NCBI GenBank assembly: GCA_018241505.1
Contig: JAFEDS010000007.1
Location: 62,001 to 126,000, forward strand
Length of the DNA: 64,000 nt
Origin: Pseudomonadota bacterium
GTDB taxonomy: Bacteria > Pseudomonadota > Gammaproteobacteria > Steroidobacterales > Steroidobacteraceae
Direction of reading: 5' to 3'
The position numbers and the translations under genes were made by a program. Within the stretch, counting starts at the first letter, position 1; each line of letters opens with the position of its first letter. The notes under the pieces are model-generated. The model made no database searches, was not told where the DNA came from, and worked only from the letters and a program-made list of their open reading frames with translations. Positions 1-64,000 of the stretch are shown here, in pieces.

Positions 1-507
1 GACAACGGACGCCTGCGCGATGCCGAGGGAGGCATCCTCGGTCGTCGACTTTACAAACAAGGGAAACTTCACCTTGCGCGGCACGTGGAAGCGCGCTCCG
101 CGCGGTGCAACGAAGAACAGGGGAGTTGGAATGCGATGAAAAGTCAGAAGCTGCTTGCACAGGGACTTGTCGCGCGACAACAGCAGGCCGCGCGGGTTGC
201 AACCCGTGTAGGGCTGGCGCATCAGCTCGAGAAACGCCACCACGTGTTGATCGTAGGTGACGATACCGTTGAATTCCTCCAGCAGGTTGAAAACGACATC
301 CGGCTTCCACTCCGCGATGGCGCTACGCAACTCGGTGAGGCTGTCCAACACCCCCATGCAGCGGACGTCGTGCCCCGCCCTGCGCAGGGTCGTCGTGACG
401 TCGTACTCAGTTCGCCACTCGTCGATTTCCTTCTCTGTATGACCTTCTAGACTTTCCGGCGGCACCAAACTCTCGTGCATGACCACGAGCGTGCGCATTT
501 TTTTCAT
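1..507 (-). CDS. ATP-grasp ligase of the D-Ala-D-Ala ligase type (partial, 5' part only)
   Basis: The reading frame opens at an ATG and runs off the left edge, so only the first 169 residues are visible. They show a Rossmann-like N-terminal lobe (MRTLVVMHESLVPP) followed by PDVVFNLLEEFNG, LELMRQPYTGCNP and LLLSRDKSLCKQLL. This is the usual order in D-alanine--D-alanine ligase-like ATP-grasp proteins just before the ATP-binding domain, which begins at FPLFVKSTTEDASLGIA. Such enzymes ligate a carboxylate to an amine using ATP. The start codon overlaps the stop of the upstream metallopeptidase in an ATGA arrangement, so the two are translationally coupled. The substrate is unknown; a role as a true cell-wall Ddl is unlikely given this context. 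Confidence 0.8.
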   Translation of the reverse strand, partial: MKKMRTLVVMHESLVPPESLEGHTEKEIDEWRTEYDVTTTLRRAGHDVRCMGVLDSLTELRSAIAEWKPDVVFNLLEEFNGIVTYDQHVVAFLELMRQPYTGCNPRGLLLSRDKSLCKQLLTFHRIPTPLFFVAPRGARFHVPRKVKFPLFVKSTTEDASLGIAQASVV

Positions 508-1583
508 AAGCGGAGTTGCGGGGTCTCGCCTTGGGAATACAGCCGCGCGAGTCGCCCGAGCATCCAGCGGGTGTGCCGCAAGGCATCGCGCTGATTGCCG
601 CGTACAAACAACTTCAGGGACTCGCTGCGTTCAATGAGCATGCGCAGGATCTGGTGGATGCTGTAGCGCTCCATGTCCAACTCGCGCGCGACAGCGTCGA
701 TGAGCGGGTTTTTGTTGGCGCGCATGAAAGATGATGCGCGCAGCGCCCCCTGGCGCGGACGTTCGGTATCGTAGATTCTTTTTAGGATTTCGTCGGCGAG
801 TCCGCGGCGGAACACATCGTTGCGGGCGAGGCGGCGGCGATAGTGATCGGCGAGCGTGCGCGTGTTGTCCTCGAGCGGCTCGATCCGGATCTGGTTGCGG
901 ACCGGGGCGCGCTTGCCGCGCACACTGGCAACCAACTCCTCGACCGCACTCAGCTTGTTGAAGGCCGGCCAGGTGGCGTAACTGCGGCGCCAGTTGGAAT
1001 TCGGCTTCAACCAGACGGCGAAGGTTTCCGCGAAATCCTCGGTGGGATGCGCTTGTGCGTACCATTCGCCAAGGTGATGCACATAACGTCGGCTACCTGG
1101 ACGCGCTTTGTAGTGATGAGGATATTGCAACGACGCAGGCCCAAATACCTCGCGCCAGCGCTTTCGGCGCCGCAGGCGATAGGCATTGTCGACGGCGTGG
1201 CCTGCTTCATGCCGAAGGATGCGCATGAACCACCGGAAATTGCCGCCCTCCACTTCGCGCATGATGTGACGCTCGAGTTTTTCGAGACGCGGATGTGCGA
1301 GGTAGAACGGCACGGCAATGCCCGGCACGCCATCCGGCGAGAACCATTCCTCTGCGAGCCACACGTGCGGGCGAACGTTGATGCCACGCCCTTCGAGCTC
1401 GGTGTACAGGCGGTTTACTCGACGCTTCAGCGGCGAGCGTTCGATGGACAGATCCAGATCGCAAAAGCGGAGCGAGAGCAGCTCTTCATCGGACAGACGC
1501 GTCCACGGAAGGGGGACGGCCCGCTTCCGGATATTACTAGAGTGCCTGGCGGCGACGGCCCGGCTCGGAGCGGCCTGTGCCAA
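504..1583 (-). CDS. putative zinc-binding metallopeptidase
   Basis: This 359-residue protein carries a zincin signature HEAGH at residues 125-129. A downstream PTEDFAETFAVWL stretch around 181-192 probably supplies the third zinc ligand, a Glu. It has no signal peptide or membrane segment, so it is probably cytosolic. The start is taken as TTG because GAAGGA lies about nine bases upstream and no ATG is better placed. It resembles uncharacterised putative zinc-binding metallopeptidases. The last codons overlap the ATP-grasp gene by four bases, implying that a peptidase and a ligase act on the same substrate; this last point is inference. Confidence 0.7.
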   Translation of the reverse strand: MAQAAPSRAVAARHSSNIRKRAVPLPWTRLSDEELLSLRFCDLDLSIERSPLKRRVNRLYTELEGRGINVRPHVWLAEEWFSPDGVPGIAVPFYLAHPRLEKLERHIMREVEGGNFRWFMRILRHEAGHAVDNAYRLRRRKRWREVFGPASLQYPHHYKARPGSRRYVHHLGEWYAQAHPTEDFAETFAVWLKPNSNWRRSYATWPAFNKLSAVEELVASVRGKRAPVRNQIRIEPLEDNTRTLADHYRRRLARNDVFRRGLADEILKRIYDTERPRQGALRASSFMRANKNPLIDAVARELDMERYSIHQILRMLIERSESLKLFVRGNQRDALRHTRWMLGRLARLYSQGETPQLRL

Positions 1584-1710
1584 CGACTGGATTCCTTCTC
1601 GTGATTGCGCGAGACGTTATCAAATGTGGACGGGGCTTGTCTGCGGCCCGACGGGCCGCGAAAAAAAATTTCCAGGCGGGACGGGGAGTAACGGAAATCG
1701 GGCGCGAGGG

Positions 1711-1822
1711 CCGCGTCGGCGTTTGGGCTACTGGGGTGCCAGCGAGGGACTGCGTCGAAGTTTGGACTGCTGGGGCGCCAGCGAAAGCCGCGTCGGCGTT
1801 TGGGCTACGCGGGCGCCTGCAA
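1711..1822. repeat. three degenerate 38-39 bp tandem repeats
   Basis: Three consecutive copies begin at 1711, 1750 and 1788 and share the cores GCGTCG, GTTTGG and CTGGGG-GCCAGCGA. They lie in the 296-bp gap between the metallopeptidase gene and the end of the phosphatase/ADP-ribosylglycohydrolase gene. I see no convincing gene there. The copies can be read in one frame as GVWATGAPA-like peptides, but this is probably coincidental. Confidence 0.6.
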
Positions 1823-1879
1823 GCTTCGGTGCTCAGTCGAAGCGCAGCCCCGAGCCGCGCTGGAACGGCGCGCTGGCGT

Positions 1880-4800
1880 CTAGCTGCTGAGGCTCACCAG
1901 CGCGTGCGCGAGCAGGCGGTCGGCAATACCTTCAATTAAATCTTTCTGTATCAGCCCACTACGCCAGGACTGGGGGATGGCGGTCGCGCCGTAGTGCGCT
2001 CCCGCGATTTGCCCACAGACGCTGGCGACGACGTCGGAGTTACCGCCGACGTTCGCCGCGCGCAATATGGCGTCTCGGAAATTGTCCGTGGAGCCAAAGG
2101 CCCAGAAGGCGGCTGAGAGCGCCGTTGACGCATTGGTGTTCGTTTGCGAGGCCGCCTCCGAGAGGGGCCCGGCCTCCGCGAGGATCTTTGTCTTTGATTG
2201 TCCCGACAGAGCGGCGTTGAGAGCGCCACCGAGCCGCTTGCAGGCGTCGAGAACCGCGGTGGCTTGGCAGGTGATCCTTGCCGAATCGGCAGCTTGCAGG
2301 AGCGTTGTCTCCAGCGACGAGAAATAGAACAGCGCGATCGACGCGATCCGCGACAGGGGTTCGGGATCGAGCTGATCCGGATCATGTGAGCCGGGGAAGA
2401 CGAGCCCGCGTCGCCACTTCGCCAGCGCAAGCGAACGCGCCGTGCTCGCGGTGATCCCAACGCATTGACCTGTCGAGGTTAAATAGCCGTCCTGTTGCCA
2501 ACGGCTGTAACGCTGGACCTGATCGCGGGCATCGAACCCGTCGCGCTCGAGCAAGCTCTCAGCCAGGCACAGCGCCATGGCCGTGTCATCCGACCATGCG
2601 CCACGCGGCAAATCGAATGGACCACCACCGAGCATGTCGCCGATGGGCGTGAAGGTCCCCGACCGGCGGAATTGGGTTGCTGCCGCCACGGCGTCTCCCA
2701 CTGCGAGCCCGAAGAGTGTGCCGACGAAGCGCTCGCGGAGCCCGCGCGCAGCGGCCAGTGTATCGGGGTCGAGCAGAGGGTCGAAATCGGCGCCCGGGTC
2801 GGAGGGCGGTTGAGAGGTGGACGGCGCGGGCGCCACCACCCGTGGGTGCCGGCCCGCGGTATCCGAGGCCGGGGCGGCGGGCTGTGTACGAACGCCGGTG
2901 GCGTCGGTCGCCGCACCGGATGGCTTCGGTTGACGGCCGGTAGTGCCCGGGACAGCAGGCTGGCTGTGAGCGCCTAGACCGTCCGAGAACGGACCGATGG
3001 GCTTTGGATGAGCGTCCGCCGCAGTGGCACCCGGCCTTGGTTGGAGGCCGGTGGCATCTGAGGCCGGGCCGCCGGTGGGCTTTCGATGCGCGCCGCCCGT
3101 AGCGTCCCCGGCAGCGACGGTTGACCTCGATTGAAGGCTGCTGGCATCCCCGGTCGAGGCAGCGGGTTTTCGATGCACGCCGGTAGCGTCCCCGGCAGCA
3201 GTGCTTGGCCTCGGTTGCAGGCCGGCACCGTCTGTGGAGGAGGTGCCTGCAGCCCGTCGTGAAGCGCCGATCGACGGGTCTTCTGACGCATCTCGGGCGC
3301 CTAACGAATCCGCCACGTTCGCCCATGGTGCTTCTTCGCCGCCGTTGGGCGCGGCGGTGCCGTGCGTCCCAAAGAATCGTGTCGCCGATGCCTCGGCGGC
3401 GCCCGAACCCGAGTTCCGCCCGGCAAGGGCATCGGTAATTTCGGCGCGAATGGACGGCGAGATCTCGCCGCGTTGAAACTCGAACTGGGGCACCGTGCTT
3501 GGGCCGGCGCCAACCGCCGCGCTGGGGCTGCCGCCAACCGCCGCCTTGGAGCCAACCGCCACCTTGGAGCCGGAGCCAGCCGCCGCGCTGGGGCCGCTGC
3601 CAACCCCCGCGCTGGGGCCGCTGCCAACCCCCGCGCTGGGGCCGCTGCCAGTCGACGCGCTAGGGCCGCTGACAGCCATCGCACTGGAGCTGGCGCCAGC
3701 CGAGGCGCTAGGACTGCCGCCGGGAGCCACGTCGGGTGCGCCCTTGGTCTTGTTGCCGCCCGAAGGCACGCTGGGTGCGGTCGCGGAGCCAGGCACTGGC
3801 GGCGCCTTCACTTGCACCTCACCTCGCTCCACCGCCGCGCGAGCCTGCTCCGCAGCGGCGCGCAACCCCGCGCCAGCAGAGCGGCCAGCACCAACCGCAG
3901 CGGACTTCGCCCCGCGCGTAGATCCCCGACCATTGTCCGCGCCCGATCCAACACGAGACGACGAACCCGCGGCGCCGCTCCCCTGCCCCGCACGAGCCGA
4001 CGAACCTCCAGCGCTTGAACCCTGCTGAGCGCGAGCCGAAGAACCAGCAGCGCCTGTGCCCTGACCCGCCGCGCGGGCCGACGTACCTCCAGCGCCAGCG
4101 CCCTGCCCTGCGCGAGCCGACGATCCTCCAGCGCCAGAGCCCTGCCCTGCACGAGCCGACGTACCTCCAGCGCCGCTGCCCTGTCCGGCACGGGCTGACG
4201 AGCCAGCAGCCCCCTGCCCGGCGCGACCCGGCCGCCCGGCCGCGCCCGGCGCGGCACTCGTGCCCAAACCAACATCCCCCACCGCCCCAGCAGCGCCATC
4301 GGCCAATCCGCCGCGCGCGCGCACGTTGGCTTCTGCAACTCCAACCATCCCCCCGCGAACACCGCCATCGGCGGTCATGGGACCCACACCAGCCACGGCC
4401 GTGGCGAGCGAGCTGAGATCGAAGCCACCCTCCAGTGCCGGCGTCCACTCACGGACAAAGTGAGTCTGTGCATCCGTTTCCGGAATGAACGGCCAACTGC
4501 GCGAGCGGCGGCACTGCTGCCACAACCGGTTCAACTCATCGATCGCGTCGTTACCCTGCATTCCGCGCTCGGCGAGGAAACAACCAACAACCGTGCCCGT
4601 GCGGCCGATGCCGGCGCGACAGTGCACATACACCGGCCGGCCGGCGCGCAGCGCATTCGCGATGTACTCGAGGATCTCGGTCATCTGCGCACGATTGTTC
4701 GGCAGTCCGTGATCCTTGATCGCCTTGCGCGTGTACTCCACGTGGAAGGGCAGAAAAGTGTCGTAGCGCAGCAGCTCGGTCGGCTTGGTCAGATCAACAA

Positions 4801-4969
4801 AACATTCGATGCCGGCTCCCAGCAGCTTCTTCAGCCGCTCCTTCGTCTTGTCGCGCGTCGGCCCGTTGGGATGCTCGCCCGCGAGCAGCAGGCCGGGCAC
4901 GACCCAGTAGCAGTTTCGCAAGGGAAGCGTGTGCGATGCGGCGGTAGGCGCGCTCATGGAGGCAAACAT
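1880..4969 (-). CDS. tyrosine/dual-specificity phosphatase - ADP-ribosylglycohydrolase fusion with giant repeat linker
   Basis: This 1029-residue protein has three parts. Residues 20-175 form a cysteine-phosphatase domain with the CX5R loop HCRAGIGRTG (Cys117, Arg123). Residues 180-740 are a low-complexity Gly/Ala/Ser/Pro linker built of three repeat families. Residues 742-1025 are an ADP-ribosylglycohydrolase domain, with GLAVGDA near 755, SDDTAM at 793-798 and the C-terminal metal loop GGNSDVV at 975-981. The family would remove ADP-ribose from proteins or metabolites, and the phosphatase would remove phosphate. In the metal loop the usual GGDxDT is changed: the first Asp is Asn977 and the Thr is Val980, so activity is uncertain. 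It lies 10 bp downstream of ttcA, probably in the same transcript. There is no signal peptide. Confidence 0.85.
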   Translation of the reverse strand: MFASMSAPTAASHTLPLRNCYWVVPGLLLAGEHPNGPTRDKTKERLKKLLGAGIECFVDLTKPTELLRYDTFLPFHVEYTRKAIKDHGLPNNRAQMTEILEYIANALRAGRPVYVHCRAGIGRTGTVVGCFLAERGMQGNDAIDELNRLWQQCRRSRSWPFIPETDAQTHFVREWTPALEGGFDLSSLATAVAGVGPMTADGGVRGGMVGVAEANVRARGGLADGAAGAVGDVGLGTSAAPGAAGRPGRAGQGAAGSSARAGQGSGAGGTSARAGQGSGAGGSSARAGQGAGAGGTSARAAGQGTGAAGSSARAQQGSSAGGSSARAGQGSGAAGSSSRVGSGADNGRGSTRGAKSAAVGAGRSAGAGLRAAAEQARAAVERGEVQVKAPPVPGSATAPSVPSGGNKTKGAPDVAPGGSPSASAGASSSAMAVSGPSASTGSGPSAGVGSGPSAGVGSGPSAAAGSGSKVAVGSKAAVGGSPSAAVGAGPSTVPQFEFQRGEISPSIRAEITDALAGRNSGSGAAEASATRFFGTHGTAAPNGGEEAPWANVADSLGARDASEDPSIGASRRAAGTSSTDGAGLQPRPSTAAGDATGVHRKPAASTGDASSLQSRSTVAAGDATGGAHRKPTGGPASDATGLQPRPGATAADAHPKPIGPFSDGLGAHSQPAVPGTTGRQPKPSGAATDATGVRTQPAAPASDTAGRHPRVVAPAPSTSQPPSDPGADFDPLLDPDTLAAARGLRERFVGTLFGLAVGDAVAAATQFRRSGTFTPIGDMLGGGPFDLPRGAWSDDTAMALCLAESLLERDGFDARDQVQRYSRWQQDGYLTSTGQCVGITASTARSLALAKWRRGLVFPGSHDPDQLDPEPLSRIASIALFYFSSLETTLLQAADSARITCQATAVLDACKRLGGALNAALSGQSKTKILAEAGPLSEAASQTNTNASTALSAAFWAFGSTDNFRDAILRAANVGGNSDVVASVCGQIAGAHYGATAIPQSWRSGLIQKDLIEGIADRLLAHALVSLSS
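2834..4222 (-). repeat. three arrays of coding repeats in the phosphatase/hydrolase linker
   Basis: The linker contains about seven copies of a 12-13 residue unit (consensus SSARAGQGSGAGG, residues about 250-340). About six copies of an eight-residue unit follow (SGPSAGVG, about 432-492), then a looser array around DATGxxxKP or LQPRP (about 583-712). Unit lengths are multiples of three, so copy-number change would keep the frame. Such sequence is expected to be disordered. Confidence 0.8.
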
Positions 4970-4979
4970 GATCCGTGTG

Positions 4980-5840
4980 TCAAGCAGGAATGGCGAGCGA
5001 CTCGAGCTCGCGTTCTTCCGCTTCGGTCATCGGTGCAATGCGCCGCGCTTCGAGCCCGGCGAAATCAAACTTGCGGGTGTCGGCCAGGGATTCGAGCTCG
5101 ACATTGCGCAAAGCCGAAAAAATGGTTTCCGTGCGCCCGGGGAAATCGCGCTCCCAATCCGCCAGCATCTTCTTGATGGCGACACGCTGCATGTTGTCCT
5201 GGGACCCGCACAACTTGCAGGGAATGATCGGGAACTCGCGCCCACGGGCATAGCGCTCAATCTCCCGCTCGGCAACATAGGCCAGCGGGCGGATGACAAT
5301 GTGCCGGCCATCTTCCGACAGCAACTTCGGTGCCATCGCCTTCAGGCGGCCGCCGAAGAACAGATTCAGGAACAGGGTCTCGACAATATCGTCACGGTGA
5401 TGGCCGAGAGCGACCTTGGTAATACCATTCTCGCTCGCGAACCGGTACAGGGCACCACGGCGCAGCCGGGAACACAGGCCACACATCGTGCGCCCCTCGG
5501 GGATCACCCGTTTGACGACGCTGTAGGTATCCTGTTCGATCACGCGGTACTCAACACCGAGGGCTGCCAGGTACTGCGGCAGCACGTGCGTTGGAAAATC
5601 GGGCTGTTTCTGATCCAGGTTGACGGCGATCAGATCGAAGTGCACGGGCGCACTGCGCTTCAATGACAGCAGGATGTCGAGCAGCGTGTAGGAATCCTTA
5701 CCTCCCGACACACACACCATGACGCGATCGCCTTCGGCAATCATGCCGAAGTCTTCGATCGCTTTGCCGACCCGACCGCGCAGGTGGGCCTGCAGCTTGT
5801 GAAAGGTACGCGAAGGCTTGAGTTCAGCCGCCTCAGTCAT
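4980..5840 (-). CDS. ttcA: tRNA 2-thiocytidine(32) synthetase TtcA
   Basis: This 286-residue protein carries the PP-loop ATP-binding motif SGGKDS (45-50). It also has the family's cysteines: CGLC at 120-123 and PCKLCG with Cys208 and Cys211, which provide the [4Fe-4S] cluster ligands. TtcA installs 2-thiocytidine at position 32 of certain tRNAs in the cytosol. The length matches the family. It is the first gene of a probable two-gene unit with the phosphatase/ADP-ribosylglycohydrolase fusion. The preceding carboxypeptidase gene ends 33 bp upstream, so read-through from that gene is also possible. Confidence 0.95.
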
Positions 5841-5872
5841 AGCAACAATAGTATCAGCCGCCGAACGCGTTA

Positions 5873-7390
5873 TCAGGCGGCCGCCACGCTTTCGGCGCTC
5901 TCCAGGTACTTGGACTCAACATAACGTATGAATGACACCGCGGCGAGCGGCTTGCCGGTCGCGCTCTTGAGCAGGTCCTGGACGGGCACTTTCGCGCCGA
6001 GACCGTGAACGTGGGTTCGCAGCCAACCCAGCAGGCCGGAAAACTCGCCCTTCGACAATTGCTCATCGAGCTCGGGAACATCGGTGCGGAGGGTTTCGTA
6101 GAGCTGTGCCGCGATCACCGCGCCCAGCGCATAGGACGGGAAGTACCCGAAAGAACCCACAGCCCAATGAATATCCTGCAGGCAGCCGTCGGCATCGTTC
6201 TCGGGACGAATTCCCAACCTCTGCTCCATGCCCGCATTCCAGGCCTCGGGCAGGTCGCGCACCGCGAGCTCCCCGCTCAGCAACTGCTTCTCCAACTCGT
6301 AGCGGAGCATGATGTGCAGCGGATATGTGAGCTCGTCGGCATCGACACGGATCAACCCACGCTGCACGCGTGTCAGGTGCGCGTAGACGTTTTCGATTTC
6401 CCACTCAGGGCCGCCGACGCCGAAGTGCTTGAGGAACAGCGGCTGTATGTAACGAACGAAGGGCCGGCTGCGGCAGAGAATCATCTCCACCAGCAATGAC
6501 TGACTCTCTTCCAGCGCCATGCCGCGATCGCGGCCCACGGGTTGGTCGCGCCAATCCTGCGGCAGGCCGAGGTCATACAACGCATGGCCGGTCTCGTGGA
6601 GCGCACCCAGCAGACCGGAGAACGGTTCGTTGGGATCGAGGCGCGTCGTGACACGAATGTCGCCCGGCACCCCTTCGGTGAAGGGATGCTCGCTCTCATC
6701 GAGGCGGCCGCGATCGAACGGAAAGCCCATCGCCTTCATGACTTCAACAATGACGGCCTTCTGCTTGCCGGGTGGGAACTTGCCCGTCAACGGCGGCAGT
6801 GGACGCGCTTCCTGAAGCGCAATGGCTTCGCGAATGAGCGACGGCAGGCGCCGGCCCAGCGCCTTGAACATGGCATCAATGTCAGCGGTGGTGATTCCAG
6901 GACTGAACTCATCGACCAACGCGTCGTAGGGCGCGAGATTGAGCGCTTGTCCGAGCAGTGCCGCTTTGTCGCGGACCAGGTGGACGACTTCCTCGAGATG
7001 CGGGGCGAACACTTCGAATTTGCCCTGCTGCCGCGCTTCGAGCCAGCGCGCTTCCGCACGCGACGCTGCCTTCGTGAGGCGGGAGATCAAAGCGACGGGA
7101 GTTGCAATAGCGTGGTCACGCTGCCGCCGCATCTCGCGAAGATTGGCGACCTGCCAATCGACGAGACCCTGGCTGTTGGCCTGGGCACGATCCAGCAGAC
7201 GAGTGATCCGAGGAGCCGTCAGCAGCGCGTGATGCTCGGTCTCGAGCGCCGCGAGCTGTTCGCCCCGGACGTCCGCGCTACCGCGCGGCATCATGACGGC
7301 CGCATCCCATCGGAGGAGCGAAAGGGCTCCCCGGAATGCGTGAAGGCGTTTGAACTCTTGTTCGAGTTGCTTATACGGTGACGCTGACAT
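5873..7390 (-). CDS. M32-family metallocarboxypeptidase (carboxypeptidase Taq type)
   Basis: This 505-residue protein matches the length of the family. The zinc motif HETGH is at residues 265-269, preceded by the family signatures EHPFTEG and DIRVTTR. It is followed by a conserved Glu-containing segment, [12 protein letters not shown]32 enzymes remove C-terminal amino acids from peptides with broad specificity, in the cytosol. No signal peptide is visible. The gene ends 33 bp before ttcA on the same strand. The 185 bp upstream (7391-7575) hold no gene that I can see. Confidence 0.93.
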
Positions 7391-7575
7391 TGGTTTGATA
7401 CCCGGGTCCGTCCTCGGCGGACCCGCCGGATTGCGGGGCGCGAACTGAACGACCGGGGGTAGTTTACCAGCGGGCTGCGGCCAAGCTCGTGATGTCCGGC
7501 AGCTTTCTCAGCTAAATCAAATACTTGGATATGTCATGGAGTGATTGACACGCCGCCGGCCAGGCTGTATTGGTT

Positions 7576-8439
7576 TTACATATTCTGTGCAACGGCGGGC
7601 ATGGATTTCCAGGCCAGCATGGCGCGCTTGCGATCCGTTCCCCAGTGATACCCGCCGAGGCTGCCATCTTTTCTCAACACGGTGTGACACGGAATCAACC
7701 AGCCCACCGGATTCGCTCCGACTGCGTTGCCCACAGCCCGTGACCCCGTCCGACTACCAATGGCATCGGCCAGGGCTGCGTAGGTTGTCCTCGCCTGCCC
7801 ACCCAGATCAATGAGCGCTTGCCACACCTTGAGCTGAAAGTTTGTGCCGCTGACACTGACTTTCAGCGCGGATTCACCCTCGCCCGCCCAAATCTGCTTC
7901 GCAATCTGCAGCGCGTGCGCATCGTCCTGCTCGAGCGTCGCATCGGGCCACCGTTCCTGCAGCTCTCGCAGCGCGGACTTCTCTTTGCCCGCCTCAACAA
8001 AGGACAGGTGACAGACTCCGCGGCCGGTCGTGGCCACCAGTGCGCGCCCAAAGGGCGTATCGCTGTATCCGTACCGAATGACCGTGCCGCGTCCCTGTAA
8101 CTTCAGCTCGCCGGGTGTCATTGCATCCATGGTTACGATCAGATCATGCAGGCGACCGGGTCCTGACAAGCCCACTGAATAGGCAGCGTCGAGGACCGAT
8201 GGCTGGCTGAGCAACGCACCTTTCGCAGCATTACCCGTAACGAAGGCGAGGTACTGTTTGGGCGTGACACCCGCCCAGCGTCGAAACAGACGATTGAAAT
8301 GAAATTCGGACAGACCTGCGTGCGCGGCAACGGCGGCGAGCTTCGGCTGCTCGCGGAATCGCGAGTCGATGTAGTGGATCGCCCGCGCGATACGAGCGAA
8401 GTCACGGCTGTCAATGAACGTGCTTTCGGGGGAATCCAT
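7576..8439 (-). CDS. AraC-type regulator fused to methylated-DNA--protein-cysteine methyltransferase (Ada-like, no Ada metal-binding domain)
   Basis: I start the protein at the Met of MDSPESTFIDS, giving 288 residues, because everything upstream is uncharacteristic. Residues about 10-110 are an AraC helix-turn-helix domain (AGLSEFHFNRLFRRWAGVTP, with the second helix at PSVLDAAYSVGLSG). The rest is a 6-O-methylguanine alkyltransferase domain ending in NPVGWLIPCHTVLRKDGS. The active-site Cys is present, but the usual PCHR is PCHT. Ada-like fusions repair alkylated guanine and activate repair genes. The N-terminal phosphotriester-sensing Cys domain of true Ada is absent. It is transcribed divergently from the esterase gene. 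Confidence 0.88.
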   Translation of the reverse strand: MDSPESTFIDSRDFARIARAIHYIDSRFREQPKLAAVAAHAGLSEFHFNRLFRRWAGVTPKQYLAFVTGNAAKGALLSQPSVLDAAYSVGLSGPGRLHDLIVTMDAMTPGELKLQGRGTVIRYGYSDTPFGRALVATTGRGVCHLSFVEAGKEKSALRELQERWPDATLEQDDAHALQIAKQIWAGEGESALKVSVSGTNFQLKVWQALIDLGGQARTTYAALADAIGSRTGSRAVGNAVGANPVGWLIPCHTVLRKDGSLGGYHWGTDRKRAMLAWKSMPAVAQNM

Positions 8440-8547
8440 GGCGCACATCATAGGGAGACTAAGGGCCGCCGATCGACCCGAATCTTGCTGGAGCGACGCC
8501 GGCCCGCGGCGCGGGGCCACCATCGCTTCCGCTACACTTCCCGCCCC

Positions 8548-9357
8548 ATGCAAAAGCAAGCCTGGACCTGGACGACAGCACATTTCCCGCAGCCCGCACG
8601 CATGGCGCGCTGGGGACACTTCGGTACGCCGATACTGATCTTCCCAACGGCTGGCGGCGATTTCGAAGAAATCGAGCGGTTCGGACTAGTGGCGGCGCTG
8701 GGCTCACTGATCGACGGTGGCCGTATCAAGGTGTACTCGGTAGACGGCCTGGCCGTGCGCGCTCGACTTTCCGGGACCACCAGAATCGATGACTGCTACG
8801 ACACCTTCTTATATGAGGAGGTGCTGCGACGCATCCGGTCAGACTGTCAGGACGAGCGTATCGAGCCACTGCTGGTTGGGGCATCGCTCGGCGCGAGCAC
8901 AGCGATCCGCACGCTGTGCCGGCATCCTGATGTGTTCCGAGGCGCGATTGGACTGAGCGGTTTCTACAGTGACGGGCGCGAATGTGGCCAATCGATGAGC
9001 GACGCGGCGGGCAGCTCCACGAGCACCAGCGGCTCCACGAGGACGATCGACTCCACGAGCACCAGCGGCTCTCCGAGCGCCATCGGCGCCACGAGCACTA
9101 TCGGCTCCACAAGCACCATGAGCGCCACGGGCGCCATCACCTTCGTGACCGCGCTTACCGTCGCGCAAGTCGAGCAACTGAAGTCCCGCGCCATCGCACT
9201 GGGAAGCGGCGCCGGCGAGTACGAAAATCCGACCGAGTCGCAGCGCCTGGCGGCTGCGTTCGAAGCCAGAGGAATTCCCTGTCGCTTCAGTAATTGGGGG
9301 CTGGGCCGCGCCCATACCTGGTCGAGCTGGCGCGACCTGCTGCCCGGGATGCTCTAG
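8548..9357 (+). CDS. esterase-like alpha/beta hydrolase with Ser/Thr repeat insertion
   Basis: This 269-residue protein resembles the esterase D / COG4947-type alpha/beta hydrolases. It has LIFPTAGGDFEEIERFG near the oxyanion region, a nucleophile elbow GASLGA with Ser113, GLSGFYSDG and a C-terminal AHTWSSW holding the likely catalytic His. Between the nucleophile and His, residues 155-196 are a repetitive Ser/Thr/Gly segment encoded by an 18-bp minisatellite that ordinary family members lack. The substrate is unknown. The stop codon overlaps the convergent stop of the small membrane protein gene by three bases. Confidence 0.75.
   Translation: MQKQAWTWTTAHFPQPARMARWGHFGTPILIFPTAGGDFEEIERFGLVAALGSLIDGGRIKVYSVDGLAVRARLSGTTRIDDCYDTFLYEEVLRRIRSDCQDERIEPLLVGASLGASTAIRTLCRHPDVFRGAIGLSGFYSDGRECGQSMSDAAGSSTSTSGSTRTIDSTSTSGSPSAIGATSTIGSTSTMSATGAITFVTALTVAQVEQLKSRAIALGSGAGEYENPTESQRLAAAFEARGIPCRFSNWGLGRAHTWSSWRDLLPGML
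9010..9135 (+). repeat. seven 18-bp tandem repeats inside the esterase gene
   Basis: Seven contiguous 18-bp units follow each other without a break. Their consensus is close to ATCGGCTCCACGAGCACC, and each encodes a hexapeptide such as SGSTST or IGSTST. The period is exactly a multiple of three, so expansion or contraction preserves the frame. Confidence 0.9.
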
Positions 9358-9491
9358 CGAGCGCGGTCCGGCTGCCAGGACAGCAACAGATCCGGCCACT
9401 TTGCAACAACAACGCCGATCCCGACCGACGCAATGAGTATCAGCCCAACCACCAGCCCGATAATGAAGCGGCGCATCGACATACCCGACAT
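9354..9491 (-). CDS. small single-pass membrane protein of unknown function
   Basis: A 45-residue frame starts at MSGMSMRRF and contains one strongly hydrophobic helix, IIGLVVGLILIASVGIGVVV. Basic residues precede it and a short polar tail, PDLLLSWQPDRAR, follows. This looks like a real membrane-anchored peptide, because hydrophobicity and positive-inside charge agree. It is divergent from glgA (20 bp apart) and convergent with the esterase gene. I do not recognise a family. A second Met six bases downstream could also be the start. Confidence 0.5.
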   Translation of the reverse strand: MSGMSMRRFIIGLVVGLILIASVGIGVVVAKWPDLLLSWQPDRAR

Positions 9492-9511
9492 TTTAAACCG
9501 GTAATCACACA

Positions 9512-10966
9512 ATGAGTCTGACCGTCTGTCTGCTGGCGTCCGAGGCGGCCCCCCTGTCAAAAACCGGCGGCCTCGCCGATGTCTCTTCTGCCCTCACGAA
9601 ATACCTGCATGCCGCGGGTCACGACGTCAGGCTGTTCACTCCACTGTATTCGTCCATCAATCGCAGCAAGTTTCCCCCGCAGCCGGTTGAAGGATTGCAG
9701 AACATGGATGTCGGCGTCGGCCTGCACAGCTATGTCATGTCAGTCATGAGCACACAGATGCCCGGCTCAACCGCGCGCATCTATCTGATCGACTGCCCTG
9801 CGCTGTATTCGCGCCCTACCCTCTACACGGCGGATGTAGATGAGCACCTGAGGTTTCTCGCCTTCACGCGCGCCGTGTTCATCTGTTGTCAGAAAATGCA
9901 ATGGTCACCCCAGATCCTGCACTGCAACGACTGGCACGCGGCCTTCGCTCCCCTGTTCCTGAAAGCCCAGTACGACTGGGACCGCCTGTTTGCCAACACG
10001 CGTTCGGTGCTCACGATTCATAACATCGGTTATCAGGGCACCTTCAATTCGTCATTTATTGAGGACCTGGCGCTCGGCCCGAAGAACTACCTGCTGCACC
10101 AGGATGACCTGCACGCGGGACGCATCAATCCCCTGCGTCACGGCATCCTGTACGCCGACGCAATCACCACTGTCAGTCCCACGCATGCTCACGAAATCTG
10201 TACGGATCAGTACGGAATGGGACTGCAGGACTCTCTGCGCGCGCGCGGCGGGGCGCTCGTTGGAATTCTGAACGGCGTCGACTACACCGAGTGGGACCCG
10301 CGAAACGACCATTATCTGCCCAAGCACTTTGACCCGGACACCCTGGGCGTGAAGGCGGAGCTCAAACAACAGTTGCTGCAGCGCGTGGGCCTGCAGATCG
10401 CGCCCAAGGTCCCCCTGGCGGGTGTCGTCAGCCGGCTGGCTTCCCAGAAAGGCATCGACCTGATGTTTGAATCGCTGCCGGCCGTGTTGGAATGGCGGGA
10501 GCTGGGACTGCTGGTCCTGGGCAGCGGCGACCCCCCGTACGAGAAATTCTTCGCCGAGCTGCAACAGAGCTTCCCGGGCCGAGTGGTATTCCGGCGCGGC
10601 TACGACGATGAGCTGGCACACTGGATCGAAGCGGCCTGCGACATGTTCCTGATGCCATCGCTGTACGAGCCGTGCGGGCTCAACCAGATGTACAGTCTGC
10701 GCTACGGGACTGTGCCGATAGTGCGAAAGACCGGCGGTCTGGCCGATTCCGTGCAACATTACGATCCGGCCACGGGACAGGGTACCGGCGTTGTATTCAA
10801 TGATTACAATGCAGAGGCGCTGGAATGGGGTATCAATACAGCCTTGGATTGGTACGCCGAGCCTGAGCGCTGGAGGCGTATCGTTCGAAATGGCATGGAG
10901 CGCGATTTTTCCTGGCAGCGGCAAGGGGGGCTGTATGTCGACCTCTATCAACGCCTCATCGCCTGA
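9512..10966 (+). CDS. glgA: glycogen synthase, ADP-glucose dependent
   Basis: This 484-residue GT5 enzyme begins with MSLTVCLLASEAAPLSKTGG; Lys17 of the KTGGLADV motif binds ADP-glucose. It continues with HCNDWHAAF, a LTIHNIGYQG segment, and the C-terminal GT-B signature EPCGLNQMYSLRYGTVP with KTGGLADSV. It extends alpha-1,4-glucan chains from ADP-glucose supplied by GlgC, encoded 5 kb away on the other strand. Its last 32 bases overlap the ogt-like gene, so the two genes share a transcript. Confidence 0.96.
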   Translation: MSLTVCLLASEAAPLSKTGGLADVSSALTKYLHAAGHDVRLFTPLYSSINRSKFPPQPVEGLQNMDVGVGLHSYVMSVMSTQMPGSTARIYLIDCPALYSRPTLYTADVDEHLRFLAFTRAVFICCQKMQWSPQILHCNDWHAAFAPLFLKAQYDWDRLFANTRSVLTIHNIGYQGTFNSSFIEDLALGPKNYLLHQDDLHAGRINPLRHGILYADAITTVSPTHAHEICTDQYGMGLQDSLRARGGALVGILNGVDYTEWDPRNDHYLPKHFDPDTLGVKAELKQQLLQRVGLQIAPKVPLAGVVSRLASQKGIDLMFESLPAVLEWRELGLLVLGSGDPPYEKFFAELQQSFPGRVVFRRGYDDELAHWIEAACDMFLMPSLYEPCGLNQMYSLRYGTVPIVRKTGGLADSVQHYDPATGQGTGVVFNDYNAEALEWGINTALDWYAEPERWRRIVRNGMERDFSWQRQGGLYVDLYQRLIA

Positions 10967-11441
10967 ACCCGCGCAGATTGCGTGGATCGACAGTCCAGTC
11001 GGACTGTTGCGCGCGGGCGCGTCCGACGGCGCCCTGCACACCCTGCAATTCGTGAACGGGCAACGCAGTCCCGGCCATGTATCTTCCAGCACGCCCATTC
11101 TCGAGCAGACACGCCGCGAGCTGGCGGAGTACTTCGCCGGCCAGCGGCGCGTCTTTGAAGTTCCCCTCAGCTTCGCTGCCACGCCCTTTCAACGCAGGGT
11201 CTGGGAGGCGTTGCGCACAATCGGCTATGGAGAGCGGGTTTCATACCTGGAGCAGTCGCGCCGCGTGGGCGATGAGCTCGCCATTCGGGCGGTGGCGCAG
11301 GCCAATGGCCAGAATCCGATTGTCATTCTCATTCCCTGCCATCGGGTCATCAACTCGAGTGGCAAGCTCGGTGGCTTCGGGGGCGGGCTGATCCGCAAAC
11401 AGTACCTGCTCGACCTCGAGCGGGGCGATCGCTTGCTGTAG
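10935..11441 (+). CDS. ogt: methylated-DNA--protein-cysteine methyltransferase
   Basis: This 168-residue suicide alkyltransferase transfers the alkyl group from 6-O-alkylguanine to its active-site Cys in the motif LIPCHRVINSSGKLGGFGGG. The upstream TPFQRRVWEALRTIGYGE segment is the DNA-binding helix region. The start ATG lies inside the end of glgA and has a good AGGGGGG ribosome-binding site, so I prefer it to the longer frame. Unlike the AraC-fused homologue at 7.6-8.4 kb, it keeps the canonical PCHR. The symbol is by function; ogt and ada-type single-domain proteins are hard to separate. Confidence 0.9.
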   Translation: MSTSINASSPEPAQIAWIDSPVGLLRAGASDGALHTLQFVNGQRSPGHVSSSTPILEQTRRELAEYFAGQRRVFEVPLSFAATPFQRRVWEALRTIGYGERVSYLEQSRRVGDELAIRAVAQANGQNPIVILIPCHRVINSSGKLGGFGGGLIRKQYLLDLERGDRLL

Positions 11442-11450
11442 GAAACACGC

Positions 11451-13139
11451 ATGAAGCACACTCTCGGCGGGCTCATAGTCGCAACCCTTCTGGCGAGCTG
11501 CGGCGGCGGCGGTAACAACTCGTCTCCTGCAGACCCCCCCGCCAATACCCCGCCACCTCCACCGCCGAGCAGCACAACAGCCGCGGATGTCACGACTTTC
11601 AAGAATGACGTTGCGCGCACAGGCCAATATCTGACTGAAAGCACGTTGACCACCGCCAACGTCAACTCCACCTCATTCGGGCTGCTGCACAACACCGTGG
11701 TCGACGGCAAGGTCGATGCGCAGCCCTTGTTTCTTTCTCAATTGACCGTAAAGGGCGCCGCGCACAATGTCGTGTTTGTTGCCACCGAGCATGACTCGGT
11801 GTACGCGATTGACGCCGACTCCGGATCACCCCTCTGGCAGGTCTCATTGCTTGCCTCCGGAGAAGTCCTCAGCGGCAGTCAGGGCTGCAGCCAGGTCGTC
11901 CCCGAGATCGGGATTACGTCAACGCCTGTCATCGATCGCACGGCCGGCCCGCACGGTGCCTTGTATGTTGTCGCGATGTCACTCGATAAATCGTCGAACT
12001 ACCATCAGCGCCTGCACGCGCTCGATGTGACGACTGGTGCTGAGCTGCCCGGCAGTCCGACAGAAATCACCGGTACCTTCACTTTCAACGGCAGCACGAC
12101 GACCTTCGACCCCGGGCAATATGAAGAGCGCGCCGCCCTCCTGCTCTCCGGAGGCGTGATCTACACGACATGGACGTCTCACTGTGATATCGCTCCCTAC
12201 GGTGGCTGGGTCATTGCGTTCAAGCAATCGGATCTCAGCCGCGCGGCGGTCATCAATGTCGCCCCGGGCAGCAACCCGAATACCGCCGGAGGGCCATCGG
12301 GAGACGATTCTCAATACTCCCGCAATGGCCCCGCCATCTGGATGAGCGGCGATGGTCCCGCCGCAGATGCGGCCGGTAACATCTACTTTCTCACGGGCAA
12401 CGGGCGCTTCGAGACGACGCTCGATGCTAACGGCTTCCCGAATCAGGGAGACTATGGAAATGCGTTCGTGAAGCTCAGCCCGAGTGGCAGCACCCTGACG
12501 GTCGCGGACTACTTCGCCACATTTAACGCGGTTCACCTGTCGGCACAGGACCAGGACCTCGGCTCGGGTGGCGAGATGCTCCTTCCGGACCTGACCGATA
12601 GCACCAACACGGTGAGGCGCCTGGTCGTCGGCGCCGGCAAGGACGGCAAACTATATGTCGTCGATCGGGACAACATGGGCAAGTTCAATTCGAACCGAAA
12701 CGCCATCTGGCAGGAAGTCGATGGCGCACTGGGCGGCAGCGTCCGCTCATCGCCCGCCTACTTCAACGGCAACCTGTACTACGGTGCGAGTGGCGCAACC
12801 CTGAAGGCGTTCAGTGTGACGAATGCGAAGGTCTCGAGCGCCGCGACATCGCAGTCGACGGCTACATTTGGATACCCGGGAACATCGGCGGCGATCTCCG
12901 CGAACGGCACCACGAACGGGATCGTCTGGGCACACGAAAACAGCTCATCAAATGGCCAGGCCGTGCTGCATGCCTATGATGCCGCCAATCTCGCCACCGA
13001 GCTGTACAACAACACGCAGGCGACGGGCAACCGCGATCAGATCGGTACCGGCAACAAGTTTATTACGCCGACGGTGGCGGCAGGCAGGGTGTTTGTGGGA
13101 ACCACCAACTCGGTAGCCATCTTCGGCCTGCTGCATTGA
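11451..13139 (+). CDS. secreted beta-propeller lipoprotein (PQQ-like repeats)
   Basis: This 562-residue protein starts with a lipoprotein signal, LLASC with the lipidated Cys at residue 17. A Gly/Asn/Pro-rich tether (residues 18-42) follows, then repeated beta-propeller strands such as VFVATEHDSVYAIDADSGSPLWQ, quoted only in part: HDSVYAIDADSG and LHALDVTTGAELPG. The AxDxxxG pattern is typical of PQQ-like or YVTN-like propellers. No PQQ-dehydrogenase catalytic residues could be assigned, so it may be a scaffold or binding protein. An AGGAA site precedes the ATG. It ends next to the convergent LEA-type gene. Confidence 0.75.
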   Translation: MKHTLGGLIVATLLASCGGGGNNSSPADPPANTPPPPPPSSTTAADVTTFKNDVARTGQYLTESTLTTANVNSTSFGLLHNTVVDGKVDAQPLFLSQLTVKGAAHNVVFVATEHDSVYAIDADSGSPLWQVSLLASGEVLSGSQGCSQVVPEIGITSTPVIDRTAGPHGALYVVAMSLDKSSNYHQRLHALDVTTGAELPGSPTEITGTFTFNGSTTTFDPGQYEERAALLLSGGVIYTTWTSHCDIAPYGGWVIAFKQSDLSRAAVINVAPGSNPNTAGGPSGDDSQYSRNGPAIWMSGDGPAADAAGNIYFLTGNGRFETTLDANGFPNQGDYGNAFVKLSPSGSTLTVADYFATFNAVHLSAQDQDLGSGGEMLLPDLTDSTNTVRRLVVGAGKDGKLYVVDRDNMGKFNSNRNAIWQEVDGALGGSVRSSPAYFNGNLYYGASGATLKAFSVTNAKVSSAATSQSTATFGYPGTSAAISANGTTNGIVWAHENSSSNGQAVLHAYDAANLATELYNNTQATGNRDQIGTGNKFITPTVAAGRVFVGTTNSVAIFGLLH

Positions 13140-13148
13140 AAGCCGCCG

Positions 13149-13586
13149 CTACCACTTGAAAGTCCCTTGATCATCGAACCGGATGGAGCGCAACAGTCCG
13201 GCTGATAGTGAGATCTTGCCGTAGACCCGGTACTGGACCTGGTTCGTTCTGTGATTGAGAAGCTTGAAGACCATGTTGGCCATGTTGGCGGACACGCCCA
13301 GGTCGAACTCCGCCTCACCCAGTGCCGGGACCACGAAGCGGTCGCCCGACATGCCATGGGCCAGCTCCTGACCCTCCACATCGAGCTGATACGTGATGCC
13401 TTCCACAGGCAGGGCGCGGTCGTTGGGATTCTGCACACGCAGGCGAACCTTGAGCTCCTGGTGCCACAGGTCGCTTTTCAGAAGCTGCACCCCCACGACT
13501 GACAGGGTCGGCCGCTCGAGCTTGGGAACGAACAGGGAACAGCCCGGAAGGCTCAGCACGAGAAGAAGGATCAGTACCCTGCGCAT
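13149..13586 (-). CDS. LEA type 2 / WHy-domain lipoprotein
   Basis: I start the protein at MRRVLILLLVLSLPGC, giving 145 residues with a lipobox LPGC at Cys16. The mature part has the WHy/LEA_2 pattern: an N-terminal strand set (LKVRLRVQNPNDRALPVEG), a ITYQLDVEGQELAHG segment and a hydrophobic strand near the end. The NPN motif is characteristic. These proteins are linked to stress or desiccation in plants and bacteria, and their bacterial role is poorly known. It is anchored in the periplasm or outer membrane. It is convergent with the beta-propeller gene, with stops 9 bp apart. Confidence 0.8.
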   Translation of the reverse strand: MRRVLILLLVLSLPGCSLFVPKLERPTLSVVGVQLLKSDLWHQELKVRLRVQNPNDRALPVEGITYQLDVEGQELAHGMSGDRFVVPALGEAEFDLGVSANMANMVFKLLNHRTNQVQYRVYGKISLSAGLLRSIRFDDQGTFKW

Positions 13587-13692
13587 GAATCGATAGTAAC
13601 AAAGCGAAACGAGCCTGGGCGTGCACGAGAGTCGCGCTTTGGCAGACATTCGCGGCATTCGACAGGCCACATACGACGGGCGCGTCGCGACA

Positions 13693-15060
13693 CTATGCCC
13701 GGCCGTAAACCTTGTTCAAAAGGTGGCACTCGCGCGCGAGCTCCGGTGTCAGCAATCCCGGCGGCAGCTTCCAGCTCCAATTGCCAACAGCGGTACCGGG
13801 CGTGTTCATCCGCGCCTCGGAGCCCAATCGCAACAGGTCCTGTAATGGAATGACCGCGAGTTGGGCAACGGAACCGAGGGTCGCACGAATCAGGGCGTCC
13901 GGAATCGCACCGGGTGTCGGACGGAGGCCCTCTGTCAGACGAAAAAAATAGTCGACTCGCCGGAGCGACTCTCCGTCGAGGGTCGAGTACCAGCCGAGGG
14001 TGGTGTCATTGTCATGCGTCCCCGTGTACACCACGCAATCACGGTCGTGCATGTGGGGCAGGTGCGGATTGTCGCCGGTGCCGCCGAAGGCGAACTGCAG
14101 GACTTTCATTCCGGGCATCTTGAACTGCTTGCGCAGTGCTTCGACATCCTCCGTAATCACTCCCAGATCCTCGGCAACAATTGGAATGTCCCCCAGATCC
14201 TTCTGCAGCAGGCGCATCAGTTTCTCACCCGGGGTTGGCCGCCATTCGCCGCCCCGTGCGTTGGGAGCACCGGCAGGCACCGCCCAATGCGCGGCGAGCG
14301 CGCGAAAGTGATCGATGCGCAGGGCATCAACCCGATCGAGTTGTTGCACGACCCGGTTTCGCCACAAGGCAAACCCATCAGCTTCGATCTTCTGCCAGTC
14401 GTACAGCGGATTGCCCCACAATTGACCGTCCGCGGAGAAATAGTCGGGTGGAACGCCCGCCACCGCGGTCGGCCTGCCTTGCGAATCCAACTGGAACATC
14501 GACCGATGGACCCAGGTCTCCGCCGAGTCAGGTGCCACATAAAAAGGCAAATCGCCCAGCAGGCGCACACCACGCGACTGGGCGTGCTCACGCAGCCTTC
14601 GCCACTGCATCGCAAAGGCAAACTGCTCTGACTTCACCCGCTGAATCTCGGCTGCCAGGTCCTGACTCACGCGGGCCAAGGCGGCCGGATCGCGATCGCG
14701 GATGTCGGCGGGCCATTGCCACCAGGGCTCCCAGTTGCGGGCGGCGCTCAACGATTCGAACAGGGCGTAGTCGGAGAGCCAGTGACCTGAAGCGGCCAGA
14801 AACGCGTCGTACTCGGGAGAGCGTGTGTCAGGAAGCTCCTGCCGATCGACGAACGCGTAGCGGCCCGCGCAATCGGACCGGACCCAGTAGGGTGAGCCGT
14901 CGGCTCCGGTTGGGCCGACCGGCAGAATCTGCCAGACGCTATAGCCGGCTTCGGCCAGCCAATCAATGAATGCCCGCCCACCGCGGCCCAGGGAGGCATC
15001 GAGCGAGCCCAGATGTAGCAACACACCCGCGCGCCGCCGATCAAACACACTCAGGCGCAT
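13693..15060 (-). CDS. malQ: 4-alpha-glucanotransferase (amylomaltase)
   Basis: This 455-residue GH77 enzyme shows the family landmarks: WQILPVGPTGADGSPYW, LLGDLPFYVAPDSAETW, the nucleophile region ALRIDHFRAL (Asp), the acid/base region VAEDLGVITEDVE (Glu) and GTHDNDTTLGWY. It transfers maltodextrin segments between alpha-1,4-glucans in glycogen and maltodextrin turnover. It is somewhat shorter than typical bacterial MalQ (about 500 residues). It is the last gene of the glgP-glgC-GH57-malQ series, 67 bp downstream of the GH57 gene. Confidence 0.93.
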   Translation of the reverse strand: MRLSVFDRRRAGVLLHLGSLDASLGRGGRAFIDWLAEAGYSVWQILPVGPTGADGSPYWVRSDCAGRYAFVDRQELPDTRSPEYDAFLAASGHWLSDYALFESLSAARNWEPWWQWPADIRDRDPAALARVSQDLAAEIQRVKSEQFAFAMQWRRLREHAQSRGVRLLGDLPFYVAPDSAETWVHRSMFQLDSQGRPTAVAGVPPDYFSADGQLWGNPLYDWQKIEADGFALWRNRVVQQLDRVDALRIDHFRALAAHWAVPAGAPNARGGEWRPTPGEKLMRLLQKDLGDIPIVAEDLGVITEDVEALRKQFKMPGMKVLQFAFGGTGDNPHLPHMHDRDCVVYTGTHDNDTTLGWYSTLDGESLRRVDYFFRLTEGLRPTPGAIPDALIRATLGSVAQLAVIPLQDLLRLGSEARMNTPGTAVGNWSWKLPPGLLTPELARECHLLNKVYGRA

Positions 15061-15127
15061 CGGTCACCCCTCGAGCCGACGCACTGAGCCGCAACACGCG
15101 CGCTGCAAACGCAGGACCGTCCGCGCA

Positions 15128-16822
15128 TCAGCCGCTCGCGCGACGCATCACCCCACCATGCTCGGGTGCACCCCGCCCCACCGAAATGGGTTGTGACAGC
15201 GACTCCGGGGGCGCGAGCTCCAGGAGACGGTACAGGTTCACGAGCTGCCGGCGATACAGCCGGTCAAACTGATTGACCGCATCCTGCGGGTTGTAGTCAC
15301 CGAACCACCAGAACCAGTCGGAGCTTTCGCACAAGGCCAACTGCCGGCCGGCCGTTTCCTTCTGCTCGGCGCTCAAGTGTCCCACGCGAATGACCCGATC
15401 GAACGCGAGCTTCGCATCGCACAACAGGTCCCACGCCCGGTTCTTCTCGGGCGCGCCCATCCACGTCGCCAGCGTCCCATGCACCCAGCTCCCCGCCGTC
15501 ACTTGAGGCAGCGGTGCGGGTTGGATACCGCGTGACAGGCACTCCGACAATGTAGTGAGCTCGAGCAAAGGGTGATTCGCCAGACTCGTGTACAGGGCAC
15601 GTAGGAAGTAATACCCGTTGAACGGATAATGTTCCCACGCATTCTCGCCATCGAGCGCGATGACGACGGCGTGGTTGGGCGAGTCTCCATAGCGGTGCGC
15701 GAGCTGGGCCACCTCATTCACGAGATGGTTGGCTGCATCATCGCCGTGCCAGGTGGCGTAGGTGAAGCCAATGAGATCCGACAGCGCGTCGTCACGGAAG
15801 AAGGCACTCAGCGAGGTGCCAGGCAGTTGGTACGGACGGTTGTACGCAAGCGGATCGGTAGGCGCCGCGGCGCCGCCCAGACTGCCGCGCAACACGTTCG
15901 TGCTGCTGGCTGCCCATTTGAAACCGGAACGATCCAGAAGCTCGAGCGTACCGCGGCTGATCGCGCCTTCGGAGGGCCAGCAGCCGGCGGGGTGCACACC
16001 GAATGCACGCATGAATACCCGAAGACCCTCATCAACATGCCATTGAGCGCGCTCGGCGCCACCGGCATAGCCGGCATGCTGCGGCAGCGCCATCGAGGGC
16101 ACCGCTTCACGCGCAGATTGGAAATCCAGCAGCAACGGGACGATCGGATGTCCGTACGGTGTGATCGACAATTCACACTGGCCGCGCTCGGCGAGACGTC
16201 GATAGCGGGGCACCACGGAGCTGACCTGGTGGGCAATGACCGCCAGGAGCTGGCGGCGCTGCGCTTCGGTAAAACCACGACCTTGAGTCGTCAATGCGGT
16301 AGCGACCGGATCGGCACGCCTGACCGTCTCACCGAGCCAGGCCAGGTGATACCAGACCGCCAGGTCGTGTATGAGTTGGTTCGAGGCGTAGGCGATGCGC
16401 TCAGGCGTCGCCAGTGTCTCCGCAATGGTGGCCAGCTCGAGGTACGGACCGAATCGCTCGATCATCTGCTTGCGCTGGGCACGCAGACACGCCTTCATGA
16501 GCTCGAGCCGCGCGGCGGGATCCCGCGGCACCGGGTCCGGACCCAACAGGGCCAACACCGGGTCGGGCAGCGGTGAGCCCGTCTGCAGGTGTGCGTTGGT
16601 CCGTTGCGCAATCTCTTCGAGCTGCTCGATGAGCACCGGCGTGAAGTTCACCACCGCCCTGGCCGCTGGAATGGACTCCAGGTGCGCCGCCATGTCGGTG
16701 TAGTCCTTGATGGCGTGAAGATACGTCCAGGGTAGGACGTACTCGCCGGTCAAGGCGTCGCGATACTGCGGCTGGTGCATGTGCCACAGCAGCACCACCG
16801 GTAAACGTGTCTGAGAGCTCAT
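15128..16822 (-). CDS. glycoside hydrolase family 57 protein (alpha-amylase or branching-type)
   Basis: This 564-residue protein opens with VVLLWHMHQPQYRD, the conserved HMHQP start of GH57. It carries CWPSEGAIS, where the Glu is the likely nucleophile, and VVIALDGENAWEHYPFNG, the later catalytic region. GH57 members include alpha-amylases, 4-alpha-glucanotransferases and branching enzymes. With no GH13 GlgB in the window, a role in glycogen branching or trimming is possible but not shown. The start codon overlaps the glgC stop as ATGA, so the two are translationally coupled. Confidence 0.85.
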   Translation of the reverse strand: MSSQTRLPVVLLWHMHQPQYRDALTGEYVLPWTYLHAIKDYTDMAAHLESIPAARAVVNFTPVLIEQLEEIAQRTNAHLQTGSPLPDPVLALLGPDPVPRDPAARLELMKACLRAQRKQMIERFGPYLELATIAETLATPERIAYASNQLIHDLAVWYHLAWLGETVRRADPVATALTTQGRGFTEAQRRQLLAVIAHQVSSVVPRYRRLAERGQCELSITPYGHPIVPLLLDFQSAREAVPSMALPQHAGYAGGAERAQWHVDEGLRVFMRAFGVHPAGCWPSEGAISRGTLELLDRSGFKWAASSTNVLRGSLGGAAAPTDPLAYNRPYQLPGTSLSAFFRDDALSDLIGFTYATWHGDDAANHLVNEVAQLAHRYGDSPNHAVVIALDGENAWEHYPFNGYYFLRALYTSLANHPLLELTTLSECLSRGIQPAPLPQVTAGSWVHGTLATWMGAPEKNRAWDLLCDAKLAFDRVIRVGHLSAEQKETAGRQLALCESSDWFWWFGDYNPQDAVNQFDRLYRRQLVNLYRLLELAPPESLSQPISVGRGAPEHGGVMRRASG

Positions 16823-18102
16823 TGCTGCTGGGTCGTCAGGCTGCGCAGCATGTCTGGTGTAACCAGGACTACGCCCTTCTCCGTGACATGGAAACGCTTC
16901 CGATCCTGTTCCCGATCCACCCCGATGCGCATCCCGCTGGGAATTTCACAATGCTCGTCGATGATGGCCCCTTCGATGACACAGTTGGCCCCGATCTCCA
17001 CGTGCGGCAGGATGACAGAGCGGTTGATGCTGGAGCGTTCATCGACTCGAACATCGGAAAACAGCAGCGACGAACGGACGATGGCCCCTGAGATGATGCA
17101 GCCGCCGGAGATCACGGAGTTGATGGCCGTGCCACGGCGCCCTTCCTCATCGAGTACGAACTTCGCGGGCGGTTGCTGGATCTGGTAGGTCCAGATGGGC
17201 CAGTCCTGGTCGTAGATATTGAGCTCCGGCTTCACGTGCACGAGCTCGAGATTCGCATCATAGTAGGCATCGACAGTTCCAACATCGCGCCAATAGCTTT
17301 GCGCGCGTGTCTTCACGTCCTGGAACGGGTAGGCAAACACCTGCAGGTTGTTGCCAATGGCCTTCGGTAGAATGTCCTTGCCGAAATCATGCGACGAGCC
17401 GCTGTCAGCCGCATCCTCGGCCAGCAGCTTTTCCAGCAGCCGGGTGTTGAACACGTAGATGCCCATGGACGCCAGGATCGAATCCGGACGGCCCGGCAGC
17501 GTGTCGGGCACTTTCGGCTTCTCTGAAAATCGGGTCACCCGATTCCATTCCGTGGCGGTCAGCACACCAAAATGGATCGAGTCGGAGGCCGGGACTTCCA
17601 CCACGCCGACGGTAATGTCCGCACCCTTCTCAACGTGGTAGGCGATCATCGGACCGTAGTCCATTTTGTAGATGTGATCGCCGGCAAGCACGAGGACGTG
17701 CTTCGGACGGTGTGACAGGAACAGGTCCATGTTCTGGTGCACGGCATCCGCGGTGCCGATATACCAACGCGCTCCCATCTGCTGCTGCGCCGGAATCACT
17801 TCCACGAATTCGCCGAATTCGCCGCGCAGGTAGCTCCAGCCCCGCTGCACATGCTGAATCAGGGACTGCGCCTTGTATTGGGTGAGAATGGAAATCTGGC
17901 GGATGCCGGAATTCACACAGTTCGAGAGTACAAAATCCAGGATGCGGAACTTGCCGCCGAAGGGGGTCGCGGGTTTCGCGCGGTGCGCCGTCAGGTCCTT
18001 GAGACGCTCGCCCCGACCTCCCGCCATGATTACAGCCAATGTTCCGCCGGTGAGGCGGCTCACATAGCGTCCGGAGGAAGCTCTTGCGGGCTGTCGAGGC
18101 AT
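16819..18102 (-). CDS. glgC: glucose-1-phosphate adenylyltransferase
   Basis: I start the protein at MPRQPARASS, giving 427 residues; the longer frame adds an atypical N-terminus. It has the nucleotidyltransferase loop LAVIMAGGRGERLKDLT, then AKPATPFGGKFRILDFVLSN, GDHIYKMDYGPMI, and a left-handed beta-helix C-terminus. GlgC makes ADP-glucose from glucose-1-phosphate and ATP, the committed step of glycogen synthesis, and is usually allosterically controlled. The gene lies 88 bp after glgP and overlaps the GH57 gene, so it is central to the operon. Confidence 0.96.
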   Translation of the reverse strand: MPRQPARASSGRYVSRLTGGTLAVIMAGGRGERLKDLTAHRAKPATPFGGKFRILDFVLSNCVNSGIRQISILTQYKAQSLIQHVQRGWSYLRGEFGEFVEVIPAQQQMGARWYIGTADAVHQNMDLFLSHRPKHVLVLAGDHIYKMDYGPMIAYHVEKGADITVGVVEVPASDSIHFGVLTATEWNRVTRFSEKPKVPDTLPGRPDSILASMGIYVFNTRLLEKLLAEDAADSGSSHDFGKDILPKAIGNNLQVFAYPFQDVKTRAQSYWRDVGTVDAYYDANLELVHVKPELNIYDQDWPIWTYQIQQPPAKFVLDEEGRRGTAINSVISGGCIISGAIVRSSLLFSDVRVDERSSINRSVILPHVEIGANCVIEGAIIDEHCEIPSGMRIGVDREQDRKRFHVTEKGVVLVTPDMLRSLTTQQQ

Positions 18103-18190
18103 GAGTCGCTGCTGGCTCGTTGTTGGAGAGCGGAAGTACTGTGAACTAAACCCGATCAGGCGTACCCGCGCAAGGTACAGATTCCACAAT

Positions 18191-20758
18191 TCAAAGCCAT
18201 TTCATCAACCCGAGCTCGTGGGGATGCGACAGAAGCTCGTGCCACGGGTAGATGCGCACCTCGGTGGCAAACTGGCCGCATTCCTGCAACGTCACATCGA
18301 GCGCGAATACTGCGGCATCTTCGGACTGCTCACCTGTCGATTTGAACGCGGCGCTCCACAGGCCATCCGGCTCCGGCTGTCCATAGGCAGACAAGGGCGG
18401 CGAGCCCGAGTCCGCTTCCGGCAACCGCCGGCGGGCAAAGAACTCGACCCGCACATCGCCAGGCAGCAGACCGTTCAAGCCGGCCGCCACTGTCAGGCGC
18501 AGGTTCTGACCTCGCGGCACATCGGGAGCGGCGTCCGCCATCAGCCGCAGACTCACCTTGGGCCAGGCCTGGCGCACTCGCTGCTTCCAGTCGGCGAGCT
18601 GGCGCGCGCCCGCAAAGCCATCGGCCGCGAGCTTGCGATATTGCTCAGCCGCCGGCTGATACAGGCCGCGTGTGTAATCGAACAGCATGCGATCCATGTT
18701 GAATCGCGGAATGACGGTGCTCATGGCGCGCTTGCTGCGCCGGACCCACTCGGGCGACCAGGTGCTGTCCTTGCGGTCGTAATACAAAGGCACGACCTCT
18801 TCCTCCAGGGCATCCAGGAGCATCTGCGCCTCGAGCGCATCGCGGCGCTCGGGGTCCTGGACATTGGCCGGCGGGATACCCCAACCGTTGTCATTCATCC
18901 AAGCTTCCGCCCACCAGCCATCGAGAATGCTCAAATTCAGTTTGCCATTGATGGCCGCTTTCATACCGGAGGTGCCGCTGGCTTCCAGGGGATAGATCGG
19001 ATTGTTCAGCCACACATCAACGCCCGAGACCAGCCAGCGGGCCAACTGCAGATCGTAATCCTCGAGAAAAACAATGTGACCCAGAAAGTCGGGGTGGGTC
19101 ATGAGCTGGCGCACCTCGCGCAACACCTGCTTGGCCGGCTCGTCGGCCGGATGCGCCTTGCCGGCAAACAGCAGCAACACGGGACGGTCGGCATCGCGCA
19201 GGATCCTGGCCAATCGCGCGCGATCACGCATCAGCAACGTAGCGCGCTTGTAGGTGGCAAATCTGCGGGCGAAGCCAATCGTCAGCACGTCCGGACGCAT
19301 CGGATCCAGCAGTCGACTGACGTGGCGAAGCTGTGCAGGGCTCAAGCCCTTGCGGGCATACTCACGCTGCAGCCGTTCGCGCACACTCGCGAGCATCCGC
19401 GCCTTCACCGACTGGGAAGTCGCCCAATAACGATCGTCGGCAACTTGTTCCAGGCCGGTCCAGAACGGCACATCACGCAGCTTGTCGCGCCACTCGCGTC
19501 CCAACTCCGCGTCGAAAAAATCCGCCCAGATCTGATGGAGGAAGGTCGGTACGTGTACGCCGTTCGTGACGAATCCTATGGGATTTTCATCGGGACGGAT
19601 CTCGGGCCACTGGTCAGCGACAATGCGCGAGCTGACGACACCGTGAATCCGGCTGACGCCATTGACGCGGCGCGCGCCATTCAATGCGAGCCGGGTCATA
19701 TTGAACAACCCGCCCACGGACGGCGAGCGCCCAAGCTCGAGGAAACGCTCCATGGAAATGCCGAGCTCGCGCACGAAGTCGCCAAAGACCGAAATCATCA
19801 GATCGTGCGAGAACGCATCGTGCCCTGCCGCCACGGGCGTGTGCGTCGTAAACACACAATCCGCCGCGACCGCCTCGAGCGCGGCAGGGAACGGCAGCCC
19901 TTCCGCGACTCGTTCGCGCAGCAGCTCGGGAATCAGGAAGGCCGCGTGGCCTTCATTCAAATGCCACACCGCGGGAGCGATCCCGAGAGCGCGCAAGGCG
20001 CGCATGCCACCGATTCCCAGGATCATCTCCTGGCGAACGCGAGTTGACTCATCGCCTCCATAGAGGCGATGGGTAATGTCACGATCCGATGGAGCGTTCT
20101 GCGAACAGTTGGTATCCAACAGGTAGACCGGGATGCGGCCTACTTTTGCTTTCCACAGGCGTGCGACCACGTCACGGCCGGCGATCCTCACCGTGACTTG
20201 CACCCATTCGCCGTTGGCATTCAGTGCGGGCTCGACCGGCAGGTCGCGCGGATCGCGCTCGCGATACTCCGCGAGTTGGTTGCCGTCGTTGTCGACCGTC
20301 TGGGTGAAATATCCCTGCTCGTAGAGCAGTCCGACCGCAACGAAGTTGGCTCGCGCATCGCTCGCGGACTTGCAGTAATCACCCGCCAGAACGCCCAAAC
20401 CCCCGGAATAGATCTGGAAGCTTTCGTGGAATCCGTACTCAGCACAGAAATACGCCACCAGGGGAGCATCCGCGGAGGGCGGCGGCGCTGACAGATACGC
20501 ATCCAGGGACTGAAGCACCTGGTTGTAACGCGCCAGGTAGACAGGGTCCTGGGCAACCCGATCGAGATTCTCCTGGCTGACACAACGGAGCATCAGCCGG
20601 GGATTTCCCCCGCTTTGTTTCCATAATTCGCGGTCGAGGTCTTCGAACAGGGCGCGCGACGGGCGGTGCCAACTGAAGAACAGGTTACCGGCCAATTCAG
20701 GCAGCCGGGCCAGGCTGGAGGGCAGGACCGGGGTGACCTCGAGTAACACATTTCTCAT
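18191..20758 (-). CDS. glgP: alpha-glucan (glycogen) phosphorylase
   Basis: The protein has 856 residues if started at MRNVLLEVTPVLP. It belongs to the alpha-glucan phosphorylase group (the TIGR02094 type), which is close to this length. The PLP-lysine region is ASGTSGMKAAINGKLNLS, and the N-terminal VAYFCAEYGFHESFQIYSGG is the family hallmark. It releases glucose-1-phosphate from glycogen or maltodextrin. It is the first gene of the operon, so synthesis and breakdown genes are co-transcribed. The promoter lies in the divergent gap to padR, which holds a perfect inverted repeat. Confidence 0.95.
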   Translation of the reverse strand: MRNVLLEVTPVLPSSLARLPELAGNLFFSWHRPSRALFEDLDRELWKQSGGNPRLMLRCVSQENLDRVAQDPVYLARYNQVLQSLDAYLSAPPPSADAPLVAYFCAEYGFHESFQIYSGGLGVLAGDYCKSASDARANFVAVGLLYEQGYFTQTVDNDGNQLAEYRERDPRDLPVEPALNANGEWVQVTVRIAGRDVVARLWKAKVGRIPVYLLDTNCSQNAPSDRDITHRLYGGDESTRVRQEMILGIGGMRALRALGIAPAVWHLNEGHAAFLIPELLRERVAEGLPFPAALEAVAADCVFTTHTPVAAGHDAFSHDLMISVFGDFVRELGISMERFLELGRSPSVGGLFNMTRLALNGARRVNGVSRIHGVVSSRIVADQWPEIRPDENPIGFVTNGVHVPTFLHQIWADFFDAELGREWRDKLRDVPFWTGLEQVADDRYWATSQSVKARMLASVRERLQREYARKGLSPAQLRHVSRLLDPMRPDVLTIGFARRFATYKRATLLMRDRARLARILRDADRPVLLLFAGKAHPADEPAKQVLREVRQLMTHPDFLGHIVFLEDYDLQLARWLVSGVDVWLNNPIYPLEASGTSGMKAAINGKLNLSILDGWWAEAWMNDNGWGIPPANVQDPERRDALEAQMLLDALEEEVVPLYYDRKDSTWSPEWVRRSKRAMSTVIPRFNMDRMLFDYTRGLYQPAAEQYRKLAADGFAGARQLADWKQRVRQAWPKVSLRLMADAAPDVPRGQNLRLTVAAGLNGLLPGDVRVEFFARRRLPEADSGSPPLSAYGQPEPDGLWSAAFKSTGEQSEDAAVFALDVTLQECGQFATEVRIYPWHELLSHPHELGLMKWL

Positions 20759-20833
20759 GAAATTCCGGCCTCTAGCGAGCGAAGGGGCGAGTCTAGCAAC
20801 CTCGGACAGTTGCGACGAACCGTTCACGGGATC

Positions 20834-20881
20834 GGCCAGTATTAGTTGCTGCCCTCTATTAGTAAGTTCACAATACTGGCC
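20834..20881. promoter_or_regulatory. perfect 10-bp inverted repeat between glgP and padR
   Basis: GGCCAGTATT at 20834-20843 is repeated in reverse complement as AATACTGGCC at 20872-20881, with a 28-bp spacer that itself contains two TATTAGT copies. The right arm ends one base before the padR GTG start and occupies the place where a ribosome-binding site would sit. The dyad next to a divergent PadR gene suggests an autoregulatory operator that may also affect the glycogen operon; this is inference. Confidence 0.6.
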
Positions 20882-20882
20882 T

Positions 20883-21242
20883 GTGGACGATAGTCATGGC
20901 CGAAAATTTCAGAAGGATCTCAATGCCGGGCTGGTGGCACTGGTGCTGCTGGCCGTCCTCAGCCGCAGCGCGGAGGATCTGTATGGCTATGAAATTGCCA
21001 AGCGGCTGCAAAAAGCCAATGAGGGAGAATCCCTCTTCAAGGAAGGGACGGTGTACCCCGTGCTGCGCGCTCTGAGCGCCAACGGGCTCCTGACCAGCCG
21101 GATCGTCCCGTCCTATTCCGGACCGCCGCGGCGGTATTACCGGATCACCGAGGAAGGCCGTGCCGTGCTCGGGGACTGGAGCGGAATCTGGCAGCAGACC
21201 CGCGATTTCGTCGATCGATTTATTGAAGGAGCACAAGAATGA
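20883..21242 (+). CDS. PadR-family transcriptional regulator
   Basis: This is a 119-residue winged-helix protein if started at the GTG right after the inverted repeat. The core RKFQKDLNAGLVALVLLAVL, then YGYEIAKRLQ and EGTVYPVLRALSANGLLTS, followed by RRYYRITEEGRAVL, are PadR hallmarks. No Shine-Dalgarno is visible before the GTG, so the message may be leaderless. Its stop overlaps the start of the next gene as ATGA. PadR genes paired with HAAS/DUF1700-type membrane proteins usually repress their own operon. Confidence 0.9.
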   Translation: MDDSHGRKFQKDLNAGLVALVLLAVLSRSAEDLYGYEIAKRLQKANEGESLFKEGTVYPVLRALSANGLLTSRIVPSYSGPPRRYYRITEEGRAVLGDWSGIWQQTRDFVDRFIEGAQE

Positions 21243-22153
21243 ACCGCGCCCCCCGATCCATCGACGAGTACCTCAAGCAATTGCGTGACGCACTGCAGGG
21301 AGCAGACCCGGCGCTGATCCAGGACGCCCTCTACGACGCGGAGGAATATCTGCGAGCCGAGTGTGCTTCGCATCCGGACAAGTCGGAAGCGGATGTGCTC
21401 GAGCTGATCGCGAGTACCTACGGAGCGCCGGAGGAGGTCGCGGCCGCGTATCGGGACACGGAGGCAAAGGTCAACGCGGCGCTTCGACCCGTCACACCGC
21501 GAAGCGTCGAGTCGCCGAATCCGCTGCGGCGGTTCTTCGGCGTGTACTCGGATTCCCGAGCCTATCTGTCACTCTTCTATATGCTGCTCACGCTCGTGAC
21601 CGGCATTCTTTATTTTGTGTTTGTGGTCACGGGGCTGTCGCTCTCGGCGGGACTGTCCGTGTTGATTATCGGCTTGCCCTTTTTCCTGGCATTCATCGGA
21701 ATCGCGCGGGTGCTCGCGTTGGGTGAGGGCCGGCTGCTCGAGGCTATTACCGGCGAACGCATGCCGCGGAGGCCGCTGCACCCCGGACCGCGATCCGGCA
21801 TCTGGGCGCGTATCGGTGACATGTTGAAGGACTTACGAACCTGGACGACCCTCGCCTACTTGCTGCTGATGCTGCCGCTGGGAATTTTCTACTTCGTGGT
21901 GGCGGTTACGGGCATTTCGGTCGCGGGGGCGTTGGTTGTGGGGCCTTTCCTGGTGTTGGCTCAGCACCTGGGCTGGGACTTCAACGATGGGATCTCGGTG
22001 ATGCAACCGGCCTTTATGGCGGCGCCGCTGGTGGCTCCGTTCACGATCGCTATCGGAGTCCTGATCTTTACATCGCTCATGCACGCTTCCCGCGGGATCG
22101 GCCATATGCAGGTGATGCTTGCGCGCGCTCTGCTGGTCAAGCCGGGAATGTAG
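21239..22153 (+). CDS. HAAS/DUF1700-like membrane protein with sensor-type transmembrane domain
   Basis: This 304-residue protein has an N-terminal helical HAAS-like region (residues 8-75, with YLKQLRDALQGADP, LYDAEEYLRAE and STYGAPEEVAAAYRDTE). Two hydrophobic blocks, around residues 100-155 and 205-285, follow, each beginning with a Y-L-L pattern. This is the arrangement of the 'sensor' membrane proteins that accompany PadR regulators. The PadR partner overlaps it by four bases. The ligand is unknown; a role in membrane-stress sensing is a reasonable guess only. Confidence 0.75.
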   Translation: MNRAPRSIDEYLKQLRDALQGADPALIQDALYDAEEYLRAECASHPDKSEADVLELIASTYGAPEEVAAAYRDTEAKVNAALRPVTPRSVESPNPLRRFFGVYSDSRAYLSLFYMLLTLVTGILYFVFVVTGLSLSAGLSVLIIGLPFFLAFIGIARVLALGEGRLLEAITGERMPRRPLHPGPRSGIWARIGDMLKDLRTWTTLAYLLLMLPLGIFYFVVAVTGISVAGALVVGPFLVLAQHLGWDFNDGISVMQPAFMAAPLVAPFTIAIGVLIFTSLMHASRGIGHMQVMLARALLVKPGM

Positions 22154-22163
22154 GCTTGCGCGG

Positions 22164-22802
22164 ATGAAGAGAAACGTGGGCACGGCGTTGGTGTTGAGCG
22201 TGTGGGCGACCGCGGGCATCGCGGCAGGGGCCGCGGCGACCTCGGTCGCGCCGCAGACCGGGGCGCTCGCGAACCCGCTGTCGGCCTTGCCTGCGGCGGG
22301 CGCTAAAAATCCCAACGGCTGTCTCGCCAGTGGCGACGGCTATTTGCGTGCCCGCATTCGCGGCGCTCTCGTACTCGATGTGAACCTGCGCAACGCCGAG
22401 TTGGAATGCGACGGCGGCCCGCGCCCGGACGGCAGCGGTATCCGTGTCAGCTTTGCCGGCCCCGCGCGCTCGGATGGCCGGCGACTGCGGATGGTTTTTG
22501 GCGTTGGCAAAGCGAAGGAAGGTGCCCTCGGCCGCGAGTTGCCCACCAACTTGACAGTCATATTTGAAGGCGAGCAGCGAATGTTCGCCACGCGCGGCGA
22601 CGATAAATGCACCGTGGACGAGTTCAAACAAGAGCGTGTGGGCGCGCTGGGTGGGCCGATACGTACCTACCGCGTCATTGCGCGTGGGTTCTGCATAGCT
22701 CCGGTGAAAGCGTTGAACAGCGAACAGACGATCCTGGTGAACAGTTTTGACTTCGCCGGAAACATCACTTTCGAGGATGCGCCACCAAACAGCCCGAAAT
22801 GA
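22164..22802 (+). CDS. secreted protein of unknown function
   Basis: This 212-residue protein begins MKRNVGTALVLSVWATAGIA, a signal peptide, and is then rich in beta-type segments (YLRARIRGALVLDVNLRNAE, GIRVSFAGPARSDGRRLRM). It contains four cysteines, including the pair Cys-Thr-Val at DDKCTVDEF and the late FCIAPVKAL. I do not recognise a family. It follows the HAAS gene by 10 bp and may share its transcript. The last codons lie in a degenerate 24-bp repeat. It is convergent with the aspartyl protease gene. Confidence 0.65.
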   Translation: MKRNVGTALVLSVWATAGIAAGAAATSVAPQTGALANPLSALPAAGAKNPNGCLASGDGYLRARIRGALVLDVNLRNAELECDGGPRPDGSGIRVSFAGPARSDGRRLRMVFGVGKAKEGALGRELPTNLTVIFEGEQRMFATRGDDKCTVDEFKQERVGALGGPIRTYRVIARGFCIAPVKALNSEQTILVNSFDFAGNITFEDAPPNSPK

Positions 22803-22880
22803 TCGAGGCCACCGTTGGGGTCACTCAGCGCGCGATGACTGGGGCCACTCACTGCGAAATGATGGGAGCCACTCAGCGCG
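22795..22880. repeat. 24-bp tandem repeats spanning two convergent gene ends
   Basis: CACTCAGCGCG-type cores recur at 22822, 22846 and 22870, exactly 24 bp apart. A further degenerate copy with CGAAATGAT and GGCCAC begins near 22795. The block covers the stop codon of the secreted-protein gene and the last codons of the convergent aspartyl protease gene, so both C-termini are partly repeat-encoded. Confidence 0.7.
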
Positions 22881-23940
22881 TGTTGGCCGCGAACACCTCA
22901 CCCGGCGCCAGCGCGGTGGACGTCAGACCGTGATTGATCTCGCGAGGCCCCTCGTGGAAGCCCTTGAAGTACACCTCAGAGCGCGCGAAATCGATGACGA
23001 ACGCTCTCGAGGTGCCGAGCACATCCATGCCGATAATGATCGCGGGCTGCGACTGCATGTCCCAGACTTCGAAAATGTGAAAATCGCCGTATACGACGGT
23101 CACATTCGCCATCGTGACCTCGCCCATGGAAATCGCGGGTGTCAACAGCATTTCACCCGTCGATACATCGGTGGTCGCACCATACACATCGGTCAGATGC
23201 GAGACCAGGTCGGGATGTTTCGCGTTCAAGGCATCGCGCAACGCTACATTTCCGAGGGTACGCTGTGAGCCCGTGTCGATGACGGCCGTGGCCTTGACGC
23301 CGCCGATGCGCACCGGAACGGAGAACAGCCCACCGCTCAGGCGTTTGGCGGCAACCCGGTAAAAATCGGTCAGAACCGCACGGCTCTTTTCCAATGAGAC
23401 GCGGTCGCGCTGGAAATCAACCACGAGCCGCTCGCGCTGCAGGCCGGCGAGGCCGAGGATTCCATCGGCATCCGCCATGATCGGCGCAAGCACCACCGGT
23501 ACTTGCACATTCTCCACAACAAACTCGCCACACTGCAGCTTGTCAATGGAAACGGACGGCAGGTCAGCCGTGCCGGTGATGCCATTGACCCGAATCATTT
23601 TGGAGGTTGGACCGGAATCGAGGCCCAGCTCGTGCGCGAGCGCCGGAGAGAGAGTGGACTGCGCAGCACCGGTATCCACGAGCATTCGAAACGGTCCGTG
23701 CCCATTTATTGACACGGGCACGAGGATGCGCCCGATGCGATCCATGCGGGTGGGCGAAGCAAACAAGGTCGCGGGTTCCGGTGACGGTCCGAGCCGCGAG
23801 CCCAATGCGGGCGGGTCCTGGACGCTCGGACTCAAAGTGCTTTTTTCCGGCGCATTGTTGCCGGATTCGACTGCAGAGACCCTGGCCGCAATGACGCACA
23901 TCACTGCGTATACGATCAACCGTATTTCTGGCCACCGCAT
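22873..23940 (-). CDS. exported aspartyl protease, two retropepsin-like halves
   Basis: I start the protein at MRWPEIRLIVYAVMCVIAAR, a signal sequence, giving 355 residues. Two catalytic-type motifs are present: LVDTGAAQSTLSP (Asp89) and AVIDTGSQRTLGN in the second half. A conserved block FASPTRMDRIGRILVPVSIN precedes the first. The terminal WDMQSQPAIIIGMDVLGTS is the typical retropepsin/clan AA ending. It probably acts in the periplasm. A clear paralogue lies at 40.1-41.0 kb. This copy is divergent from the TonB receptor array and about 440 bp from it. Confidence 0.85.
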   Translation of the reverse strand: MRWPEIRLIVYAVMCVIAARVSAVESGNNAPEKSTLSPSVQDPPALGSRLGPSPEPATLFASPTRMDRIGRILVPVSINGHGPFRMLVDTGAAQSTLSPALAHELGLDSGPTSKMIRVNGITGTADLPSVSIDKLQCGEFVVENVQVPVVLAPIMADADGILGLAGLQRERLVVDFQRDRVSLEKSRAVLTDFYRVAAKRLSGGLFSVPVRIGGVKATAVIDTGSQRTLGNVALRDALNAKHPDLVSHLTDVYGATTDVSTGEMLLTPAISMGEVTMANVTVVYGDFHIFEVWDMQSQPAIIIGMDVLGTSRAFVIDFARSEVYFKGFHEGPREINHGLTSTALAPGEVFAANTR

Positions 23941-24068
23941 GCAAACAAACTCATCACGAGCTCTTGAGCGCGACACTACTCCTAATTGGCACGCCACGCT
24001 TCGACATCCATCGCAATGTGAAAATTATCGCCGCGCGCGCAGCAGGCTCCCTGAAAACGGAAGCGACT

Positions 24069-24085
24069 GGTACTGGGCGCAACAC
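24069..24085 (+). promoter_or_regulatory. upstream box shared by TonB receptors 1, 3 and 4
   Basis: GGTACTGGGCGCAACAC here matches GGTACTGGACGCAACAC at 34124-34140 (receptor 4) and GGTACTCGACGCCACGC at 30916-30932 (receptor 3). A GTG-containing half-site follows within about 15 bp at receptors 1 and 4. At receptor 2 the related GCAAAAC-N6-GTGTTGC is found at about 27550-27570. This may be an activator or repressor site or an inherited duplication remnant. Confidence 0.45.
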
Positions 24086-24224
24086 TTTTCATTGTGCAAT
24101 TTGAGCGCAACGCGATGAAACCCCCGGCTGACGGGGAATGCGCGCCAGCAGGGATTTCGTAGCGTAAACCCCGACCTTGGTCCCCTGGGTGCTGCCCATG
24201 GAGAGTGTTGCTTTCTTGCCAAAC

Positions 24225-24257
24225 TACTTCCAGCGTTGTAAAGCGGCTGCTAGTATC
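24225..24257 (+). promoter_or_regulatory. candidate promoter of TonB receptor gene 1
   Basis: TACTTCC, GTTGTA and GCTGCTAGTAT are arranged in a 33-bp block that recurs at receptor genes 2 and 4 with the same spacing. TAGTAT at 24251-24256 would be the -10 and CTTCCA, 18 bp earlier, the -35. A GTCAGTATCCCCA leader element follows. The implied 5' leader is about 115 nt. The rest of the 436-bp gap (23941-24376) holds the upstream box and no gene that I can see. Confidence 0.5.
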
Positions 24258-24351
24258 CTCACCCGTCACGGTCAGTATCCCCACGCTGCCGCTGAACACT
24301 CACCCGGGCCTCCCAGTACCGAGCCTTTAGGTATTTCCTGAGCCAGCTCCA

Positions 24352-24369
24352 AGAGCGCTCTTTGGGAGG
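24352..24369 (+). promoter_or_regulatory. palindrome next to the ribosome-binding site of receptor 1
   Basis: The perfect 10-bp palindrome AGAGCGCTCT (24352-24361) is followed by TT and GGGAGG, the ribosome-binding site, 7 bases before the ATG. The same arrangement is present at receptors 2 (27770-27779) and 4 (34412-34421). At receptor 3 (30963-30972) it carries one mismatch. It could be an operator or an RNA element near the translation start. Confidence 0.55.
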
Positions 24370-24376
24370 ATTGTTA

Positions 24377-27376
24377 ATGTCTGTCAATAGTCAAATCGCG
24401 CGGGCGGTGCACCGTGCACTCATTCTGGGTGCAATCGCCGCCGCCGGCAGCACGCCGCTGCACGCACAGGATCGAAGTGACTCGGATGCCGCCGCACCCA
24501 GCCCAGCGCTGGAAACGGTGACGGTGACGGGTTCACGTATCGTGGTTCCAAACCAAACCAGCATCAGTCCGGTCACGGCGATTTCCGCCGAACAGATCAC
24601 CAACACCGGTAAAACCCGTGTTGAAGACGTACTCAACACGTTGCCGCAGGTGTTCGGATCACAGAATTCCGGCGTGTCGAACGGTTCGAACGGTACGGCG
24701 CTCGTCAACCTGCGCAACCTCGATTCGAAGCGCACCCTGGTACTCATCGATGGCCGCAGGCTCGGCCCCGGCGATCCAACCGGCGGTTTCGTCCGTAACA
24801 CGTACGGCGCCGACATGAACATGATCCCGTCGCAGCTCATCGAGCGCGTCGACGTTCTGACGGGCGGCGCCTCCTCGACATACGGCGCGGACGCGGTCGC
24901 AGGCGTCATCAACTTCGTGATGAACAATCATTTCGAAGGCGTGAAGGTCAACGCCTCCTACGGCTTTAACCAGCACAGCAATCACAACGATGCGGCTGAC
25001 AGCATTCTCGCGAACAACACCCCGGTCATTCACACGCCGAGCAGCGTGGACTCAGGTTTCGCAAAAGACGTCAACCTGATCATGGGCCTGAACGCGCCGG
25101 ACGGAAAAGGTAACGCGACTGTCTACGCGACATTCCGTACCATCTCCCCGACGCTGGAAGGCCCCTACGACTACTCCGGCTGCACACTGAACTCCGGTGA
25201 CTCACTGAAGTGCGGTGGTTCATCAACGACCGCACCGCCCACTTCCGACGGCCGATTCCGCCAGGCGTTTCCGGATGGCTCGCGTGGTCCCAACCAGACC
25301 CTGAACCCGGATGGCTCCCTGAGTCCGTTCACAGCGGCCAACAACTACAACTTTGGCGCGGTGAACTACTTCCAGAGACCTGACGAGCGCTGGACGGCGG
25401 GCGGGTTCGCGCACTACGAATTCAACGATCACGTGGACGCATACTCCGAGTTCATGTTCATGCGGGACAACACCACGTCCCAGATCGCACCTAGCGGCGC
25501 GTTCTACGGCAACTATCCATTCAGCAGCTCCGGCGGACTGACGGTCAACTGCAGTAACCCGTTCCTGAACGCAAACGAGCTGGCGCAGTGGTGCGGCGGC
25601 TCGACGGCCGGCGATGCCACGCTGTTGATCGGTCGCCGCAATATCGAGGGTGGCCCCCGGCAGCAGTCGATTACGCACACCGACTGGCGCATGGTCGTTG
25701 GCACCCGCGGCGAAATTGCCGATGGCTGGAAATACGACACCTACGCCCAACAGGGCGAGGTTCAGCTCACCCGTAGTTTCCGCAATGACCTGTCCTGGTC
25801 GAAGATCCAGAACGCCCTGCTGGTCAAAAACGTGAACGGCACTCCGCAGTGCCAGGCATTTATCGACGGCACCGACAAGACTTGCGTGCCCTGGAACATC
25901 TTCACCCCCGGTGGTGTGACGCCGGCGGCCGCCGACTACCTGTCCATTCCGTTGCTGTCCACCGGATCGGTGACCGAGCGCGTTGCGGACGCCAACGTCA
26001 CCGGCGACCTCGGCAAGTACGGCATCCAGTCGCCGCTGGCCCGGTCCGGCCTCCAGGTCAACTTCGGTGTGGAGTGGCGCCAGGAGAAGTCCGACTTTCT
26101 GCCTGACTTCGCCTTCCAGCAGGGGTTGGGCGCGGGTCAGGGCGGCAAGACCTTGCCGATCGCCGGCCAGTACTCGGTACGCGAGGGCTTCATGGAAGCC
26201 AACATGCCGTTGCTGCAGGATGCGCCGTTCGCCAAGAGCCTGTCGGTCGAGACCGGCTATCGCTACTCGAGCTACAGCCTGGACTTCAAGACCAACACGT
26301 ACAAATTTGGCGTTGAATACTCGCCGGTGGATGATGTCCGCTTCCGCGGCAGCTTCCAGCGGGCGGTTCGAGTGCCGAACATCGGCGAGCTCTACAGTCC
26401 GATCTCAGTCGCGCTGGACGGTGTGACCGACCTGTGCTCAGGTACAACCCCGTCACTGACGTTCGCCCAGTGCGCCCGTCAGGGCGTGACGGCGGCACAG
26501 TACGGCAACTCGGTCGATCAGAACCCGGCCGCGCAGTACAACGGCTTGACCGGCGGCAACCCGAACCTGAAGCCGGAAACGGCGATCACCAAGTCGTTCG
26601 GTATCAGCCTGACGCCGACCTTCATCGAAGGCCTGCGCATCCAGGTCGACTACTTCGATATCAGCATCCAGAACGCCATTCAGAATCCGAACGCGGACTT
26701 CACCATGGTGCTGTGCTCACAGACCGGCAATCCGGCCCTGTGCAACAAGATCCATCGTGATGACAGCGGCTCGATCGACGGCTCACCCTCGAACAGCTAT
26801 GTCGAGGACACGCTGATCAACATCGGCAGCCTGAAGACACGCGGGGTGGACATCGACTCGTCGTACAAGCTGAACCTCGACACGTGGGGCCGGCTGGGCT
26901 TCCAGTTGACGAGCACCTTCACGCAGAAATACATCACCAACCCGCAGCCGGGGGCCTCCTACGACTGCGCCGGCTACTTTGGGGGTATCTGCGGAGCACC
27001 GCTGCCGAAGTGGCGCCACAACTTCACCACCTCGTACACAACCCCGATCAAGGGGCTGGACTTCGCGGCGACGTGGCGCTTCCTGGATGCGGTCAAGGAC
27101 GACTCGAATGCGCCAGGCTTGAGCTTCCTCAAGGGGACTTCATCCGACAATCCATCGGATCAGCGCATGTCGAGCCGCAGCTACCTCGACCTGACGGCGA
27201 GCTACCAGTACGACAAGTACAACGTCCGGGTCGGTGTGAACAACGTGTTGGACAAGGATCCCCCGATCATCGGCGCGAGCGTGTGCCCGGCCGGTCCTTG
27301 CAACGGCAACACCTGGCCGGTGATCTACGACGTCATGGGTCGCCAGTTGTTCATGATGGTGACAGCGGAGTTCTGA
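24377..27376 (+). CDS. TonB-dependent receptor 1 of tandem array
   Basis: This 999-residue outer-membrane receptor has a signal peptide ending LHA|QDRS, an N-terminal TonB-box-like ETVTVTGSRI, then a plug (ITNTGKTRVEDVLNTLPQVF) and a beta-barrel ending in the terminal Phe of MMVTAEF. There is no STN signalling domain. Several short-spaced Cys pairs in loop regions (GCTLNSG-CGGSS, LCSQTGNPALC, DCAGYFGGICG) probably form disulfides and are shared by all four copies. The ATG is chosen because GGGAGG lies 7 bases upstream; an in-frame TTG is rejected. The substrate is unknown. Family members import siderophores, glycans or peptides using TonB energy. Confidence 0.95.
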   Translation: MSVNSQIARAVHRALILGAIAAAGSTPLHAQDRSDSDAAAPSPALETVTVTGSRIVVPNQTSISPVTAISAEQITNTGKTRVEDVLNTLPQVFGSQNSGVSNGSNGTALVNLRNLDSKRTLVLIDGRRLGPGDPTGGFVRNTYGADMNMIPSQLIERVDVLTGGASSTYGADAVAGVINFVMNNHFEGVKVNASYGFNQHSNHNDAADSILANNTPVIHTPSSVDSGFAKDVNLIMGLNAPDGKGNATVYATFRTISPTLEGPYDYSGCTLNSGDSLKCGGSSTTAPPTSDGRFRQAFPDGSRGPNQTLNPDGSLSPFTAANNYNFGAVNYFQRPDERWTAGGFAHYEFNDHVDAYSEFMFMRDNTTSQIAPSGAFYGNYPFSSSGGLTVNCSNPFLNANELAQWCGGSTAGDATLLIGRRNIEGGPRQQSITHTDWRMVVGTRGEIADGWKYDTYAQQGEVQLTRSFRNDLSWSKIQNALLVKNVNGTPQCQAFIDGTDKTCVPWNIFTPGGVTPAAADYLSIPLLSTGSVTERVADANVTGDLGKYGIQSPLARSGLQVNFGVEWRQEKSDFLPDFAFQQGLGAGQGGKTLPIAGQYSVREGFMEANMPLLQDAPFAKSLSVETGYRYSSYSLDFKTNTYKFGVEYSPVDDVRFRGSFQRAVRVPNIGELYSPISVALDGVTDLCSGTTPSLTFAQCARQGVTAAQYGNSVDQNPAAQYNGLTGGNPNLKPETAITKSFGISLTPTFIEGLRIQVDYFDISIQNAIQNPNADFTMVLCSQTGNPALCNKIHRDDSGSIDGSPSNSYVEDTLINIGSLKTRGVDIDSSYKLNLDTWGRLGFQLTSTFTQKYITNPQPGASYDCAGYFGGICGAPLPKWRHNFTTSYTTPIKGLDFAATWRFLDAVKDDSNAPGLSFLKGTSSDNPSDQRMSSRSYLDLTASYQYDKYNVRVGVNNVLDKDPPIIGASVCPAGPCNGNTWPVIYDVMGRQLFMMVTAEF

Positions 27377-27388
27377 AGCTTCGCAAAC

Positions 27389-27449
27389 GGCTCGTGCCCA
27401 CGAGCCACTCGAATGGCGGCGGCCGGCGACGGTGCGCCGCCATTTTTTT
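27389..27449 (+). terminator. double hairpin terminator after receptor 1
   Basis: A first hairpin GGCTCGTG-CC-CACGAGCC (27389-27406) is followed by ATGGCGGC pairing with GCCGCCAT (27413-27443) and a T-run. The order, a CTCGT/ACGAG hairpin then a GGCGGC terminator, recurs after receptors 2, 3 and 4. The 421-bp gap to receptor 2 holds this element and the receptor 2 promoter but no gene that I can see. Confidence 0.85.
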
Positions 27450-27641
27450 GTAGCCGCGCTCCCGCCGTTCCCACCCGTCTGTTCCGCGTAGCCGGACTAC
27501 AACATGCAGATAGGGGACAGCGTTTGCAGACAAGTGACAGGGCCCGTGCAAAACGCAGTTGTGTTGCAATTTCCCTAGCATAAATCCCCGGAATCAACAC
27601 CGTGACACTTACTGTTTGTATCTGTTGTTTTGTTGCCAAGT

Positions 27642-27674
27642 TACTTCCCGTGTTGTAGTCCGACTGCTAGCATC
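27642..27674 (+). promoter_or_regulatory. candidate promoter of TonB receptor gene 2
   Basis: The block TACTTCCC...GTTGTA...GACTGCTAGCAT matches the one before receptor 1 in order and spacing. TAGCAT at 27668-27673 is the candidate -10 and CTTCCC the -35, 18 bp away. A GTCAGTGTCCCCA leader element follows. The palindrome AGAGCGCTCT at 27770-27779 and AGGGAGG precede the ATG. Confidence 0.5.
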
Positions 27675-27797
27675 CGCCCCCACTACGGTCAGTGTCCCCA
27701 ACGCTTGCCGCCGTAATCGTCAACCCGGACCACCAATCCCCGGGTCTCTCAATTTTTCCAGGAGCTCGAAGAGCGCTCTTTTAGGGAGGAAAGTTTG

Positions 27798-30700
27798 ATG
27801 ACTGCCAATGGTCAAATCGCGCGGGCGGTGCACCGTGCACTCATTCTGGGTGCAATCGCCGCCGCCGGCAGCATGCCGCTGCACGCGCAGGATCGAAGTG
27901 ACTCCGATGCCGCCGCACCCAGCGCACCACTCGAAACGGTGACAGTGACGGGTTCCCGCATCGTCGTTCCCAACGAAACCAGTATCAGCCCGGTCACTGC
28001 GATCTCGGCCGAACAGATCACCAACACCGGCAGAACCCGTGTTGAAGACGTACTCAACACGTTGCCGCAGGTATTCGGTTCGCAGAACTCCGGTGTGTCG
28101 AACGGCTCGAACGGTACGGCGCTCGTCAACCTGCGCAACCTCGACTCCAAGCGCACCCTGGTGCTCGTCGACGGTCGTCGGCTCGGTCCAGGCGATCCGT
28201 CAGGCGGTTTCGGCCGTAACACATACGGCGCCGACTTGAACTTGATCCCGTCGCAGTTGATTGAACGCGTCGACGTCCTGACGGGCGGCGCCTCCTCGAC
28301 ATACGGCGCGGACGCGGTCGCGGGGGTGCTCAACTTCGTGATGAACAATCATTTCGAGGGTGTGAAGGTCAACGCCTCCTACGGCTTCAACCAGCACAGC
28401 AATCACAATGATGTGGCTGACAGCATTCTCGCGAACAACACCCCCGTGATTCACACGCCGAGCAGTGTCGACTCGGGATTCGCCAAGGACATCAACCTCA
28501 TCATGGGCGTGAATTCGCCGGACGGCCGCGGGAATGCGACTGTCTACGCGACCTTCCGTACCATCGCCCCGGTCCTGGAAGGCCCGTACGATTACTCCGG
28601 CTGTACACTGAACTCCGGAAAGACGCTGCTGTGCGGTGGTTCATCGACGACCGCGCCACCGACGTCCAACGGCCGATTCCGCCAGGTTTTCCCGGATGGC
28701 ACTGTGGGTGACAACCTGAACCTGAATGCGGACGGCACCTTGAGCATTTTCGGCCCTGCCAACAACTACAACTTTGGCGCGGTGAACTACTTCCAGAGGC
28801 CCGACGAGCGTTGGACCGCCGGCTCGTTCGCGCACTATGAGTTCAACGATCACGCGGACGTGTACTCCGAGTTCATGTTCATGCGGGACAACACCACGTC
28901 CCAGATCGCGCCCAGCGGCGCGTTCTACGGCGGCTATCCTTTCAGCGACTCCGGCGGCCTCACGGTCAATTGCAGCAACCCATTCCTGACAGCACAAATG
29001 CTCGGCGCCTGGTGCGGCGGCTCGACGGCCGGCAATACCACGCTGAATATCGGCCGCCGCAACGTCGAAGGCGGCCCCCGCCAGCAGTCGCTGACGCACA
29101 CCGATTGGCGGGTCCTCATCGGGTCGCGCGGCGAGATTGCCGACGGGTGGAAATACGACACCTACGCCCAGCAGGGTGAAGTTCAACTCTCCAGCAGCTA
29201 CCTCAACGACCTGTCGTGGTCTGCCATTCAGAACTCGCTGTTGGTCAACAATGTCAACGGCGTGCCGACCTGCCAATCCGTCATCAACGGCTCTGACCCG
29301 CGCTGCGTTCCGTGGAACATCTTCCAGCCCAATTCGGTCTCCAAGGCAGCGTCTGACTATCTTGGCATTCCGCTGCTGGCCACCGGCACCGTCACCGAGC
29401 GCGTCGCGGACGCCAACGTCACCGGTGACCTGGGCAAGTACGGCGTCCAGACGCCGATGGCCAAATCCGGTCTTCAGGTCAACCTCGGTGTGGAGTGGCG
29501 CCAGGAGAAGTCCGACTTCCTGCCTGATTTCGCTTTCCAGCAGGGTTTGGGTGCGGGCCAGGGCGGTGCGACTTTGCCGGTCGCCGGGCAGTACTCGGTG
29601 CGTGAGGGGTTCATGGAAGCCCGCATGCCCTTGATGGAGGATGCACCATTCGCCAAGAGCCTGTCAGCCGAGACCGGCTATCGCTACTCGAGCTACAGCC
29701 TCGGATTCAAGACCAACACGTACAAGTTCGGCGTCGAATACTCGCCGGTGGATGATGTCCGCTTCCGCGGCAGCTTCCAGCGCGCAGTGCGTGTACCGAA
29801 CGTCGGCGAGCTGTTCAGCCCGGTGACAGTCGGCCTCGACGGCGTGACCGACCTGTGCTCCGGTAAGACCCCGAGTCTGACTTTCGCACAGTGCGCCCTC
29901 CAGGGTGTGACGGCGAAGCAGTACGGCAGCGGCTCGATCGATCAAAACGCGGCGGCGCAGTACAACGGCCTGACGGGCGGTAACCCGAACCTGAAGCCGG
30001 AAACAGCGATCACCAAGTCGTTCGGCATTAGCCTGACGCCGACGTTCATCGAGGGACTGCGGATCCAGGTCGACTACTTCGATATCGACATCCAGAACGC
30101 CATTCAGAACCCGAATGCGGACTTCACGCAGGTCCTGTGCTCGCAGACCGGCAATCCGGCCCTGTGCAGCAAGATCCACCGTGATGCCACCGGATCACTC
30201 GATGGCTCGCCCTCGAGCAGCTACGTCGAGGACCTGCTGACCAACATCGGCAGCCTGAAGACGCGCGGTGTCGACGTCGATTCGTCTTACAAGCTGAACC
30301 TCAACGCGGCCGGCAAGCTCGGCTTCCAGTTGACGGGTACCTTCACTCAGAAGTACCTCACCAACTCCCAGGCTGGCGCCTCCTACGACTGCGCCGGCTA
30401 CTTTGGCGGTATCTGCGGAGCACCCCTGCCGAAGTGGCGTCACAACTTCACCACATCGTACACGACCCCGATCAGGGGCCTGGACTTTGCGGCAACGTGG
30501 CGTTACCTCGATGCGGTGAAGGATGACTCGAATGCGCCGGGTTTGAGCTTCCTGAAGGGCACGGCTTCCGACAATCCGTCGGATCAGCGCATGTCCAGCC
30601 GCAGCTACCTCGACCTGACGGCGAGCTACCAGTACGACAAGTACAACCTGCGGGTCGGTGTGAACAACGTGTTGGATAAGGATCCGCCGATCATCGGCGC

Positions 30701-30800
30701 GAGCGTGTGCCCGACCGGTCCTTGCAACGGCAATACCTGGCCGGTGCTCTACGATGTCGTGGGCCGCCAGTTGTTCATGATGGTGACGGCGGAGTTCTAA
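27798..30800 (+). CDS. TonB-dependent receptor 2 of tandem array
   Basis: This 1000-residue paralogue of receptor 1 has the same signal peptide, plug, Cys-pair loops and terminal MMVTAEF. In several mid-barrel stretches it agrees with receptor 3 rather than 1 or 4, for example LNIGRRNVEGGPRQQS and NNVNGVPTCQSVINGSDPRC. It has a unique two-residue insertion at QYGSGSIDQNAA. The ATG follows AGGGAGGAAAGTTTG; the in-frame TTG one codon earlier is rejected. Expression should come from its own promoter, because receptor 1 ends in a strong terminator. Substrate unknown. Confidence 0.95.
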   Translation: MTANGQIARAVHRALILGAIAAAGSMPLHAQDRSDSDAAAPSAPLETVTVTGSRIVVPNETSISPVTAISAEQITNTGRTRVEDVLNTLPQVFGSQNSGVSNGSNGTALVNLRNLDSKRTLVLVDGRRLGPGDPSGGFGRNTYGADLNLIPSQLIERVDVLTGGASSTYGADAVAGVLNFVMNNHFEGVKVNASYGFNQHSNHNDVADSILANNTPVIHTPSSVDSGFAKDINLIMGVNSPDGRGNATVYATFRTIAPVLEGPYDYSGCTLNSGKTLLCGGSSTTAPPTSNGRFRQVFPDGTVGDNLNLNADGTLSIFGPANNYNFGAVNYFQRPDERWTAGSFAHYEFNDHADVYSEFMFMRDNTTSQIAPSGAFYGGYPFSDSGGLTVNCSNPFLTAQMLGAWCGGSTAGNTTLNIGRRNVEGGPRQQSLTHTDWRVLIGSRGEIADGWKYDTYAQQGEVQLSSSYLNDLSWSAIQNSLLVNNVNGVPTCQSVINGSDPRCVPWNIFQPNSVSKAASDYLGIPLLATGTVTERVADANVTGDLGKYGVQTPMAKSGLQVNLGVEWRQEKSDFLPDFAFQQGLGAGQGGATLPVAGQYSVREGFMEARMPLMEDAPFAKSLSAETGYRYSSYSLGFKTNTYKFGVEYSPVDDVRFRGSFQRAVRVPNVGELFSPVTVGLDGVTDLCSGKTPSLTFAQCALQGVTAKQYGSGSIDQNAAAQYNGLTGGNPNLKPETAITKSFGISLTPTFIEGLRIQVDYFDIDIQNAIQNPNADFTQVLCSQTGNPALCSKIHRDATGSLDGSPSSSYVEDLLTNIGSLKTRGVDVDSSYKLNLNAAGKLGFQLTGTFTQKYLTNSQAGASYDCAGYFGGICGAPLPKWRHNFTTSYTTPIRGLDFAATWRYLDAVKDDSNAPGLSFLKGTASDNPSDQRMSSRSYLDLTASYQYDKYNLRVGVNNVLDKDPPIIGASVCPTGPCNGNTWPVLYDVVGRQLFMMVTAEF

Positions 30801-30811
30801 ATAGAAGATTT

Positions 30812-30872
30812 GCTCGTAGCCACGAGCTATTTCACAGGCGGCGGGCCCTGACGGGTTCGCCGCCTTTTTTTT
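30812..30872 (+). terminator. double hairpin terminator after receptor 2
   Basis: GCTCGT-AGCC-ACGAGC (30812-30827) precedes AGGCGGCG pairing with CGCCGCCT and eight T residues ending at 30872. It resembles the ends of receptors 1, 3 and 4. Confidence 0.85.
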
Positions 30873-30988
30873 GCGCGGCCCTGCCCGCACAAACTGTCCG
30901 CTAAATGGCGCAATGGGTACTCGACGCCACGCCTGCTCTCGCGTATTTCCAAGAGCTTGTGAAAAGCGCTCTTTAGGGAGAAAGTTTG

Positions 30989-33988
30989 ATGCCCGTCAAT
31001 GCTCAAATAACGCGCGCAGTACACCGCGCACTCATCCTGGGTGCAATGACTGTCGCCGGCAGTATGCCGCTGCACGCGCAGGACCGAAGTGACTCGGATG
31101 CCGCCGCACCCAGCGCACCGCTGGAAACGGTCACGGTGACCGGCTCGCGTATCGTCGTTCCGAACGAAACCAGTATCAGTCCGGTCACCGCAATCTCCGC
31201 TGAACAGATCACCAACACCGGCCGAACCCGCGTTGAGGACGTACTCAACACGTTGCCGCAGGTGTTCGGTTCGCAGAACTCCGGTGTGTCGAACGGTTCG
31301 AACGGTACTGCGCTGGTCAACCTGCGCAACCTCGACTCCAAGCGCACCCTGGTGCTCGTCGACGGCCGCCGGCTCGGTCCGGGAGACCCAACGGGCGGCT
31401 TCGCGCGTAACACGTACGGCGCCGACTTGAACTTGATTCCGTCGCAGCTCATTGAGCGAGTTGACGTTCTGACCGGGGGCGCCTCCTCAACCTACGGCGC
31501 GGACGCGGTCGCGGGCGTGCTCAACTTCGTGATGAACAATCATTTCGAAGGCGTGAAGGTCAATGCGTCCTACGGCTTCAACCAGCACAGCAATCACAAT
31601 GATGTAGCTGACAGCATTCTCGCGAACAACACCCCCGTGATTCACACGCCGAGCAGCGCGGACTCGGGATTCGCCAAGGACGTCAACATCATCATGGGCG
31701 TGAACGCGCCGGACGGTCGCGGCAACGCGACCGTGTATGCGACCTTCCGCACCATCTCGTCGGCTCTGGAAGGTCCGTACGATTACTCCGGGTGTACGCT
31801 GAACTCCGGAAAGACACTGACATGCGGCGGCTCCTCGACGACCGCGCCACCGACGTCCAACGGCCGATTCCGGCAGGTATTCCCGGATGGCACGGTGGGT
31901 CCCAACCAGACCCTGAATGCGGACGGCTCCCTTAGTCCGTTTACCGCTGCCAACAACTACAACTTCGGCGCGGTGAACTACTTCCAGAGGCCCGACGAGC
32001 GTTGGACCGCGGGTTCGTTCGCGCACTACGAGTTCAATGATCATGCGGATGTGTACTCCGAGTTCATGTTCATGCGGGACAACACCACGTCCCAGGTCGC
32101 ACCCAGCGGCGCGTTCTACGGTGGTTACCCGTTCAGCGATACAGGCGCACTGACGGTCAACTGCAGCAACCCGTTCCTGTCAGCCACCGAGCTGGCGCAA
32201 TGGTGCAGCGGCTCGACGGCCGGCAGTGCCACACTGAATATCGGTCGCCGCAACGTCGAAGGCGGCCCCCGTCAGCAGTCGCTCACACACACTGATTGGC
32301 GCGTACTCATCGGGTCACGCGGCGAAATCGCGGACGGCTGGAAATACGACACCTACGCCCAGCAGGGTGAAGTTCAGCTCAGCACCTCCTTCCGCAATGA
32401 CCTGTCGTGGTCTGCCATTCAGAACTCGCTGTTGGTCAACAATGTGAACGGCGTGCCCACCTGCCAATCCGTCATCAATGGCTCGGATCCGCGCTGCGTT
32501 CCCTGGAACATCTTTCAGCCCAATGCGGTCTCCAAGGCAGCGGCTGACTACCTGTCACTCCCGCTGCTGCAATCCGGATCTGTTACCGAGCGCGTCGCGG
32601 ACGCCAACGTCACCGGCGATCTCGGCAAGTACGGCGTGCAGTCGCCGCTGGCCAAATCCGGTCTACAGGTCAACTTCGGTGTCGAGTGGCGCCAGGAGAA
32701 GTCCGACTTTCTGCCTGACTTCGCCTACCAGCAGGGCCTGGGTGCAGGTCAGGGCGGCGCGGTTCTACCGATCGCCGGACAGTACTCGGTACGTGAAGGC
32801 TTCATGGAAGCCCGCATGCCGTTGATGGAGGACGCACGCCTCGCCAAGAGCCTGTCGTTTGAGACCGGTTACCGCTACTCGAGCTACAGCCTCGGATTCA
32901 AGACCAACACGTACAAGTTCGGTGTCGAATGGTCACCGGTGGATGACATCCGCTTTCGCGGCAGCTTCCAGCGGGCCGTCCGCGTGCCGAACGTCGGCGA
33001 GCTGTACAGCCCGGTTGCAGGCGCCCTCGACGGCGTCACCGACCTGTGCTCAGGTCCGACGCCCAACCTGACTCTCGCGCAGTGCGAGCTCCAAGGTGTC
33101 AAACCCTCTCAGTACGGCAATTCGGTCGATCAGAACCCGGCCGCGCAGTACAACGGCCTGGTTGGCGGCAACCCGAACCTGACGCCGGAAACGGCGATCA
33201 CCAAGTCGTTCGGTATCAGCCTGACACCGAGCTTCATCGAGGGACTGCGGATCCAGGTCGACTACTTCGATATCGACATTCAGAACGCGATTCAGAACCC
33301 GAACGCGGACTTCACGCAGGTCCTGTGCTCGCAAACCGGCAATCCGGCCCTGTGCGGCAAGATCCATCGCGATGCCACCGGATCACTCGATGGCGCGCCC
33401 AATAACAGCTACGTCGAAGACCTGCTGACCAACATCGGTAGCCTGAAGACCCGGGGCGTGGATATCGATTCGTCGTACAAGCTGAACCTCGACACTTGGG
33501 GCAAGCTGGGCTTCCAGTTGACGGGGACCTTCACTCAGAAGTACATCATTAACGCCCAGGCTGGCGCCGCCTATGACTGCGCCGGCTACTTCGGTGGGAT
33601 CTGCGGATCGCCACTGCCGAAGTGGCGTCACAACTTCACCACATCGTACACGACTCCGATCAAGGGCCTGGACTTTGCAGCAACGTGGCGTTTCCTGGAT
33701 GCGGTCAAGGATGACTCGAATGCGCCGGGCTTGAGCTTCCTCAAGGGCACGGCTTCCGACAATCCATCGGATCAGCGCATGTCGAGCCGCAGCTACCTCG
33801 ACCTGACGGCGAGCTACCAGTACGACAAGTACAACCTGCGGGTCGGTGTGAACAACGTGTTGGATAAGGATCCGCCGATCATCGGCGCGAGCGTCTGCGC
33901 GCCCGCTGTTTGCAACGGCAACACCTATCCGGTGATCTACGACGTCGTGGGTCGCCAAGTGTTCATGATGGTGACGGCGGAGTTCTAG
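30989..33988 (+). CDS. TonB-dependent receptor 3 of tandem array
   Basis: This 999-residue receptor has the signal peptide ending LHA|QDRS, a plug and a barrel as in its neighbours. The C-terminal part (LTLAQCELQGVKPSQYGNSV and FGVEWSP-DDIRFRGSFQRA) is shared with receptor 4, while the middle is shared with receptor 2, so the gene is a mosaic. The last Cys pair differs: CAPAVCNGNTYP instead of CPAGPCNGNTWP. It is the only array member without the TACTTCC promoter block. Only 116 bp separate the receptor 2 terminator from its ATG, so it may depend on read-through or on a different promoter. Confidence 0.95.
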   Translation: MPVNAQITRAVHRALILGAMTVAGSMPLHAQDRSDSDAAAPSAPLETVTVTGSRIVVPNETSISPVTAISAEQITNTGRTRVEDVLNTLPQVFGSQNSGVSNGSNGTALVNLRNLDSKRTLVLVDGRRLGPGDPTGGFARNTYGADLNLIPSQLIERVDVLTGGASSTYGADAVAGVLNFVMNNHFEGVKVNASYGFNQHSNHNDVADSILANNTPVIHTPSSADSGFAKDVNIIMGVNAPDGRGNATVYATFRTISSALEGPYDYSGCTLNSGKTLTCGGSSTTAPPTSNGRFRQVFPDGTVGPNQTLNADGSLSPFTAANNYNFGAVNYFQRPDERWTAGSFAHYEFNDHADVYSEFMFMRDNTTSQVAPSGAFYGGYPFSDTGALTVNCSNPFLSATELAQWCSGSTAGSATLNIGRRNVEGGPRQQSLTHTDWRVLIGSRGEIADGWKYDTYAQQGEVQLSTSFRNDLSWSAIQNSLLVNNVNGVPTCQSVINGSDPRCVPWNIFQPNAVSKAAADYLSLPLLQSGSVTERVADANVTGDLGKYGVQSPLAKSGLQVNFGVEWRQEKSDFLPDFAYQQGLGAGQGGAVLPIAGQYSVREGFMEARMPLMEDARLAKSLSFETGYRYSSYSLGFKTNTYKFGVEWSPVDDIRFRGSFQRAVRVPNVGELYSPVAGALDGVTDLCSGPTPNLTLAQCELQGVKPSQYGNSVDQNPAAQYNGLVGGNPNLTPETAITKSFGISLTPSFIEGLRIQVDYFDIDIQNAIQNPNADFTQVLCSQTGNPALCGKIHRDATGSLDGAPNNSYVEDLLTNIGSLKTRGVDIDSSYKLNLDTWGKLGFQLTGTFTQKYIINAQAGAAYDCAGYFGGICGSPLPKWRHNFTTSYTTPIKGLDFAATWRFLDAVKDDSNAPGLSFLKGTASDNPSDQRMSSRSYLDLTASYQYDKYNLRVGVNNVLDKDPPIIGASVCAPAVCNGNTYPVIYDVVGRQVFMMVTAEF

Positions 33989-33999
33989 GCTCAAGATCT

Positions 34000-34059
34000 G
34001 CTCGTAGCCACGAGCCACTCATGAGGCGGCGGGCCCTTCGCGGTCCGCCGCTTTTTTTT
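34000..34059 (+). terminator. double hairpin terminator after receptor 3
   Basis: GCTCGT-AGCC-ACGAGC (34000-34015) is followed by GGCGGCGGGCCC pairing imperfectly with GGTCCGCCGC and an eight-T run. The 378 bp to the receptor 4 start hold a GCAACAC box, the TACTTCC block and the AGAGCGCTCT palindrome, and no gene that I can see. Confidence 0.85.
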
Positions 34060-34283
34060 CGCGCAGCGCTGCTGCCGACCAAGGTCTCTGTCAAGCACTG
34101 GCTCCATGAAAATTGTCTGGACGGGTACTGGACGCAACACATTTATTTGTGTAGTCGAACTGCAACACAGGTGTCTCGAGCCTTCTTTAACTAAAACGCG
34201 GCTGCCAGGCTTTTTCTTGGCAGAAATCGCACTAATCGTCAACGTGGCAGTACCTAAAAACTGTTGTTGCTTTAAGACCAAAA

Positions 34284-34316
34284 TACTTCCCGTGTTGTAG
34301 CGCGGCTGCTACCATC
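34284..34316 (+). promoter_or_regulatory. candidate promoter of TonB receptor gene 4
   Basis: TACTTCCC...GTTGTA...GGCTGCTACCAT repeats the receptor 1 and 2 block. TACCAT at 34310-34315 is the candidate -10. An AAGTGTCCCCA leader element follows. The box GGTACTGGACGCAACAC lies 144 bp upstream of the block. Confidence 0.5.
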
Positions 34317-34437
34317 TGTCCCCTCTCGGCAAGTGTCCCCATTCTGCCGATGCCCACATCGGCCCCGGGCCCCAGTCAGGCCCCGAGGCCTTTCATTTTC
34401 CAGGAGCTCGCAGAGCGCTCTTTAGGGAGGAAAGTTA

Positions 34438-37437
34438 ATGACTGCCAATGGTCAAATCGCGCGGGCGGTACACCGTGCACTCATTCTGGGTGCAATCGCC
34501 GCCGCCAGCAGCATGCCGCTGCACGCGCAGGATCGAAGTGACTCCGATGCCGCCGCACCCAGCGCACCACTCGAAACGGTGACAGTGACGGGTTCCCGCA
34601 TCGTCGTTCCCAACGAAACCAGTATCAGTCCGGTCACCGCAATCTCCGCTGAACAGATCACCAACACCGGCAGAACCCGCGTTGAGGACGTACTCAACAC
34701 GTTGCCGCAGGTGTTCGGTTCGCAGAACTCCGGTGTGTCGAACGGCTCGAACGGTACGGCACTCGTCAACCTGCGCAACCTCGACTCCAAGCGCACCCTG
34801 GTGCTCGTCGACGGCCGCCGGCTCGGTCCCGGAGACCCAACGGGCGGCTTCGCGCGTAACACATACGGCGCCGACCTGAACATGATCCCGTCGCAGTTGA
34901 TTGAGCGCGTCGACGTCCTGACGGGCGGCGCCTCCTCAACTTACGGCGCGGACGCGGTTGCAGGCGTCATCAACTTCGTAATGAACAATCATTTCGAAGG
35001 CGTGAAGGTCAATGCGTCCTACGGCTTCAACCAGCACAGCAATCACAATGATGCGGCTGACAGCATCCTTGCGAACAACACCCCGGTCATCAACACGCCG
35101 AGCAGCGTGGATTCGGGTTTCGCAAAGGATGTCAACCTGATCCTGGGCGTGAACTCGCCGGACGGCCGCGGTAACGCAACGGCTTACGCGACATTCCGCA
35201 CCGTTTCGGCAGTGCTGGAAGGACCGTATGACTACTCCGGTTGTACTCTGAACTCCGGCGTAACACTGACGTGCGGTGGTTCGTCCACCACCGGGCCGCC
35301 AACTTCTTTCGGCCGCTTCCGCCAGGCGTTCCCGGATGGCACCGTGGGTCCCAACCAGAGCCTGAATGCGGACGGCACGCTGAGTCCGTTCGGAGCGGCC
35401 AACAACTACAATTATGGCGCGGTGAACTACTTCCAGAGGCCGGACGAGCGTTGGACCGCGGGTGCGTTCGCGCATTACGAGTTCAACGATCATGCGGATG
35501 CGTACTCCGAGTTCATGTTCATGCGGGACAACACCACGTCCCAGATCGCACCCAGCGGCGCGTTCTACGCAAGTTATCCGTTCGGCGATACGGGCGGACT
35601 CAACGTCAACTGCAGCAACCCGTTCCTGAACGCGAACGAGCTGACACAGTGGTGCGGTGGCTCGACGGCGGGTACCGCCAACTTGTTGATCGGCCGCCGC
35701 AACATCGAAGGTGGCGACCGCCAGCAATCACTGACTCACACCGATTGGCGCGTGGTCGTCGGCTCGCGTGGCGAGATTGTCGACGGATGGAAATACGACG
35801 CCTATGCACAGCAGGGTGAGGTGCAGTTCACCAGCTCGTTCCGCAACGACTTGTCCTGGACCAACATCCAGAACGCGCTGCTGGTCGAGAACGTGAATGG
35901 TACGCCGCAGTGCCAGTCCGTCATCAACGGCACCGACCCCCGGTGCGTGCCCTGGAACATCTTCACGCCCGGCGGCGTGACCAAGGCGGCGACCGACTAC
36001 CTGAGCATTCCGCTGCTGGCAACCGGCACGGTCACCGAACGCGTCGCAGACGCCAACGTCACCGGCGACCTCGGCAAGTACGGCGTTCAGTCGCCGCTGG
36101 CCAAGTCCGGCGTCCAGGTCAACTTCGGTGTGGAGTGGCGCCAGGAGAAGTCCGACTTCCTGCCTGACTATGCATTCCAGAACGGCCTGGGTGCGGGCCA
36201 GGGCGGAGCGACTTTGCCGATCGCCGGCCAGTACTCCGTGCGTGAGGGATTCATGGAAGCCCGCGCACCGCTGGTGGAGGATGCGGCGTTCGCCAAGAGC
36301 GTGTCTCTCGAGACCGGCTATCGCTATTCGAGCTACAGCCTGGGTTTCAAGACCAACACGTACAAGTTCGGCGTCGAATGGTCGCCGTTGGATGACATCC
36401 GCTTCCGCGGCAGCTTCCAGCGCGCGGTCCGCGTACCGAACGTCGGCGAGCTGTACAGCCCGGTCGCGGTCGGCCTGGACGGCGTGACCGACCTGTGCTC
36501 CGGTACGACGCCCAACCTGACTCTCGCGCAGTGCGAGCTCCAGGGTGTCAAACCCTCTCAGTACGGCAACTCGGTCGATCAGAACCCGGCCGCGCAGTAC
36601 AACGGCCTGATTGGCGGCAACCCGAACCTGAAGCCGGAAACGGCCATCACCAAGTCGTTTGGTGTCAGCCTGACGCCGACCTTCCTCGAAGGCCTGCGCA
36701 TCCAGGTCGACTACTTCGATATCGACATTCAGAACGCCATTCAGAACCCGAACGCGGACTTCACGATGGTGCTGTGCTCGCAGACCGGCAATCCGGAACT
36801 GTGCGGCAAGATCCATCGCGATCCCACCGGCTCGCTGGACGGCTCGCCCTCGAACAGCTATGTCGAGGACTTGCTGACCAACATCGGCAGCCTGCAGACG
36901 CGCGGCGTGGATATCGACTCGTCGTACAAGCTGAACCTCAACGCGGCCGGCAAGCTCGGCTTCCAGTTGACGGGGACCTATACCAGCAAGTACATCACCC
37001 ACGCCCAGCAGGGTGCGTCCTACGATTGCGCCGGATACTTCGGCGGAATCTGCGGCGCTCCGCTGCCGAAGTGGCGCAGCAACTTCACCACATCGTACAC
37101 GACCCCGATCAAGGGCCTGGACTTTGCGGCAACGTGGCGCTTCCTGGATGCGGTCAAGGACGATTCGAACGCTCCGGGCTTGAGCTTCCTGAAGAATACG
37201 AGCTCCGACAATCCGTCGGATCAGCGTATGTCCAGCCGCAGCTACCTCGACCTGACGGCCAGCTACCAGTACGACAAGTACAACCTGCGGGTCGGCGTGA
37301 ACAACGTGTTGGATAAGGATCCGCCGATCATTGGCGCGAGCGTCTGCCCGGCCGGACCTTGCAACGGCAACACCTGGCCGGTGATCTACGACACCGTAGG
37401 TCGGCAGTTGTTCATGATGGTGACAGCGGAGTTCTAA
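34438..37437 (+). CDS. TonB-dependent receptor 4 of tandem array
   Basis: This 999-residue receptor has the array's signal peptide, TonB-box-like segment, plug, Cys-paired loops and terminal MMVTAEF. The 5' end is nearly identical to receptor 2, including MTANGQIARAVHRAL. The ELTQWCGGSTAG and LLIGRRNIEGG segments follow receptor 1, and the C-terminal barrel follows receptor 3, which indicates recombination between copies. AGGGAGG lies 6-7 bases before the ATG. Its terminator ends 16 bp before the start of the oxygenase gene, so the two are presumably linked. Substrate unknown. Confidence 0.95.
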   Translation: MTANGQIARAVHRALILGAIAAASSMPLHAQDRSDSDAAAPSAPLETVTVTGSRIVVPNETSISPVTAISAEQITNTGRTRVEDVLNTLPQVFGSQNSGVSNGSNGTALVNLRNLDSKRTLVLVDGRRLGPGDPTGGFARNTYGADLNMIPSQLIERVDVLTGGASSTYGADAVAGVINFVMNNHFEGVKVNASYGFNQHSNHNDAADSILANNTPVINTPSSVDSGFAKDVNLILGVNSPDGRGNATAYATFRTVSAVLEGPYDYSGCTLNSGVTLTCGGSSTTGPPTSFGRFRQAFPDGTVGPNQSLNADGTLSPFGAANNYNYGAVNYFQRPDERWTAGAFAHYEFNDHADAYSEFMFMRDNTTSQIAPSGAFYASYPFGDTGGLNVNCSNPFLNANELTQWCGGSTAGTANLLIGRRNIEGGDRQQSLTHTDWRVVVGSRGEIVDGWKYDAYAQQGEVQFTSSFRNDLSWTNIQNALLVENVNGTPQCQSVINGTDPRCVPWNIFTPGGVTKAATDYLSIPLLATGTVTERVADANVTGDLGKYGVQSPLAKSGVQVNFGVEWRQEKSDFLPDYAFQNGLGAGQGGATLPIAGQYSVREGFMEARAPLVEDAAFAKSVSLETGYRYSSYSLGFKTNTYKFGVEWSPLDDIRFRGSFQRAVRVPNVGELYSPVAVGLDGVTDLCSGTTPNLTLAQCELQGVKPSQYGNSVDQNPAAQYNGLIGGNPNLKPETAITKSFGVSLTPTFLEGLRIQVDYFDIDIQNAIQNPNADFTMVLCSQTGNPELCGKIHRDPTGSLDGSPSNSYVEDLLTNIGSLQTRGVDIDSSYKLNLNAAGKLGFQLTGTYTSKYITHAQQGASYDCAGYFGGICGAPLPKWRSNFTTSYTTPIKGLDFAATWRFLDAVKDDSNAPGLSFLKNTSSDNPSDQRMSSRSYLDLTASYQYDKYNLRVGVNNVLDKDPPIIGASVCPAGPCNGNTWPVIYDTVGRQLFMMVTAEF

Positions 37438-37447
37438 GCACGAGAAC

Positions 37448-37507
37448 TGTTCGTTCCGACGAGCATTGCAACTGGCGGTGGGCCCTAGGGCCCGCCGCCT
37501 TTTTTTT
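37448..37507 (+). terminator. terminator between receptor 4 and oxygenase gene
   Basis: A small hairpin (TGTTCGT/ACGAGCA, one G-U pair) precedes GGCGGTGGGCCC-TA-GGGCCCGCCGCC and eight T residues ending at 37507. Only 15 bp remain before the GTG of the next gene, too few for a promoter. Confidence 0.85.
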
Positions 37508-37522
37508 GGTAGAGTTGCCGGC

Positions 37523-38188
37523 GTGCAAGCCACTCCCTTTTTCGCCATTCCCTTCGGCTTCGCGAAGCTCGAACCGGCGCAGGCCCTGAACAACGAGCTG
37601 GCGGACCTGTTCCGCCGGCGCGCGACCGAAGGTGCGCGGTACGCCAATCCACGGCCGCTCACTCAGCGCAACGGCCAGGTGTTCGAGAGCGAATTCCAGA
37701 TGTTCAAGTGGCCGGAACCGTGCGTGCGGCAGTTGAAGGAATTCTGCTGGCACCACCTGATGCAGTTCATCGGCCAACTGAACGGCTATGACAACGCGAC
37801 CCTGGGCCGCATGATGATTTATTCGGATTCGTGGTTTCACATCACGCGGCGCGGCGGCTTCTTCGCCCTGCACAACCATCCGAATGCGTCCTGGTCCGGC
37901 GTTTATTGCGTCGATCCGGGCAAACATGACGCGGATCAGCGTGACAGCGGTTTACTCAGCTTCATGAATCCGGCCGTCGCATCGGCGATGTACATGGATG
38001 CCGCCACGGCCAACCTGCAGGGCGCGTTTGCCTATCACATCCGGCACGTCCGCCTCGAGCCCGGCCAGCTCGTGTTGTTTCCGTCCTGGATCCTGCACGA
38101 CGTCAAGCCGTTCCAGGGTGAAGGCGAGCGCATCACCGTGGCGTTCAATTGTTGGTTTACGATGCAGGATCCGCCGGGGACCCGCTGA
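37523..38188 (+). CDS. putative 2-oxoglutarate/Fe(II) oxygenase, TIGR02466-like (copy 1)
   Basis: This protein has 221 residues from a GTG start (VQATPFFAIPFGFA). It has the TIGR02466-type pattern: WFHITRRGG, then HNHPNASWSGVYCV with probable iron-binding His117 and His119. Near the end, FPSWILHDVKPFQGEGERIT carries a further His192 and Arg203 for 2-oxoglutarate. These proteins are predicted dioxygenases, hydroxylating an unknown substrate. There is no signal peptide, so it acts in the cytosol. The ribosome-binding site is weak. Two relatives lie at 42.5-43.8 kb. Expression must come from read-through of the receptor 4 terminator or from a promoter inside that gene. Confidence 0.8.
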   Translation: MQATPFFAIPFGFAKLEPAQALNNELADLFRRRATEGARYANPRPLTQRNGQVFESEFQMFKWPEPCVRQLKEFCWHHLMQFIGQLNGYDNATLGRMMIYSDSWFHITRRGGFFALHNHPNASWSGVYCVDPGKHDADQRDSGLLSFMNPAVASAMYMDAATANLQGAFAYHIRHVRLEPGQLVLFPSWILHDVKPFQGEGERITVAFNCWFTMQDPPGTR

Positions 38189-38230
38189 CGGCGGACCCGG
38201 GCTCCGCGCGGCCAGTGCCGCGCTGATAAA

Positions 38231-38752
38231 CTATCGTAGCCGGCTGACTTTCGAGCCTCGGCCGCTGGGGGGCAGCATCCAGAAGGATCCCAGCATCGCC
38301 CGTGAGATGGTGACGGAGTCGCCCACCTGCACGCCCAGGTCGGCGTTTCCCAGTTGTTGCCAACGCTGACCGTTGTCGAGCTCCATGACGAGCGCGCCAT
38401 TGGGCCGGTGATGAGTGGCCGTCACAGTGGCCTTGACCGACTTGACCTCTTCGACAATCTCCCGTTTGACGGGGGGCAGGCCAAAATCGCGCTTCGCCGC
38501 GCCAGTGTCCGCCACCGGTGTTCGAGGTACCGCAGCCGCCGCCGGCGCGCTTGCCGGGGCAGCGGTGGCCGGGGCCCCGGTTGCTGCCGCGGGTGGCGGT
38601 TGGGACCGCAACCCCCGCGCCACTCCGTCATAACATGACAGGCGCGCGGCGTCGGCCGGCACAGCGGCGCAGGCGAGAATCCGGGAAGTTGAATTGTCGG
38701 CGCCATGGGCGACTGCAACAGCGGCCCAAAGGCTCAAAATCAGGAATCGCAT
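38231..38752 (-). CDS. small secreted Cys-containing protein (copy A)
   Basis: This 173-residue protein starts with a signal peptide MRFLILSLWAAVAVAHGA. It has a two-Cys motif ILACAAVPADAARLSCYDGV, a Pro/Ala-rich linker (residues about 50-85) and a C-terminal beta domain with MELDNGQRWQQLG and GDSVTISRAMLGSFWML. The same plan occurs in the protein at 48.9-49.6 kb (ARCRAISGAGQRLACYD, LVLDNGQTWRLIE, GDTVTIKRAALGSYLL). Both copies lie directly downstream of a TPR-beta-hydroxylase gene. The function is unknown. It is the third gene of a minus-strand unit, 8 bp after the hydroxylase gene. Confidence 0.7.
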   Translation of the reverse strand: MRFLILSLWAAVAVAHGADNSTSRILACAAVPADAARLSCYDGVARGLRSQPPPAAATGAPATAAPASAPAAAAVPRTPVADTGAAKRDFGLPPVKREIVEEVKSVKATVTATHHRPNGALVMELDNGQRWQQLGNADLGVQVGDSVTISRAMLGSFWMLPPSGRGSKVSRLR

Positions 38753-38760
38753 ATCGATAC

Positions 38761-40059
38761 TCAGTGCTGAATCTGCCAGGGATTGACGCCGCCGTAAAAC
38801 TCTTCAACCCCCACCGCCGTCTCGGTCACCAACTTGCGCTCCGCTTCGGTCAGATACGGATTCCAGACATCGAAAATCAGAATGGCGCGCGGTGCATCGC
38901 TCTCATTCCACGCCTCGTGCTCCACGGTGTCATCAAACACCCAGGCTTCACCGGCCTGCCACTGCCTGCGATCGCCGCCCACCCGGAATGTGCATTTGCC
39001 CGGCAGTAGCAGCGGCAGGTGCACGGTCAGGCGGGTGTTGGTCGCACCATTGTGCGGCGGAATGTGACTTTTTGCGTCGAGAATTGAAAAGAACGCCGTG
39101 GGCCCGTGTCCGCTGATTTCGATACGAGGCACCTTGGCAAGCGCCGCGACCGTCGCCGGACAACGCGCCTGGTGCTCGGCAAATGCCTTGCCTTCGCGCC
39201 AGAGATAGAAAGCACTCCAGCGGCGCGAGTGATTCAACTCTTTCCACTGATCAATGGGCACGCCCTCCGGAAAGGCTACGTAAGGCACGAGGCTGTCCTG
39301 GTCTTGGGCAAACACCCGCTCAAACTCCGCGCGAATCGCCGGCGCGGCCGCTTCCAACTCCGCGAGCCACGGAAATTCGCTCCGCGGATAGAACCCATAG
39401 GCCGGCAGATAGGGGAAATACATGAACGTGGGCTGCGGCAGAAACGGGCGCCGCCGGCCGAGAAGGATTTCGAGGCAGTGATCAAAGCGCATCTCATCGG
39501 CCAGGCCTGAGCGCGTCGGGCCGAGCCTGTCGCGCAGAAATGCCGTGAGCGCTTCGCCGTTCTCGCGCACGCAGTTGACTGCAAGCTGGATGGCCGGTTT
39601 CAGGCTGGGTGGCAGATTCGCGCGCGGCGCAATCGAGGCCAGGGCTGCCTGATACGCCGCCGCCGCCGAACGGGTCCGGCCGAGCCGATTCAACAGAGAG
39701 CCCTTCTGCAGCAGGGCGGGCAGAAACCGCGGCTCAATCGCCAGCGCTTTCTCCAGCGAGACCATTTCGTCATCGGCCAGTCCGAGCTGGCTCTGCGCGG
39801 CACTCAAATTGACCCAGAAGGCGGGATTGGTGGCATCGAGGGCCACCGCCGCCTGCAGGACTTCCTGAGCAGCCTGGCTGTTGCCCCGATGGATGTAGCG
39901 CTGACCGAGGGCGTTCAGAACCAGGGGATGGCGCGGCGCCATGGATTCGAGGCGCGCCAGGAGCTGGTCCGCCTTGGCGGTCTCACCGCTGTTGAAGGCA
40001 CTCTCGAACTGCTGAACCCACGCACGTACCTGTGTGTCGTCGACTGGAATTGCACTCAT
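38761..40059 (-). CDS. TPR-aspartyl/asparaginyl beta-hydroxylase (copy A)
   Basis: I start the protein at MSAIPVDDTQ, giving 432 residues; the longer frame runs into the protease gene. Residues about 10-145 form TPR repeats (ALGQRYIHRGNSQAAQEVL, AYQAAL). Residues 320-410 form the PF05118-type hydroxylase domain with HIPPHNGATNTRLTVHLPL (His336), the FDDTVEHEAWN motif (His381) and Arg391 for 2-oxoglutarate. This follows the two-His iron site of the aspartyl beta-hydroxylase family. The enzyme would hydroxylate Asp or Asn in a protein or peptide, with the TPRs binding it. It sits 10 bp after the aspartyl protease gene and 8 bp before the secreted-protein gene. Confidence 0.88.
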   Translation of the reverse strand: MSAIPVDDTQVRAWVQQFESAFNSGETAKADQLLARLESMAPRHPLVLNALGQRYIHRGNSQAAQEVLQAAVALDATNPAFWVNLSAAQSQLGLADDEMVSLEKALAIEPRFLPALLQKGSLLNRLGRTRSAAAAYQAALASIAPRANLPPSLKPAIQLAVNCVRENGEALTAFLRDRLGPTRSGLADEMRFDHCLEILLGRRRPFLPQPTFMYFPYLPAYGFYPRSEFPWLAELEAAAPAIRAEFERVFAQDQDSLVPYVAFPEGVPIDQWKELNHSRRWSAFYLWREGKAFAEHQARCPATVAALAKVPRIEISGHGPTAFFSILDAKSHIPPHNGATNTRLTVHLPLLLPGKCTFRVGGDRRQWQAGEAWVFDDTVEHEAWNESDAPRAILIFDVWNPYLTEAERKLVTETAVGVEEFYGGVNPWQIQH

Positions 40060-40069
40060 GGTGCGTATT

Positions 40070-41002
40070 TTACCCCACCCCCAGGTACGCCCCTTCGAAA
40101 TACAACTCGCGATTGCGGAAATCGATACCGAGTGAGCGAACCGTTCCCAGCACATCCATCCCGAGAATCATGGCCGGCCGCTTTTGCAGATCCCAGACGT
40201 CGAAAATATGGAAATCGCCGTAAATGAGGTCTACATCAATCAGCTTGAGCGGGCCGAATTCAATGATTGGCGCAAGCCCCCGTTCGCCTCTCGCGATGTC
40301 GCTCGACGTCCCGAACACGTCCGTGAAATTCGGTGCCTTTCTCGAGCTCTGCCAGTGACGAAGGGCCTCCCGGAGTGCCGGGTTCCCCAAAGAGCGCTCG
40401 GCCCCGGTGTCCACGATGGCAATGGCATGCACTCCGCCGACCCTGACGTCAACCGTCATCAGTCCGTTCTCCATGATCTTGGCGCGAATCCTCTGGAAAC
40501 CGCGGGGAGCCAGTCCGATGTTCGGCCTCGAGATGGTGACGCGGTTGCGGGTGAACTCCACCATGATCCGTTCGTTCCGCAATCCCGCCGCACCGAGAAT
40601 TCCATCCGCGCCGCCCATGATGGGTGCCCAGATCACGGGCAATCGCAAAGAACGCAACTCGAGATCGCCGGCCTTCAGCACATCGATGGGCACCGATGGC
40701 GCACGGACGGAGCCGGTGACGCCGTTCACCACAAAGGGATAGTCATCGCTCGACTCCAGTCCGAGCGTCGCGGCGAGCTCTGGCGAGACAGTCGAGTAAC
40801 TGGCGCCCGTGTCCACCAAAAGCCGGAAGGGCCCACGCCCGTTGATCATGACCGGCGCGAGAATCCGGCCGATCTGATCCTTACGGGTAGGACTGGCAAA
40901 TAGGACGGTGCCGTCCGGCGGCCCCGCCGGCGGCGGGTTGCCGAACGCCTGCGTACCCGACAGAACGAGCAGCAACGCCCACTCAATGCGCAAAATTCTC
41001 AA
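40070..41002 (-). CDS. exported aspartyl protease, two retropepsin-like halves (second copy)
   Basis: I choose a TTG start (LRILRIEWALLLVLSG) because AAAGGGGG lies about eight bases upstream and the hydrophobic signal segment follows; this gives 310 residues. The upstream part of the longer frame overlaps the divergent sulfotransferase gene. The landmarks match the first copy: FASPTRKDQIGRILAPVMIN, LLVDTGASYSTVSP, AIVDTGAERSLGN and the terminal WDLQKRPAMILGMDVLGT. It is periplasmic by its signal. It heads a unit with the TPR-hydroxylase and the secreted Cys protein. Confidence 0.85.
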   Translation of the reverse strand: MRILRIEWALLLVLSGTQAFGNPPPAGPPDGTVLFASPTRKDQIGRILAPVMINGRGPFRLLVDTGASYSTVSPELAATLGLESSDDYPFVVNGVTGSVRAPSVPIDVLKAGDLELRSLRLPVIWAPIMGGADGILGAAGLRNERIMVEFTRNRVTISRPNIGLAPRGFQRIRAKIMENGLMTVDVRVGGVHAIAIVDTGAERSLGNPALREALRHWQSSRKAPNFTDVFGTSSDIARGERGLAPIIEFGPLKLIDVDLIYGDFHIFDVWDLQKRPAMILGMDVLGTVRSLGIDFRNRELYFEGAYLGVG

Positions 41003-41099
41003 CGAGCGGCCCCCTTTGTCCGTGTCATCGTATTGGATACGCGCGCCGGCCGCCGTGCTATAGGTCGGGTGGCGAGTCCAAAGTTGCCTGGGGTGGACC

Positions 41100-42542
41100 T
41101 TGACGAACGGCCTGGATCGAATGGTTCTGGAGGCGCAAGCGCTGCAGCGCCAAGGGCGCGTTCCCGAAGCCATTCAGGCCTATCAGAAGGCCCTCGGGGA
41201 GCGGCCTGATCGGGCCGATTGCTGGTACAACCTCGGCGTATTGCTGCGTCAACAGCGCCAGCTTCCGGAGGCGCTCGCCGCGTACCAGCGAGCATTGGAC
41301 TACGGGATTTCGGCGCCCGAGGAAGTGCACCTGAACCGGGCGGTCATCTACTCCGACTATCTGCGGCAGGACTCGGCCGCGGAGCAGGAGCTGACGCAGG
41401 CGCTGCAGAACAACCCGAACTACATTCCGGCGCTGCTCAATCTAGCCAACCTGCACGAAGACCGGGGCGGGCGTTCGGAAGCCGGTGCGTTGTATGGGCG
41501 AGTACTGACGCTGAATCCGCGTTGCTTCGAGGCCCTGGCGCGCTTCGCAAATCTGCAACCGGCTGCGAGCGCCGACAACCGCTTGATCGTGGAAATTGAG
41601 GAGGCGCTGCAAGCCCCCGCCGCCGCGGCCGAGCAAGCGAGTCTACTGTTTGCTCTGGGCCGCCTGCGAGATGGCAAAGGGCAATACGCAGCAGCGTTCG
41701 AGGCGTACACGGCAGCAAATGCGCGCAGCCGCGCGAGCGCGGCTCCCGGCACCGCCACTTACAACCGCAAGCGGCAGGAGGATCTGGTCGACCAGTTGAT
41801 TCTGCGTTACCCGGCTGGAGCCGTCGCAGCGGCTGGCGGGTTGGAGGCCGCCGGCACGCAGCCGCAGCCGATTTTCATCTGCGGTATGTTTCGTTCGGGG
41901 TCGACGCTCGCCGAACAATTGCTGGCGAGACACCCGCAGCTCGCGGCGGGCGGTGAGTTGGATATTCTGCCGCGACTCGCTGCGACCGCGGCGCCCGCCT
42001 CGTCCCTCGCCGCAACCTACCGGGCGCAGTTGCGGCGGATGTTTCCCGGCGCGGCCTATGTAACCGACAAGCGCCCCGACAACTTCCTGCACATCGGTTT
42101 CATCAAGAGCCTGTTTCCTGACGCACCGATCGTGCACACGAGCCGCGACCCGCTCGACAATTGTCTGTCGATCTTCTTCCTGCACCTGGACCACAGCATG
42201 GCCTACGCGCTCAATCTATTGGATATCGGTCACTATTTCCGCCAGTACCGCCGCCTCATGGCACACTGGCAGCGCTGCTATCCCCACGATCTGTTTGAGC
42301 TCAACTACGATACCTTCGTCCACCAACCGGCCCGGCAGGCGGCCCGGCTGTTCGGGTTTCTCGGCCTCGATTGGGATGATCGCTACCTGGAGCCCGAATC
42401 GCGCGGCCGCGCCGTGAAGACCGCCAGTGTCTGGCAGGTGCGTGAGCCGATCTATACCCGCTCGTCGGGACGAGCGGCACACTACCGCGATCAGTTGGGT
42501 GAGTTACGCGCGCTGCTGTCCGATCTGCTGCCGACATCATGA
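41100..42542 (+). CDS. TPR-sulfotransferase (copy 1)
   Basis: The protein has 480 residues from a TTG start with GGGGTGG upstream; an ATG seven codons later is possible. Residues 5-150 are TPR repeats (CWYNLGVLLRQQRQLPEALA). The sulfotransferase domain shows the 5'-phosphosulfate loop IFICGMFRSGSTLAEQLLA (about 258-276), ITDKRPDNF-type TDKRPDNFLHIGFI, and the 3'-phosphate segment VHTSRDPLDNCLS. It would use PAPS to sulfate a hydroxyl, possibly on a protein. Its stop overlaps the next gene as ATGA, and it heads a three-gene unit with two oxygenase-like genes. It is divergent from the protease-hydroxylase unit. Confidence 0.88.
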   Translation: MTNGLDRMVLEAQALQRQGRVPEAIQAYQKALGERPDRADCWYNLGVLLRQQRQLPEALAAYQRALDYGISAPEEVHLNRAVIYSDYLRQDSAAEQELTQALQNNPNYIPALLNLANLHEDRGGRSEAGALYGRVLTLNPRCFEALARFANLQPAASADNRLIVEIEEALQAPAAAAEQASLLFALGRLRDGKGQYAAAFEAYTAANARSRASAAPGTATYNRKRQEDLVDQLILRYPAGAVAAAGGLEAAGTQPQPIFICGMFRSGSTLAEQLLARHPQLAAGGELDILPRLAATAAPASSLAATYRAQLRRMFPGAAYVTDKRPDNFLHIGFIKSLFPDAPIVHTSRDPLDNCLSIFFLHLDHSMAYALNLLDIGHYFRQYRRLMAHWQRCYPHDLFELNYDTFVHQPARQAARLFGFLGLDWDDRYLEPESRGRAVKTASVWQVREPIYTRSSGRAAHYRDQLGELRALLSDLLPTS

Positions 42543-43204
42543 GTCAGGGCTCAATATCCATCGTACCCATCTTCGCCACACCCTTGGCGATAGTGACGGT
42601 GCCGGCGGCGCCACAAACCAACGAGCGGGTGGCGCAATTGTTTGCGCAGCATGTGACGGCGAATCCCGCGCCGCCGGGAGCGGCCCGGCTGAGTTACCAA
42701 AGCGCTGATGACCTCCTCGATTGGACTGATGAGCCGGTGCGGCAACTTTGCGGCGAAATTCTGCGCGGTGTGTGGTCAACCGCAGCCGCGGTTACCACAC
42801 TGACCGCGGAGCAACTCAAATCGCTATCGATGCAGGCGCGGGCCGCTTTCACGATCGTACAACCCAACGGCTGCGTGCCCGCGACCAGCCACTCCCTGAC
42901 AGCGTGGTGCGGAATCTATTGTCTCCAGGCTCCAACGCCGGCGCCTCAACGAGGCGATAGCGGGGTCGTACGGTTCTACGAATCGCGGTTCGGAGCCATG
43001 CTGTCCGATGCCACCAGCAGTGCGATGCGCGTCCCTTTCACGTCCGGTCACTACACATGGCGTGCCACTCCAGGGCAGCTAATAGTCTTCCCGGGCTCGC
43101 TCAGCCATGAAATTCCGCTGATCCGGTCGGATACTCCATTGGTCTTTATTGCGGTGCGCACGCGTTTTGTGGGTCCCGGCCAGGAAGGACTATCGCGATG
43201 GTGA
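42539..43204 (+). CDS. divergent 2OG/Fe(II) oxygenase-like protein (copy 2, active-site altered)
   Basis: This 221-residue protein has the fold pattern of its neighbours (IVPIFATPLAIVTV at the N-terminus, AWCGIYCLQA, LIVFPGSLSHEIP), but key positions differ. The HNHP iron motif is TSHSLTAW, so the first His is lost, and the RIT segment holding the 2-oxoglutarate Arg reads TPLVFIAV. It may be inactive, a structural partner, or use different ligands. It overlaps the sulfotransferase gene by four bases and the following oxygenase gene by seven, so all three are co-translated. Confidence 0.6.
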   Translation: MSQGSISIVPIFATPLAIVTVPAAPQTNERVAQLFAQHVTANPAPPGAARLSYQSADDLLDWTDEPVRQLCGEILRGVWSTAAAVTTLTAEQLKSLSMQARAAFTIVQPNGCVPATSHSLTAWCGIYCLQAPTPAPQRGDSGVVRFYESRFGAMLSDATSSAMRVPFTSGHYTWRATPGQLIVFPGSLSHEIPLIRSDTPLVFIAVRTRFVGPGQEGLSRW

Positions 43205-43848
43205 GCCCGCCGCTGCAATTGAACGCCGCTTTCGCCGTGCCGATCCTGCAGGCACGTTTGAATCCTTGCGACGCGCTCAATCGCGCTCTCGAGGCGCTGT
43301 TTCTCGCGCGGGAGAGCGAAGAGTACCGCAACCCAACACCCAGCCACATCCCCCAGGCGGAGACGTTTGAGAGCCGCTTCAACCTGTTTCGCTGGCCCGA
43401 GCCGTGTATACAGGAGCTGCGGCGGTTCGTGCTCGATCGGGTGGCCGCCGCCGTGCTGCAGGCCAGCAATCTCACGCCCGAGGCGCTGGCGCGGCTCAGG
43501 TTCAACAATCACACCTGGTTCCACATAACACGGTACGCCGGCTCGTTCGTGGCCCATAACCATCCCCTGGCCTCCTGGTCCGCGGTCTACTGCGTTCGTC
43601 CCGGGGAGTCCGTGCCGGAGCACCCGCAAAGCGGCCTGCTGCGATTTTTTGACCCGCGACAAGGCGCCAACGCCTACCTGGACCCCGCAAACGAGCATCT
43701 GCACCCCCCGTTTGCGTTGCGATCACTGGATTTTCGGCTGGCGGCGGGCGACCTGGTGGTCTTTCCCTCCTACCTCTTCCATGAAGTCACGCCCTTCTAC
43801 GGCGGGGACACGCGGATCACCGTCGCGACCAATTGTTGGTTCGCCTGA
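43198..43848 (+). CDS. putative 2-oxoglutarate/Fe(II) oxygenase, TIGR02466-like (copy 3)
   Basis: This 216-residue protein is a full paralogue of copy 1. It has WFHITRYAGSFVAHNHPLAS with both His of the HNH motif, an AVYCVRPGESVPEHPQSGLL segment, LVVFPSYLFHEVTPF and GGDTRITVATNCWF with the 2-oxoglutarate Arg. It has no signal peptide. The start overlaps the end of copy 2 by seven bases. The downstream 286-bp gap before receptor 5 shows no clear terminator. Confidence 0.82.
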   Translation: MVSPPLQLNAAFAVPILQARLNPCDALNRALEALFLARESEEYRNPTPSHIPQAETFESRFNLFRWPEPCIQELRRFVLDRVAAAVLQASNLTPEALARLRFNNHTWFHITRYAGSFVAHNHPLASWSAVYCVRPGESVPEHPQSGLLRFFDPRQGANAYLDPANEHLHPPFALRSLDFRLAAGDLVVFPSYLFHEVTPFYGGDTRITVATNCWFA

Positions 43849-44040
43849 GGCGCCCGGTCAGGGGTGGTTGCTGTTGTACCACCGCGACACAAAACCGAGC
43901 CTGATTTAACAAACGTCCGCAGACAAGCTACCCGTTGGGACGAACAGGTTAACGCCCGGGACAAATCCCGGAGAATTGGGGACAGTTGCAATAGTTTCAT
44001 GCTTCAGCAAACTTTGCAATGTTAGGTCTCCGGCGTAGTA

Positions 44041-44083
44041 TTTCCGCCATAAGAGGGGGGTTTCCGCCACATAGGAGCGGGGG
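44041..44083 (+). repeat. direct repeat in the leader of receptor 5
   Basis: TTTCCGCCATAAGAGGGGG (44041-44059) is followed by TTTCCGCCACATAGGAGCGG (44061-44080), a degenerate direct repeat about 20 bp long. Upstream, a GCAAACTTTGC palindrome lies at 44007-44017 and two TTGCAA copies at 43986 and 44014. These could be binding sites. No -10/-35 pair was convincing, and the 286-bp gap shows no gene. Confidence 0.4.
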
Positions 44084-44134
44084 TGCTCGCCTTCCGTTTT
44101 GTCTCAACGGCTACAAAATTGGGGAGTTCAACGA

Positions 44135-47100
44135 ATGACGAATAGAAGTCGCAACGTGCGGCAAGCGGTCCAATTCGCCCTCGCCGCGTGCGCGTCGGCT
44201 GCTGCACCGTTGGCTTTCGGCGCGGACGCCGCGGCACCCGCGAATCCGGATGCGGTACAGGAAGTCGTAGTTACAGGATCGCGCATTGCCCAATCGCCCA
44301 ACGACGTCTCAATCAGCCCGATCACGAGCGTCTCGGCGGTAGACATCCAGCAGACAGGTCTGATTCGAACTGAGGACGTCCTCCAGAATCTGCCGTCGAT
44401 CAGTGCCGAGTCTCCTTCCGGCAATTCCATCAGCAGCGTCGGTATCAACACCGTCAGCCTGCGCGGTTTGGGGTCACAGCGCACCCTGGTGCTCATCGAC
44501 GGCCGGCGCATGAATCCTGGCGGCGCGGGCGGTGTTACCGGCCCGGGTGGTTCCTCCAACGCGGCGGACCTGAACCAGATTCCGGCCGATCTGATCGAGC
44601 GCGTCGACGTTCTGACAGGCGGTGCGTCGGCAGTCTATGGCGCGGACGCCGTGGCAGGCGTCGTCAACTTCGTACTCAACACGCACTACCAGGGCGTGAG
44701 AGTCGATGCTGACTACAGCTTCAACAACCATAAAAACGACAATGAGACGTATCTGGGCTACCTGAGAGCAGCCAACCAGCCGATACCGCAGGACACAGTC
44801 AACACCGGGCAGAACAGGAACGTATCGATTCTCGCCGGTGCGAATTTCGCGGACGGCAAGGGCAACGCGACCACGTACTTCACCTACACGAACTCTCTGC
44901 CGGCGGTCGGATATCAGTTTGACCACGCCGCCTGTACCCTCAATGCGGGTAAAACCCCGACGAGCGCGATTTTTTGCGGCGGCTCGAGCACGAGCGGCCC
45001 GGGACGATTTTTCCTGTTAGGCAAACTGAACGTAGGCTTGCCGAGCCAAACGACCACCGCGGTGGTCGACAACACTGTCGACCCCAAGACGGGAGCGTTC
45101 CGGGCGTACAACGGCAATACCGACTCATACAACTACGGGGCGCTGAGCTATTTCCAGCGAAGTCAGGAGCGCTACACGGCCGGCGGCTTCCTGCACTATG
45201 ACATCAACGACTACGCGAGCGTGTACACGGAGACCATGTATGCCCGCAACACCTCCACCGCACAGTACGGACCCAGCGGTGCGTTCGCCTTCACGGCCTA
45301 CCCGCTGCAGAAAGACAACCCACTGCTGACACCGGAGCAAGTAGCCACTATCTTCACGCCGGCCAACGTCGCGGCCAACCATGCAGTGTTCGGGGGAACC
45401 GATCCGAACCAGGTCACCATGTATCTCGGCCGCCGCAACGTCGAAGGCGGCGGACGTCTGGACCAGTACCAGTCGAGCTCAATCCGTCAGTTGATCGGCG
45501 TCAAGGGCTCGTTCGCCGACGCTTGGAACTACGACACGTACGCCCAGGTGGGCATCACCCAGTTCCAGGACATTGAGGGTAACTTCCTCGGCGTGCCGCA
45601 GATTAACGCTGCGCTGGATGTCATACCGAATCCGACTGCGGCCAACGGAGGCATACCAGGTGTTGCCGCGGGAACTGCGGTTTGCCGTTCTGCCCTGCCA
45701 GGCGGAGCCAATCCGACCTGTGTACCCTGGAACATTTACAAACCGGGCGGTGTCACGCCGGATCAGTTGAAGTATCTGTCAGTCCCGGCGACCTACGCCT
45801 CGAATGCAACCGAGTACATCTGGGACGGTTCGGTTACCGGTGATCTCGGCAAGTATGGCGTGAAGCTTCCGACTGCGAAGGACGGTCTGTCGATCAACGT
45901 CGGTGCCGAGTATCGCGAAGAGAAGTTCAAGTTCGACCCGGATTTCATTTTCGCCAACGGCCTGCAGGCCGGCGGCGCGCCATCGCAGGCGATCGACGGT
46001 CGATTGCACGTGTGGGAAGGGTTCACCGAAGTGCGCCTGCCCATCATGAATGACTTGCCCTTCGCGTATAGCCTGTCCGCTGACGCTGGCTACCGGTTCT
46101 CGAATTACACACTGGGCGGCACTACCAACACCTACAAGTTCGGCGTGGAATGGGCGCCTATTCCCGATGTACGTCTGCGTGGCGGCTACAACCGCGCGGT
46201 GCGTGCGCCGAACCTCGACGAACTGTTCGAGCCGCCGGTGGTGGGCGCCGGCGGTACGGCGGACCCGTGCTGGGGCCCCAATCCGGTCCTGTCGCAGGCA
46301 CAGTGCGAACGCACCGGCGTCACCCAAGCCCAGTACGGCCACATCGTCGTCAACCCGGCCGCGCAGATCAACACCCAGGTCGGTGGCAATATCGCGCTGA
46401 AACCTGAAATTGCCGACACTTACACGTTCGGTGTGGTCCTGCAGCCGCAGTTCATTCCGAACCTGGTGGCGTCCTTCGATGCGTACTACATCAAGATCAG
46501 GAACACCATCACGTCGCTGTCATCGAATACGATCATCAACGACTGCGCACTGACGGGTGATGCCGCTCTGTGCGGCCTGATCCACCGCGGCCCAACCGGT
46601 TCGCTGTGGTTCAATACCGCAAACTTCGTAACCGCGACCAACGAGAACATCGGCAAGATCTCCGCCCGCGGCCTGGACGTTTCATCGCATTACCACATGG
46701 ATGTCGGCAACCTCGGCAAGTTGTCCTTCAACCTGACCGGGACGTACACGAAGGACTTCAACACACAACCGTTGCCGACAGGCGGTTCATACGATTGCGC
46801 CGGCTACTGGGGAACCACCTGCGGAGCCCCGCTGCCACACTGGCGTCATGTTTTGAACACGACCTGGGGCCTGCCGTGGTTCGGCATCGACCTGACGGCG
46901 CGTTGGCGCCTGGTCGGTCCGTCAAAAGTCGATCGCTCCAGCTCGAACCCGCAGTTGAACGCCGCCTACTACGTGTCGACGGCGCACATCCCGGGCTACA
47001 ACTACATCGACGTGTCGGCATCCATGCCGGTCACGAGTTGGATCGACTTCCGGATGGGCGTCAACAACATTGCGGACAAGAATCCGCCGCTCATCCTGAA

Positions 47101-47209
47101 CGGCACCCTGTCCGACTGCCCGAACACGAGCTGCAACGACAACACCTGGGTGGGTACCTACGACTCGCTCGGTCGTTACCTCTATGCACACGTGACCATG
47201 AAGTTCTAA
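44135..47209 (+). CDS. TonB-dependent receptor 5
   Basis: This 1024-residue receptor begins MTNRSRNVRQAVQFALAACA, with a signal peptide ending AFGA. It then has [17 protein letters not shown] as TonB box and plug start, IRTEDVLQNLPSISAE, LTGGASAVYGADAVAGVV and a barrel ending HVTMKF. It is a more distant member of the array's family: the plug, the IVNPAAQINTQVGGNIALKP region and Cys pairs (DCALTGDAALC, DCAGYWGTTCG) correspond. GGGGAG lies 11 bases upstream of the ATG. It is followed by a terminator and a TPR-sulfotransferase gene. Substrate unknown. Confidence 0.93.
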   Translation: MTNRSRNVRQAVQFALAACASAAAPLAFGADAAAPANPDAVQEVVVTGSRIAQSPNDVSISPITSVSAVDIQQTGLIRTEDVLQNLPSISAESPSGNSISSVGINTVSLRGLGSQRTLVLIDGRRMNPGGAGGVTGPGGSSNAADLNQIPADLIERVDVLTGGASAVYGADAVAGVVNFVLNTHYQGVRVDADYSFNNHKNDNETYLGYLRAANQPIPQDTVNTGQNRNVSILAGANFADGKGNATTYFTYTNSLPAVGYQFDHAACTLNAGKTPTSAIFCGGSSTSGPGRFFLLGKLNVGLPSQTTTAVVDNTVDPKTGAFRAYNGNTDSYNYGALSYFQRSQERYTAGGFLHYDINDYASVYTETMYARNTSTAQYGPSGAFAFTAYPLQKDNPLLTPEQVATIFTPANVAANHAVFGGTDPNQVTMYLGRRNVEGGGRLDQYQSSSIRQLIGVKGSFADAWNYDTYAQVGITQFQDIEGNFLGVPQINAALDVIPNPTAANGGIPGVAAGTAVCRSALPGGANPTCVPWNIYKPGGVTPDQLKYLSVPATYASNATEYIWDGSVTGDLGKYGVKLPTAKDGLSINVGAEYREEKFKFDPDFIFANGLQAGGAPSQAIDGRLHVWEGFTEVRLPIMNDLPFAYSLSADAGYRFSNYTLGGTTNTYKFGVEWAPIPDVRLRGGYNRAVRAPNLDELFEPPVVGAGGTADPCWGPNPVLSQAQCERTGVTQAQYGHIVVNPAAQINTQVGGNIALKPEIADTYTFGVVLQPQFIPNLVASFDAYYIKIRNTITSLSSNTIINDCALTGDAALCGLIHRGPTGSLWFNTANFVTATNENIGKISARGLDVSSHYHMDVGNLGKLSFNLTGTYTKDFNTQPLPTGGSYDCAGYWGTTCGAPLPHWRHVLNTTWGLPWFGIDLTARWRLVGPSKVDRSSSNPQLNAAYYVSTAHIPGYNYIDVSASMPVTSWIDFRMGVNNIADKNPPLILNGTLSDCPNTSCNDNTWVGTYDSLGRYLYAHVTMKF

Positions 47210-47239
47210 CGACTTTCTGCCGATTATTGGCAAACGAGC

Positions 47240-47270
47240 GCGGCGGGCCTTCGGCCCGCCGCTTTTTTTT
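47240..47270 (+). terminator. terminator between receptor 5 and sulfotransferase gene
   Basis: GCGGCGGGC-CTTCGG-CCCGCCGC (a UUCG-type loop) and eight T residues end at 47270, 17 bp before the ATG of the next gene. This leaves no room for an independent promoter. Confidence 0.9.
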
Positions 47271-47287
47271 CGGGTTATCATCAGGCG

Positions 47288-48916
47288 ATGCCACGCGATC
47301 TCAAAGCCGACCAGGCCATGCTCCGCGAAGTCCTGTCCCTCGCGCAGAAGCGGGATTTCGGACGGGCCGGCGCGATCGCCAACCAAGCGTTGGCAGATGG
47401 CTTCGAACACCCGCTGTTACTGAACGTGGCGGCCACTTGCCTGGAACAGGAGGGAAAGTTAGCGGACGCATTGCGACTGCTGGAGCGCGCTGTCGAGCTC
47501 GCGCCCGAAGATATCGGCGCACGCAATGCGCTGGGGCTGTGTCTCCAACGCCTGGAGCGGCCCGCCGAGGCTCTGCGTCATACAGACGTTCTGTTGAAAC
47601 AGAATCCGGGCTTGGGGTTCGCGCACGCCAACAGGGGCAATGCGCTGATTGCCCTGGGGCATCTCGGCCGCGCGCGAAGCAGTCATTTGCGTGCCCTGGA
47701 GCTGGAACCCGGTAACGTCAGCTCGCTGGCTTCCCTGGCATCGATTGCAAGCCATCGTGGCAACCACGATGAGGCCCGCACCTGGGCACGGCAAGTCCTC
47801 GCGGTAGTGCCGAACTTTCCAGATGCCGTCATCGCCCTGGCGGCCGCAGAGCTCGCGGGTGGCACGCTCGCTGAAGCGGAAGCGCTGTTACGCCAGCTCC
47901 TTGCGGATCAACGCGTGTCCCCAATCGACAAGGCACGGGCCAACGGACTGCTGGGCGATGTGCTGGACGCGGACAGGCGTTACACCGAAGCGTTGGCTGC
48001 ATATTCGGCCTGTAACGAAGCCTTACGGCGGATCCACAACCGATTCGCCTCCGGAACCAGCCTCACCACCTACACCAACCAACTGCTTACCACAGTCGGG
48101 AGTGACGTGGACCGATATGCACGCCGAGGCGGCGAGTCGCAGGCACCTGTTACCGCCGCGCGCGGGCACGTGTTCTTGATCGGCTTTCCGCGTTCAGGGA
48201 CGACGCTGCTCGAGGTTGTTCTCGACGGACACCCACAGGTGGCGAGCCTCGACGAGCACGAGCTGCTCACAGAAAGTGTTCAGCGATACATGGCCGATCC
48301 GCGCGATCTGTCCGATCTCGAGAAGGCCAACGAAACACAATTGCGCCCGCTGCGTGAAGCTTATTGGAACCGCGTACGCGAGAACGAGATTGACGTATCC
48401 GGCAAAGTCTTCGTTGACAAGTACCCGATGAGCACACTGAAGTTGCCGTTGATTGCGCGTTTGTTTCCCGACGCGCGCATCCTTTTTGCCGCTCGGGACC
48501 CGCGCGAGGTGGTGCTTGCCTGCTTTCGGCGGCGCTTCAAAATGAATCCGGCCACGTACGAGTTTCTGACGACCGCCGGCGCGGCCGCTTTGTACGACGC
48601 AGTCATGCCCTTCGCGGAGTTGATGCGGCCGGTATTCGGCGCCCGCTGGCGGGACGTGCGGTATGAGAGCCTCGTCGCCGATTTCACGGGCCAGATGCGT
48701 GCGATCTGCGAATTCCTCGGCCTGGAGTGGCTCGAAGGCATGGACGATTTTGCGGTTCGCGCCCGTGAACGGGAGCGCAGCACGCCCAGCACGGCCCAAC
48801 TTGCACGGGGTCTGGATCGCTCGCGCACCGTGCACTGGAAGCATTACAGCTCGGCGCTCGAGCCAGTGATGCCCGTGCTCAACAAATGGGTTGAGCGCCT
48901 CGGGTACTCGCGCTAA
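47288..48916 (+). CDS. TPR-sulfotransferase (copy 2)
   Basis: This 542-residue protein has long N-terminal TPR repeats (residues about 40-260, with VAATCLEQEGKLADALRLLE). The sulfotransferase domain has FLIGFPRSGTTLLEVVLDGH (about 296-315), the 3'-phosphate segment LFAARDPREVVLACFRRRF (about 395-415) and VFVDKYPMST. It would transfer sulfate from PAPS in the cytosol. It lies 17 bp after the receptor 5 terminator, so expression is probably read-through from receptor 5. Downstream, the converging minus-strand secreted-protein gene starts within 40 bp. Confidence 0.87.
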   Translation: MPRDLKADQAMLREVLSLAQKRDFGRAGAIANQALADGFEHPLLLNVAATCLEQEGKLADALRLLERAVELAPEDIGARNALGLCLQRLERPAEALRHTDVLLKQNPGLGFAHANRGNALIALGHLGRARSSHLRALELEPGNVSSLASLASIASHRGNHDEARTWARQVLAVVPNFPDAVIALAAAELAGGTLAEAEALLRQLLADQRVSPIDKARANGLLGDVLDADRRYTEALAAYSACNEALRRIHNRFASGTSLTTYTNQLLTTVGSDVDRYARRGGESQAPVTAARGHVFLIGFPRSGTTLLEVVLDGHPQVASLDEHELLTESVQRYMADPRDLSDLEKANETQLRPLREAYWNRVRENEIDVSGKVFVDKYPMSTLKLPLIARLFPDARILFAARDPREVVLACFRRRFKMNPATYEFLTTAGAAALYDAVMPFAELMRPVFGARWRDVRYESLVADFTGQMRAICEFLGLEWLEGMDDFAVRARERERSTPSTAQLARGLDRSRTVHWKHYSSALEPVMPVLNKWVERLGYSR

Positions 48917-48955
48917 CGCCTCACCTGGCCGGGCGCTCAACTGCCAACGTCGTGC

Positions 48956-49609
48956 TCAGTTGGTGCGCTCAACGCGGTAGCTTCTGCGACTGGGCGTCAC
49001 CAACAGATAGGAGCCCAAGGCAGCTCGCTTGATGGTCACGGTGTCGCCCGGCCGCACTCTGGGATCGGACTCAATGAGGCGCCAGGTCTGCCCGTTGTCG
49101 AGTACCAGGTCGACATTGTTGAGGCGATCTTGCGTCATCCGCGAGACCACGGACTTCACCTGGCCGGGCCCAGTAGGAGTCGCCCTCAGTTGATGGAGCG
49201 AGAATCCAAAGTTGGCGGGGTCATCCACATCGGTCGAACGGCGGGCCGCTGCAGTCGTACCGGCCGCTTGCCCTTCCGGGGTGGTGGCAGCAGCTACTGC
49301 AGGTTCCGCAGCGCTCGCGCCTGTAGCTGCCGCAGTTCCCGCAGGCGCCTGGGCCGACTGCGCCCCGCTCGCCGCAGTCCGGGATGGCGCGCTGTCGGTT
49401 GGCGTTGCGGGAGCGTTTTGCGCTCCCGCAACGGCACGCGCTTCGAGGTCGTCGTAACAAGCAAGCCGCTGGCCTGCACCCGAGATCGCGCGACAACGGG
49501 CCAGATCGCTCACATCCACCGTCCGCTGCTCGGCAAGCGCCGCGCAAGTCAGTCCGGCAAGAACGAATGTCAGAGCGGCACGCGTCATTCCAACAAACAG
49601 CGGATTCAT
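48956..49609 (-). CDS. small secreted Cys-containing protein (copy B)
   Basis: This 217-residue protein is a paralogue of the one at 38.2-38.8 kb. It has a signal peptide, the two-Cys motif LARCRAISGAGQRLACYD, a long Ala/Thr/Ser-rich linker (residues about 60-130) and the terminal domain with VLDNGQTWRLIESDPRVR and GDTVTIKRAALGSYLLV. The gene overlaps the end of the TPR-hydroxylase gene as ATGA, so the two are co-translated. The same pair occurs at copy A, which suggests that they work together. Function unknown. Confidence 0.7.
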   Translation of the reverse strand: MNPLFVGMTRAALTFVLAGLTCAALAEQRTVDVSDLARCRAISGAGQRLACYDDLEARAVAGAQNAPATPTDSAPSRTAASGAQSAQAPAGTAAATGASAAEPAVAAATTPEGQAAGTTAAARRSTDVDDPANFGFSLHQLRATPTGPGQVKSVVSRMTQDRLNNVDLVLDNGQTWRLIESDPRVRPGDTVTIKRAALGSYLLVTPSRRSYRVERTN

Positions 49610-50916
49610 GCGTGGCTCTCGGGGGGCAAAGCGTAGTGGCGCACGTAGTGCTCCGTAGCGATCTGGACCATGTCGCGTTCAGCGGGCGTCAATAGAGGAT
49701 TCCAGATGTCGAAAATCATGATCGCCCGCGGCGTGTCCGAGTTGTTCCACGCCTCGTGCTCGATCGTGTCATCGAAGACCCATGCCTTTCCCGGCACCCA
49801 TTCACGCGTCGTAGCGCCCACGCGGAATGCGCAACCCTCCGGAATGATCAGCGGAAGATGTACGGTCAGGCGCGTGTTGGTGACGCCAGTATGCGGAGGA
49901 ATCTTCGTCTTCGGCTCGAGGATCGAAAAGAAGGCCGTGGGCGCGCGCGACTCAATGGTGGGCCGAGGCACTGCCTCCAGAGCTTTCGCGGTTGCGGGGC
50001 AACGCGCCAGGTGGCCTGAATTCGGCGTGCCCTGGTTCCACAGGAAATACGCACTCCAGCGGCGTGAGCGGTTCAGATCCCGCCACTGATCGAGCGGCAT
50101 GCTGGCGGGAAAGTCGATGTACGGCTGAAGACCCTCGCGGTCGGCGACCAACACACGCAGCAGCTCGGCACGGATCTCATCACTCACCGCCTCGAGCGCG
50201 TCGAGCCACGGGAAATCGGCGCGTTCGAAAAACTCGATTGCGGGCAACTCGGGAAAGTACATCCACGTGGGTTGCGAGTAATAGGTCTTGCGCTTACCCA
50301 TCAGCGTGTCGAGGCACATGTCCAGGCGCCGCTGTTGTTTGCCACCGTACCGGTCCCGGACGGCGGCCAGCGGCTGCTCGAGTGTAGCGGTGAGAGCCGC
50401 CAGATCCGCATCGACCACCGCCCTGGCATGGTTGAGCGCATCACGTATTGGCGCAGGTGGCTCGGCGCCCGGAGGAAAGCACGCCAGGGCATTCTGGTAG
50501 GTGCGCGCCGCGGTACGAACGTCACCGGACTGCTCGAACCAGGCGCCTTTTTGCAGCAGCGCCGACAGATGGCGCGGTTCCAGCTCCAGTGCCTTTTCGA
50601 GGGCATTGAACTCATCGGTGCGACGGCCCAGCACATTCAAACTGTTCGCCAGATTGGCCCACAGCGCCGGATGCCTGGGATCGCCGGCCGTGGCCCGCGC
50701 AAACAGCTCGTACGCCTGTTCCGCCGCGCCACGGTTCATCATCCGCACACCGAGCTCGTTCAGAACGGCAGGGTGCTGCGGGGCCTGCGTCGCCAGGCGT
50801 GCCAGCAGCTTGTCTGATTCGGCCATCCGCCCCGCGGCTGCCTCGGCTTTGGAAGCCTGCAGTGCGCGGATGATGGCCGCATCGTCCAAGGGTGCGGATG
50901 CTGCGCTATTCACCAC
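49606..50916 (-). CDS. TPR-aspartyl/asparaginyl beta-hydroxylase (copy B)
   Basis: I start the protein at a GTG because CAGGAG lies five to eight bases before it; a frame extending to an ATG at 50940 is possible. TPR repeats occupy the N-terminal half (AVLNELGVRMMNRGAAEQAY, AFEQSGDVRTAARTYQNAL-type segments). The hydroxylase domain has IPPHTGVTNTRLTVHLPLI, VFDDTIEHEAWN and an Arg in TPRAIMIFDIWNP, matching copy A residue for residue at the iron and cosubstrate positions. It is divergent from TPR-sulfotransferase copy 3. Confidence 0.88.
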   Translation of the reverse strand: MVNSAASAPLDDAAIIRALQASKAEAAAGRMAESDKLLARLATQAPQHPAVLNELGVRMMNRGAAEQAYELFARATAGDPRHPALWANLANSLNVLGRRTDEFNALEKALELEPRHLSALLQKGAWFEQSGDVRTAARTYQNALACFPPGAEPPAPIRDALNHARAVVDADLAALTATLEQPLAAVRDRYGGKQQRRLDMCLDTLMGKRKTYYSQPTWMYFPELPAIEFFERADFPWLDALEAVSDEIRAELLRVLVADREGLQPYIDFPASMPLDQWRDLNRSRRWSAYFLWNQGTPNSGHLARCPATAKALEAVPRPTIESRAPTAFFSILEPKTKIPPHTGVTNTRLTVHLPLIIPEGCAFRVGATTREWVPGKAWVFDDTIEHEAWNNSDTPRAIMIFDIWNPLLTPAERDMVQIATEHYVRHYALPPESHA

Positions 50917-50992
50917 GAAATCTCCTGGAAAATAGGGCATTGTACGCGGAAAGACCGGGCCCGAGTTGACGTCCTGCCCCTGGAGCTGCGAT

Positions 50993-53005
50993 TTGACTGA
51001 GACTAGAAGCGCCGAACTCGCACTGATGCGCGCATCGCTGTTGCTCGATTCGGATCCGGCCGCCGCAGCCCGCGCCGCCGGCGAAATCCTGGCCGGCCAT
51101 CCGGGTCATCCCGAGGCCAGCTTGCTGTTGGCATCCGCGAGCCGGCGGCTCGGTCAATCAAAAGAGGCGGTTGCCGTGCTGGAGTCGCTCGCCGAGGCGC
51201 ATCGTGACTCCGCATTCATGCAACTCGAGCTCGGTCGGGCCTACGCCGCAAGCCGGCGCACAACGGCCGCGATCGCGGCATTCCGCCAGGCTGTTGCGCT
51301 CGATCAAGGGCTGGCGGACGCCTGGCACGAGCTGGCGGCACAGCTATTTGTCACCGGGGACACTCGTGGTGGTGACACGGCCTACGGCCACTACTTCCGC
51401 TTGGCACCGCGCCCTCCAGAGCTCACTGACGCGGCGGTAGCATTGGCTGAGAACAGGCTCGAAACCGCGGAAGCGCTGTTGAAGCAGCGGCTCCGGAAGG
51501 CACCCCACGACGTGATCGCCCTGCGCATGCTCGGGGAAATTGCCACTCTCCAGGAGAACCTTGCGGAAGCGGAGTCGCGCCTCACAACCTGTCTCGCTCT
51601 CGCCCCCGGGTATGCGCAAGCTCGCTACGATCTGGCGAACCTGCTGCACCTGCAGAACCGCGATACAGAGGTGTTGCCCCTGATCGAGCGGTTGCTCGCA
51701 GCCGAACCTGACAACATCGACTACGTCAGCCTGCAGGCGCACGCCATGCGCCTCCTCGGACGCATCACCGAGGCAATTGCTCTGATGGATCAGGCGGTGG
51801 CCACTCATCCGAATGAAGAGCGCGCGTGGCTGTTATATGGCCATTTGCTGCGCGAGGTCGGGCAACAGCCCCGCGCCATCGAGATTTATCGCCACGTCAT
51901 CGAGATACGCCCCCAGTACGGGAACGCGTACTCCGCGCTGGCGAATCTCAAGACTTACCGATTCAGTCCGGAGCAGGTCACGGACATGCGGGTCCAACTG
52001 TCCCACGCAGGTCTGCGGCACGGCGAGCGCACCCATTTCGAATTTGCGCTGGGCAAAGCTCTGGAGGATGAGGGACGGTTCGAAGAGTCTTTCAAACACT
52101 ATGCGAGCGGCAACTCGTTGCAGCGTTCAGTCGTTCCGCATGATGCGCAAGCAGTCACTTCAGATGCCAAGCTGGTTAGGACGCTGTTCACCCGTGAGTT
52201 CTTCGCTGAACGCTCCGGATGGGGAAGCGCGAGCGTGGAACCGATATTCATTGTGGGCCTGCCCCGCTCCGGCTCCACATTGCTCGAACAGATATTGGCC
52301 ACCCATTCGCAGGTGGAGGGAACGCGGGAGTTGGTATACATCCCGGCGCTCGCCTTTGAAACGATGACGCGGCCAAATCAGACCACATCCAGACCGTACC
52401 CGGAGTCGCTGGCCACGCTGGAACGAACGGACTTCGACGCACTCGGCGCGCGCTATCTCTCGCGTGCTTCGGTGTTGCGCGGGCTCGCACGCCCGCGATT
52501 CGTCGACAAGATGCTCGGCAATTTCACTCACATCGGGTTCATTCAACTACTGTTTCCAAACGCCTCCATTATCGATACCCGGCGTCACCCGCTCGCGTGC
52601 GGCTTCTCGTGTTACAAGCAGCAGTTTGCCCGCGGTTTTGGCTTTACGTACGACTTATCCGACATGGGCCGCTACTACCGCGACTACGCGAGCTTGATGG
52701 ATCATTTCGATGCCGTCCTGCCAGGACGCATTTATCGCGTTCACTACGAACAGGTCGTTGCCAATCCGGACGGTGAGATCCGGAAGCTGCTCGACTACTG
52801 CGGGCTGCCCTTCGAGGAGCAGTGCCTGGAGTTTCACCGCAATCGGCGGGTAGTGCAGACGATCAGCTCGGAGCAGGTTCGCCGGCCGATTTATACAGAG
52901 AGCGTCGATCAGTGGCGGAACTACGAACCCTGGTTGAATCCGTTGAAAGAGGCGTTGGGTGACCTGGTCGAGCGCTATCCCGAGCCGCGGCACGCGGTCA
53001 AATGA
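50993..53005 (+). CDS. TPR-sulfotransferase (copy 3)
   Basis: The protein has 670 residues from a TTG with GGAG upstream (a frame from 50966 is also open). It contains about ten TPR units (residues about 20-370, for example LALAENRLETAEALLKQRL) and then the sulfotransferase domain. That domain has PIFIVGLPRSGSTLLEQIL, FVDKMLGNFTHIGFIQLLF, IDTRRHPLACGFSCYKQQF and IYRVHYEQVVANPDGEIRKL. It is the largest of the three copies, with the longest TPR array. The TPR-glycosyltransferase gene follows at 10 bp, so the two are probably one unit. Confidence 0.88.
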   Translation: MTETRSAELALMRASLLLDSDPAAAARAAGEILAGHPGHPEASLLLASASRRLGQSKEAVAVLESLAEAHRDSAFMQLELGRAYAASRRTTAAIAAFRQAVALDQGLADAWHELAAQLFVTGDTRGGDTAYGHYFRLAPRPPELTDAAVALAENRLETAEALLKQRLRKAPHDVIALRMLGEIATLQENLAEAESRLTTCLALAPGYAQARYDLANLLHLQNRDTEVLPLIERLLAAEPDNIDYVSLQAHAMRLLGRITEAIALMDQAVATHPNEERAWLLYGHLLREVGQQPRAIEIYRHVIEIRPQYGNAYSALANLKTYRFSPEQVTDMRVQLSHAGLRHGERTHFEFALGKALEDEGRFEESFKHYASGNSLQRSVVPHDAQAVTSDAKLVRTLFTREFFAERSGWGSASVEPIFIVGLPRSGSTLLEQILATHSQVEGTRELVYIPALAFETMTRPNQTTSRPYPESLATLERTDFDALGARYLSRASVLRGLARPRFVDKMLGNFTHIGFIQLLFPNASIIDTRRHPLACGFSCYKQQFARGFGFTYDLSDMGRYYRDYASLMDHFDAVLPGRIYRVHYEQVVANPDGEIRKLLDYCGLPFEEQCLEFHRNRRVVQTISSEQVRRPIYTESVDQWRNYEPWLNPLKEALGDLVERYPEPRHAVK

Positions 53006-53015
53006 CTGAACGTTG

Positions 53016-54908
53016 ATGACCAACACAGCCGCGACACTCACGCAGGCAATCGGCGCCCACCAGAATGGGCGTCTCCAGGAGGCGATGCGGCTCTACCAGC
53101 AGGTGCTGCATGCGGAGCCTCGCAACGTCGATGCCCTGCGACTCATGGGGCTCGCCCTGAGCTCCATCGGCCGCCAAGCGGAAGCCATTGCCTGCTACGA
53201 CCGCGCGCTGGCGATTCAGCCGAGCCTGGCCATCGCGCATCGCGGCCGCGGGATGGCACTGATGCAGCTCGGCAAGGCGCAGGAGGCCCTCGCCAGCTTC
53301 AACACGGCGGTTCGACTCGCGCCCAATGACGAAGTGTCGCTCAACAGCATGGGAGTCATCCTGCTGTCGCTGGGGCAGGCGGCGATGGCGCTGGCCAGTT
53401 TCGACCGCGCGCTCGCGCTGCAGCCGAACGACCCCACCGCGAGCCACAACCGCGGACTCGCTCTCATGAGCCTGGCACGCTACGACGAAGCGCGGCAGAG
53501 TTTCGAGCGGACCTTGCAACTCGCGCCGGGCTCGGTACCCACACTGATGTGGCGCGGCAAGTGTTACCTGGAGATGGGACGCCCGGCGGAGGCACTGGCC
53601 AGCCTGCAGCAGGCCTGTACGCTCGCTCCAGGAGATTTCGCAGCGAACTTCCAACTCGGTATCACCCTCGCACGCTTGAATCGCAAGGACGAAGCGGTTG
53701 CCGCTTTCAGCGCCGCCATAGCGGGCAATGCACGCTCGGCGGAAGCTTTCAACAACCGTGGCGCTGTGTTGGTGCGCCAGTTTCGCCCGGCGGACGCGAT
53801 CGCCGATTTCCGGCGCGCCATCGAGCTGAACCCGGGTTACGCGGATGCGTATGTCAATTATGGCAACACCCTCAAAGGACTGGGGCAATATTCAGCGGCA
53901 CTGCAGCAGCTCGACCACGCACTGACACTCAAACCCGGCGACCTCACGGCGCGCTGGAGCAAGGCGCTCATTCAACTCTCACGGGGGAATTTTGCCGAAG
54001 GCTGGCCGCTGTACGAGTCGCGCCTGGAGTTGGAACCCGCGCGCCAATTGCAACGCAATTACAACCGCCCGCGCTGGACGGGCGCCGAGCCGCTGAACGG
54101 ACGGTCGCTGCTGGTCCATGCCGAGCAAGGGCTGGGCGATACATTGCAATTCGCGCGCTACATCCGTCCGCTGGAAGATCTGGGGGCGAGAGTCGTCTTC
54201 GAGGTCCAGCCGGTTCTCATGCAACTGCTGCGATCACTGCCAACACAGGCAACGCTGATCGCCCGGGGCGATCCGGTCCCTGACACGGACTTTCACACGC
54301 CGCTGCTGAGCCTGCCCCTGGCCCTGCAAACACGCCTCGACACGATTCCGGGCGGGGCCCCCTATCTGTCAGTTGACACACAGGCTGAACAAACCTGGCG
54401 CGAGCGGCTCACCGCCTTGCCGGGCCGCAAGATCGGGATCCTGTGGCACGGCAACCCCGAGGCCGAGCAGATATCGGCACTGCAGGCGCGATCCTACCCG
54501 TTGGCCGCGGCCGCGCCGCTGGCTCAACTGTCAGGCGTCACGCTCGTTTCGCTGCAGAAAGGCCCGGGCGCCGAGCAGCGCCGGCAGGTTGATTTCGCGG
54601 ATCGGGTCGTGCAACTCACCGATCCACAACACATGGGCGCGGCCGAGCTCGCCACCGAGACCGCCCCCCTCCTGAAATGTCTCGACCTCGTCATCACCGC
54701 AGACACCGCCCTCGCCCACCTGGCCGGCGCGTTGGGAGTCAGAGTGTGGTTGGTTCTGCAGTCCGTGCCGGACTGGCGTTGGTTGGTGGACCGCAGCGAC
54801 AGCCCCTGGTACCCGTCGATGCGGCTTTTTCGCCAACGGACGGCCGGCAATTGGGTCGAGGTCTTTGAAGATATCGCAGGTGTCATTGCCACGACTCGAG
54901 ACTTCTAA
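53016..54908 (+). CDS. TPR protein with GT9-like glycosyltransferase domain
   Basis: The protein has 630 residues: N-terminal TPR repeats (residues about 1-330, with a unit such as LVRQFRPADAIADFRRAIEL), then a glycosyltransferase-like domain. The HAEQGLGDTLQFARYIRPL segment (GxGD) and DTALAHLAGALGVRVWLVL near the end match the heptosyltransferase-like TPR proteins of bacteria. It would transfer a sugar to an unknown, perhaps TPR-bound protein. The start is the ATG; an in-frame TTG one codon earlier is rejected. It follows the sulfotransferase with a 10-bp gap. The GTTGC/GCAAC inverted repeat at 54918-54935 follows. Confidence 0.82.
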   Translation: MTNTAATLTQAIGAHQNGRLQEAMRLYQQVLHAEPRNVDALRLMGLALSSIGRQAEAIACYDRALAIQPSLAIAHRGRGMALMQLGKAQEALASFNTAVRLAPNDEVSLNSMGVILLSLGQAAMALASFDRALALQPNDPTASHNRGLALMSLARYDEARQSFERTLQLAPGSVPTLMWRGKCYLEMGRPAEALASLQQACTLAPGDFAANFQLGITLARLNRKDEAVAAFSAAIAGNARSAEAFNNRGAVLVRQFRPADAIADFRRAIELNPGYADAYVNYGNTLKGLGQYSAALQQLDHALTLKPGDLTARWSKALIQLSRGNFAEGWPLYESRLELEPARQLQRNYNRPRWTGAEPLNGRSLLVHAEQGLGDTLQFARYIRPLEDLGARVVFEVQPVLMQLLRSLPTQATLIARGDPVPDTDFHTPLLSLPLALQTRLDTIPGGAPYLSVDTQAEQTWRERLTALPGRKIGILWHGNPEAEQISALQARSYPLAAAAPLAQLSGVTLVSLQKGPGAEQRRQVDFADRVVQLTDPQHMGAAELATETAPLLKCLDLVITADTALAHLAGALGVRVWLVLQSVPDWRWLVDRSDSPWYPSMRLFRQRTAGNWVEVFEDIAGVIATTRDF

Positions 54909-55059
54909 CTGTCCCGTCGTTGCATTCCGGCAACGCTACTGGCCACGCTCCAAACGGGGCCGGAAACTTTACATCTGAAGATAACCCTCCTACAGTCACA
55001 TCGACTTTGAGCTGGTTTTTCCGCCTCAAGGGAACGTATAAGCCTTACTGGGGAGTGGT

Positions 55060-58005
55060 ATGAAGGACTTAGGGACAGCAATACCGGTTTCAGTTGTTGC
55101 GGCTTCGCTACTAACATGGGTGACATCGGCCACGGCGCAGGAGACCAGCACCTCCGAGCAGAGCGCGCCGCAGGAAGTAGTGGTCACCGGGTCGCGCATC
55201 TATCAGACGGAAGCACAGCGTGAGCAGCCGCTGTCCACTATTGATGTGGAAGCGATCGAGAAGAGCGGCCTGTCGGATGTCGGGCAGTTGCTGCAGCAGT
55301 TGACCACGGGCGGCCAGGCCCTGAACTCGAAATTCAACTCATCCGGCAACTTCGGTTATCCGCCGGACGGCGGCGGTATCGGCGCGGGCTCGGCGCAAGT
55401 GAGTCTGCGCAACCTGGATTCCAAGCGCGTGCTCGTTCTGGTCGACGGTATCCGCTGGGTGAACGAGTCCTCCGCCTCCGGCGTGAGCGGCAGCGCGGAC
55501 ATCAACACGATTCCCATCTCGATTGTGGATCACATCGAAATCCTGGAGGACGGTGCCTCCTCCATCTATGGTTCGGATGCCATCGCGGGCGTCGTGAATA
55601 TCATTACGCGCAAAAAAGTCGATGGCCTCGAATTCAACGGCTACGTCGGCGGCTGGGGCCGGGGCGGTCATACCACCGATGTCAGCATGACCGGTGGCGG
55701 CTCAACCGACAAGTTCTCGGCCATGTTCGTGGCGAGCTACTTCAACCAGACGGACATCAGCTCGAACAGTTGGTGGCAATCGGCCTCGCCCGAGCCGTTC
55801 ACCGGCAACACCGCGGGCAGCTCGACCACACCCCAGGGCCGTGACCAATTCTGCAACCCGGCCCAACCGCCCGGAGCGCCGGGCTACTGCGGTGGCGGCG
55901 GCGTGGATGCGAGCCTGTACAACATCACTCTGAACAAAGGGGCGGTGCCCGGGCAACCGTTCAACTTCAACGACCCGGCGGCGAGCAACTATCACGGGTT
56001 CGACAACCCGGACCGCTTCAACTACGCGCCGTTCAACCTGCTTCTGACCCCTTCGCAGCGCAAGTCCATCTTCACCAACCTCTCGTACAAGGCGAACGAC
56101 TACGTCGAGGTGTACATGAAGGGACTGTTCATTACCCGCAACTCGGAAAACCAGGCGGCTCCCGAGCCGATTGTGATCGGTCCGTCCGCGGGCACCGGCG
56201 GCCTGGCCGATAAGATTTCCGTGTCGGCCAAGAATCCGTTCAATCCGTTCGGCATCGACCTGGTCGCGCCGGGATCACCGCAGGCACTGGCCGGCGAGCC
56301 GGTATCGCTGGCCGGATTCGTAACACGGCGACCGATTGAGGCGGGCCCCCGCCAGTTCAACCAGGACGTCAACACCTACTATTTCGGCACGGGCCTGCGC
56401 GGCTCGTTCGAGCTCCTGGGCAACGATTATCACTGGGACGCCAACTACGTCAATTCAGCCAACAAGGCGTCGCAGACCTTCACCGGCGGTTACAACATCG
56501 GCAACATCCAGATCGCGCTCGGCGATCCAGCCATCTGCGCACTGGTCCCCAATTGCACGCCGCTCGATCTGTTCGGCGGCCAGACCCGCCCGATCACCCC
56601 GGCGCAGCTCAAATACATTCAGGCCATCCAGATCGACCGCAGCGAACAGGACCTGAAGATCTACTCCGTCAATGTCACCGGCCATCCCTTCAGCATCCAG
56701 GACCGCCCGGTGGGTATCGCAGTCGGCGGCGAGCACCGCATGTACACGGGTATCTTCAACCCGGATCCGCTGCGGCAGGAAGGCCTGTCACAGGACTCCC
56801 TGGCCTTCCCGGTGAATGCCAGCTACAGCGTGAATGAAGCCTACGGTGAGTTCAGTGTCCCGGTGTTGCAGACTCTGGGCGCGAGCGCCGCGGTCCGTTA
56901 CTCGGACTACTCCAGCTTCGGCAGCCAGACCACCTACAAGGTGGGCATGCGCTGGCAGCCGGTGGAAGACTTCGGCCTGCGCGGCAACTACTCCACGGGC
57001 TTTCGCGCTCCGAACCTGGGCGAGTTGTTCGGACTCACCCAGTTTGCGGCGACCCTGGTCGATCCCTGCGGCCCGACCGGCTCTCCGCCCGTCGTGACGC
57101 CCACCGCGACCTCGGCGCTGGCCGCGGCCTGCCGCTCGCAAGGCGTTCCCAACGGCTTTCAACAGGCCAACACGCAGATCAGCAGCTTTACGGGCGGCAA
57201 CGCCAAGCTGCGCCCCGAGAAGTCGGACAGCTATACGGCGGGCTTTGTATACAACGCGAGCTGGGCACGCGGCCTGTTCTTCACCAACCGGATGACCCTG
57301 GAGGCCACTTATTACCACGACAAGATCAAGGGCGCGATCCAGGCCGAAGACATTCAACAGTTGTTGAATACCTGTCTGGCCGCGGGGGGCAGTGGCGTGG
57401 CGGCTTGCGGACCGTTCAGCCGGCAGGCGAACGGCAACCTGAATCCACCACAGAACTTCCTGGCCAACCTGGGCCAGATCACCACCTCCGGTGAGGATAT
57501 CAAGTTCAACTGGGCCTCCGAGCCGTTCCCCTTCGGGCACTTCTCCATCGGTACCCAGGCGACTCGCGTCAACACCTATGAGGCGGTGGACCAGGACGGC
57601 AACGTCGCGCAGCGCACCGTTGGCATCGAAGTCAACAACAGCGCGATTCCGCGGTGGCGGATGAATGCCCAGCTCGGCTACGGCATCGCGAATCTCGAGG
57701 CGACCTGGTCGGTCCGCTACCTCTCCGCGGTCAGTGAATTCTGCGGCAACGCCATCAGCTCGAAGGTTCCCGGGTGTGCCGAGGGCCAGACGCTGCATGC
57801 GCTGCCTTCCGTTACCTACAACGACATCAATGTCGCCTGGAACAATGCCTTCGCTCTGAAGGACCTGACTGTGTCGGTGGGGGCGGTCAACGCCTTCGGC
57901 AAGAGCCCACCGGTTTGCTATAGCTGCAGCCTGAACGGGTATGATGCGGGCACCTACGACCTCCCAGGTGCCTTCTGGAATGCTCGCCTCAAATACAAGT
58001 TCTGA
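55060..58005 (+). CDS. TonB-dependent receptor 6
   Basis: This 981-residue receptor starts [20 protein letters not shown], with a cleavable signal and GGGGAG upstream. It has the TonB-box-like [20 protein letters not shown], a plug ([19 protein letters not shown]), [20 protein letters not shown] and a barrel ending RLKYKF. Cys pairs such as [14 protein letters not shown] and ICALVPNC are present. It belongs to a different subgroup from receptors 1-5. A secreted amidase gene begins 22 bp downstream, inside the terminator hairpin. The 151-bp upstream gap has a weak GTTGC/GCAAC hairpin and a TTTACA-type stretch. Confidence 0.93.
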
Positions 58006-58027
58006 CCAACACTGTTTTGCGGCCCGT

Positions 58028-59590
58028 ATGGTCCGCATCCGCCGCTCAATGGGTTGCCTGTTGAGCGGCGTTTTTCTTTGTGCCAGCGCCCACGCCGCCC
58101 GTGATGCCATTCCCGCGGATGCCTCGATCCTCGAGATCCAACAGGGTCTGGCCGCGGGCCGCTTCGACGTTCCCGCCGTGGAACGCCACTATGAAGGCCG
58201 GATCCAGTCCATTGACCGCGCCGGCCCGCGGCTGAACTCGGTCATTGAGATCAATCCGGACGCGGCGAAAATCGCGGCGGACCTGAAAAACGGCGCGAAT
58301 CATTCGCTGCCGCTGTTCGGCATTCCCGTCCTGATCAAGGACAACATCGATACGGCCGATCGCATGCAGACCACGGCCGGCTCGCTTGCCCTGGTCGGGT
58401 CGAAGACGCCTCACGATGCTTTTATTGTGGGCAAGCTGCGCCAGGCGGGCGCGCTCATTCTGGGCAAAACCAATCTCAGTGAGTGGGCCAACTTCCGCTC
58501 CAGCCGCTCCTCCAGCGGGTGGAGCGGCCGAGGCGGCCAGACTCACAACCCTTACGCACTCGACCGCAATCCCTGCGGCTCGAGCTCGGGATCCGGCGCC
58601 GCCATTGCCGCGGATCTCGCCGTGGTGGCGGTTGGAACGGAAACCGACGGCTCGATTGTGTGTCCAAGCAGCGCCAACGGCCTGGTTGGAATCAAGCCGA
58701 CCGTGGGCCTCGTGTCACGTGCCGGCATCATTCCGATCTCGGCGAGCCAGGACACCGCCGGCCCCATGGCGCGCTCCGTGACCGATGCGGCAACCTTGTT
58801 GACGGTGTTGGCGGGCTATGACCCGGCCGACCCGGCGACCGCGCCCATGCAGTCACGTCCCGCCGTGGACTACCGGCAGTTCCTGAAGCGCGACAGCCTG
58901 AAGGGTGTGCGGATCGGAGTCATGCGGCAGAACGCCGGGTTCCACGAGGAAGTGGATGCGCTGTTGGAGCGCGCCATCGAGACCTTGCGCGCGCAGGGCG
59001 CGATTGTGGTCGATCCGGTCAATATTCCCACACAAAGCAAGTTTGATTCGGAAGAGCAGACGGTCCTGTTGTACGAATTCAAGGACGGGATCAACCGCTA
59101 CCTGGAACAACGCGGCGCCACGCCCCGCTCGCTGGCGGAGTTGATTGAGTACAACACTCGCGAGAGCGCACGGGAAATGCCCATTTTTGCCCAGGAGCTG
59201 TTTGTGAATGCCCAGAAGAAGGGGCCACTCAGCACGCCGGAGTATGTTGAGGCACGGGAACGCGCCCGGCGCCTGGCCGGTGCCGAAGGCATCGATGCCG
59301 CGCTTCAGAAGGAACACCTGGATGCGTTGATTGCGCCCACGATGGGCCCGGCGTGGCTTACCGACTGGGTGAATGGCGATCATTTTGTTGGTGGCGGAAC
59401 ATCCAGCGCGCCGGCTGTTGCCGGCTATCCGCACATCACCGTTCCCATGGGGTTTGTACGCCATTTGCCGGTGGGCCTGTCGTTTGTTTCAACAGCGTGG
59501 AGCGAACCGAAGTTGATTTCGTACGCGTTCGCATTCGAACAAGTGACACATGCAAGGCTGTCACCCACGTTCCCAGCGCGCCTGCCTTGA
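58028..59590 (+). CDS. secreted amidase-signature enzyme
   Basis: The protein has 520 residues, starting at MVRIRRSMGCLLSGVFLCAS, a signal peptide ending SAHA|ARDA. A start at MGCLLSG is also possible. The amidase-signature triad is visible: Lys in VLIKDNIDTADRM, the Ser in PCGSSSGSGAAIAADLA, and the cis-Ser in GSIVCPSSANGLVGIKPT. It would hydrolyse amide bonds, perhaps of imported peptides, in the periplasm or outside. It lies between receptors 6 and 7. Neither candidate start has a good ribosome-binding site, and the receptor 6 terminator hairpin covers the signal peptide codons. Confidence 0.87.
   Translation: MVRIRRSMGCLLSGVFLCASAHAARDAIPADASILEIQQGLAAGRFDVPAVERHYEGRIQSIDRAGPRLNSVIEINPDAAKIAADLKNGANHSLPLFGIPVLIKDNIDTADRMQTTAGSLALVGSKTPHDAFIVGKLRQAGALILGKTNLSEWANFRSSRSSSGWSGRGGQTHNPYALDRNPCGSSSGSGAAIAADLAVVAVGTETDGSIVCPSSANGLVGIKPTVGLVSRAGIIPISASQDTAGPMARSVTDAATLLTVLAGYDPADPATAPMQSRPAVDYRQFLKRDSLKGVRIGVMRQNAGFHEEVDALLERAIETLRAQGAIVVDPVNIPTQSKFDSEEQTVLLYEFKDGINRYLEQRGATPRSLAELIEYNTRESAREMPIFAQELFVNAQKKGPLSTPEYVEARERARRLAGAEGIDAALQKEHLDALIAPTMGPAWLTDWVNGDHFVGGGTSSAPAVAGYPHITVPMGFVRHLPVGLSFVSTAWSEPKLISYAFAFEQVTHARLSPTFPARLP
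58040..58078 (+). terminator. terminator/attenuator overlapping the amidase start
   Basis: CGCCGCTCAA (58040-58049) and TTGAGCGGCG (58061-58070) form a perfect 10-bp stem with an 11-nt loop, followed by TTTTTCTTT. The hairpin lies inside the amidase coding region, encoding residues about 5-15 of its signal peptide, and immediately after receptor 6. It would end most receptor transcripts and might act as an attenuator for the amidase. Confidence 0.8.
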
Positions 59591-59675
59591 GGGGAACTCG
59601 AGAATTCACCCGCGGCGCAACTTGGTCGTAGAAAACTAAAACCACTCCGATTATAAGAGCCACTCCAAAGGGGGA

Positions 59676-59703
59676 TTGTTCGTTGTGCATCCACAACGAA
59701 CAA
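59676..59703 (+). promoter_or_regulatory. perfect 12-bp inverted repeat in leader of receptor 7
   Basis: TTGTTCGTTGTG and CACAACGAACAA form a perfect stem with a CATC loop, 25 bp before the ATG of the next gene. TGGAGTGA follows as ribosome-binding site. No T-run follows, so this is a candidate operator or RNA hairpin rather than a terminator. The rest of the 138-bp gap shows no gene. Confidence 0.6.
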
Positions 59704-59728
59704 CAAACAACCAAACATGGAGTGAATC

Positions 59729-62590
59729 ATGGCGAAACCGTCGATCGGCGCTGTGTGGACCGCTGCGCTCTTCAGTTCCACTGCAGTGCTGGCACAACAA
59801 CGACCCGCCCAGAACGCAGAGAACACCGAGGTTCTGAACACGGTCATAGTGACCGGCTCGCGCATCGTTCATTCTGATACCGAGACACCGAACCCGGTGC
59901 AGGTCATCAGTGCGGCGGATCTGCAGCAGTCGGGCTATACCAACACCCAGGAGGTTCTGAAGAACCTGACGGCCAACGGCCAGGGAACGCTTTCACAGAG
60001 CTTTTCCGGCGCCTTCGCCGCGGGCGCCGCGGGTATCGCACTCCGCGGCCTCAACGTTGGCTACACGCTCGTGTTGATTGACGGACACCGCAGCGCTCCA
60101 TATCCGATCGGCGATGACGGCCAAAGATCCTTCGTCGACGTGGCGGATATTCCGTTTGACTCGATCGAGCGCATCGAGGTGCTGAAAGACGGTGCTTCGG
60201 CCGTATATGGGTCCGATGCGATCGCAGGCGTAGTCAACATTATTTTGAAGAAGACCTTCACGGGAGCGTCTGTGACCGCCGACGCCGGAACTTCCGCCCA
60301 CGCGGACGGGACAACCGAACACGCGGCCGCTACCTGGGGTTTCGGAGATCTCGCCAACGACGGGCACAACTTCTACATTGCCGGCGAGTTTCGCCACCAG
60401 CAGCAGATCCGGTTTCTGGATCGCGGCGGCATCTTCGAGAACAAGGACTACACCGCCACGGGGGGTTATAACCTCAACTTCGGTGCACCGAACCCGATCA
60501 ACGGCGGTCTCGCGCGCTCAGCGACCGGCTACGTGATCAATGAGGATACGGGCGCCATAGCCGGATTCATGCCCGGGTGTAACGCGACCGCGTACGCGGC
60601 CAGCCAATGTACCTTCCCTGATACCTGGAACCAGATACAGCCTGGGACCAAGAACTACAACATTGTTTCGAAGTTCACACAGAGCTTTGCTGAAAACTGG
60701 AAACTGTCCCTGTCGGGCACCTACTTCCAAAGCCAGTCTGTGCAGGTCGGCGCTCCGTCCCGCGCCTTCAACCTCGGTTACCAGGGCGTCACCTCGGGTC
60801 CCGGCGTGGTTCCCCAGGTGCTGCCGGCTCTAGGACCCACCACAATCCCCAGTACCAACCCCAGCTTTCCCACCGGTACAGGGCTGACCGAAGGCTTCCT
60901 GCAATACACGTTTCTCGACATCGGGCCTACGGAAGTTCATACGAATGCCAAGACGTACCGAGCCGTGGCGGACTTGGACGGCAAGGTTGGCGCGTGGAAT
61001 CTGGATGGCGCCGTCGGTTACACCGAAGTGACACTGCACGTCGACGACCTGCATTTTGTGCAGCCTGTTCTGTTGCAGAACGCGCTCAACAGCACCACTG
61101 CACCCTACCTAGTCGGTCAACGCAATACGGCCGCCGTTATCAACTCGATTGCGCCGCCCGAAGAAACCAATGACTCGTCGAAGTTGTTCTTCGCCCACGC
61201 CGGTGCGACCACGCCCATTACCGATCTGCCGGGCGGCCCGCTCGCCATCGCCTTCGGTGGCGACTGGTATGAGCGTAAGCAGTTCGCGCTCGCGCCCGCG
61301 GCGGCAGCGAATGGCTTGATCGGATCCCCCTACGGCAGTCCGAGCAACAACTTCACGGTAGGAACGCAGAACGTCTCCGCGGCCTATGCGGAAATCGACG
61401 CCCCCGTGCTGAAGACTCTCGACATCGACGCAGCGATTCGCTACGACCACTACAACCTGTCAGGCGGCCAGGCGAGCCCGAAGATCGGTTTCAAATGGCA
61501 GCCCATTGACGAATTCGGTATCCGCGGCACGGCCTCGAGAGGCTTCCGGGCACCGGGCCCTGCCGAAAACGGCCAGGCGGGTCAGACGTTCTTTGCCGGT
61601 AGCAAAGCCGATCCCATACTGTGCAAGCACCCCGAAAGCTTCACGGCCGCTGGAAATTTCGCCGGTCAGTGCAATGTGTCGATTCCCGGTTTGCAGGGCA
61701 CCAACCCGAATCTGAAGCCGGAAGTCTCCAAGTCTTTCACGTTCGGTTTCGTGACACAGCCGATTCCCGATCTGAAGGCAACTGTGGATATCTACTCCGT
61801 GCAGATCAACAACCAGATTATTGCCGGGGGCCCGTCGGTCACGGTGCGTGGCGACAACCTGTCGCCGCTGCCGAAGTATCAGGCCGACGGCACCACAGTG
61901 TTAGTGGCACCTCCCGTGGCACCGATCCTGTATTTCACCACGTCCTTCATCAATGCCAACTCCACCAAGACCAACGGCCTGGACCTGGGCATCGACTATC
62001 ACCACCGATTTGACTCCGGCTGGCAATACAGCTCGAACGCGACATTGACCTATATCCACGCGTATCAGTTGACCGACGGCGGAGTCACTTACGAGCTGGC
62101 GGGAACCCATGGTCCTTCGTTCTTCTCCGGCGACACGGGCAATCCGAAAACCCGGGCCAACTGGGCCAACACCATCGGCCGGGATAACTGGTCGCTCACC
62201 GCCACCGTGAACTACACCAGTGCCTTCAATGTGACGGATCCCACGCTGATTGCATTCGAGGGTATCCCGGCTGGCACCTGCCTGGAGGCTCTGACCAACG
62301 AAGGCGGCGCCGCCGGCAATGACTACGCGGGGCCGCTCAACAGCGGTGTCATTCCGCCGCAAACGAGTTGCAACGTCAAACACTTCACGACGGTCGATCT
62401 CTACGGCAGCTACGATGTGAGCAGTCAGTTCAATCTGCACGCCTCGGTCACCAACCTGTTCAACACCAAGGCGCCCCTCGACTGGGCGACCTATGGCGGT
62501 GCGCTGGGATTGGTGCCGTGGAATCCGTCGCTGCACCTGCAGGGCGCCATCGGCACGTTCTTCACACTGGGGGCCACCTACAAATTCTAA
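59729..62590 (+). CDS. TonB-dependent receptor 7
   Basis: This 953-residue receptor has a short signal peptide (MAKPSIGAVWTAALFSSTAV) and the TonB-box-like NTVIVTGSRIVHSDTETPN. It also has a plug (QEVLKNLTANGQG), IERIEVLKDGASAVYGSDAI and a barrel ending FTLGATYKF. Cys pairs are fewer than in receptors 1-4. It is most like receptor 6 in subgroup. GGAGTGA lies upstream, and a perfect hairpin precedes it. The next gene has its own good ribosome-binding site, and no strong terminator was seen after this gene. Substrate unknown. Confidence 0.93.
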   Translation: MAKPSIGAVWTAALFSSTAVLAQQRPAQNAENTEVLNTVIVTGSRIVHSDTETPNPVQVISAADLQQSGYTNTQEVLKNLTANGQGTLSQSFSGAFAAGAAGIALRGLNVGYTLVLIDGHRSAPYPIGDDGQRSFVDVADIPFDSIERIEVLKDGASAVYGSDAIAGVVNIILKKTFTGASVTADAGTSAHADGTTEHAAATWGFGDLANDGHNFYIAGEFRHQQQIRFLDRGGIFENKDYTATGGYNLNFGAPNPINGGLARSATGYVINEDTGAIAGFMPGCNATAYAASQCTFPDTWNQIQPGTKNYNIVSKFTQSFAENWKLSLSGTYFQSQSVQVGAPSRAFNLGYQGVTSGPGVVPQVLPALGPTTIPSTNPSFPTGTGLTEGFLQYTFLDIGPTEVHTNAKTYRAVADLDGKVGAWNLDGAVGYTEVTLHVDDLHFVQPVLLQNALNSTTAPYLVGQRNTAAVINSIAPPEETNDSSKLFFAHAGATTPITDLPGGPLAIAFGGDWYERKQFALAPAAAANGLIGSPYGSPSNNFTVGTQNVSAAYAEIDAPVLKTLDIDAAIRYDHYNLSGGQASPKIGFKWQPIDEFGIRGTASRGFRAPGPAENGQAGQTFFAGSKADPILCKHPESFTAAGNFAGQCNVSIPGLQGTNPNLKPEVSKSFTFGFVTQPIPDLKATVDIYSVQINNQIIAGGPSVTVRGDNLSPLPKYQADGTTVLVAPPVAPILYFTTSFINANSTKTNGLDLGIDYHHRFDSGWQYSSNATLTYIHAYQLTDGGVTYELAGTHGPSFFSGDTGNPKTRANWANTIGRDNWSLTATVNYTSAFNVTDPTLIAFEGIPAGTCLEALTNEGGAAGNDYAGPLNSGVIPPQTSCNVKHFTTVDLYGSYDVSSQFNLHASVTNLFNTKAPLDWATYGGALGLVPWNPSLHLQGAIGTFFTLGATYKF

Positions 62591-62635
62591 AGGCACATTG
62601 CATGCTGAAGTGTTGGGCATAGAACCGGAGGGACT

Positions 62636-62818
62636 ATGCCCGACCCACAACCGAAGCCCGAGCCTGCACCGAAGCCCATTACGCCCGCGGACGATCCCGA
62701 GCCCGTTCCCGGGGACCCGCAACCTTCACCTGATCAGCAGATCCACGATCCGCCTTTGGAGCCGGAGAAGGCTCGCCGGAGTGAGGTGGTGTTCAATGAA
62801 GAAGAGGTTGCAAAATAG
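62636..62818 (+). CDS. small Pro/acidic protein of unknown function
   Basis: A 60-residue frame begins MPDPQPKPEPAPKP and ends with SEVVFNEEEVAK. A strong GGAGGG lies five to six bases before the ATG, which supports translation. The Pro-rich composition without hydrophobic core suggests disorder. I do not recognise a family. Confidence 0.55.
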   Translation: MPDPQPKPEPAPKPITPADDPEPVPGDPQPSPDQQIHDPPLEPEKARRSEVVFNEEEVAK

Positions 62819-62830
62819 GGGCTCCTCCAC

Positions 62831-63022
62831 ATGGGCCGGAAAAACATGACACCCGAAGAGTCCGAGCGGCAGCGGCGCAAGGTGCAGAAGCAGTTGGATG
62901 AGGCGCTGGAGGACTCTTTTCCAGCGAGCGATCCTGTGTCGATTGTGACGTCGCAGGAGGAAGAGGACTGGGGCGAGCCGGGACCTGCGGCGCCTCCGGA
63001 ATCGCGTGAGCGGGGACGCTAG
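62831..63022 (+). CDS. small conserved protein with SFPASDP motif
   Basis: A 63-residue acidic, hydrophilic protein contains LDEALEDSFPASDPVSIVTS. The FPASDP motif recurs in small uncharacterised proteins of many bacteria; this is my recollection and was not searched. The start lies 12 bp after the preceding small gene, and no membrane segment is present. Function unknown. Confidence 0.65.
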   Translation: MGRKNMTPEESERQRRKVQKQLDEALEDSFPASDPVSIVTSQEEEDWGEPGPAAPPESRERGR

Positions 63023-63079
63023 TTTACCGGTGCAGAGGCACCGGCCACGCCGGCCAGCGCATCGGCGCAGGCTAATGAG

Positions 63080-64000
63080 CTACGGTGCTGTCAACTCAAG
63101 GGTTGAGCCTGCCTGGTTGACTGTGGTCAGCACGATCGGGCGCCGCCATACGCGCTGCACGTAGTCCAGTACCCGCCGGCTGCGCTCGAGATCGAGTCCG
63201 CGGCCATCCACCGAGTTGTCGTGGATCAACTCGAGGGTCCCATCGGTTCGAACATGGCCCGCGCTCACGGATGGCGCACCGAAGTTGTACTTCGGACCGA
63301 GAATGGCCTCATGCAGCCCGCCGAGGTCGTGCTCCAGAACCTTGATGTGGCCGTCATTGCGCGCGCTGAAGCGGAACAGGCCCAACTCGTCGGCCAGCTC
63401 ACGGTCCAGGTGATTGCGAATGAAGCTGAAGTCGTCGTCCTGCTCCATGATGTGGCGGGCGCCATCGAGGCCATCCCGCTCGACAATCTTCTCCCACATC
63501 GCAAAGCCGAGGTGATACGGATTGATGTGCAAGGCCACCTGTTGATCCGCCGCCACGGGCCGCACCACATCCGAATGGCACTTGATGGCGTCGACGTAGG
63601 CCTGCTGGGGCACAAAGTCGGCTTCGCGCAGCAACCGTGCATGCCAGTAGGAAGCCCAGCCCTCATTCATGATCTGGGTGGCAAACACCGGGAAGAAATA
63701 GAACGATTCCTCGCGGACCGCGAGAAAAATATCCCGCTCCCAACTTTCCATTTCGGGAGCATAGTGGGCCACGAACCAGAGCAGATCGCGCTCCGGGTGA
63801 GGCGGAATGGGCGCACGCTTCTTGACCTCCACGCCCGTGCTGGCGGCGGTGGGCTCGAGTTGCGCGAAGCGCTTGCGGAATTCATCGTCGGCGAGTGACT
63901 TGGGCTCCGGCGCGTATTCCGGATATCGTTCGCGGCGCAGAGCCTGATCGACATCGATGTGCTGCTCCAGCGCCAGCGCCGCATCCAGCACTGCCTCGAC
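63080..64000 (-). CDS. SpoVR family protein (partial, 3' part)
   Basis: The last 306 residues of a longer minus-strand gene are visible; the start lies beyond the right edge. FFPVFATQIMNEGWASYWHA, LHINPYHLGFAMWEKI and a terminal LDYVQRVWRRPIVLTTVN are SpoVR signatures. SpoVR proteins are about 500 residues and occur widely outside sporulators, where they are linked to stress or stationary phase. The function is not established. It converges with the small-protein genes. A CCGGTGC/GCACCGG hairpin lies in the 57-bp gap, without a T-run. Confidence 0.9.
   Translation of the reverse strand, partial: VEAVLDAALALEQHIDVDQALRRERYPEYAPEPKSLADDEFRKRFAQLEPTAASTGVEVKKRAPIPPHPERDLLWFVAHYAPEMESWERDIFLAVREESFYFFPVFATQIMNEGWASYWHARLLREADFVPQQAYVDAIKCHSDVVRPVAADQQVALHINPYHLGFAMWEKIVERDGLDGARHIMEQDDDFSFIRNHLDRELADELGLFRFSARNDGHIKVLEHDLGGLHEAILGPKYNFGAPSVSAGHVRTDGTLELIHDNSVDGRGLDLERSRRVLDYVQRVWRRPIVLTTVNQAGSTLELTAP

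What the first reader, a model, noticed from the sequence alone, without database searches (positions are those of the whole stretch)
37523..54908. A receptor-linked hydroxylation/sulfation system built twice
On both sides of receptor 5, a minus-strand TPR-beta-hydroxylase with its secreted Cys protein faces a plus-strand TPR-sulfotransferase plus further modifying enzymes (two oxygenase-like genes in one copy, a TPR-glycosyltransferase in the other). Domain assignments come from motifs. The pairing with TonB receptors and the duplication suggest a system that hydroxylates, sulfates and possibly glycosylates a protein or peptide. I know of receptor loci with halogenase and cupin-type genes in other lineages, but not of this combination; that is recollection, not a search.
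Basis: partly seen in the sequence, partly recalled or inferred. Interest (0 to 1): 0.85.

Follow-up and report, generated by a model that had tools for sequence, protein, structure and literature searches.

The report
Receptor loci with protein-modifying enzymes
Next to outer-membrane import receptors this bacterium carries two conserved gene groups whose enzymes look able to hydroxylate and, in one group, also to sulfate and perhaps glycosylate a protein or peptide; what they modify, and why an import receptor needs it, is unknown.

Summary
The genes are real: two TPR-AspH-type hydroxylases (49% identical), two secreted two-Cys proteins, three TPR-sulfotransferases, PF13759 oxygenase-like genes, a TPR protein with a weak glycosyltransferase signal, and TonB receptors (TBDR). 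"Built twice" is a misparse. Relatives split the region into two modules, each with its own receptor. Module A: R4 (of the R1-R4 array), OXYc, CYS-A, ASPH-A; same order in L004 and L005. Module B: SULF-A, OXYb, OXYa, R5, SULF-B, CYS-B, ASPH-B, SULF-C, GT; all nine recur in order and strand in another genome of the genus (39-69% identity). A retropepsin-like protease gene was missed. The co-occurrence asked for exists: a TBDR lies within 2 kb of TPR-AspH in 41 of 62 well-flanked loci, and TBDR density falls about sevenfold beyond 2 kb. The hydroxylase keeps the catalytic residues of human AspH, but the human substrate-carboxylate binders (Gln627, Lys666) are replaced in 97 of 97 sequences, so Asp/Asn is not supported. 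SULF-B and SULF-C are closest to tyrosine sulfotransferases among solved structures. Best analogue: Caulobacter CciT-CciO, a receptor that needs a cytoplasmic dioxygenase. Substrate unknown.

The parts
24377..27376 (+). R1, TonB-dependent receptor (tandem array R1-R4)
   Evidence: Plug + TonB barrel; 87-88% identical to R2-R4
27798..30800 (+). R2, TonB-dependent receptor
30986..33988 (+). R3, TonB-dependent receptor (start uncertain)
34438..37437 (+). R4, TonB-dependent receptor, the receptor of module A
   Evidence: Pfam; R4-OXYc-CYS-ASPH order in L004 and L005
37523..38188 (+). OXYc, intact PF13759 2OG-Fe(II) oxygenase-like, module A
   Evidence: PF13759 2e-20; HNHP, FPSW..H and RIT motifs present
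38231..38752 (-). CYS-A, secreted two-Cys protein, module A
   Evidence: hydrophobic N-terminus; conserved C...RLxCxD and C-terminal domain
38761..40059 (-). ASPH-A, TPR + AspH-type oxygenase, module A
   Evidence: PF05118 2.3e-44; catalytic residues; start chosen by codon score
40070..40993 (-). APROT, retropepsin-like aspartic protease with hydrophobic N-terminus; module membership uncertain
   Evidence: PF13650 2.7e-25; relatives near ASPH in L026, L029, L074, L078, L149, L151
41121..42542 (+). SULF-A, TPR-sulfotransferase, module B
   Evidence: PF13469 4.3e-39; L144 orthologue 55%
42539..43204 (+). OXYb, degenerate PF13759-like paralogue, module B
   Evidence: 22.2 vs 27 bits; Arg position lost in 4 of 4 OXYb examined, Fe-motif His lost in 3 of 4
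43198..43848 (+). OXYa, intact PF13759 oxygenase-like, module B
   Evidence: PF13759 4.7e-15; motifs; L144 66%
44135..47209 (+). R5, TonB-dependent receptor, module B
   Evidence: L144 66%
47288..48916 (+). SULF-B, TPR-sulfotransferase, module B
   Evidence: PF13469 3.3e-34; best PDB match TPST2 1.7e-10
48956..49609 (-). CYS-B, secreted two-Cys protein, module B; overlaps the ASPH-B end by 4 bases
49606..50940 (-). ASPH-B, TPR + AspH-type oxygenase, module B
51026..53005 (+). SULF-C, TPR-sulfotransferase, module B, divergent from ASPH-B
   Evidence: PF13469 5.9e-46; best PDB match a tyrosine sulfotransferase 5.2e-10
53016..54908 (+). GT, TPR protein with weak glycosyltransferase-9 signal, module B
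   Evidence: L144 55%

Best explanation
Two receptor-centred modules, each pairing a TonB-dependent receptor of one subfamily with cytoplasmic polypeptide-modifying enzymes. Shown: the two modules and their conserved order; linkage of TPR-AspH to TonB receptors, mostly of this subfamily, in alpha-, beta- and gammaproteobacteria; a complete AspH catalytic core with a changed substrate pocket; tyrosine-sulfotransferase-like domains in SULF-B and SULF-C; no signal-like N-terminus on hydroxylases, sulfotransferases or GT by a hydropathy window. Inferred: the TPR arrays hold an extended polypeptide, the 2OG oxygenases add a hydroxyl to a side chain (probably not Asp/Asn), and the sulfotransferases and possibly GT modify the same chain. 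The most likely target is an exported protein of the uptake pathway, first the receptor, second the CYS or another periplasmic partner, modified in the cytosol before export and needed for the receptor's function. The cargo is guessed to be peptidic.
For: Module B, all nine genes, same order and strand in L144 (another genome of the genus), 39-69% identity; module A order R4-OXYc-CYS-ASPH in L004 and L005. TBDR within 2 kb of TPR-AspH in 41 of 62 loci with 5 kb on both sides and within 5 kb in 46 of 62; 49 TBDR edges in about 306 kb within 2 kb against 24 in about 1,061 kb at 2-10 kb. Of 50 TBDRs within 2 kb, 44 score >= 900 on the R1-R5-type profile (partly circular). Less selected samples: TBDR in 8 of 17 stretches from 13 genomes and 17 of 20 from the order. 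From the receptor side, 5 of 15 stretches have a TPR-sulfotransferase or TPR-PF13759 frame within 150 bp of an R5-like receptor. Catalytic residues 97 of 97. TPST relatives. Human AspH without its TPR domain does not hydroxylate its protein substrate (PMC6817910, passages). Precedent: CciT strictly requires the cytoplasmic dioxygenase CciO (PMC12004947, abstract and passages).
Against: No usable residue pattern separates enzyme-linked receptors (48, including R1-R5) from nine relatives in eight AspH-lacking genomes; only seven weakly different columns. No TBDR within 5 kb in 16 of 62 well-flanked loci and none in 9 of 17 stretches of the less selected sample. R5-like receptors occur without TPR-AspH in 8 of 14 non-own genomes. 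Ten of 15 PF13469 genes outside the window are not near a TBDR. Co-oriented peptide ABC transporters fit action on an imported peptide equally well. SULF-C also matches the polyketide sulfotransferase CurM (5.4e-9), so a non-protein substrate is not excluded. A paper lists an aspartyl beta-hydroxylase and sulfotransferases beside a lasso-peptide gene. No modification has been observed.
Confidence: 0.38

Rival explanations
1. The enzymes act on the imported cargo. A peptide taken up through the receptor and an Opp-type ABC transporter is hydroxylated, sulfated or glycosylated in the cytosol, for release of bound metal, detoxification or use (as one of the CciO models).
For: SBP_bac_5, permease and OppDF-type ATPase genes on one strand with TBDR and ASPH in L048 and L082, permease and ATPase with TBDR and ASPH in L050, and Opp genes on the strand of the TBDR in L028. 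OppB- and OppC-like families recur in 9 and 10 of 80 loci, in three classes. CciO may oxidise the substrate of CciT (PMC12004947).
Against: No Opp genes noticed beside the window's modules, though no dedicated search of the window was run. TPR arrays on several enzyme classes suit a longer polypeptide, and PAPS-dependent sulfation of a nutrient seems wasteful (both inference).
Confidence: 0.25
2. The enzymes build an exported, modified peptide (such as a lasso peptide or metallophore) that the receptor recaptures: a self-made ligand.
For: The CciT authors propose a self-made ligand. Table 2 of PMC10040529 (passages) lists, with nearly consecutive cluster numbers 1738-1748, lasso B2, sulfotransferase, aspartyl beta-hydroxylase, a second sulfotransferase, PqqD, asparagine synthase and glycosyltransferase in Pontixanthobacter-type genomes; that they are neighbours is my inference.
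Against: In 28 genomes with TPR-AspH, no lasso-B2-type PF13471 match lies within 30 kb of one; the nearest same-contig pair is about 33 kb apart, in G200. No NRPS gene noticed among the window ORFs read (no dedicated search). In the one gap searched (43849-44134, the largest in module B) only short ORFs without support; in L144 the receptor frame opens within 90 bp of OXYa. Other gaps were not searched.
Confidence: 0.18
3. The enzymes modify a surface lipid or polysaccharide and sit near receptors only because receptors are numerous (116 barrel matches in 7.88 Mb).
For: PF05118 includes LpxO and OlsC, and the hydrophobic pocket would suit an acyl chain. Ten of 15 PF13469 genes outside the window are not receptor-linked.
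Against: Far below the curated cut-offs for OlsC (103 vs 450) and LpxO (62 vs 500). Steep distance decay of TBDRs around ASPH. Nine-gene synteny.
Confidence: 0.12
4. Two recent in-place copies of one system flanking receptor 5.
For: Superficially mirrored gene content.
Against: 49% and 34% identity between the hydroxylases and CYS proteins; different groups in the quick tree; each module has its own syntenic relatives and receptor.
Confidence: 0.03

Closest known systems
CciT-CciO / PiuA-PiuC / Fiu-YbiX (TonB receptor plus cytoplasmic 2OG-Fe(II) dioxygenase)
   Same: Co-conserved, adjacent receptor and cytoplasmic 2OG oxygenase without obvious biochemical link. A gene of this dioxygenase family sits in L078 (194 vs cut-off 143 bits), with relatives in L018, L038, L067, L143 and L151.
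   Different: Other receptor subfamily; other oxygenase families (AspH-type with TPR, PF13759); added sulfotransferases and GT; no consensus Fur box found.
Human AspH (aspartate/asparagine beta-hydroxylase)
   Same: TPR + oxygenase architecture, two-His iron site, 2OG residues.
   Different: Substrate-binding Gln627/Lys666 replaced in 97 of 97, Arg688 too; no EGF-like substrate known; bacterial, with no export signal seen.
Tyrosylprotein sulfotransferases TPST1/2 (and bacterial RaxST, by recall)
   Same: Closest solved sequences for SULF-B and SULF-C; aligned Arg, Glu, Lys and Ser conserved in 28-30 of 31.
   Different: N-terminal TPR arrays; no known substrate; no RaxX-like precursor or exporter noticed beside them. 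CurM and a further polyketide sulfotransferase also match, more weakly.
Lasso-peptide-linked AspH/sulfotransferase genes listed for Pontixanthobacter (PMC10040529, Table 2 passages)
   Same: Aspartyl beta-hydroxylase, two sulfotransferases and a glycosyltransferase in one apparent cluster; the table also lists TonB receptors.
   Different: With lasso B2, PqqD and asparagine-synthase genes; no PF13471 (lasso B2 type) match near TPR-AspH in 28 genomes. Sequence relation to this family not tested.
LpxO / OlsC lipid hydroxylases
   Same: Same Pfam family PF05118.
   Different: Below curated cut-offs; TPR domain; receptor context.
Receptor loci with halogenase, SapC and cupin genes
   Same: Modifying enzymes next to TonB receptors (recalled; one search returned no paper, a listing without a relevant title).
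   Different: Other enzyme families.

Membership tests
AspH-type Asp/Asn beta-hydroxylase | PF05118 domain with TPR N-terminus and AspH fold | tested here: met
AspH-type Asp/Asn beta-hydroxylase | Two-His iron site (His679/His725) and 2OG residues Ser668, His690, Arg735 | tested here: met
   97 of 97 sequences; roles from PMC6817910 passages
AspH-type Asp/Asn beta-hydroxylase | Gln627 and Lys666 that bind the substrate Asp carboxylate | tested here: not met
   0 of 97; A/V/T/S/G and F/M/L/V/Y/I instead
AspH-type Asp/Asn beta-hydroxylase | EGF-like substrate with Cys3-4 disulfide | not testable with these tools
   needs a biochemical assay
LpxO / OlsC lipid hydroxylases | NCBIfam equivalog cut-off | tested here: not met
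   OlsC 103 and 102 vs 450 bits, LpxO 62 and 48 vs 500 bits for ASPH-A and -B
Tyrosylprotein sulfotransferase-like | PF13469 domain with conserved 5'-PSB Arg, catalytic Glu, Lys and 3'-PB Ser | tested here: met
   residue roles partly recalled, partly from PMC9774471 passages
Tyrosylprotein sulfotransferase-like | Sulfates tyrosine in a polypeptide | not testable with these tools
   needs an enzyme assay
CciT-CciO type receptor-dioxygenase pair | Adjacent, co-conserved TonB receptor and cytoplasmic 2OG oxygenase | tested here: met
CciT-CciO type receptor-dioxygenase pair | Oxygenase of the PRK05467 (PiuC/YbiX/CciO) family | tested here: not met
   window enzymes are PF05118 and PF13759; OXYa matches PRK05467 at 15.6 vs 143 bits
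CciT-CciO type receptor-dioxygenase pair | Fur regulation | tested here: inconclusive
   no consensus Fur box with up to 3 mismatches in the window
CciT-CciO type receptor-dioxygenase pair | Receptor function needs the oxygenase | not testable with these tools
   genetics needed
RiPP cluster (lasso or other) | Conserved precursor peptide gene | tested here: inconclusive
   one gap searched, only unsupported short ORFs; precursor elsewhere not excluded
RiPP cluster (lasso or other) | Lasso B2 type gene (PF13471) at the locus | tested here: not met
   own genome has 5 PF13471 matches, none on contig C44; none within 30 kb of TPR-AspH in 28 genomes
2OG-Fe(II) oxygenase PF13759 (OXYb) | Intact Fe and 2OG ligand motif | tested here: not met
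   Arg position lost in 4 of 4 OXYb examined; Fe-motif His lost in 3 of 4, L144 keeps both

The most novel reading that the evidence does not exclude
A receptor-dedicated post-translational modification pathway in bacteria: cytosolic TPR-guided enzymes hydroxylate a residue of the TonB receptor (or its periplasmic partner) and then sulfate or glycosylate the chain before export, so that surface loops carry sulfo- and hydroxy-groups that create or tune the ligand site. One reason why TonB receptors keep cytoplasmic dioxygenases as obligate partners would then be maturation of the import machinery rather than cargo chemistry.
Probability: 0.2. Interest if true: 0.92.

Novelty: new variant of a known kind. 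Interest (0 to 1): 0.72.

Why it matters
The J Bacteriol 2025 paper (PMC12004947) showed that a TonB receptor can strictly depend on a cytoplasmic 2OG dioxygenase, but left open why. These modules show the same kind of partnership in a richer form, with several enzyme classes that share TPR substrate-binding arrays. The receptor plus TPR-AspH pair recurs in Sphingomonadales, Caulobacterales, Burkholderiales and Steroidobacteraceae, although the complete nine-gene module was seen only in the window and in one other genome of the genus. The question becomes testable: what is hydroxylated and sulfated, and on which side of the membrane? If the target is the receptor, it would show bacterial outer-membrane proteins matured by hydroxylation and sulfation. 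If it is the cargo, it would show peptide import coupled to tailoring.

Tried and rejected
Recent duplication around R5: rejected. Lipid hydroxylase identity: cut-offs not met. RiPP precursor: none convincing in the one gap searched. Lasso linkage: no PF13471 match within 30 kb of TPR-AspH in 28 genomes. Receptor as substrate, tested by residues conserved only in enzyme-linked receptors: 48 linked (R1-R5 among them) against 9 unlinked gave seven weakly different columns, nothing usable. Fold of CYS-B: mean pLDDT 72, no PDB match at E <= 0.001. The extra family SULF2 (22 loci) looks to my eye like a sulfotransferase P-loop protein, but Pfam and NCBIfam gave nothing for the members tried and the PDB only one chance-level match, so it is not claimed. 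Own-genome enrichment near TBDRs outside the window is modest: PF13469 genes 3, 5 and 5 of 15 within 2, 3.5 and 5 kb (P 0.12, 0.027, 0.07); with PF13759 and PF05118 genes 4, 7 and 7 of 18 (P 0.05, 0.003, 0.015). Genome co-occurrence (R5-like receptor in 6 of 13 genomes with TPR-AspH, 8 of 235 without; Fisher P 1.4e-5, own genome excluded) is not corrected for phylogeny, and only the best three receptor candidates per genome were scored.

Literature: ten searches of an open-access library. No listed title or abstract start that I saw describes receptor modules of this kind, but most listed papers were not opened. Opened: passages of PMC6817910, PMC9774471 and PMC10040529; outline, abstract and passages of PMC12004947.

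Limits: genes in fetched loci were called with my own codon-score script, which missed a centre gene in 10 of 80 loci, so counts use stop-to-stop frames and short distances are between open frames, not proven starts. The receptor profile was trained on hits from the same loci, so '44 of 50 near receptors score >= 900' is partly circular. The tree is the quick version; the careful search did not finish. The 80 loci are the best-scoring of 230 relatives. In the order sample the 20 stretches hold 22 of 39 non-own matches, the stronger ones. By equal contig length L143, L150 and L158 are probably L008, L033 and L064 again, and L099 probably L015, so the samples overlap by four loci. OXYb was examined in four loci only; one search lists further, weaker matches.


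Full report
What is in the window. The window is G000:C44:62001-126000 of a 7.88-Mb, 46-contig assembly. Its closest locus relatives are a Steroidobacteraceae MAG and other gammaproteobacterial or unplaced proteobacterial MAGs. Additions: OXYc at 37523-38188, a retropepsin-like protease at 40070-40993, and a degenerate OXYb. The glycosyltransferase call rests on a sub-threshold Glyco_transf_9 match.

Two modules, not two copies. In L144, from another genome of the same genus, SULF-A, OXYb, OXYa, R5, SULF-B, CYS-B, ASPH-B, SULF-C and GT follow one another in the same order and strands as in the window; identities are 55, 42, 66, 66, 59, 39, 69, 56 and 55%, each frame matching its own window counterpart best. 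L143 (probably the same contig as L008) keeps SULF-A, OXYb, OXYa, a receptor equally close to R4 and R5, CYS, ASPH-B and SULF-C; L145 keeps most of them rearranged. In L005 and L004 the order ASPH-A, CYS-A, OXYc, receptor is the reverse complement of R4, OXYc, CYS-A, ASPH-A in the window (ASPH-A 53-55%, OXYc 59-60%, CYS-A 37%, receptor best matching R4 at 47-52%). The quick tree of 96 hydroxylases agrees: window B groups with L007 (74% identity), L006, L008, L011 and L012 (support 100), window A with L004 and L005 (support 92, below the starred level). Whether the modules share an old ancestor is open.

Is the receptor linkage more than chance? From 80 loci (best-scoring of 230 relatives), 62 have 5 kb or more on both sides of the hydroxylase; a TonB receptor lies within 2 kb in 41 of 62 and within 5 kb in 46 of 62. 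Receptor edges per 100 kb fall from 29.3, 6.5 and 13.9 (0-0.5, 0.5-1, 1-2 kb) to 2.1, 3.3, 2.3 and 1.2 (2-4, 4-6, 6-8, 8-10 kb), an internal control for receptor-rich genomes. Less selected samples: 14 of 249 Pseudomonadota genomes have the hydroxylase; the 17 non-own matches from 13 genomes have a receptor in the fetched stretch in 8 of 17. In the order, 31 of 147 genomes have it; 17 of 20 fetched stretches hold a receptor, at 0-4.7 kb. From the receptor side, of 15 fetched R5-like receptors, 5 have a TPR-sulfotransferase or TPR-PF13759 frame within 150 bp (L121, L122, L123, L127, L128) and a sixth within 2 kb (L125). Against exclusivity: 16 of 62 loci lack a receptor within 5 kb; orphan genes sit beside what look by eye like nagZ/scpAB or ribosomal genes; and 10 of 15 PF13469 genes elsewhere in this genome are not within 5 kb of a receptor.

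Mechanism. Three enzyme classes in these loci carry TPR arrays in the window and a fourth, PF13759, does so beside R5-like receptors in L122, L123, L127 and L128, which points to a shared kind of polypeptide substrate. Oxygenases that create a hydroxyl, followed by transferases that can cap one, is a coherent order of events; this is inference. The closest tested precedent is CciT-CciO: the receptor's function strictly requires a cytoplasmic 2OG dioxygenase, the receptor protein is still made without it, and the substrate is unknown (PMC12004947). A gene of that dioxygenase family, over its curated cut-off, occurs in the TPR-AspH locus L078 and relatives in others. I favour modification of an exported protein of the uptake route (0.38) over modification of imported cargo (0.25), a self-made ligand (0.18) and lipid or polysaccharide substrates (0.12). 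The cargo question is informed by oligopeptide ABC transporters co-oriented with receptor plus hydroxylase in a Nevskiaceae, a Sphingomonas and a Burkholderiales genome (L048, L082, L050), and by ExbB/ExbD genes in Burkholderiales-type loci (TonB by eye). The self-made-ligand rival gained from PMC10040529, whose Table 2 lists an aspartyl beta-hydroxylase, two sulfotransferases and a glycosyltransferase with nearly consecutive numbers beside lasso B2, PqqD and asparagine-synthase genes (neighbourhood inferred). Against it, PF13471 lies nowhere within 30 kb of TPR-AspH in 28 genomes.

Degenerate partner. OXYb sits beside an intact OXYa in the four loci examined (window, L144, L143/L008, L145). 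The Arg position is lost in 4 of 4, and at least one His of the Fe motif in 3 of 4; L144 keeps both His. It may be a regulatory or structural partner; no test was possible.

Verdict. A real, conserved, receptor-centred set of enzymes, wrongly parsed as a duplication and with an over-specific chemistry (Asp/Asn). It is a new variant of the receptor-plus-cytoplasmic-oxygenase kind, with sulfotransferases and further enzymes added; the substrate remains the open question.

Noticed in passing
window 24377-37437: Four tandem TonB receptors 87-90% identical to each other, 46-47% to R5; possibly a paralogue array of module A.
   Followed up: partly
window 40070-40993 and 22873-23685: Two retropepsin-like aspartic protease genes (PF13650) on the minus strand, one beside ASPH-A and one upstream of R1; relatives near ASPH in L026, L029, L074, L078, L149 and L151.
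   Followed up: partly
window 42539-43204; L144:6566-7522; L145:15515-16168; L143:5778-7946: A fast-evolving degenerate oxygenase paralogue kept next to an intact one.
   Followed up: partly
L024, L028, L032, L038, L039, L045, L046, L053, L055, L057, L063, L078: Twelve loci that hold one TPR-AspH from each of two deep clades, as if two hydroxylases work as a pair.
   Followed up: partly
L048, L050, L082, L028: Oligopeptide ABC transporter genes co-oriented with the receptor (with TPR-AspH too in the first three).
   Followed up: partly
L017, L023, L025, L027, L065, L071: A peptidase S49 (SppA-like) gene near the TPR-AspH/CYS genes in Caulobacterales-type loci (Pfam checked in L017 and L023).
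   Followed up: partly
L036, L052, L072 and others (22 loci): SULF2, a conserved family of about 350 residues near TPR-AspH, in sphingomonads often between receptor and hydroxylase; no Pfam match for the members tried.
   Followed up: partly
L085 (own genome C8:370000-389900), 8671-14941: Another cluster with a TPR-sulfotransferase, a different type of TonB receptor, a small cupin-like gene (by eye) and a PF13759 gene.
   Followed up: partly
own genome C1:569059-576429: Two lasso-B2-type PF13471 matches about 2 and 6 kb from a TonB receptor barrel match; not linked to this window.
   Followed up: no
window 55120-62590: Two further TonB receptors (R6, R7) around an amidase gene (PF01425).
   Followed up: no
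window 9512-20758: Genes that by eye look like a glycogen/maltodextrin metabolism cluster; SpoVR-like gene at the right edge (63080-64000).
   Followed up: no
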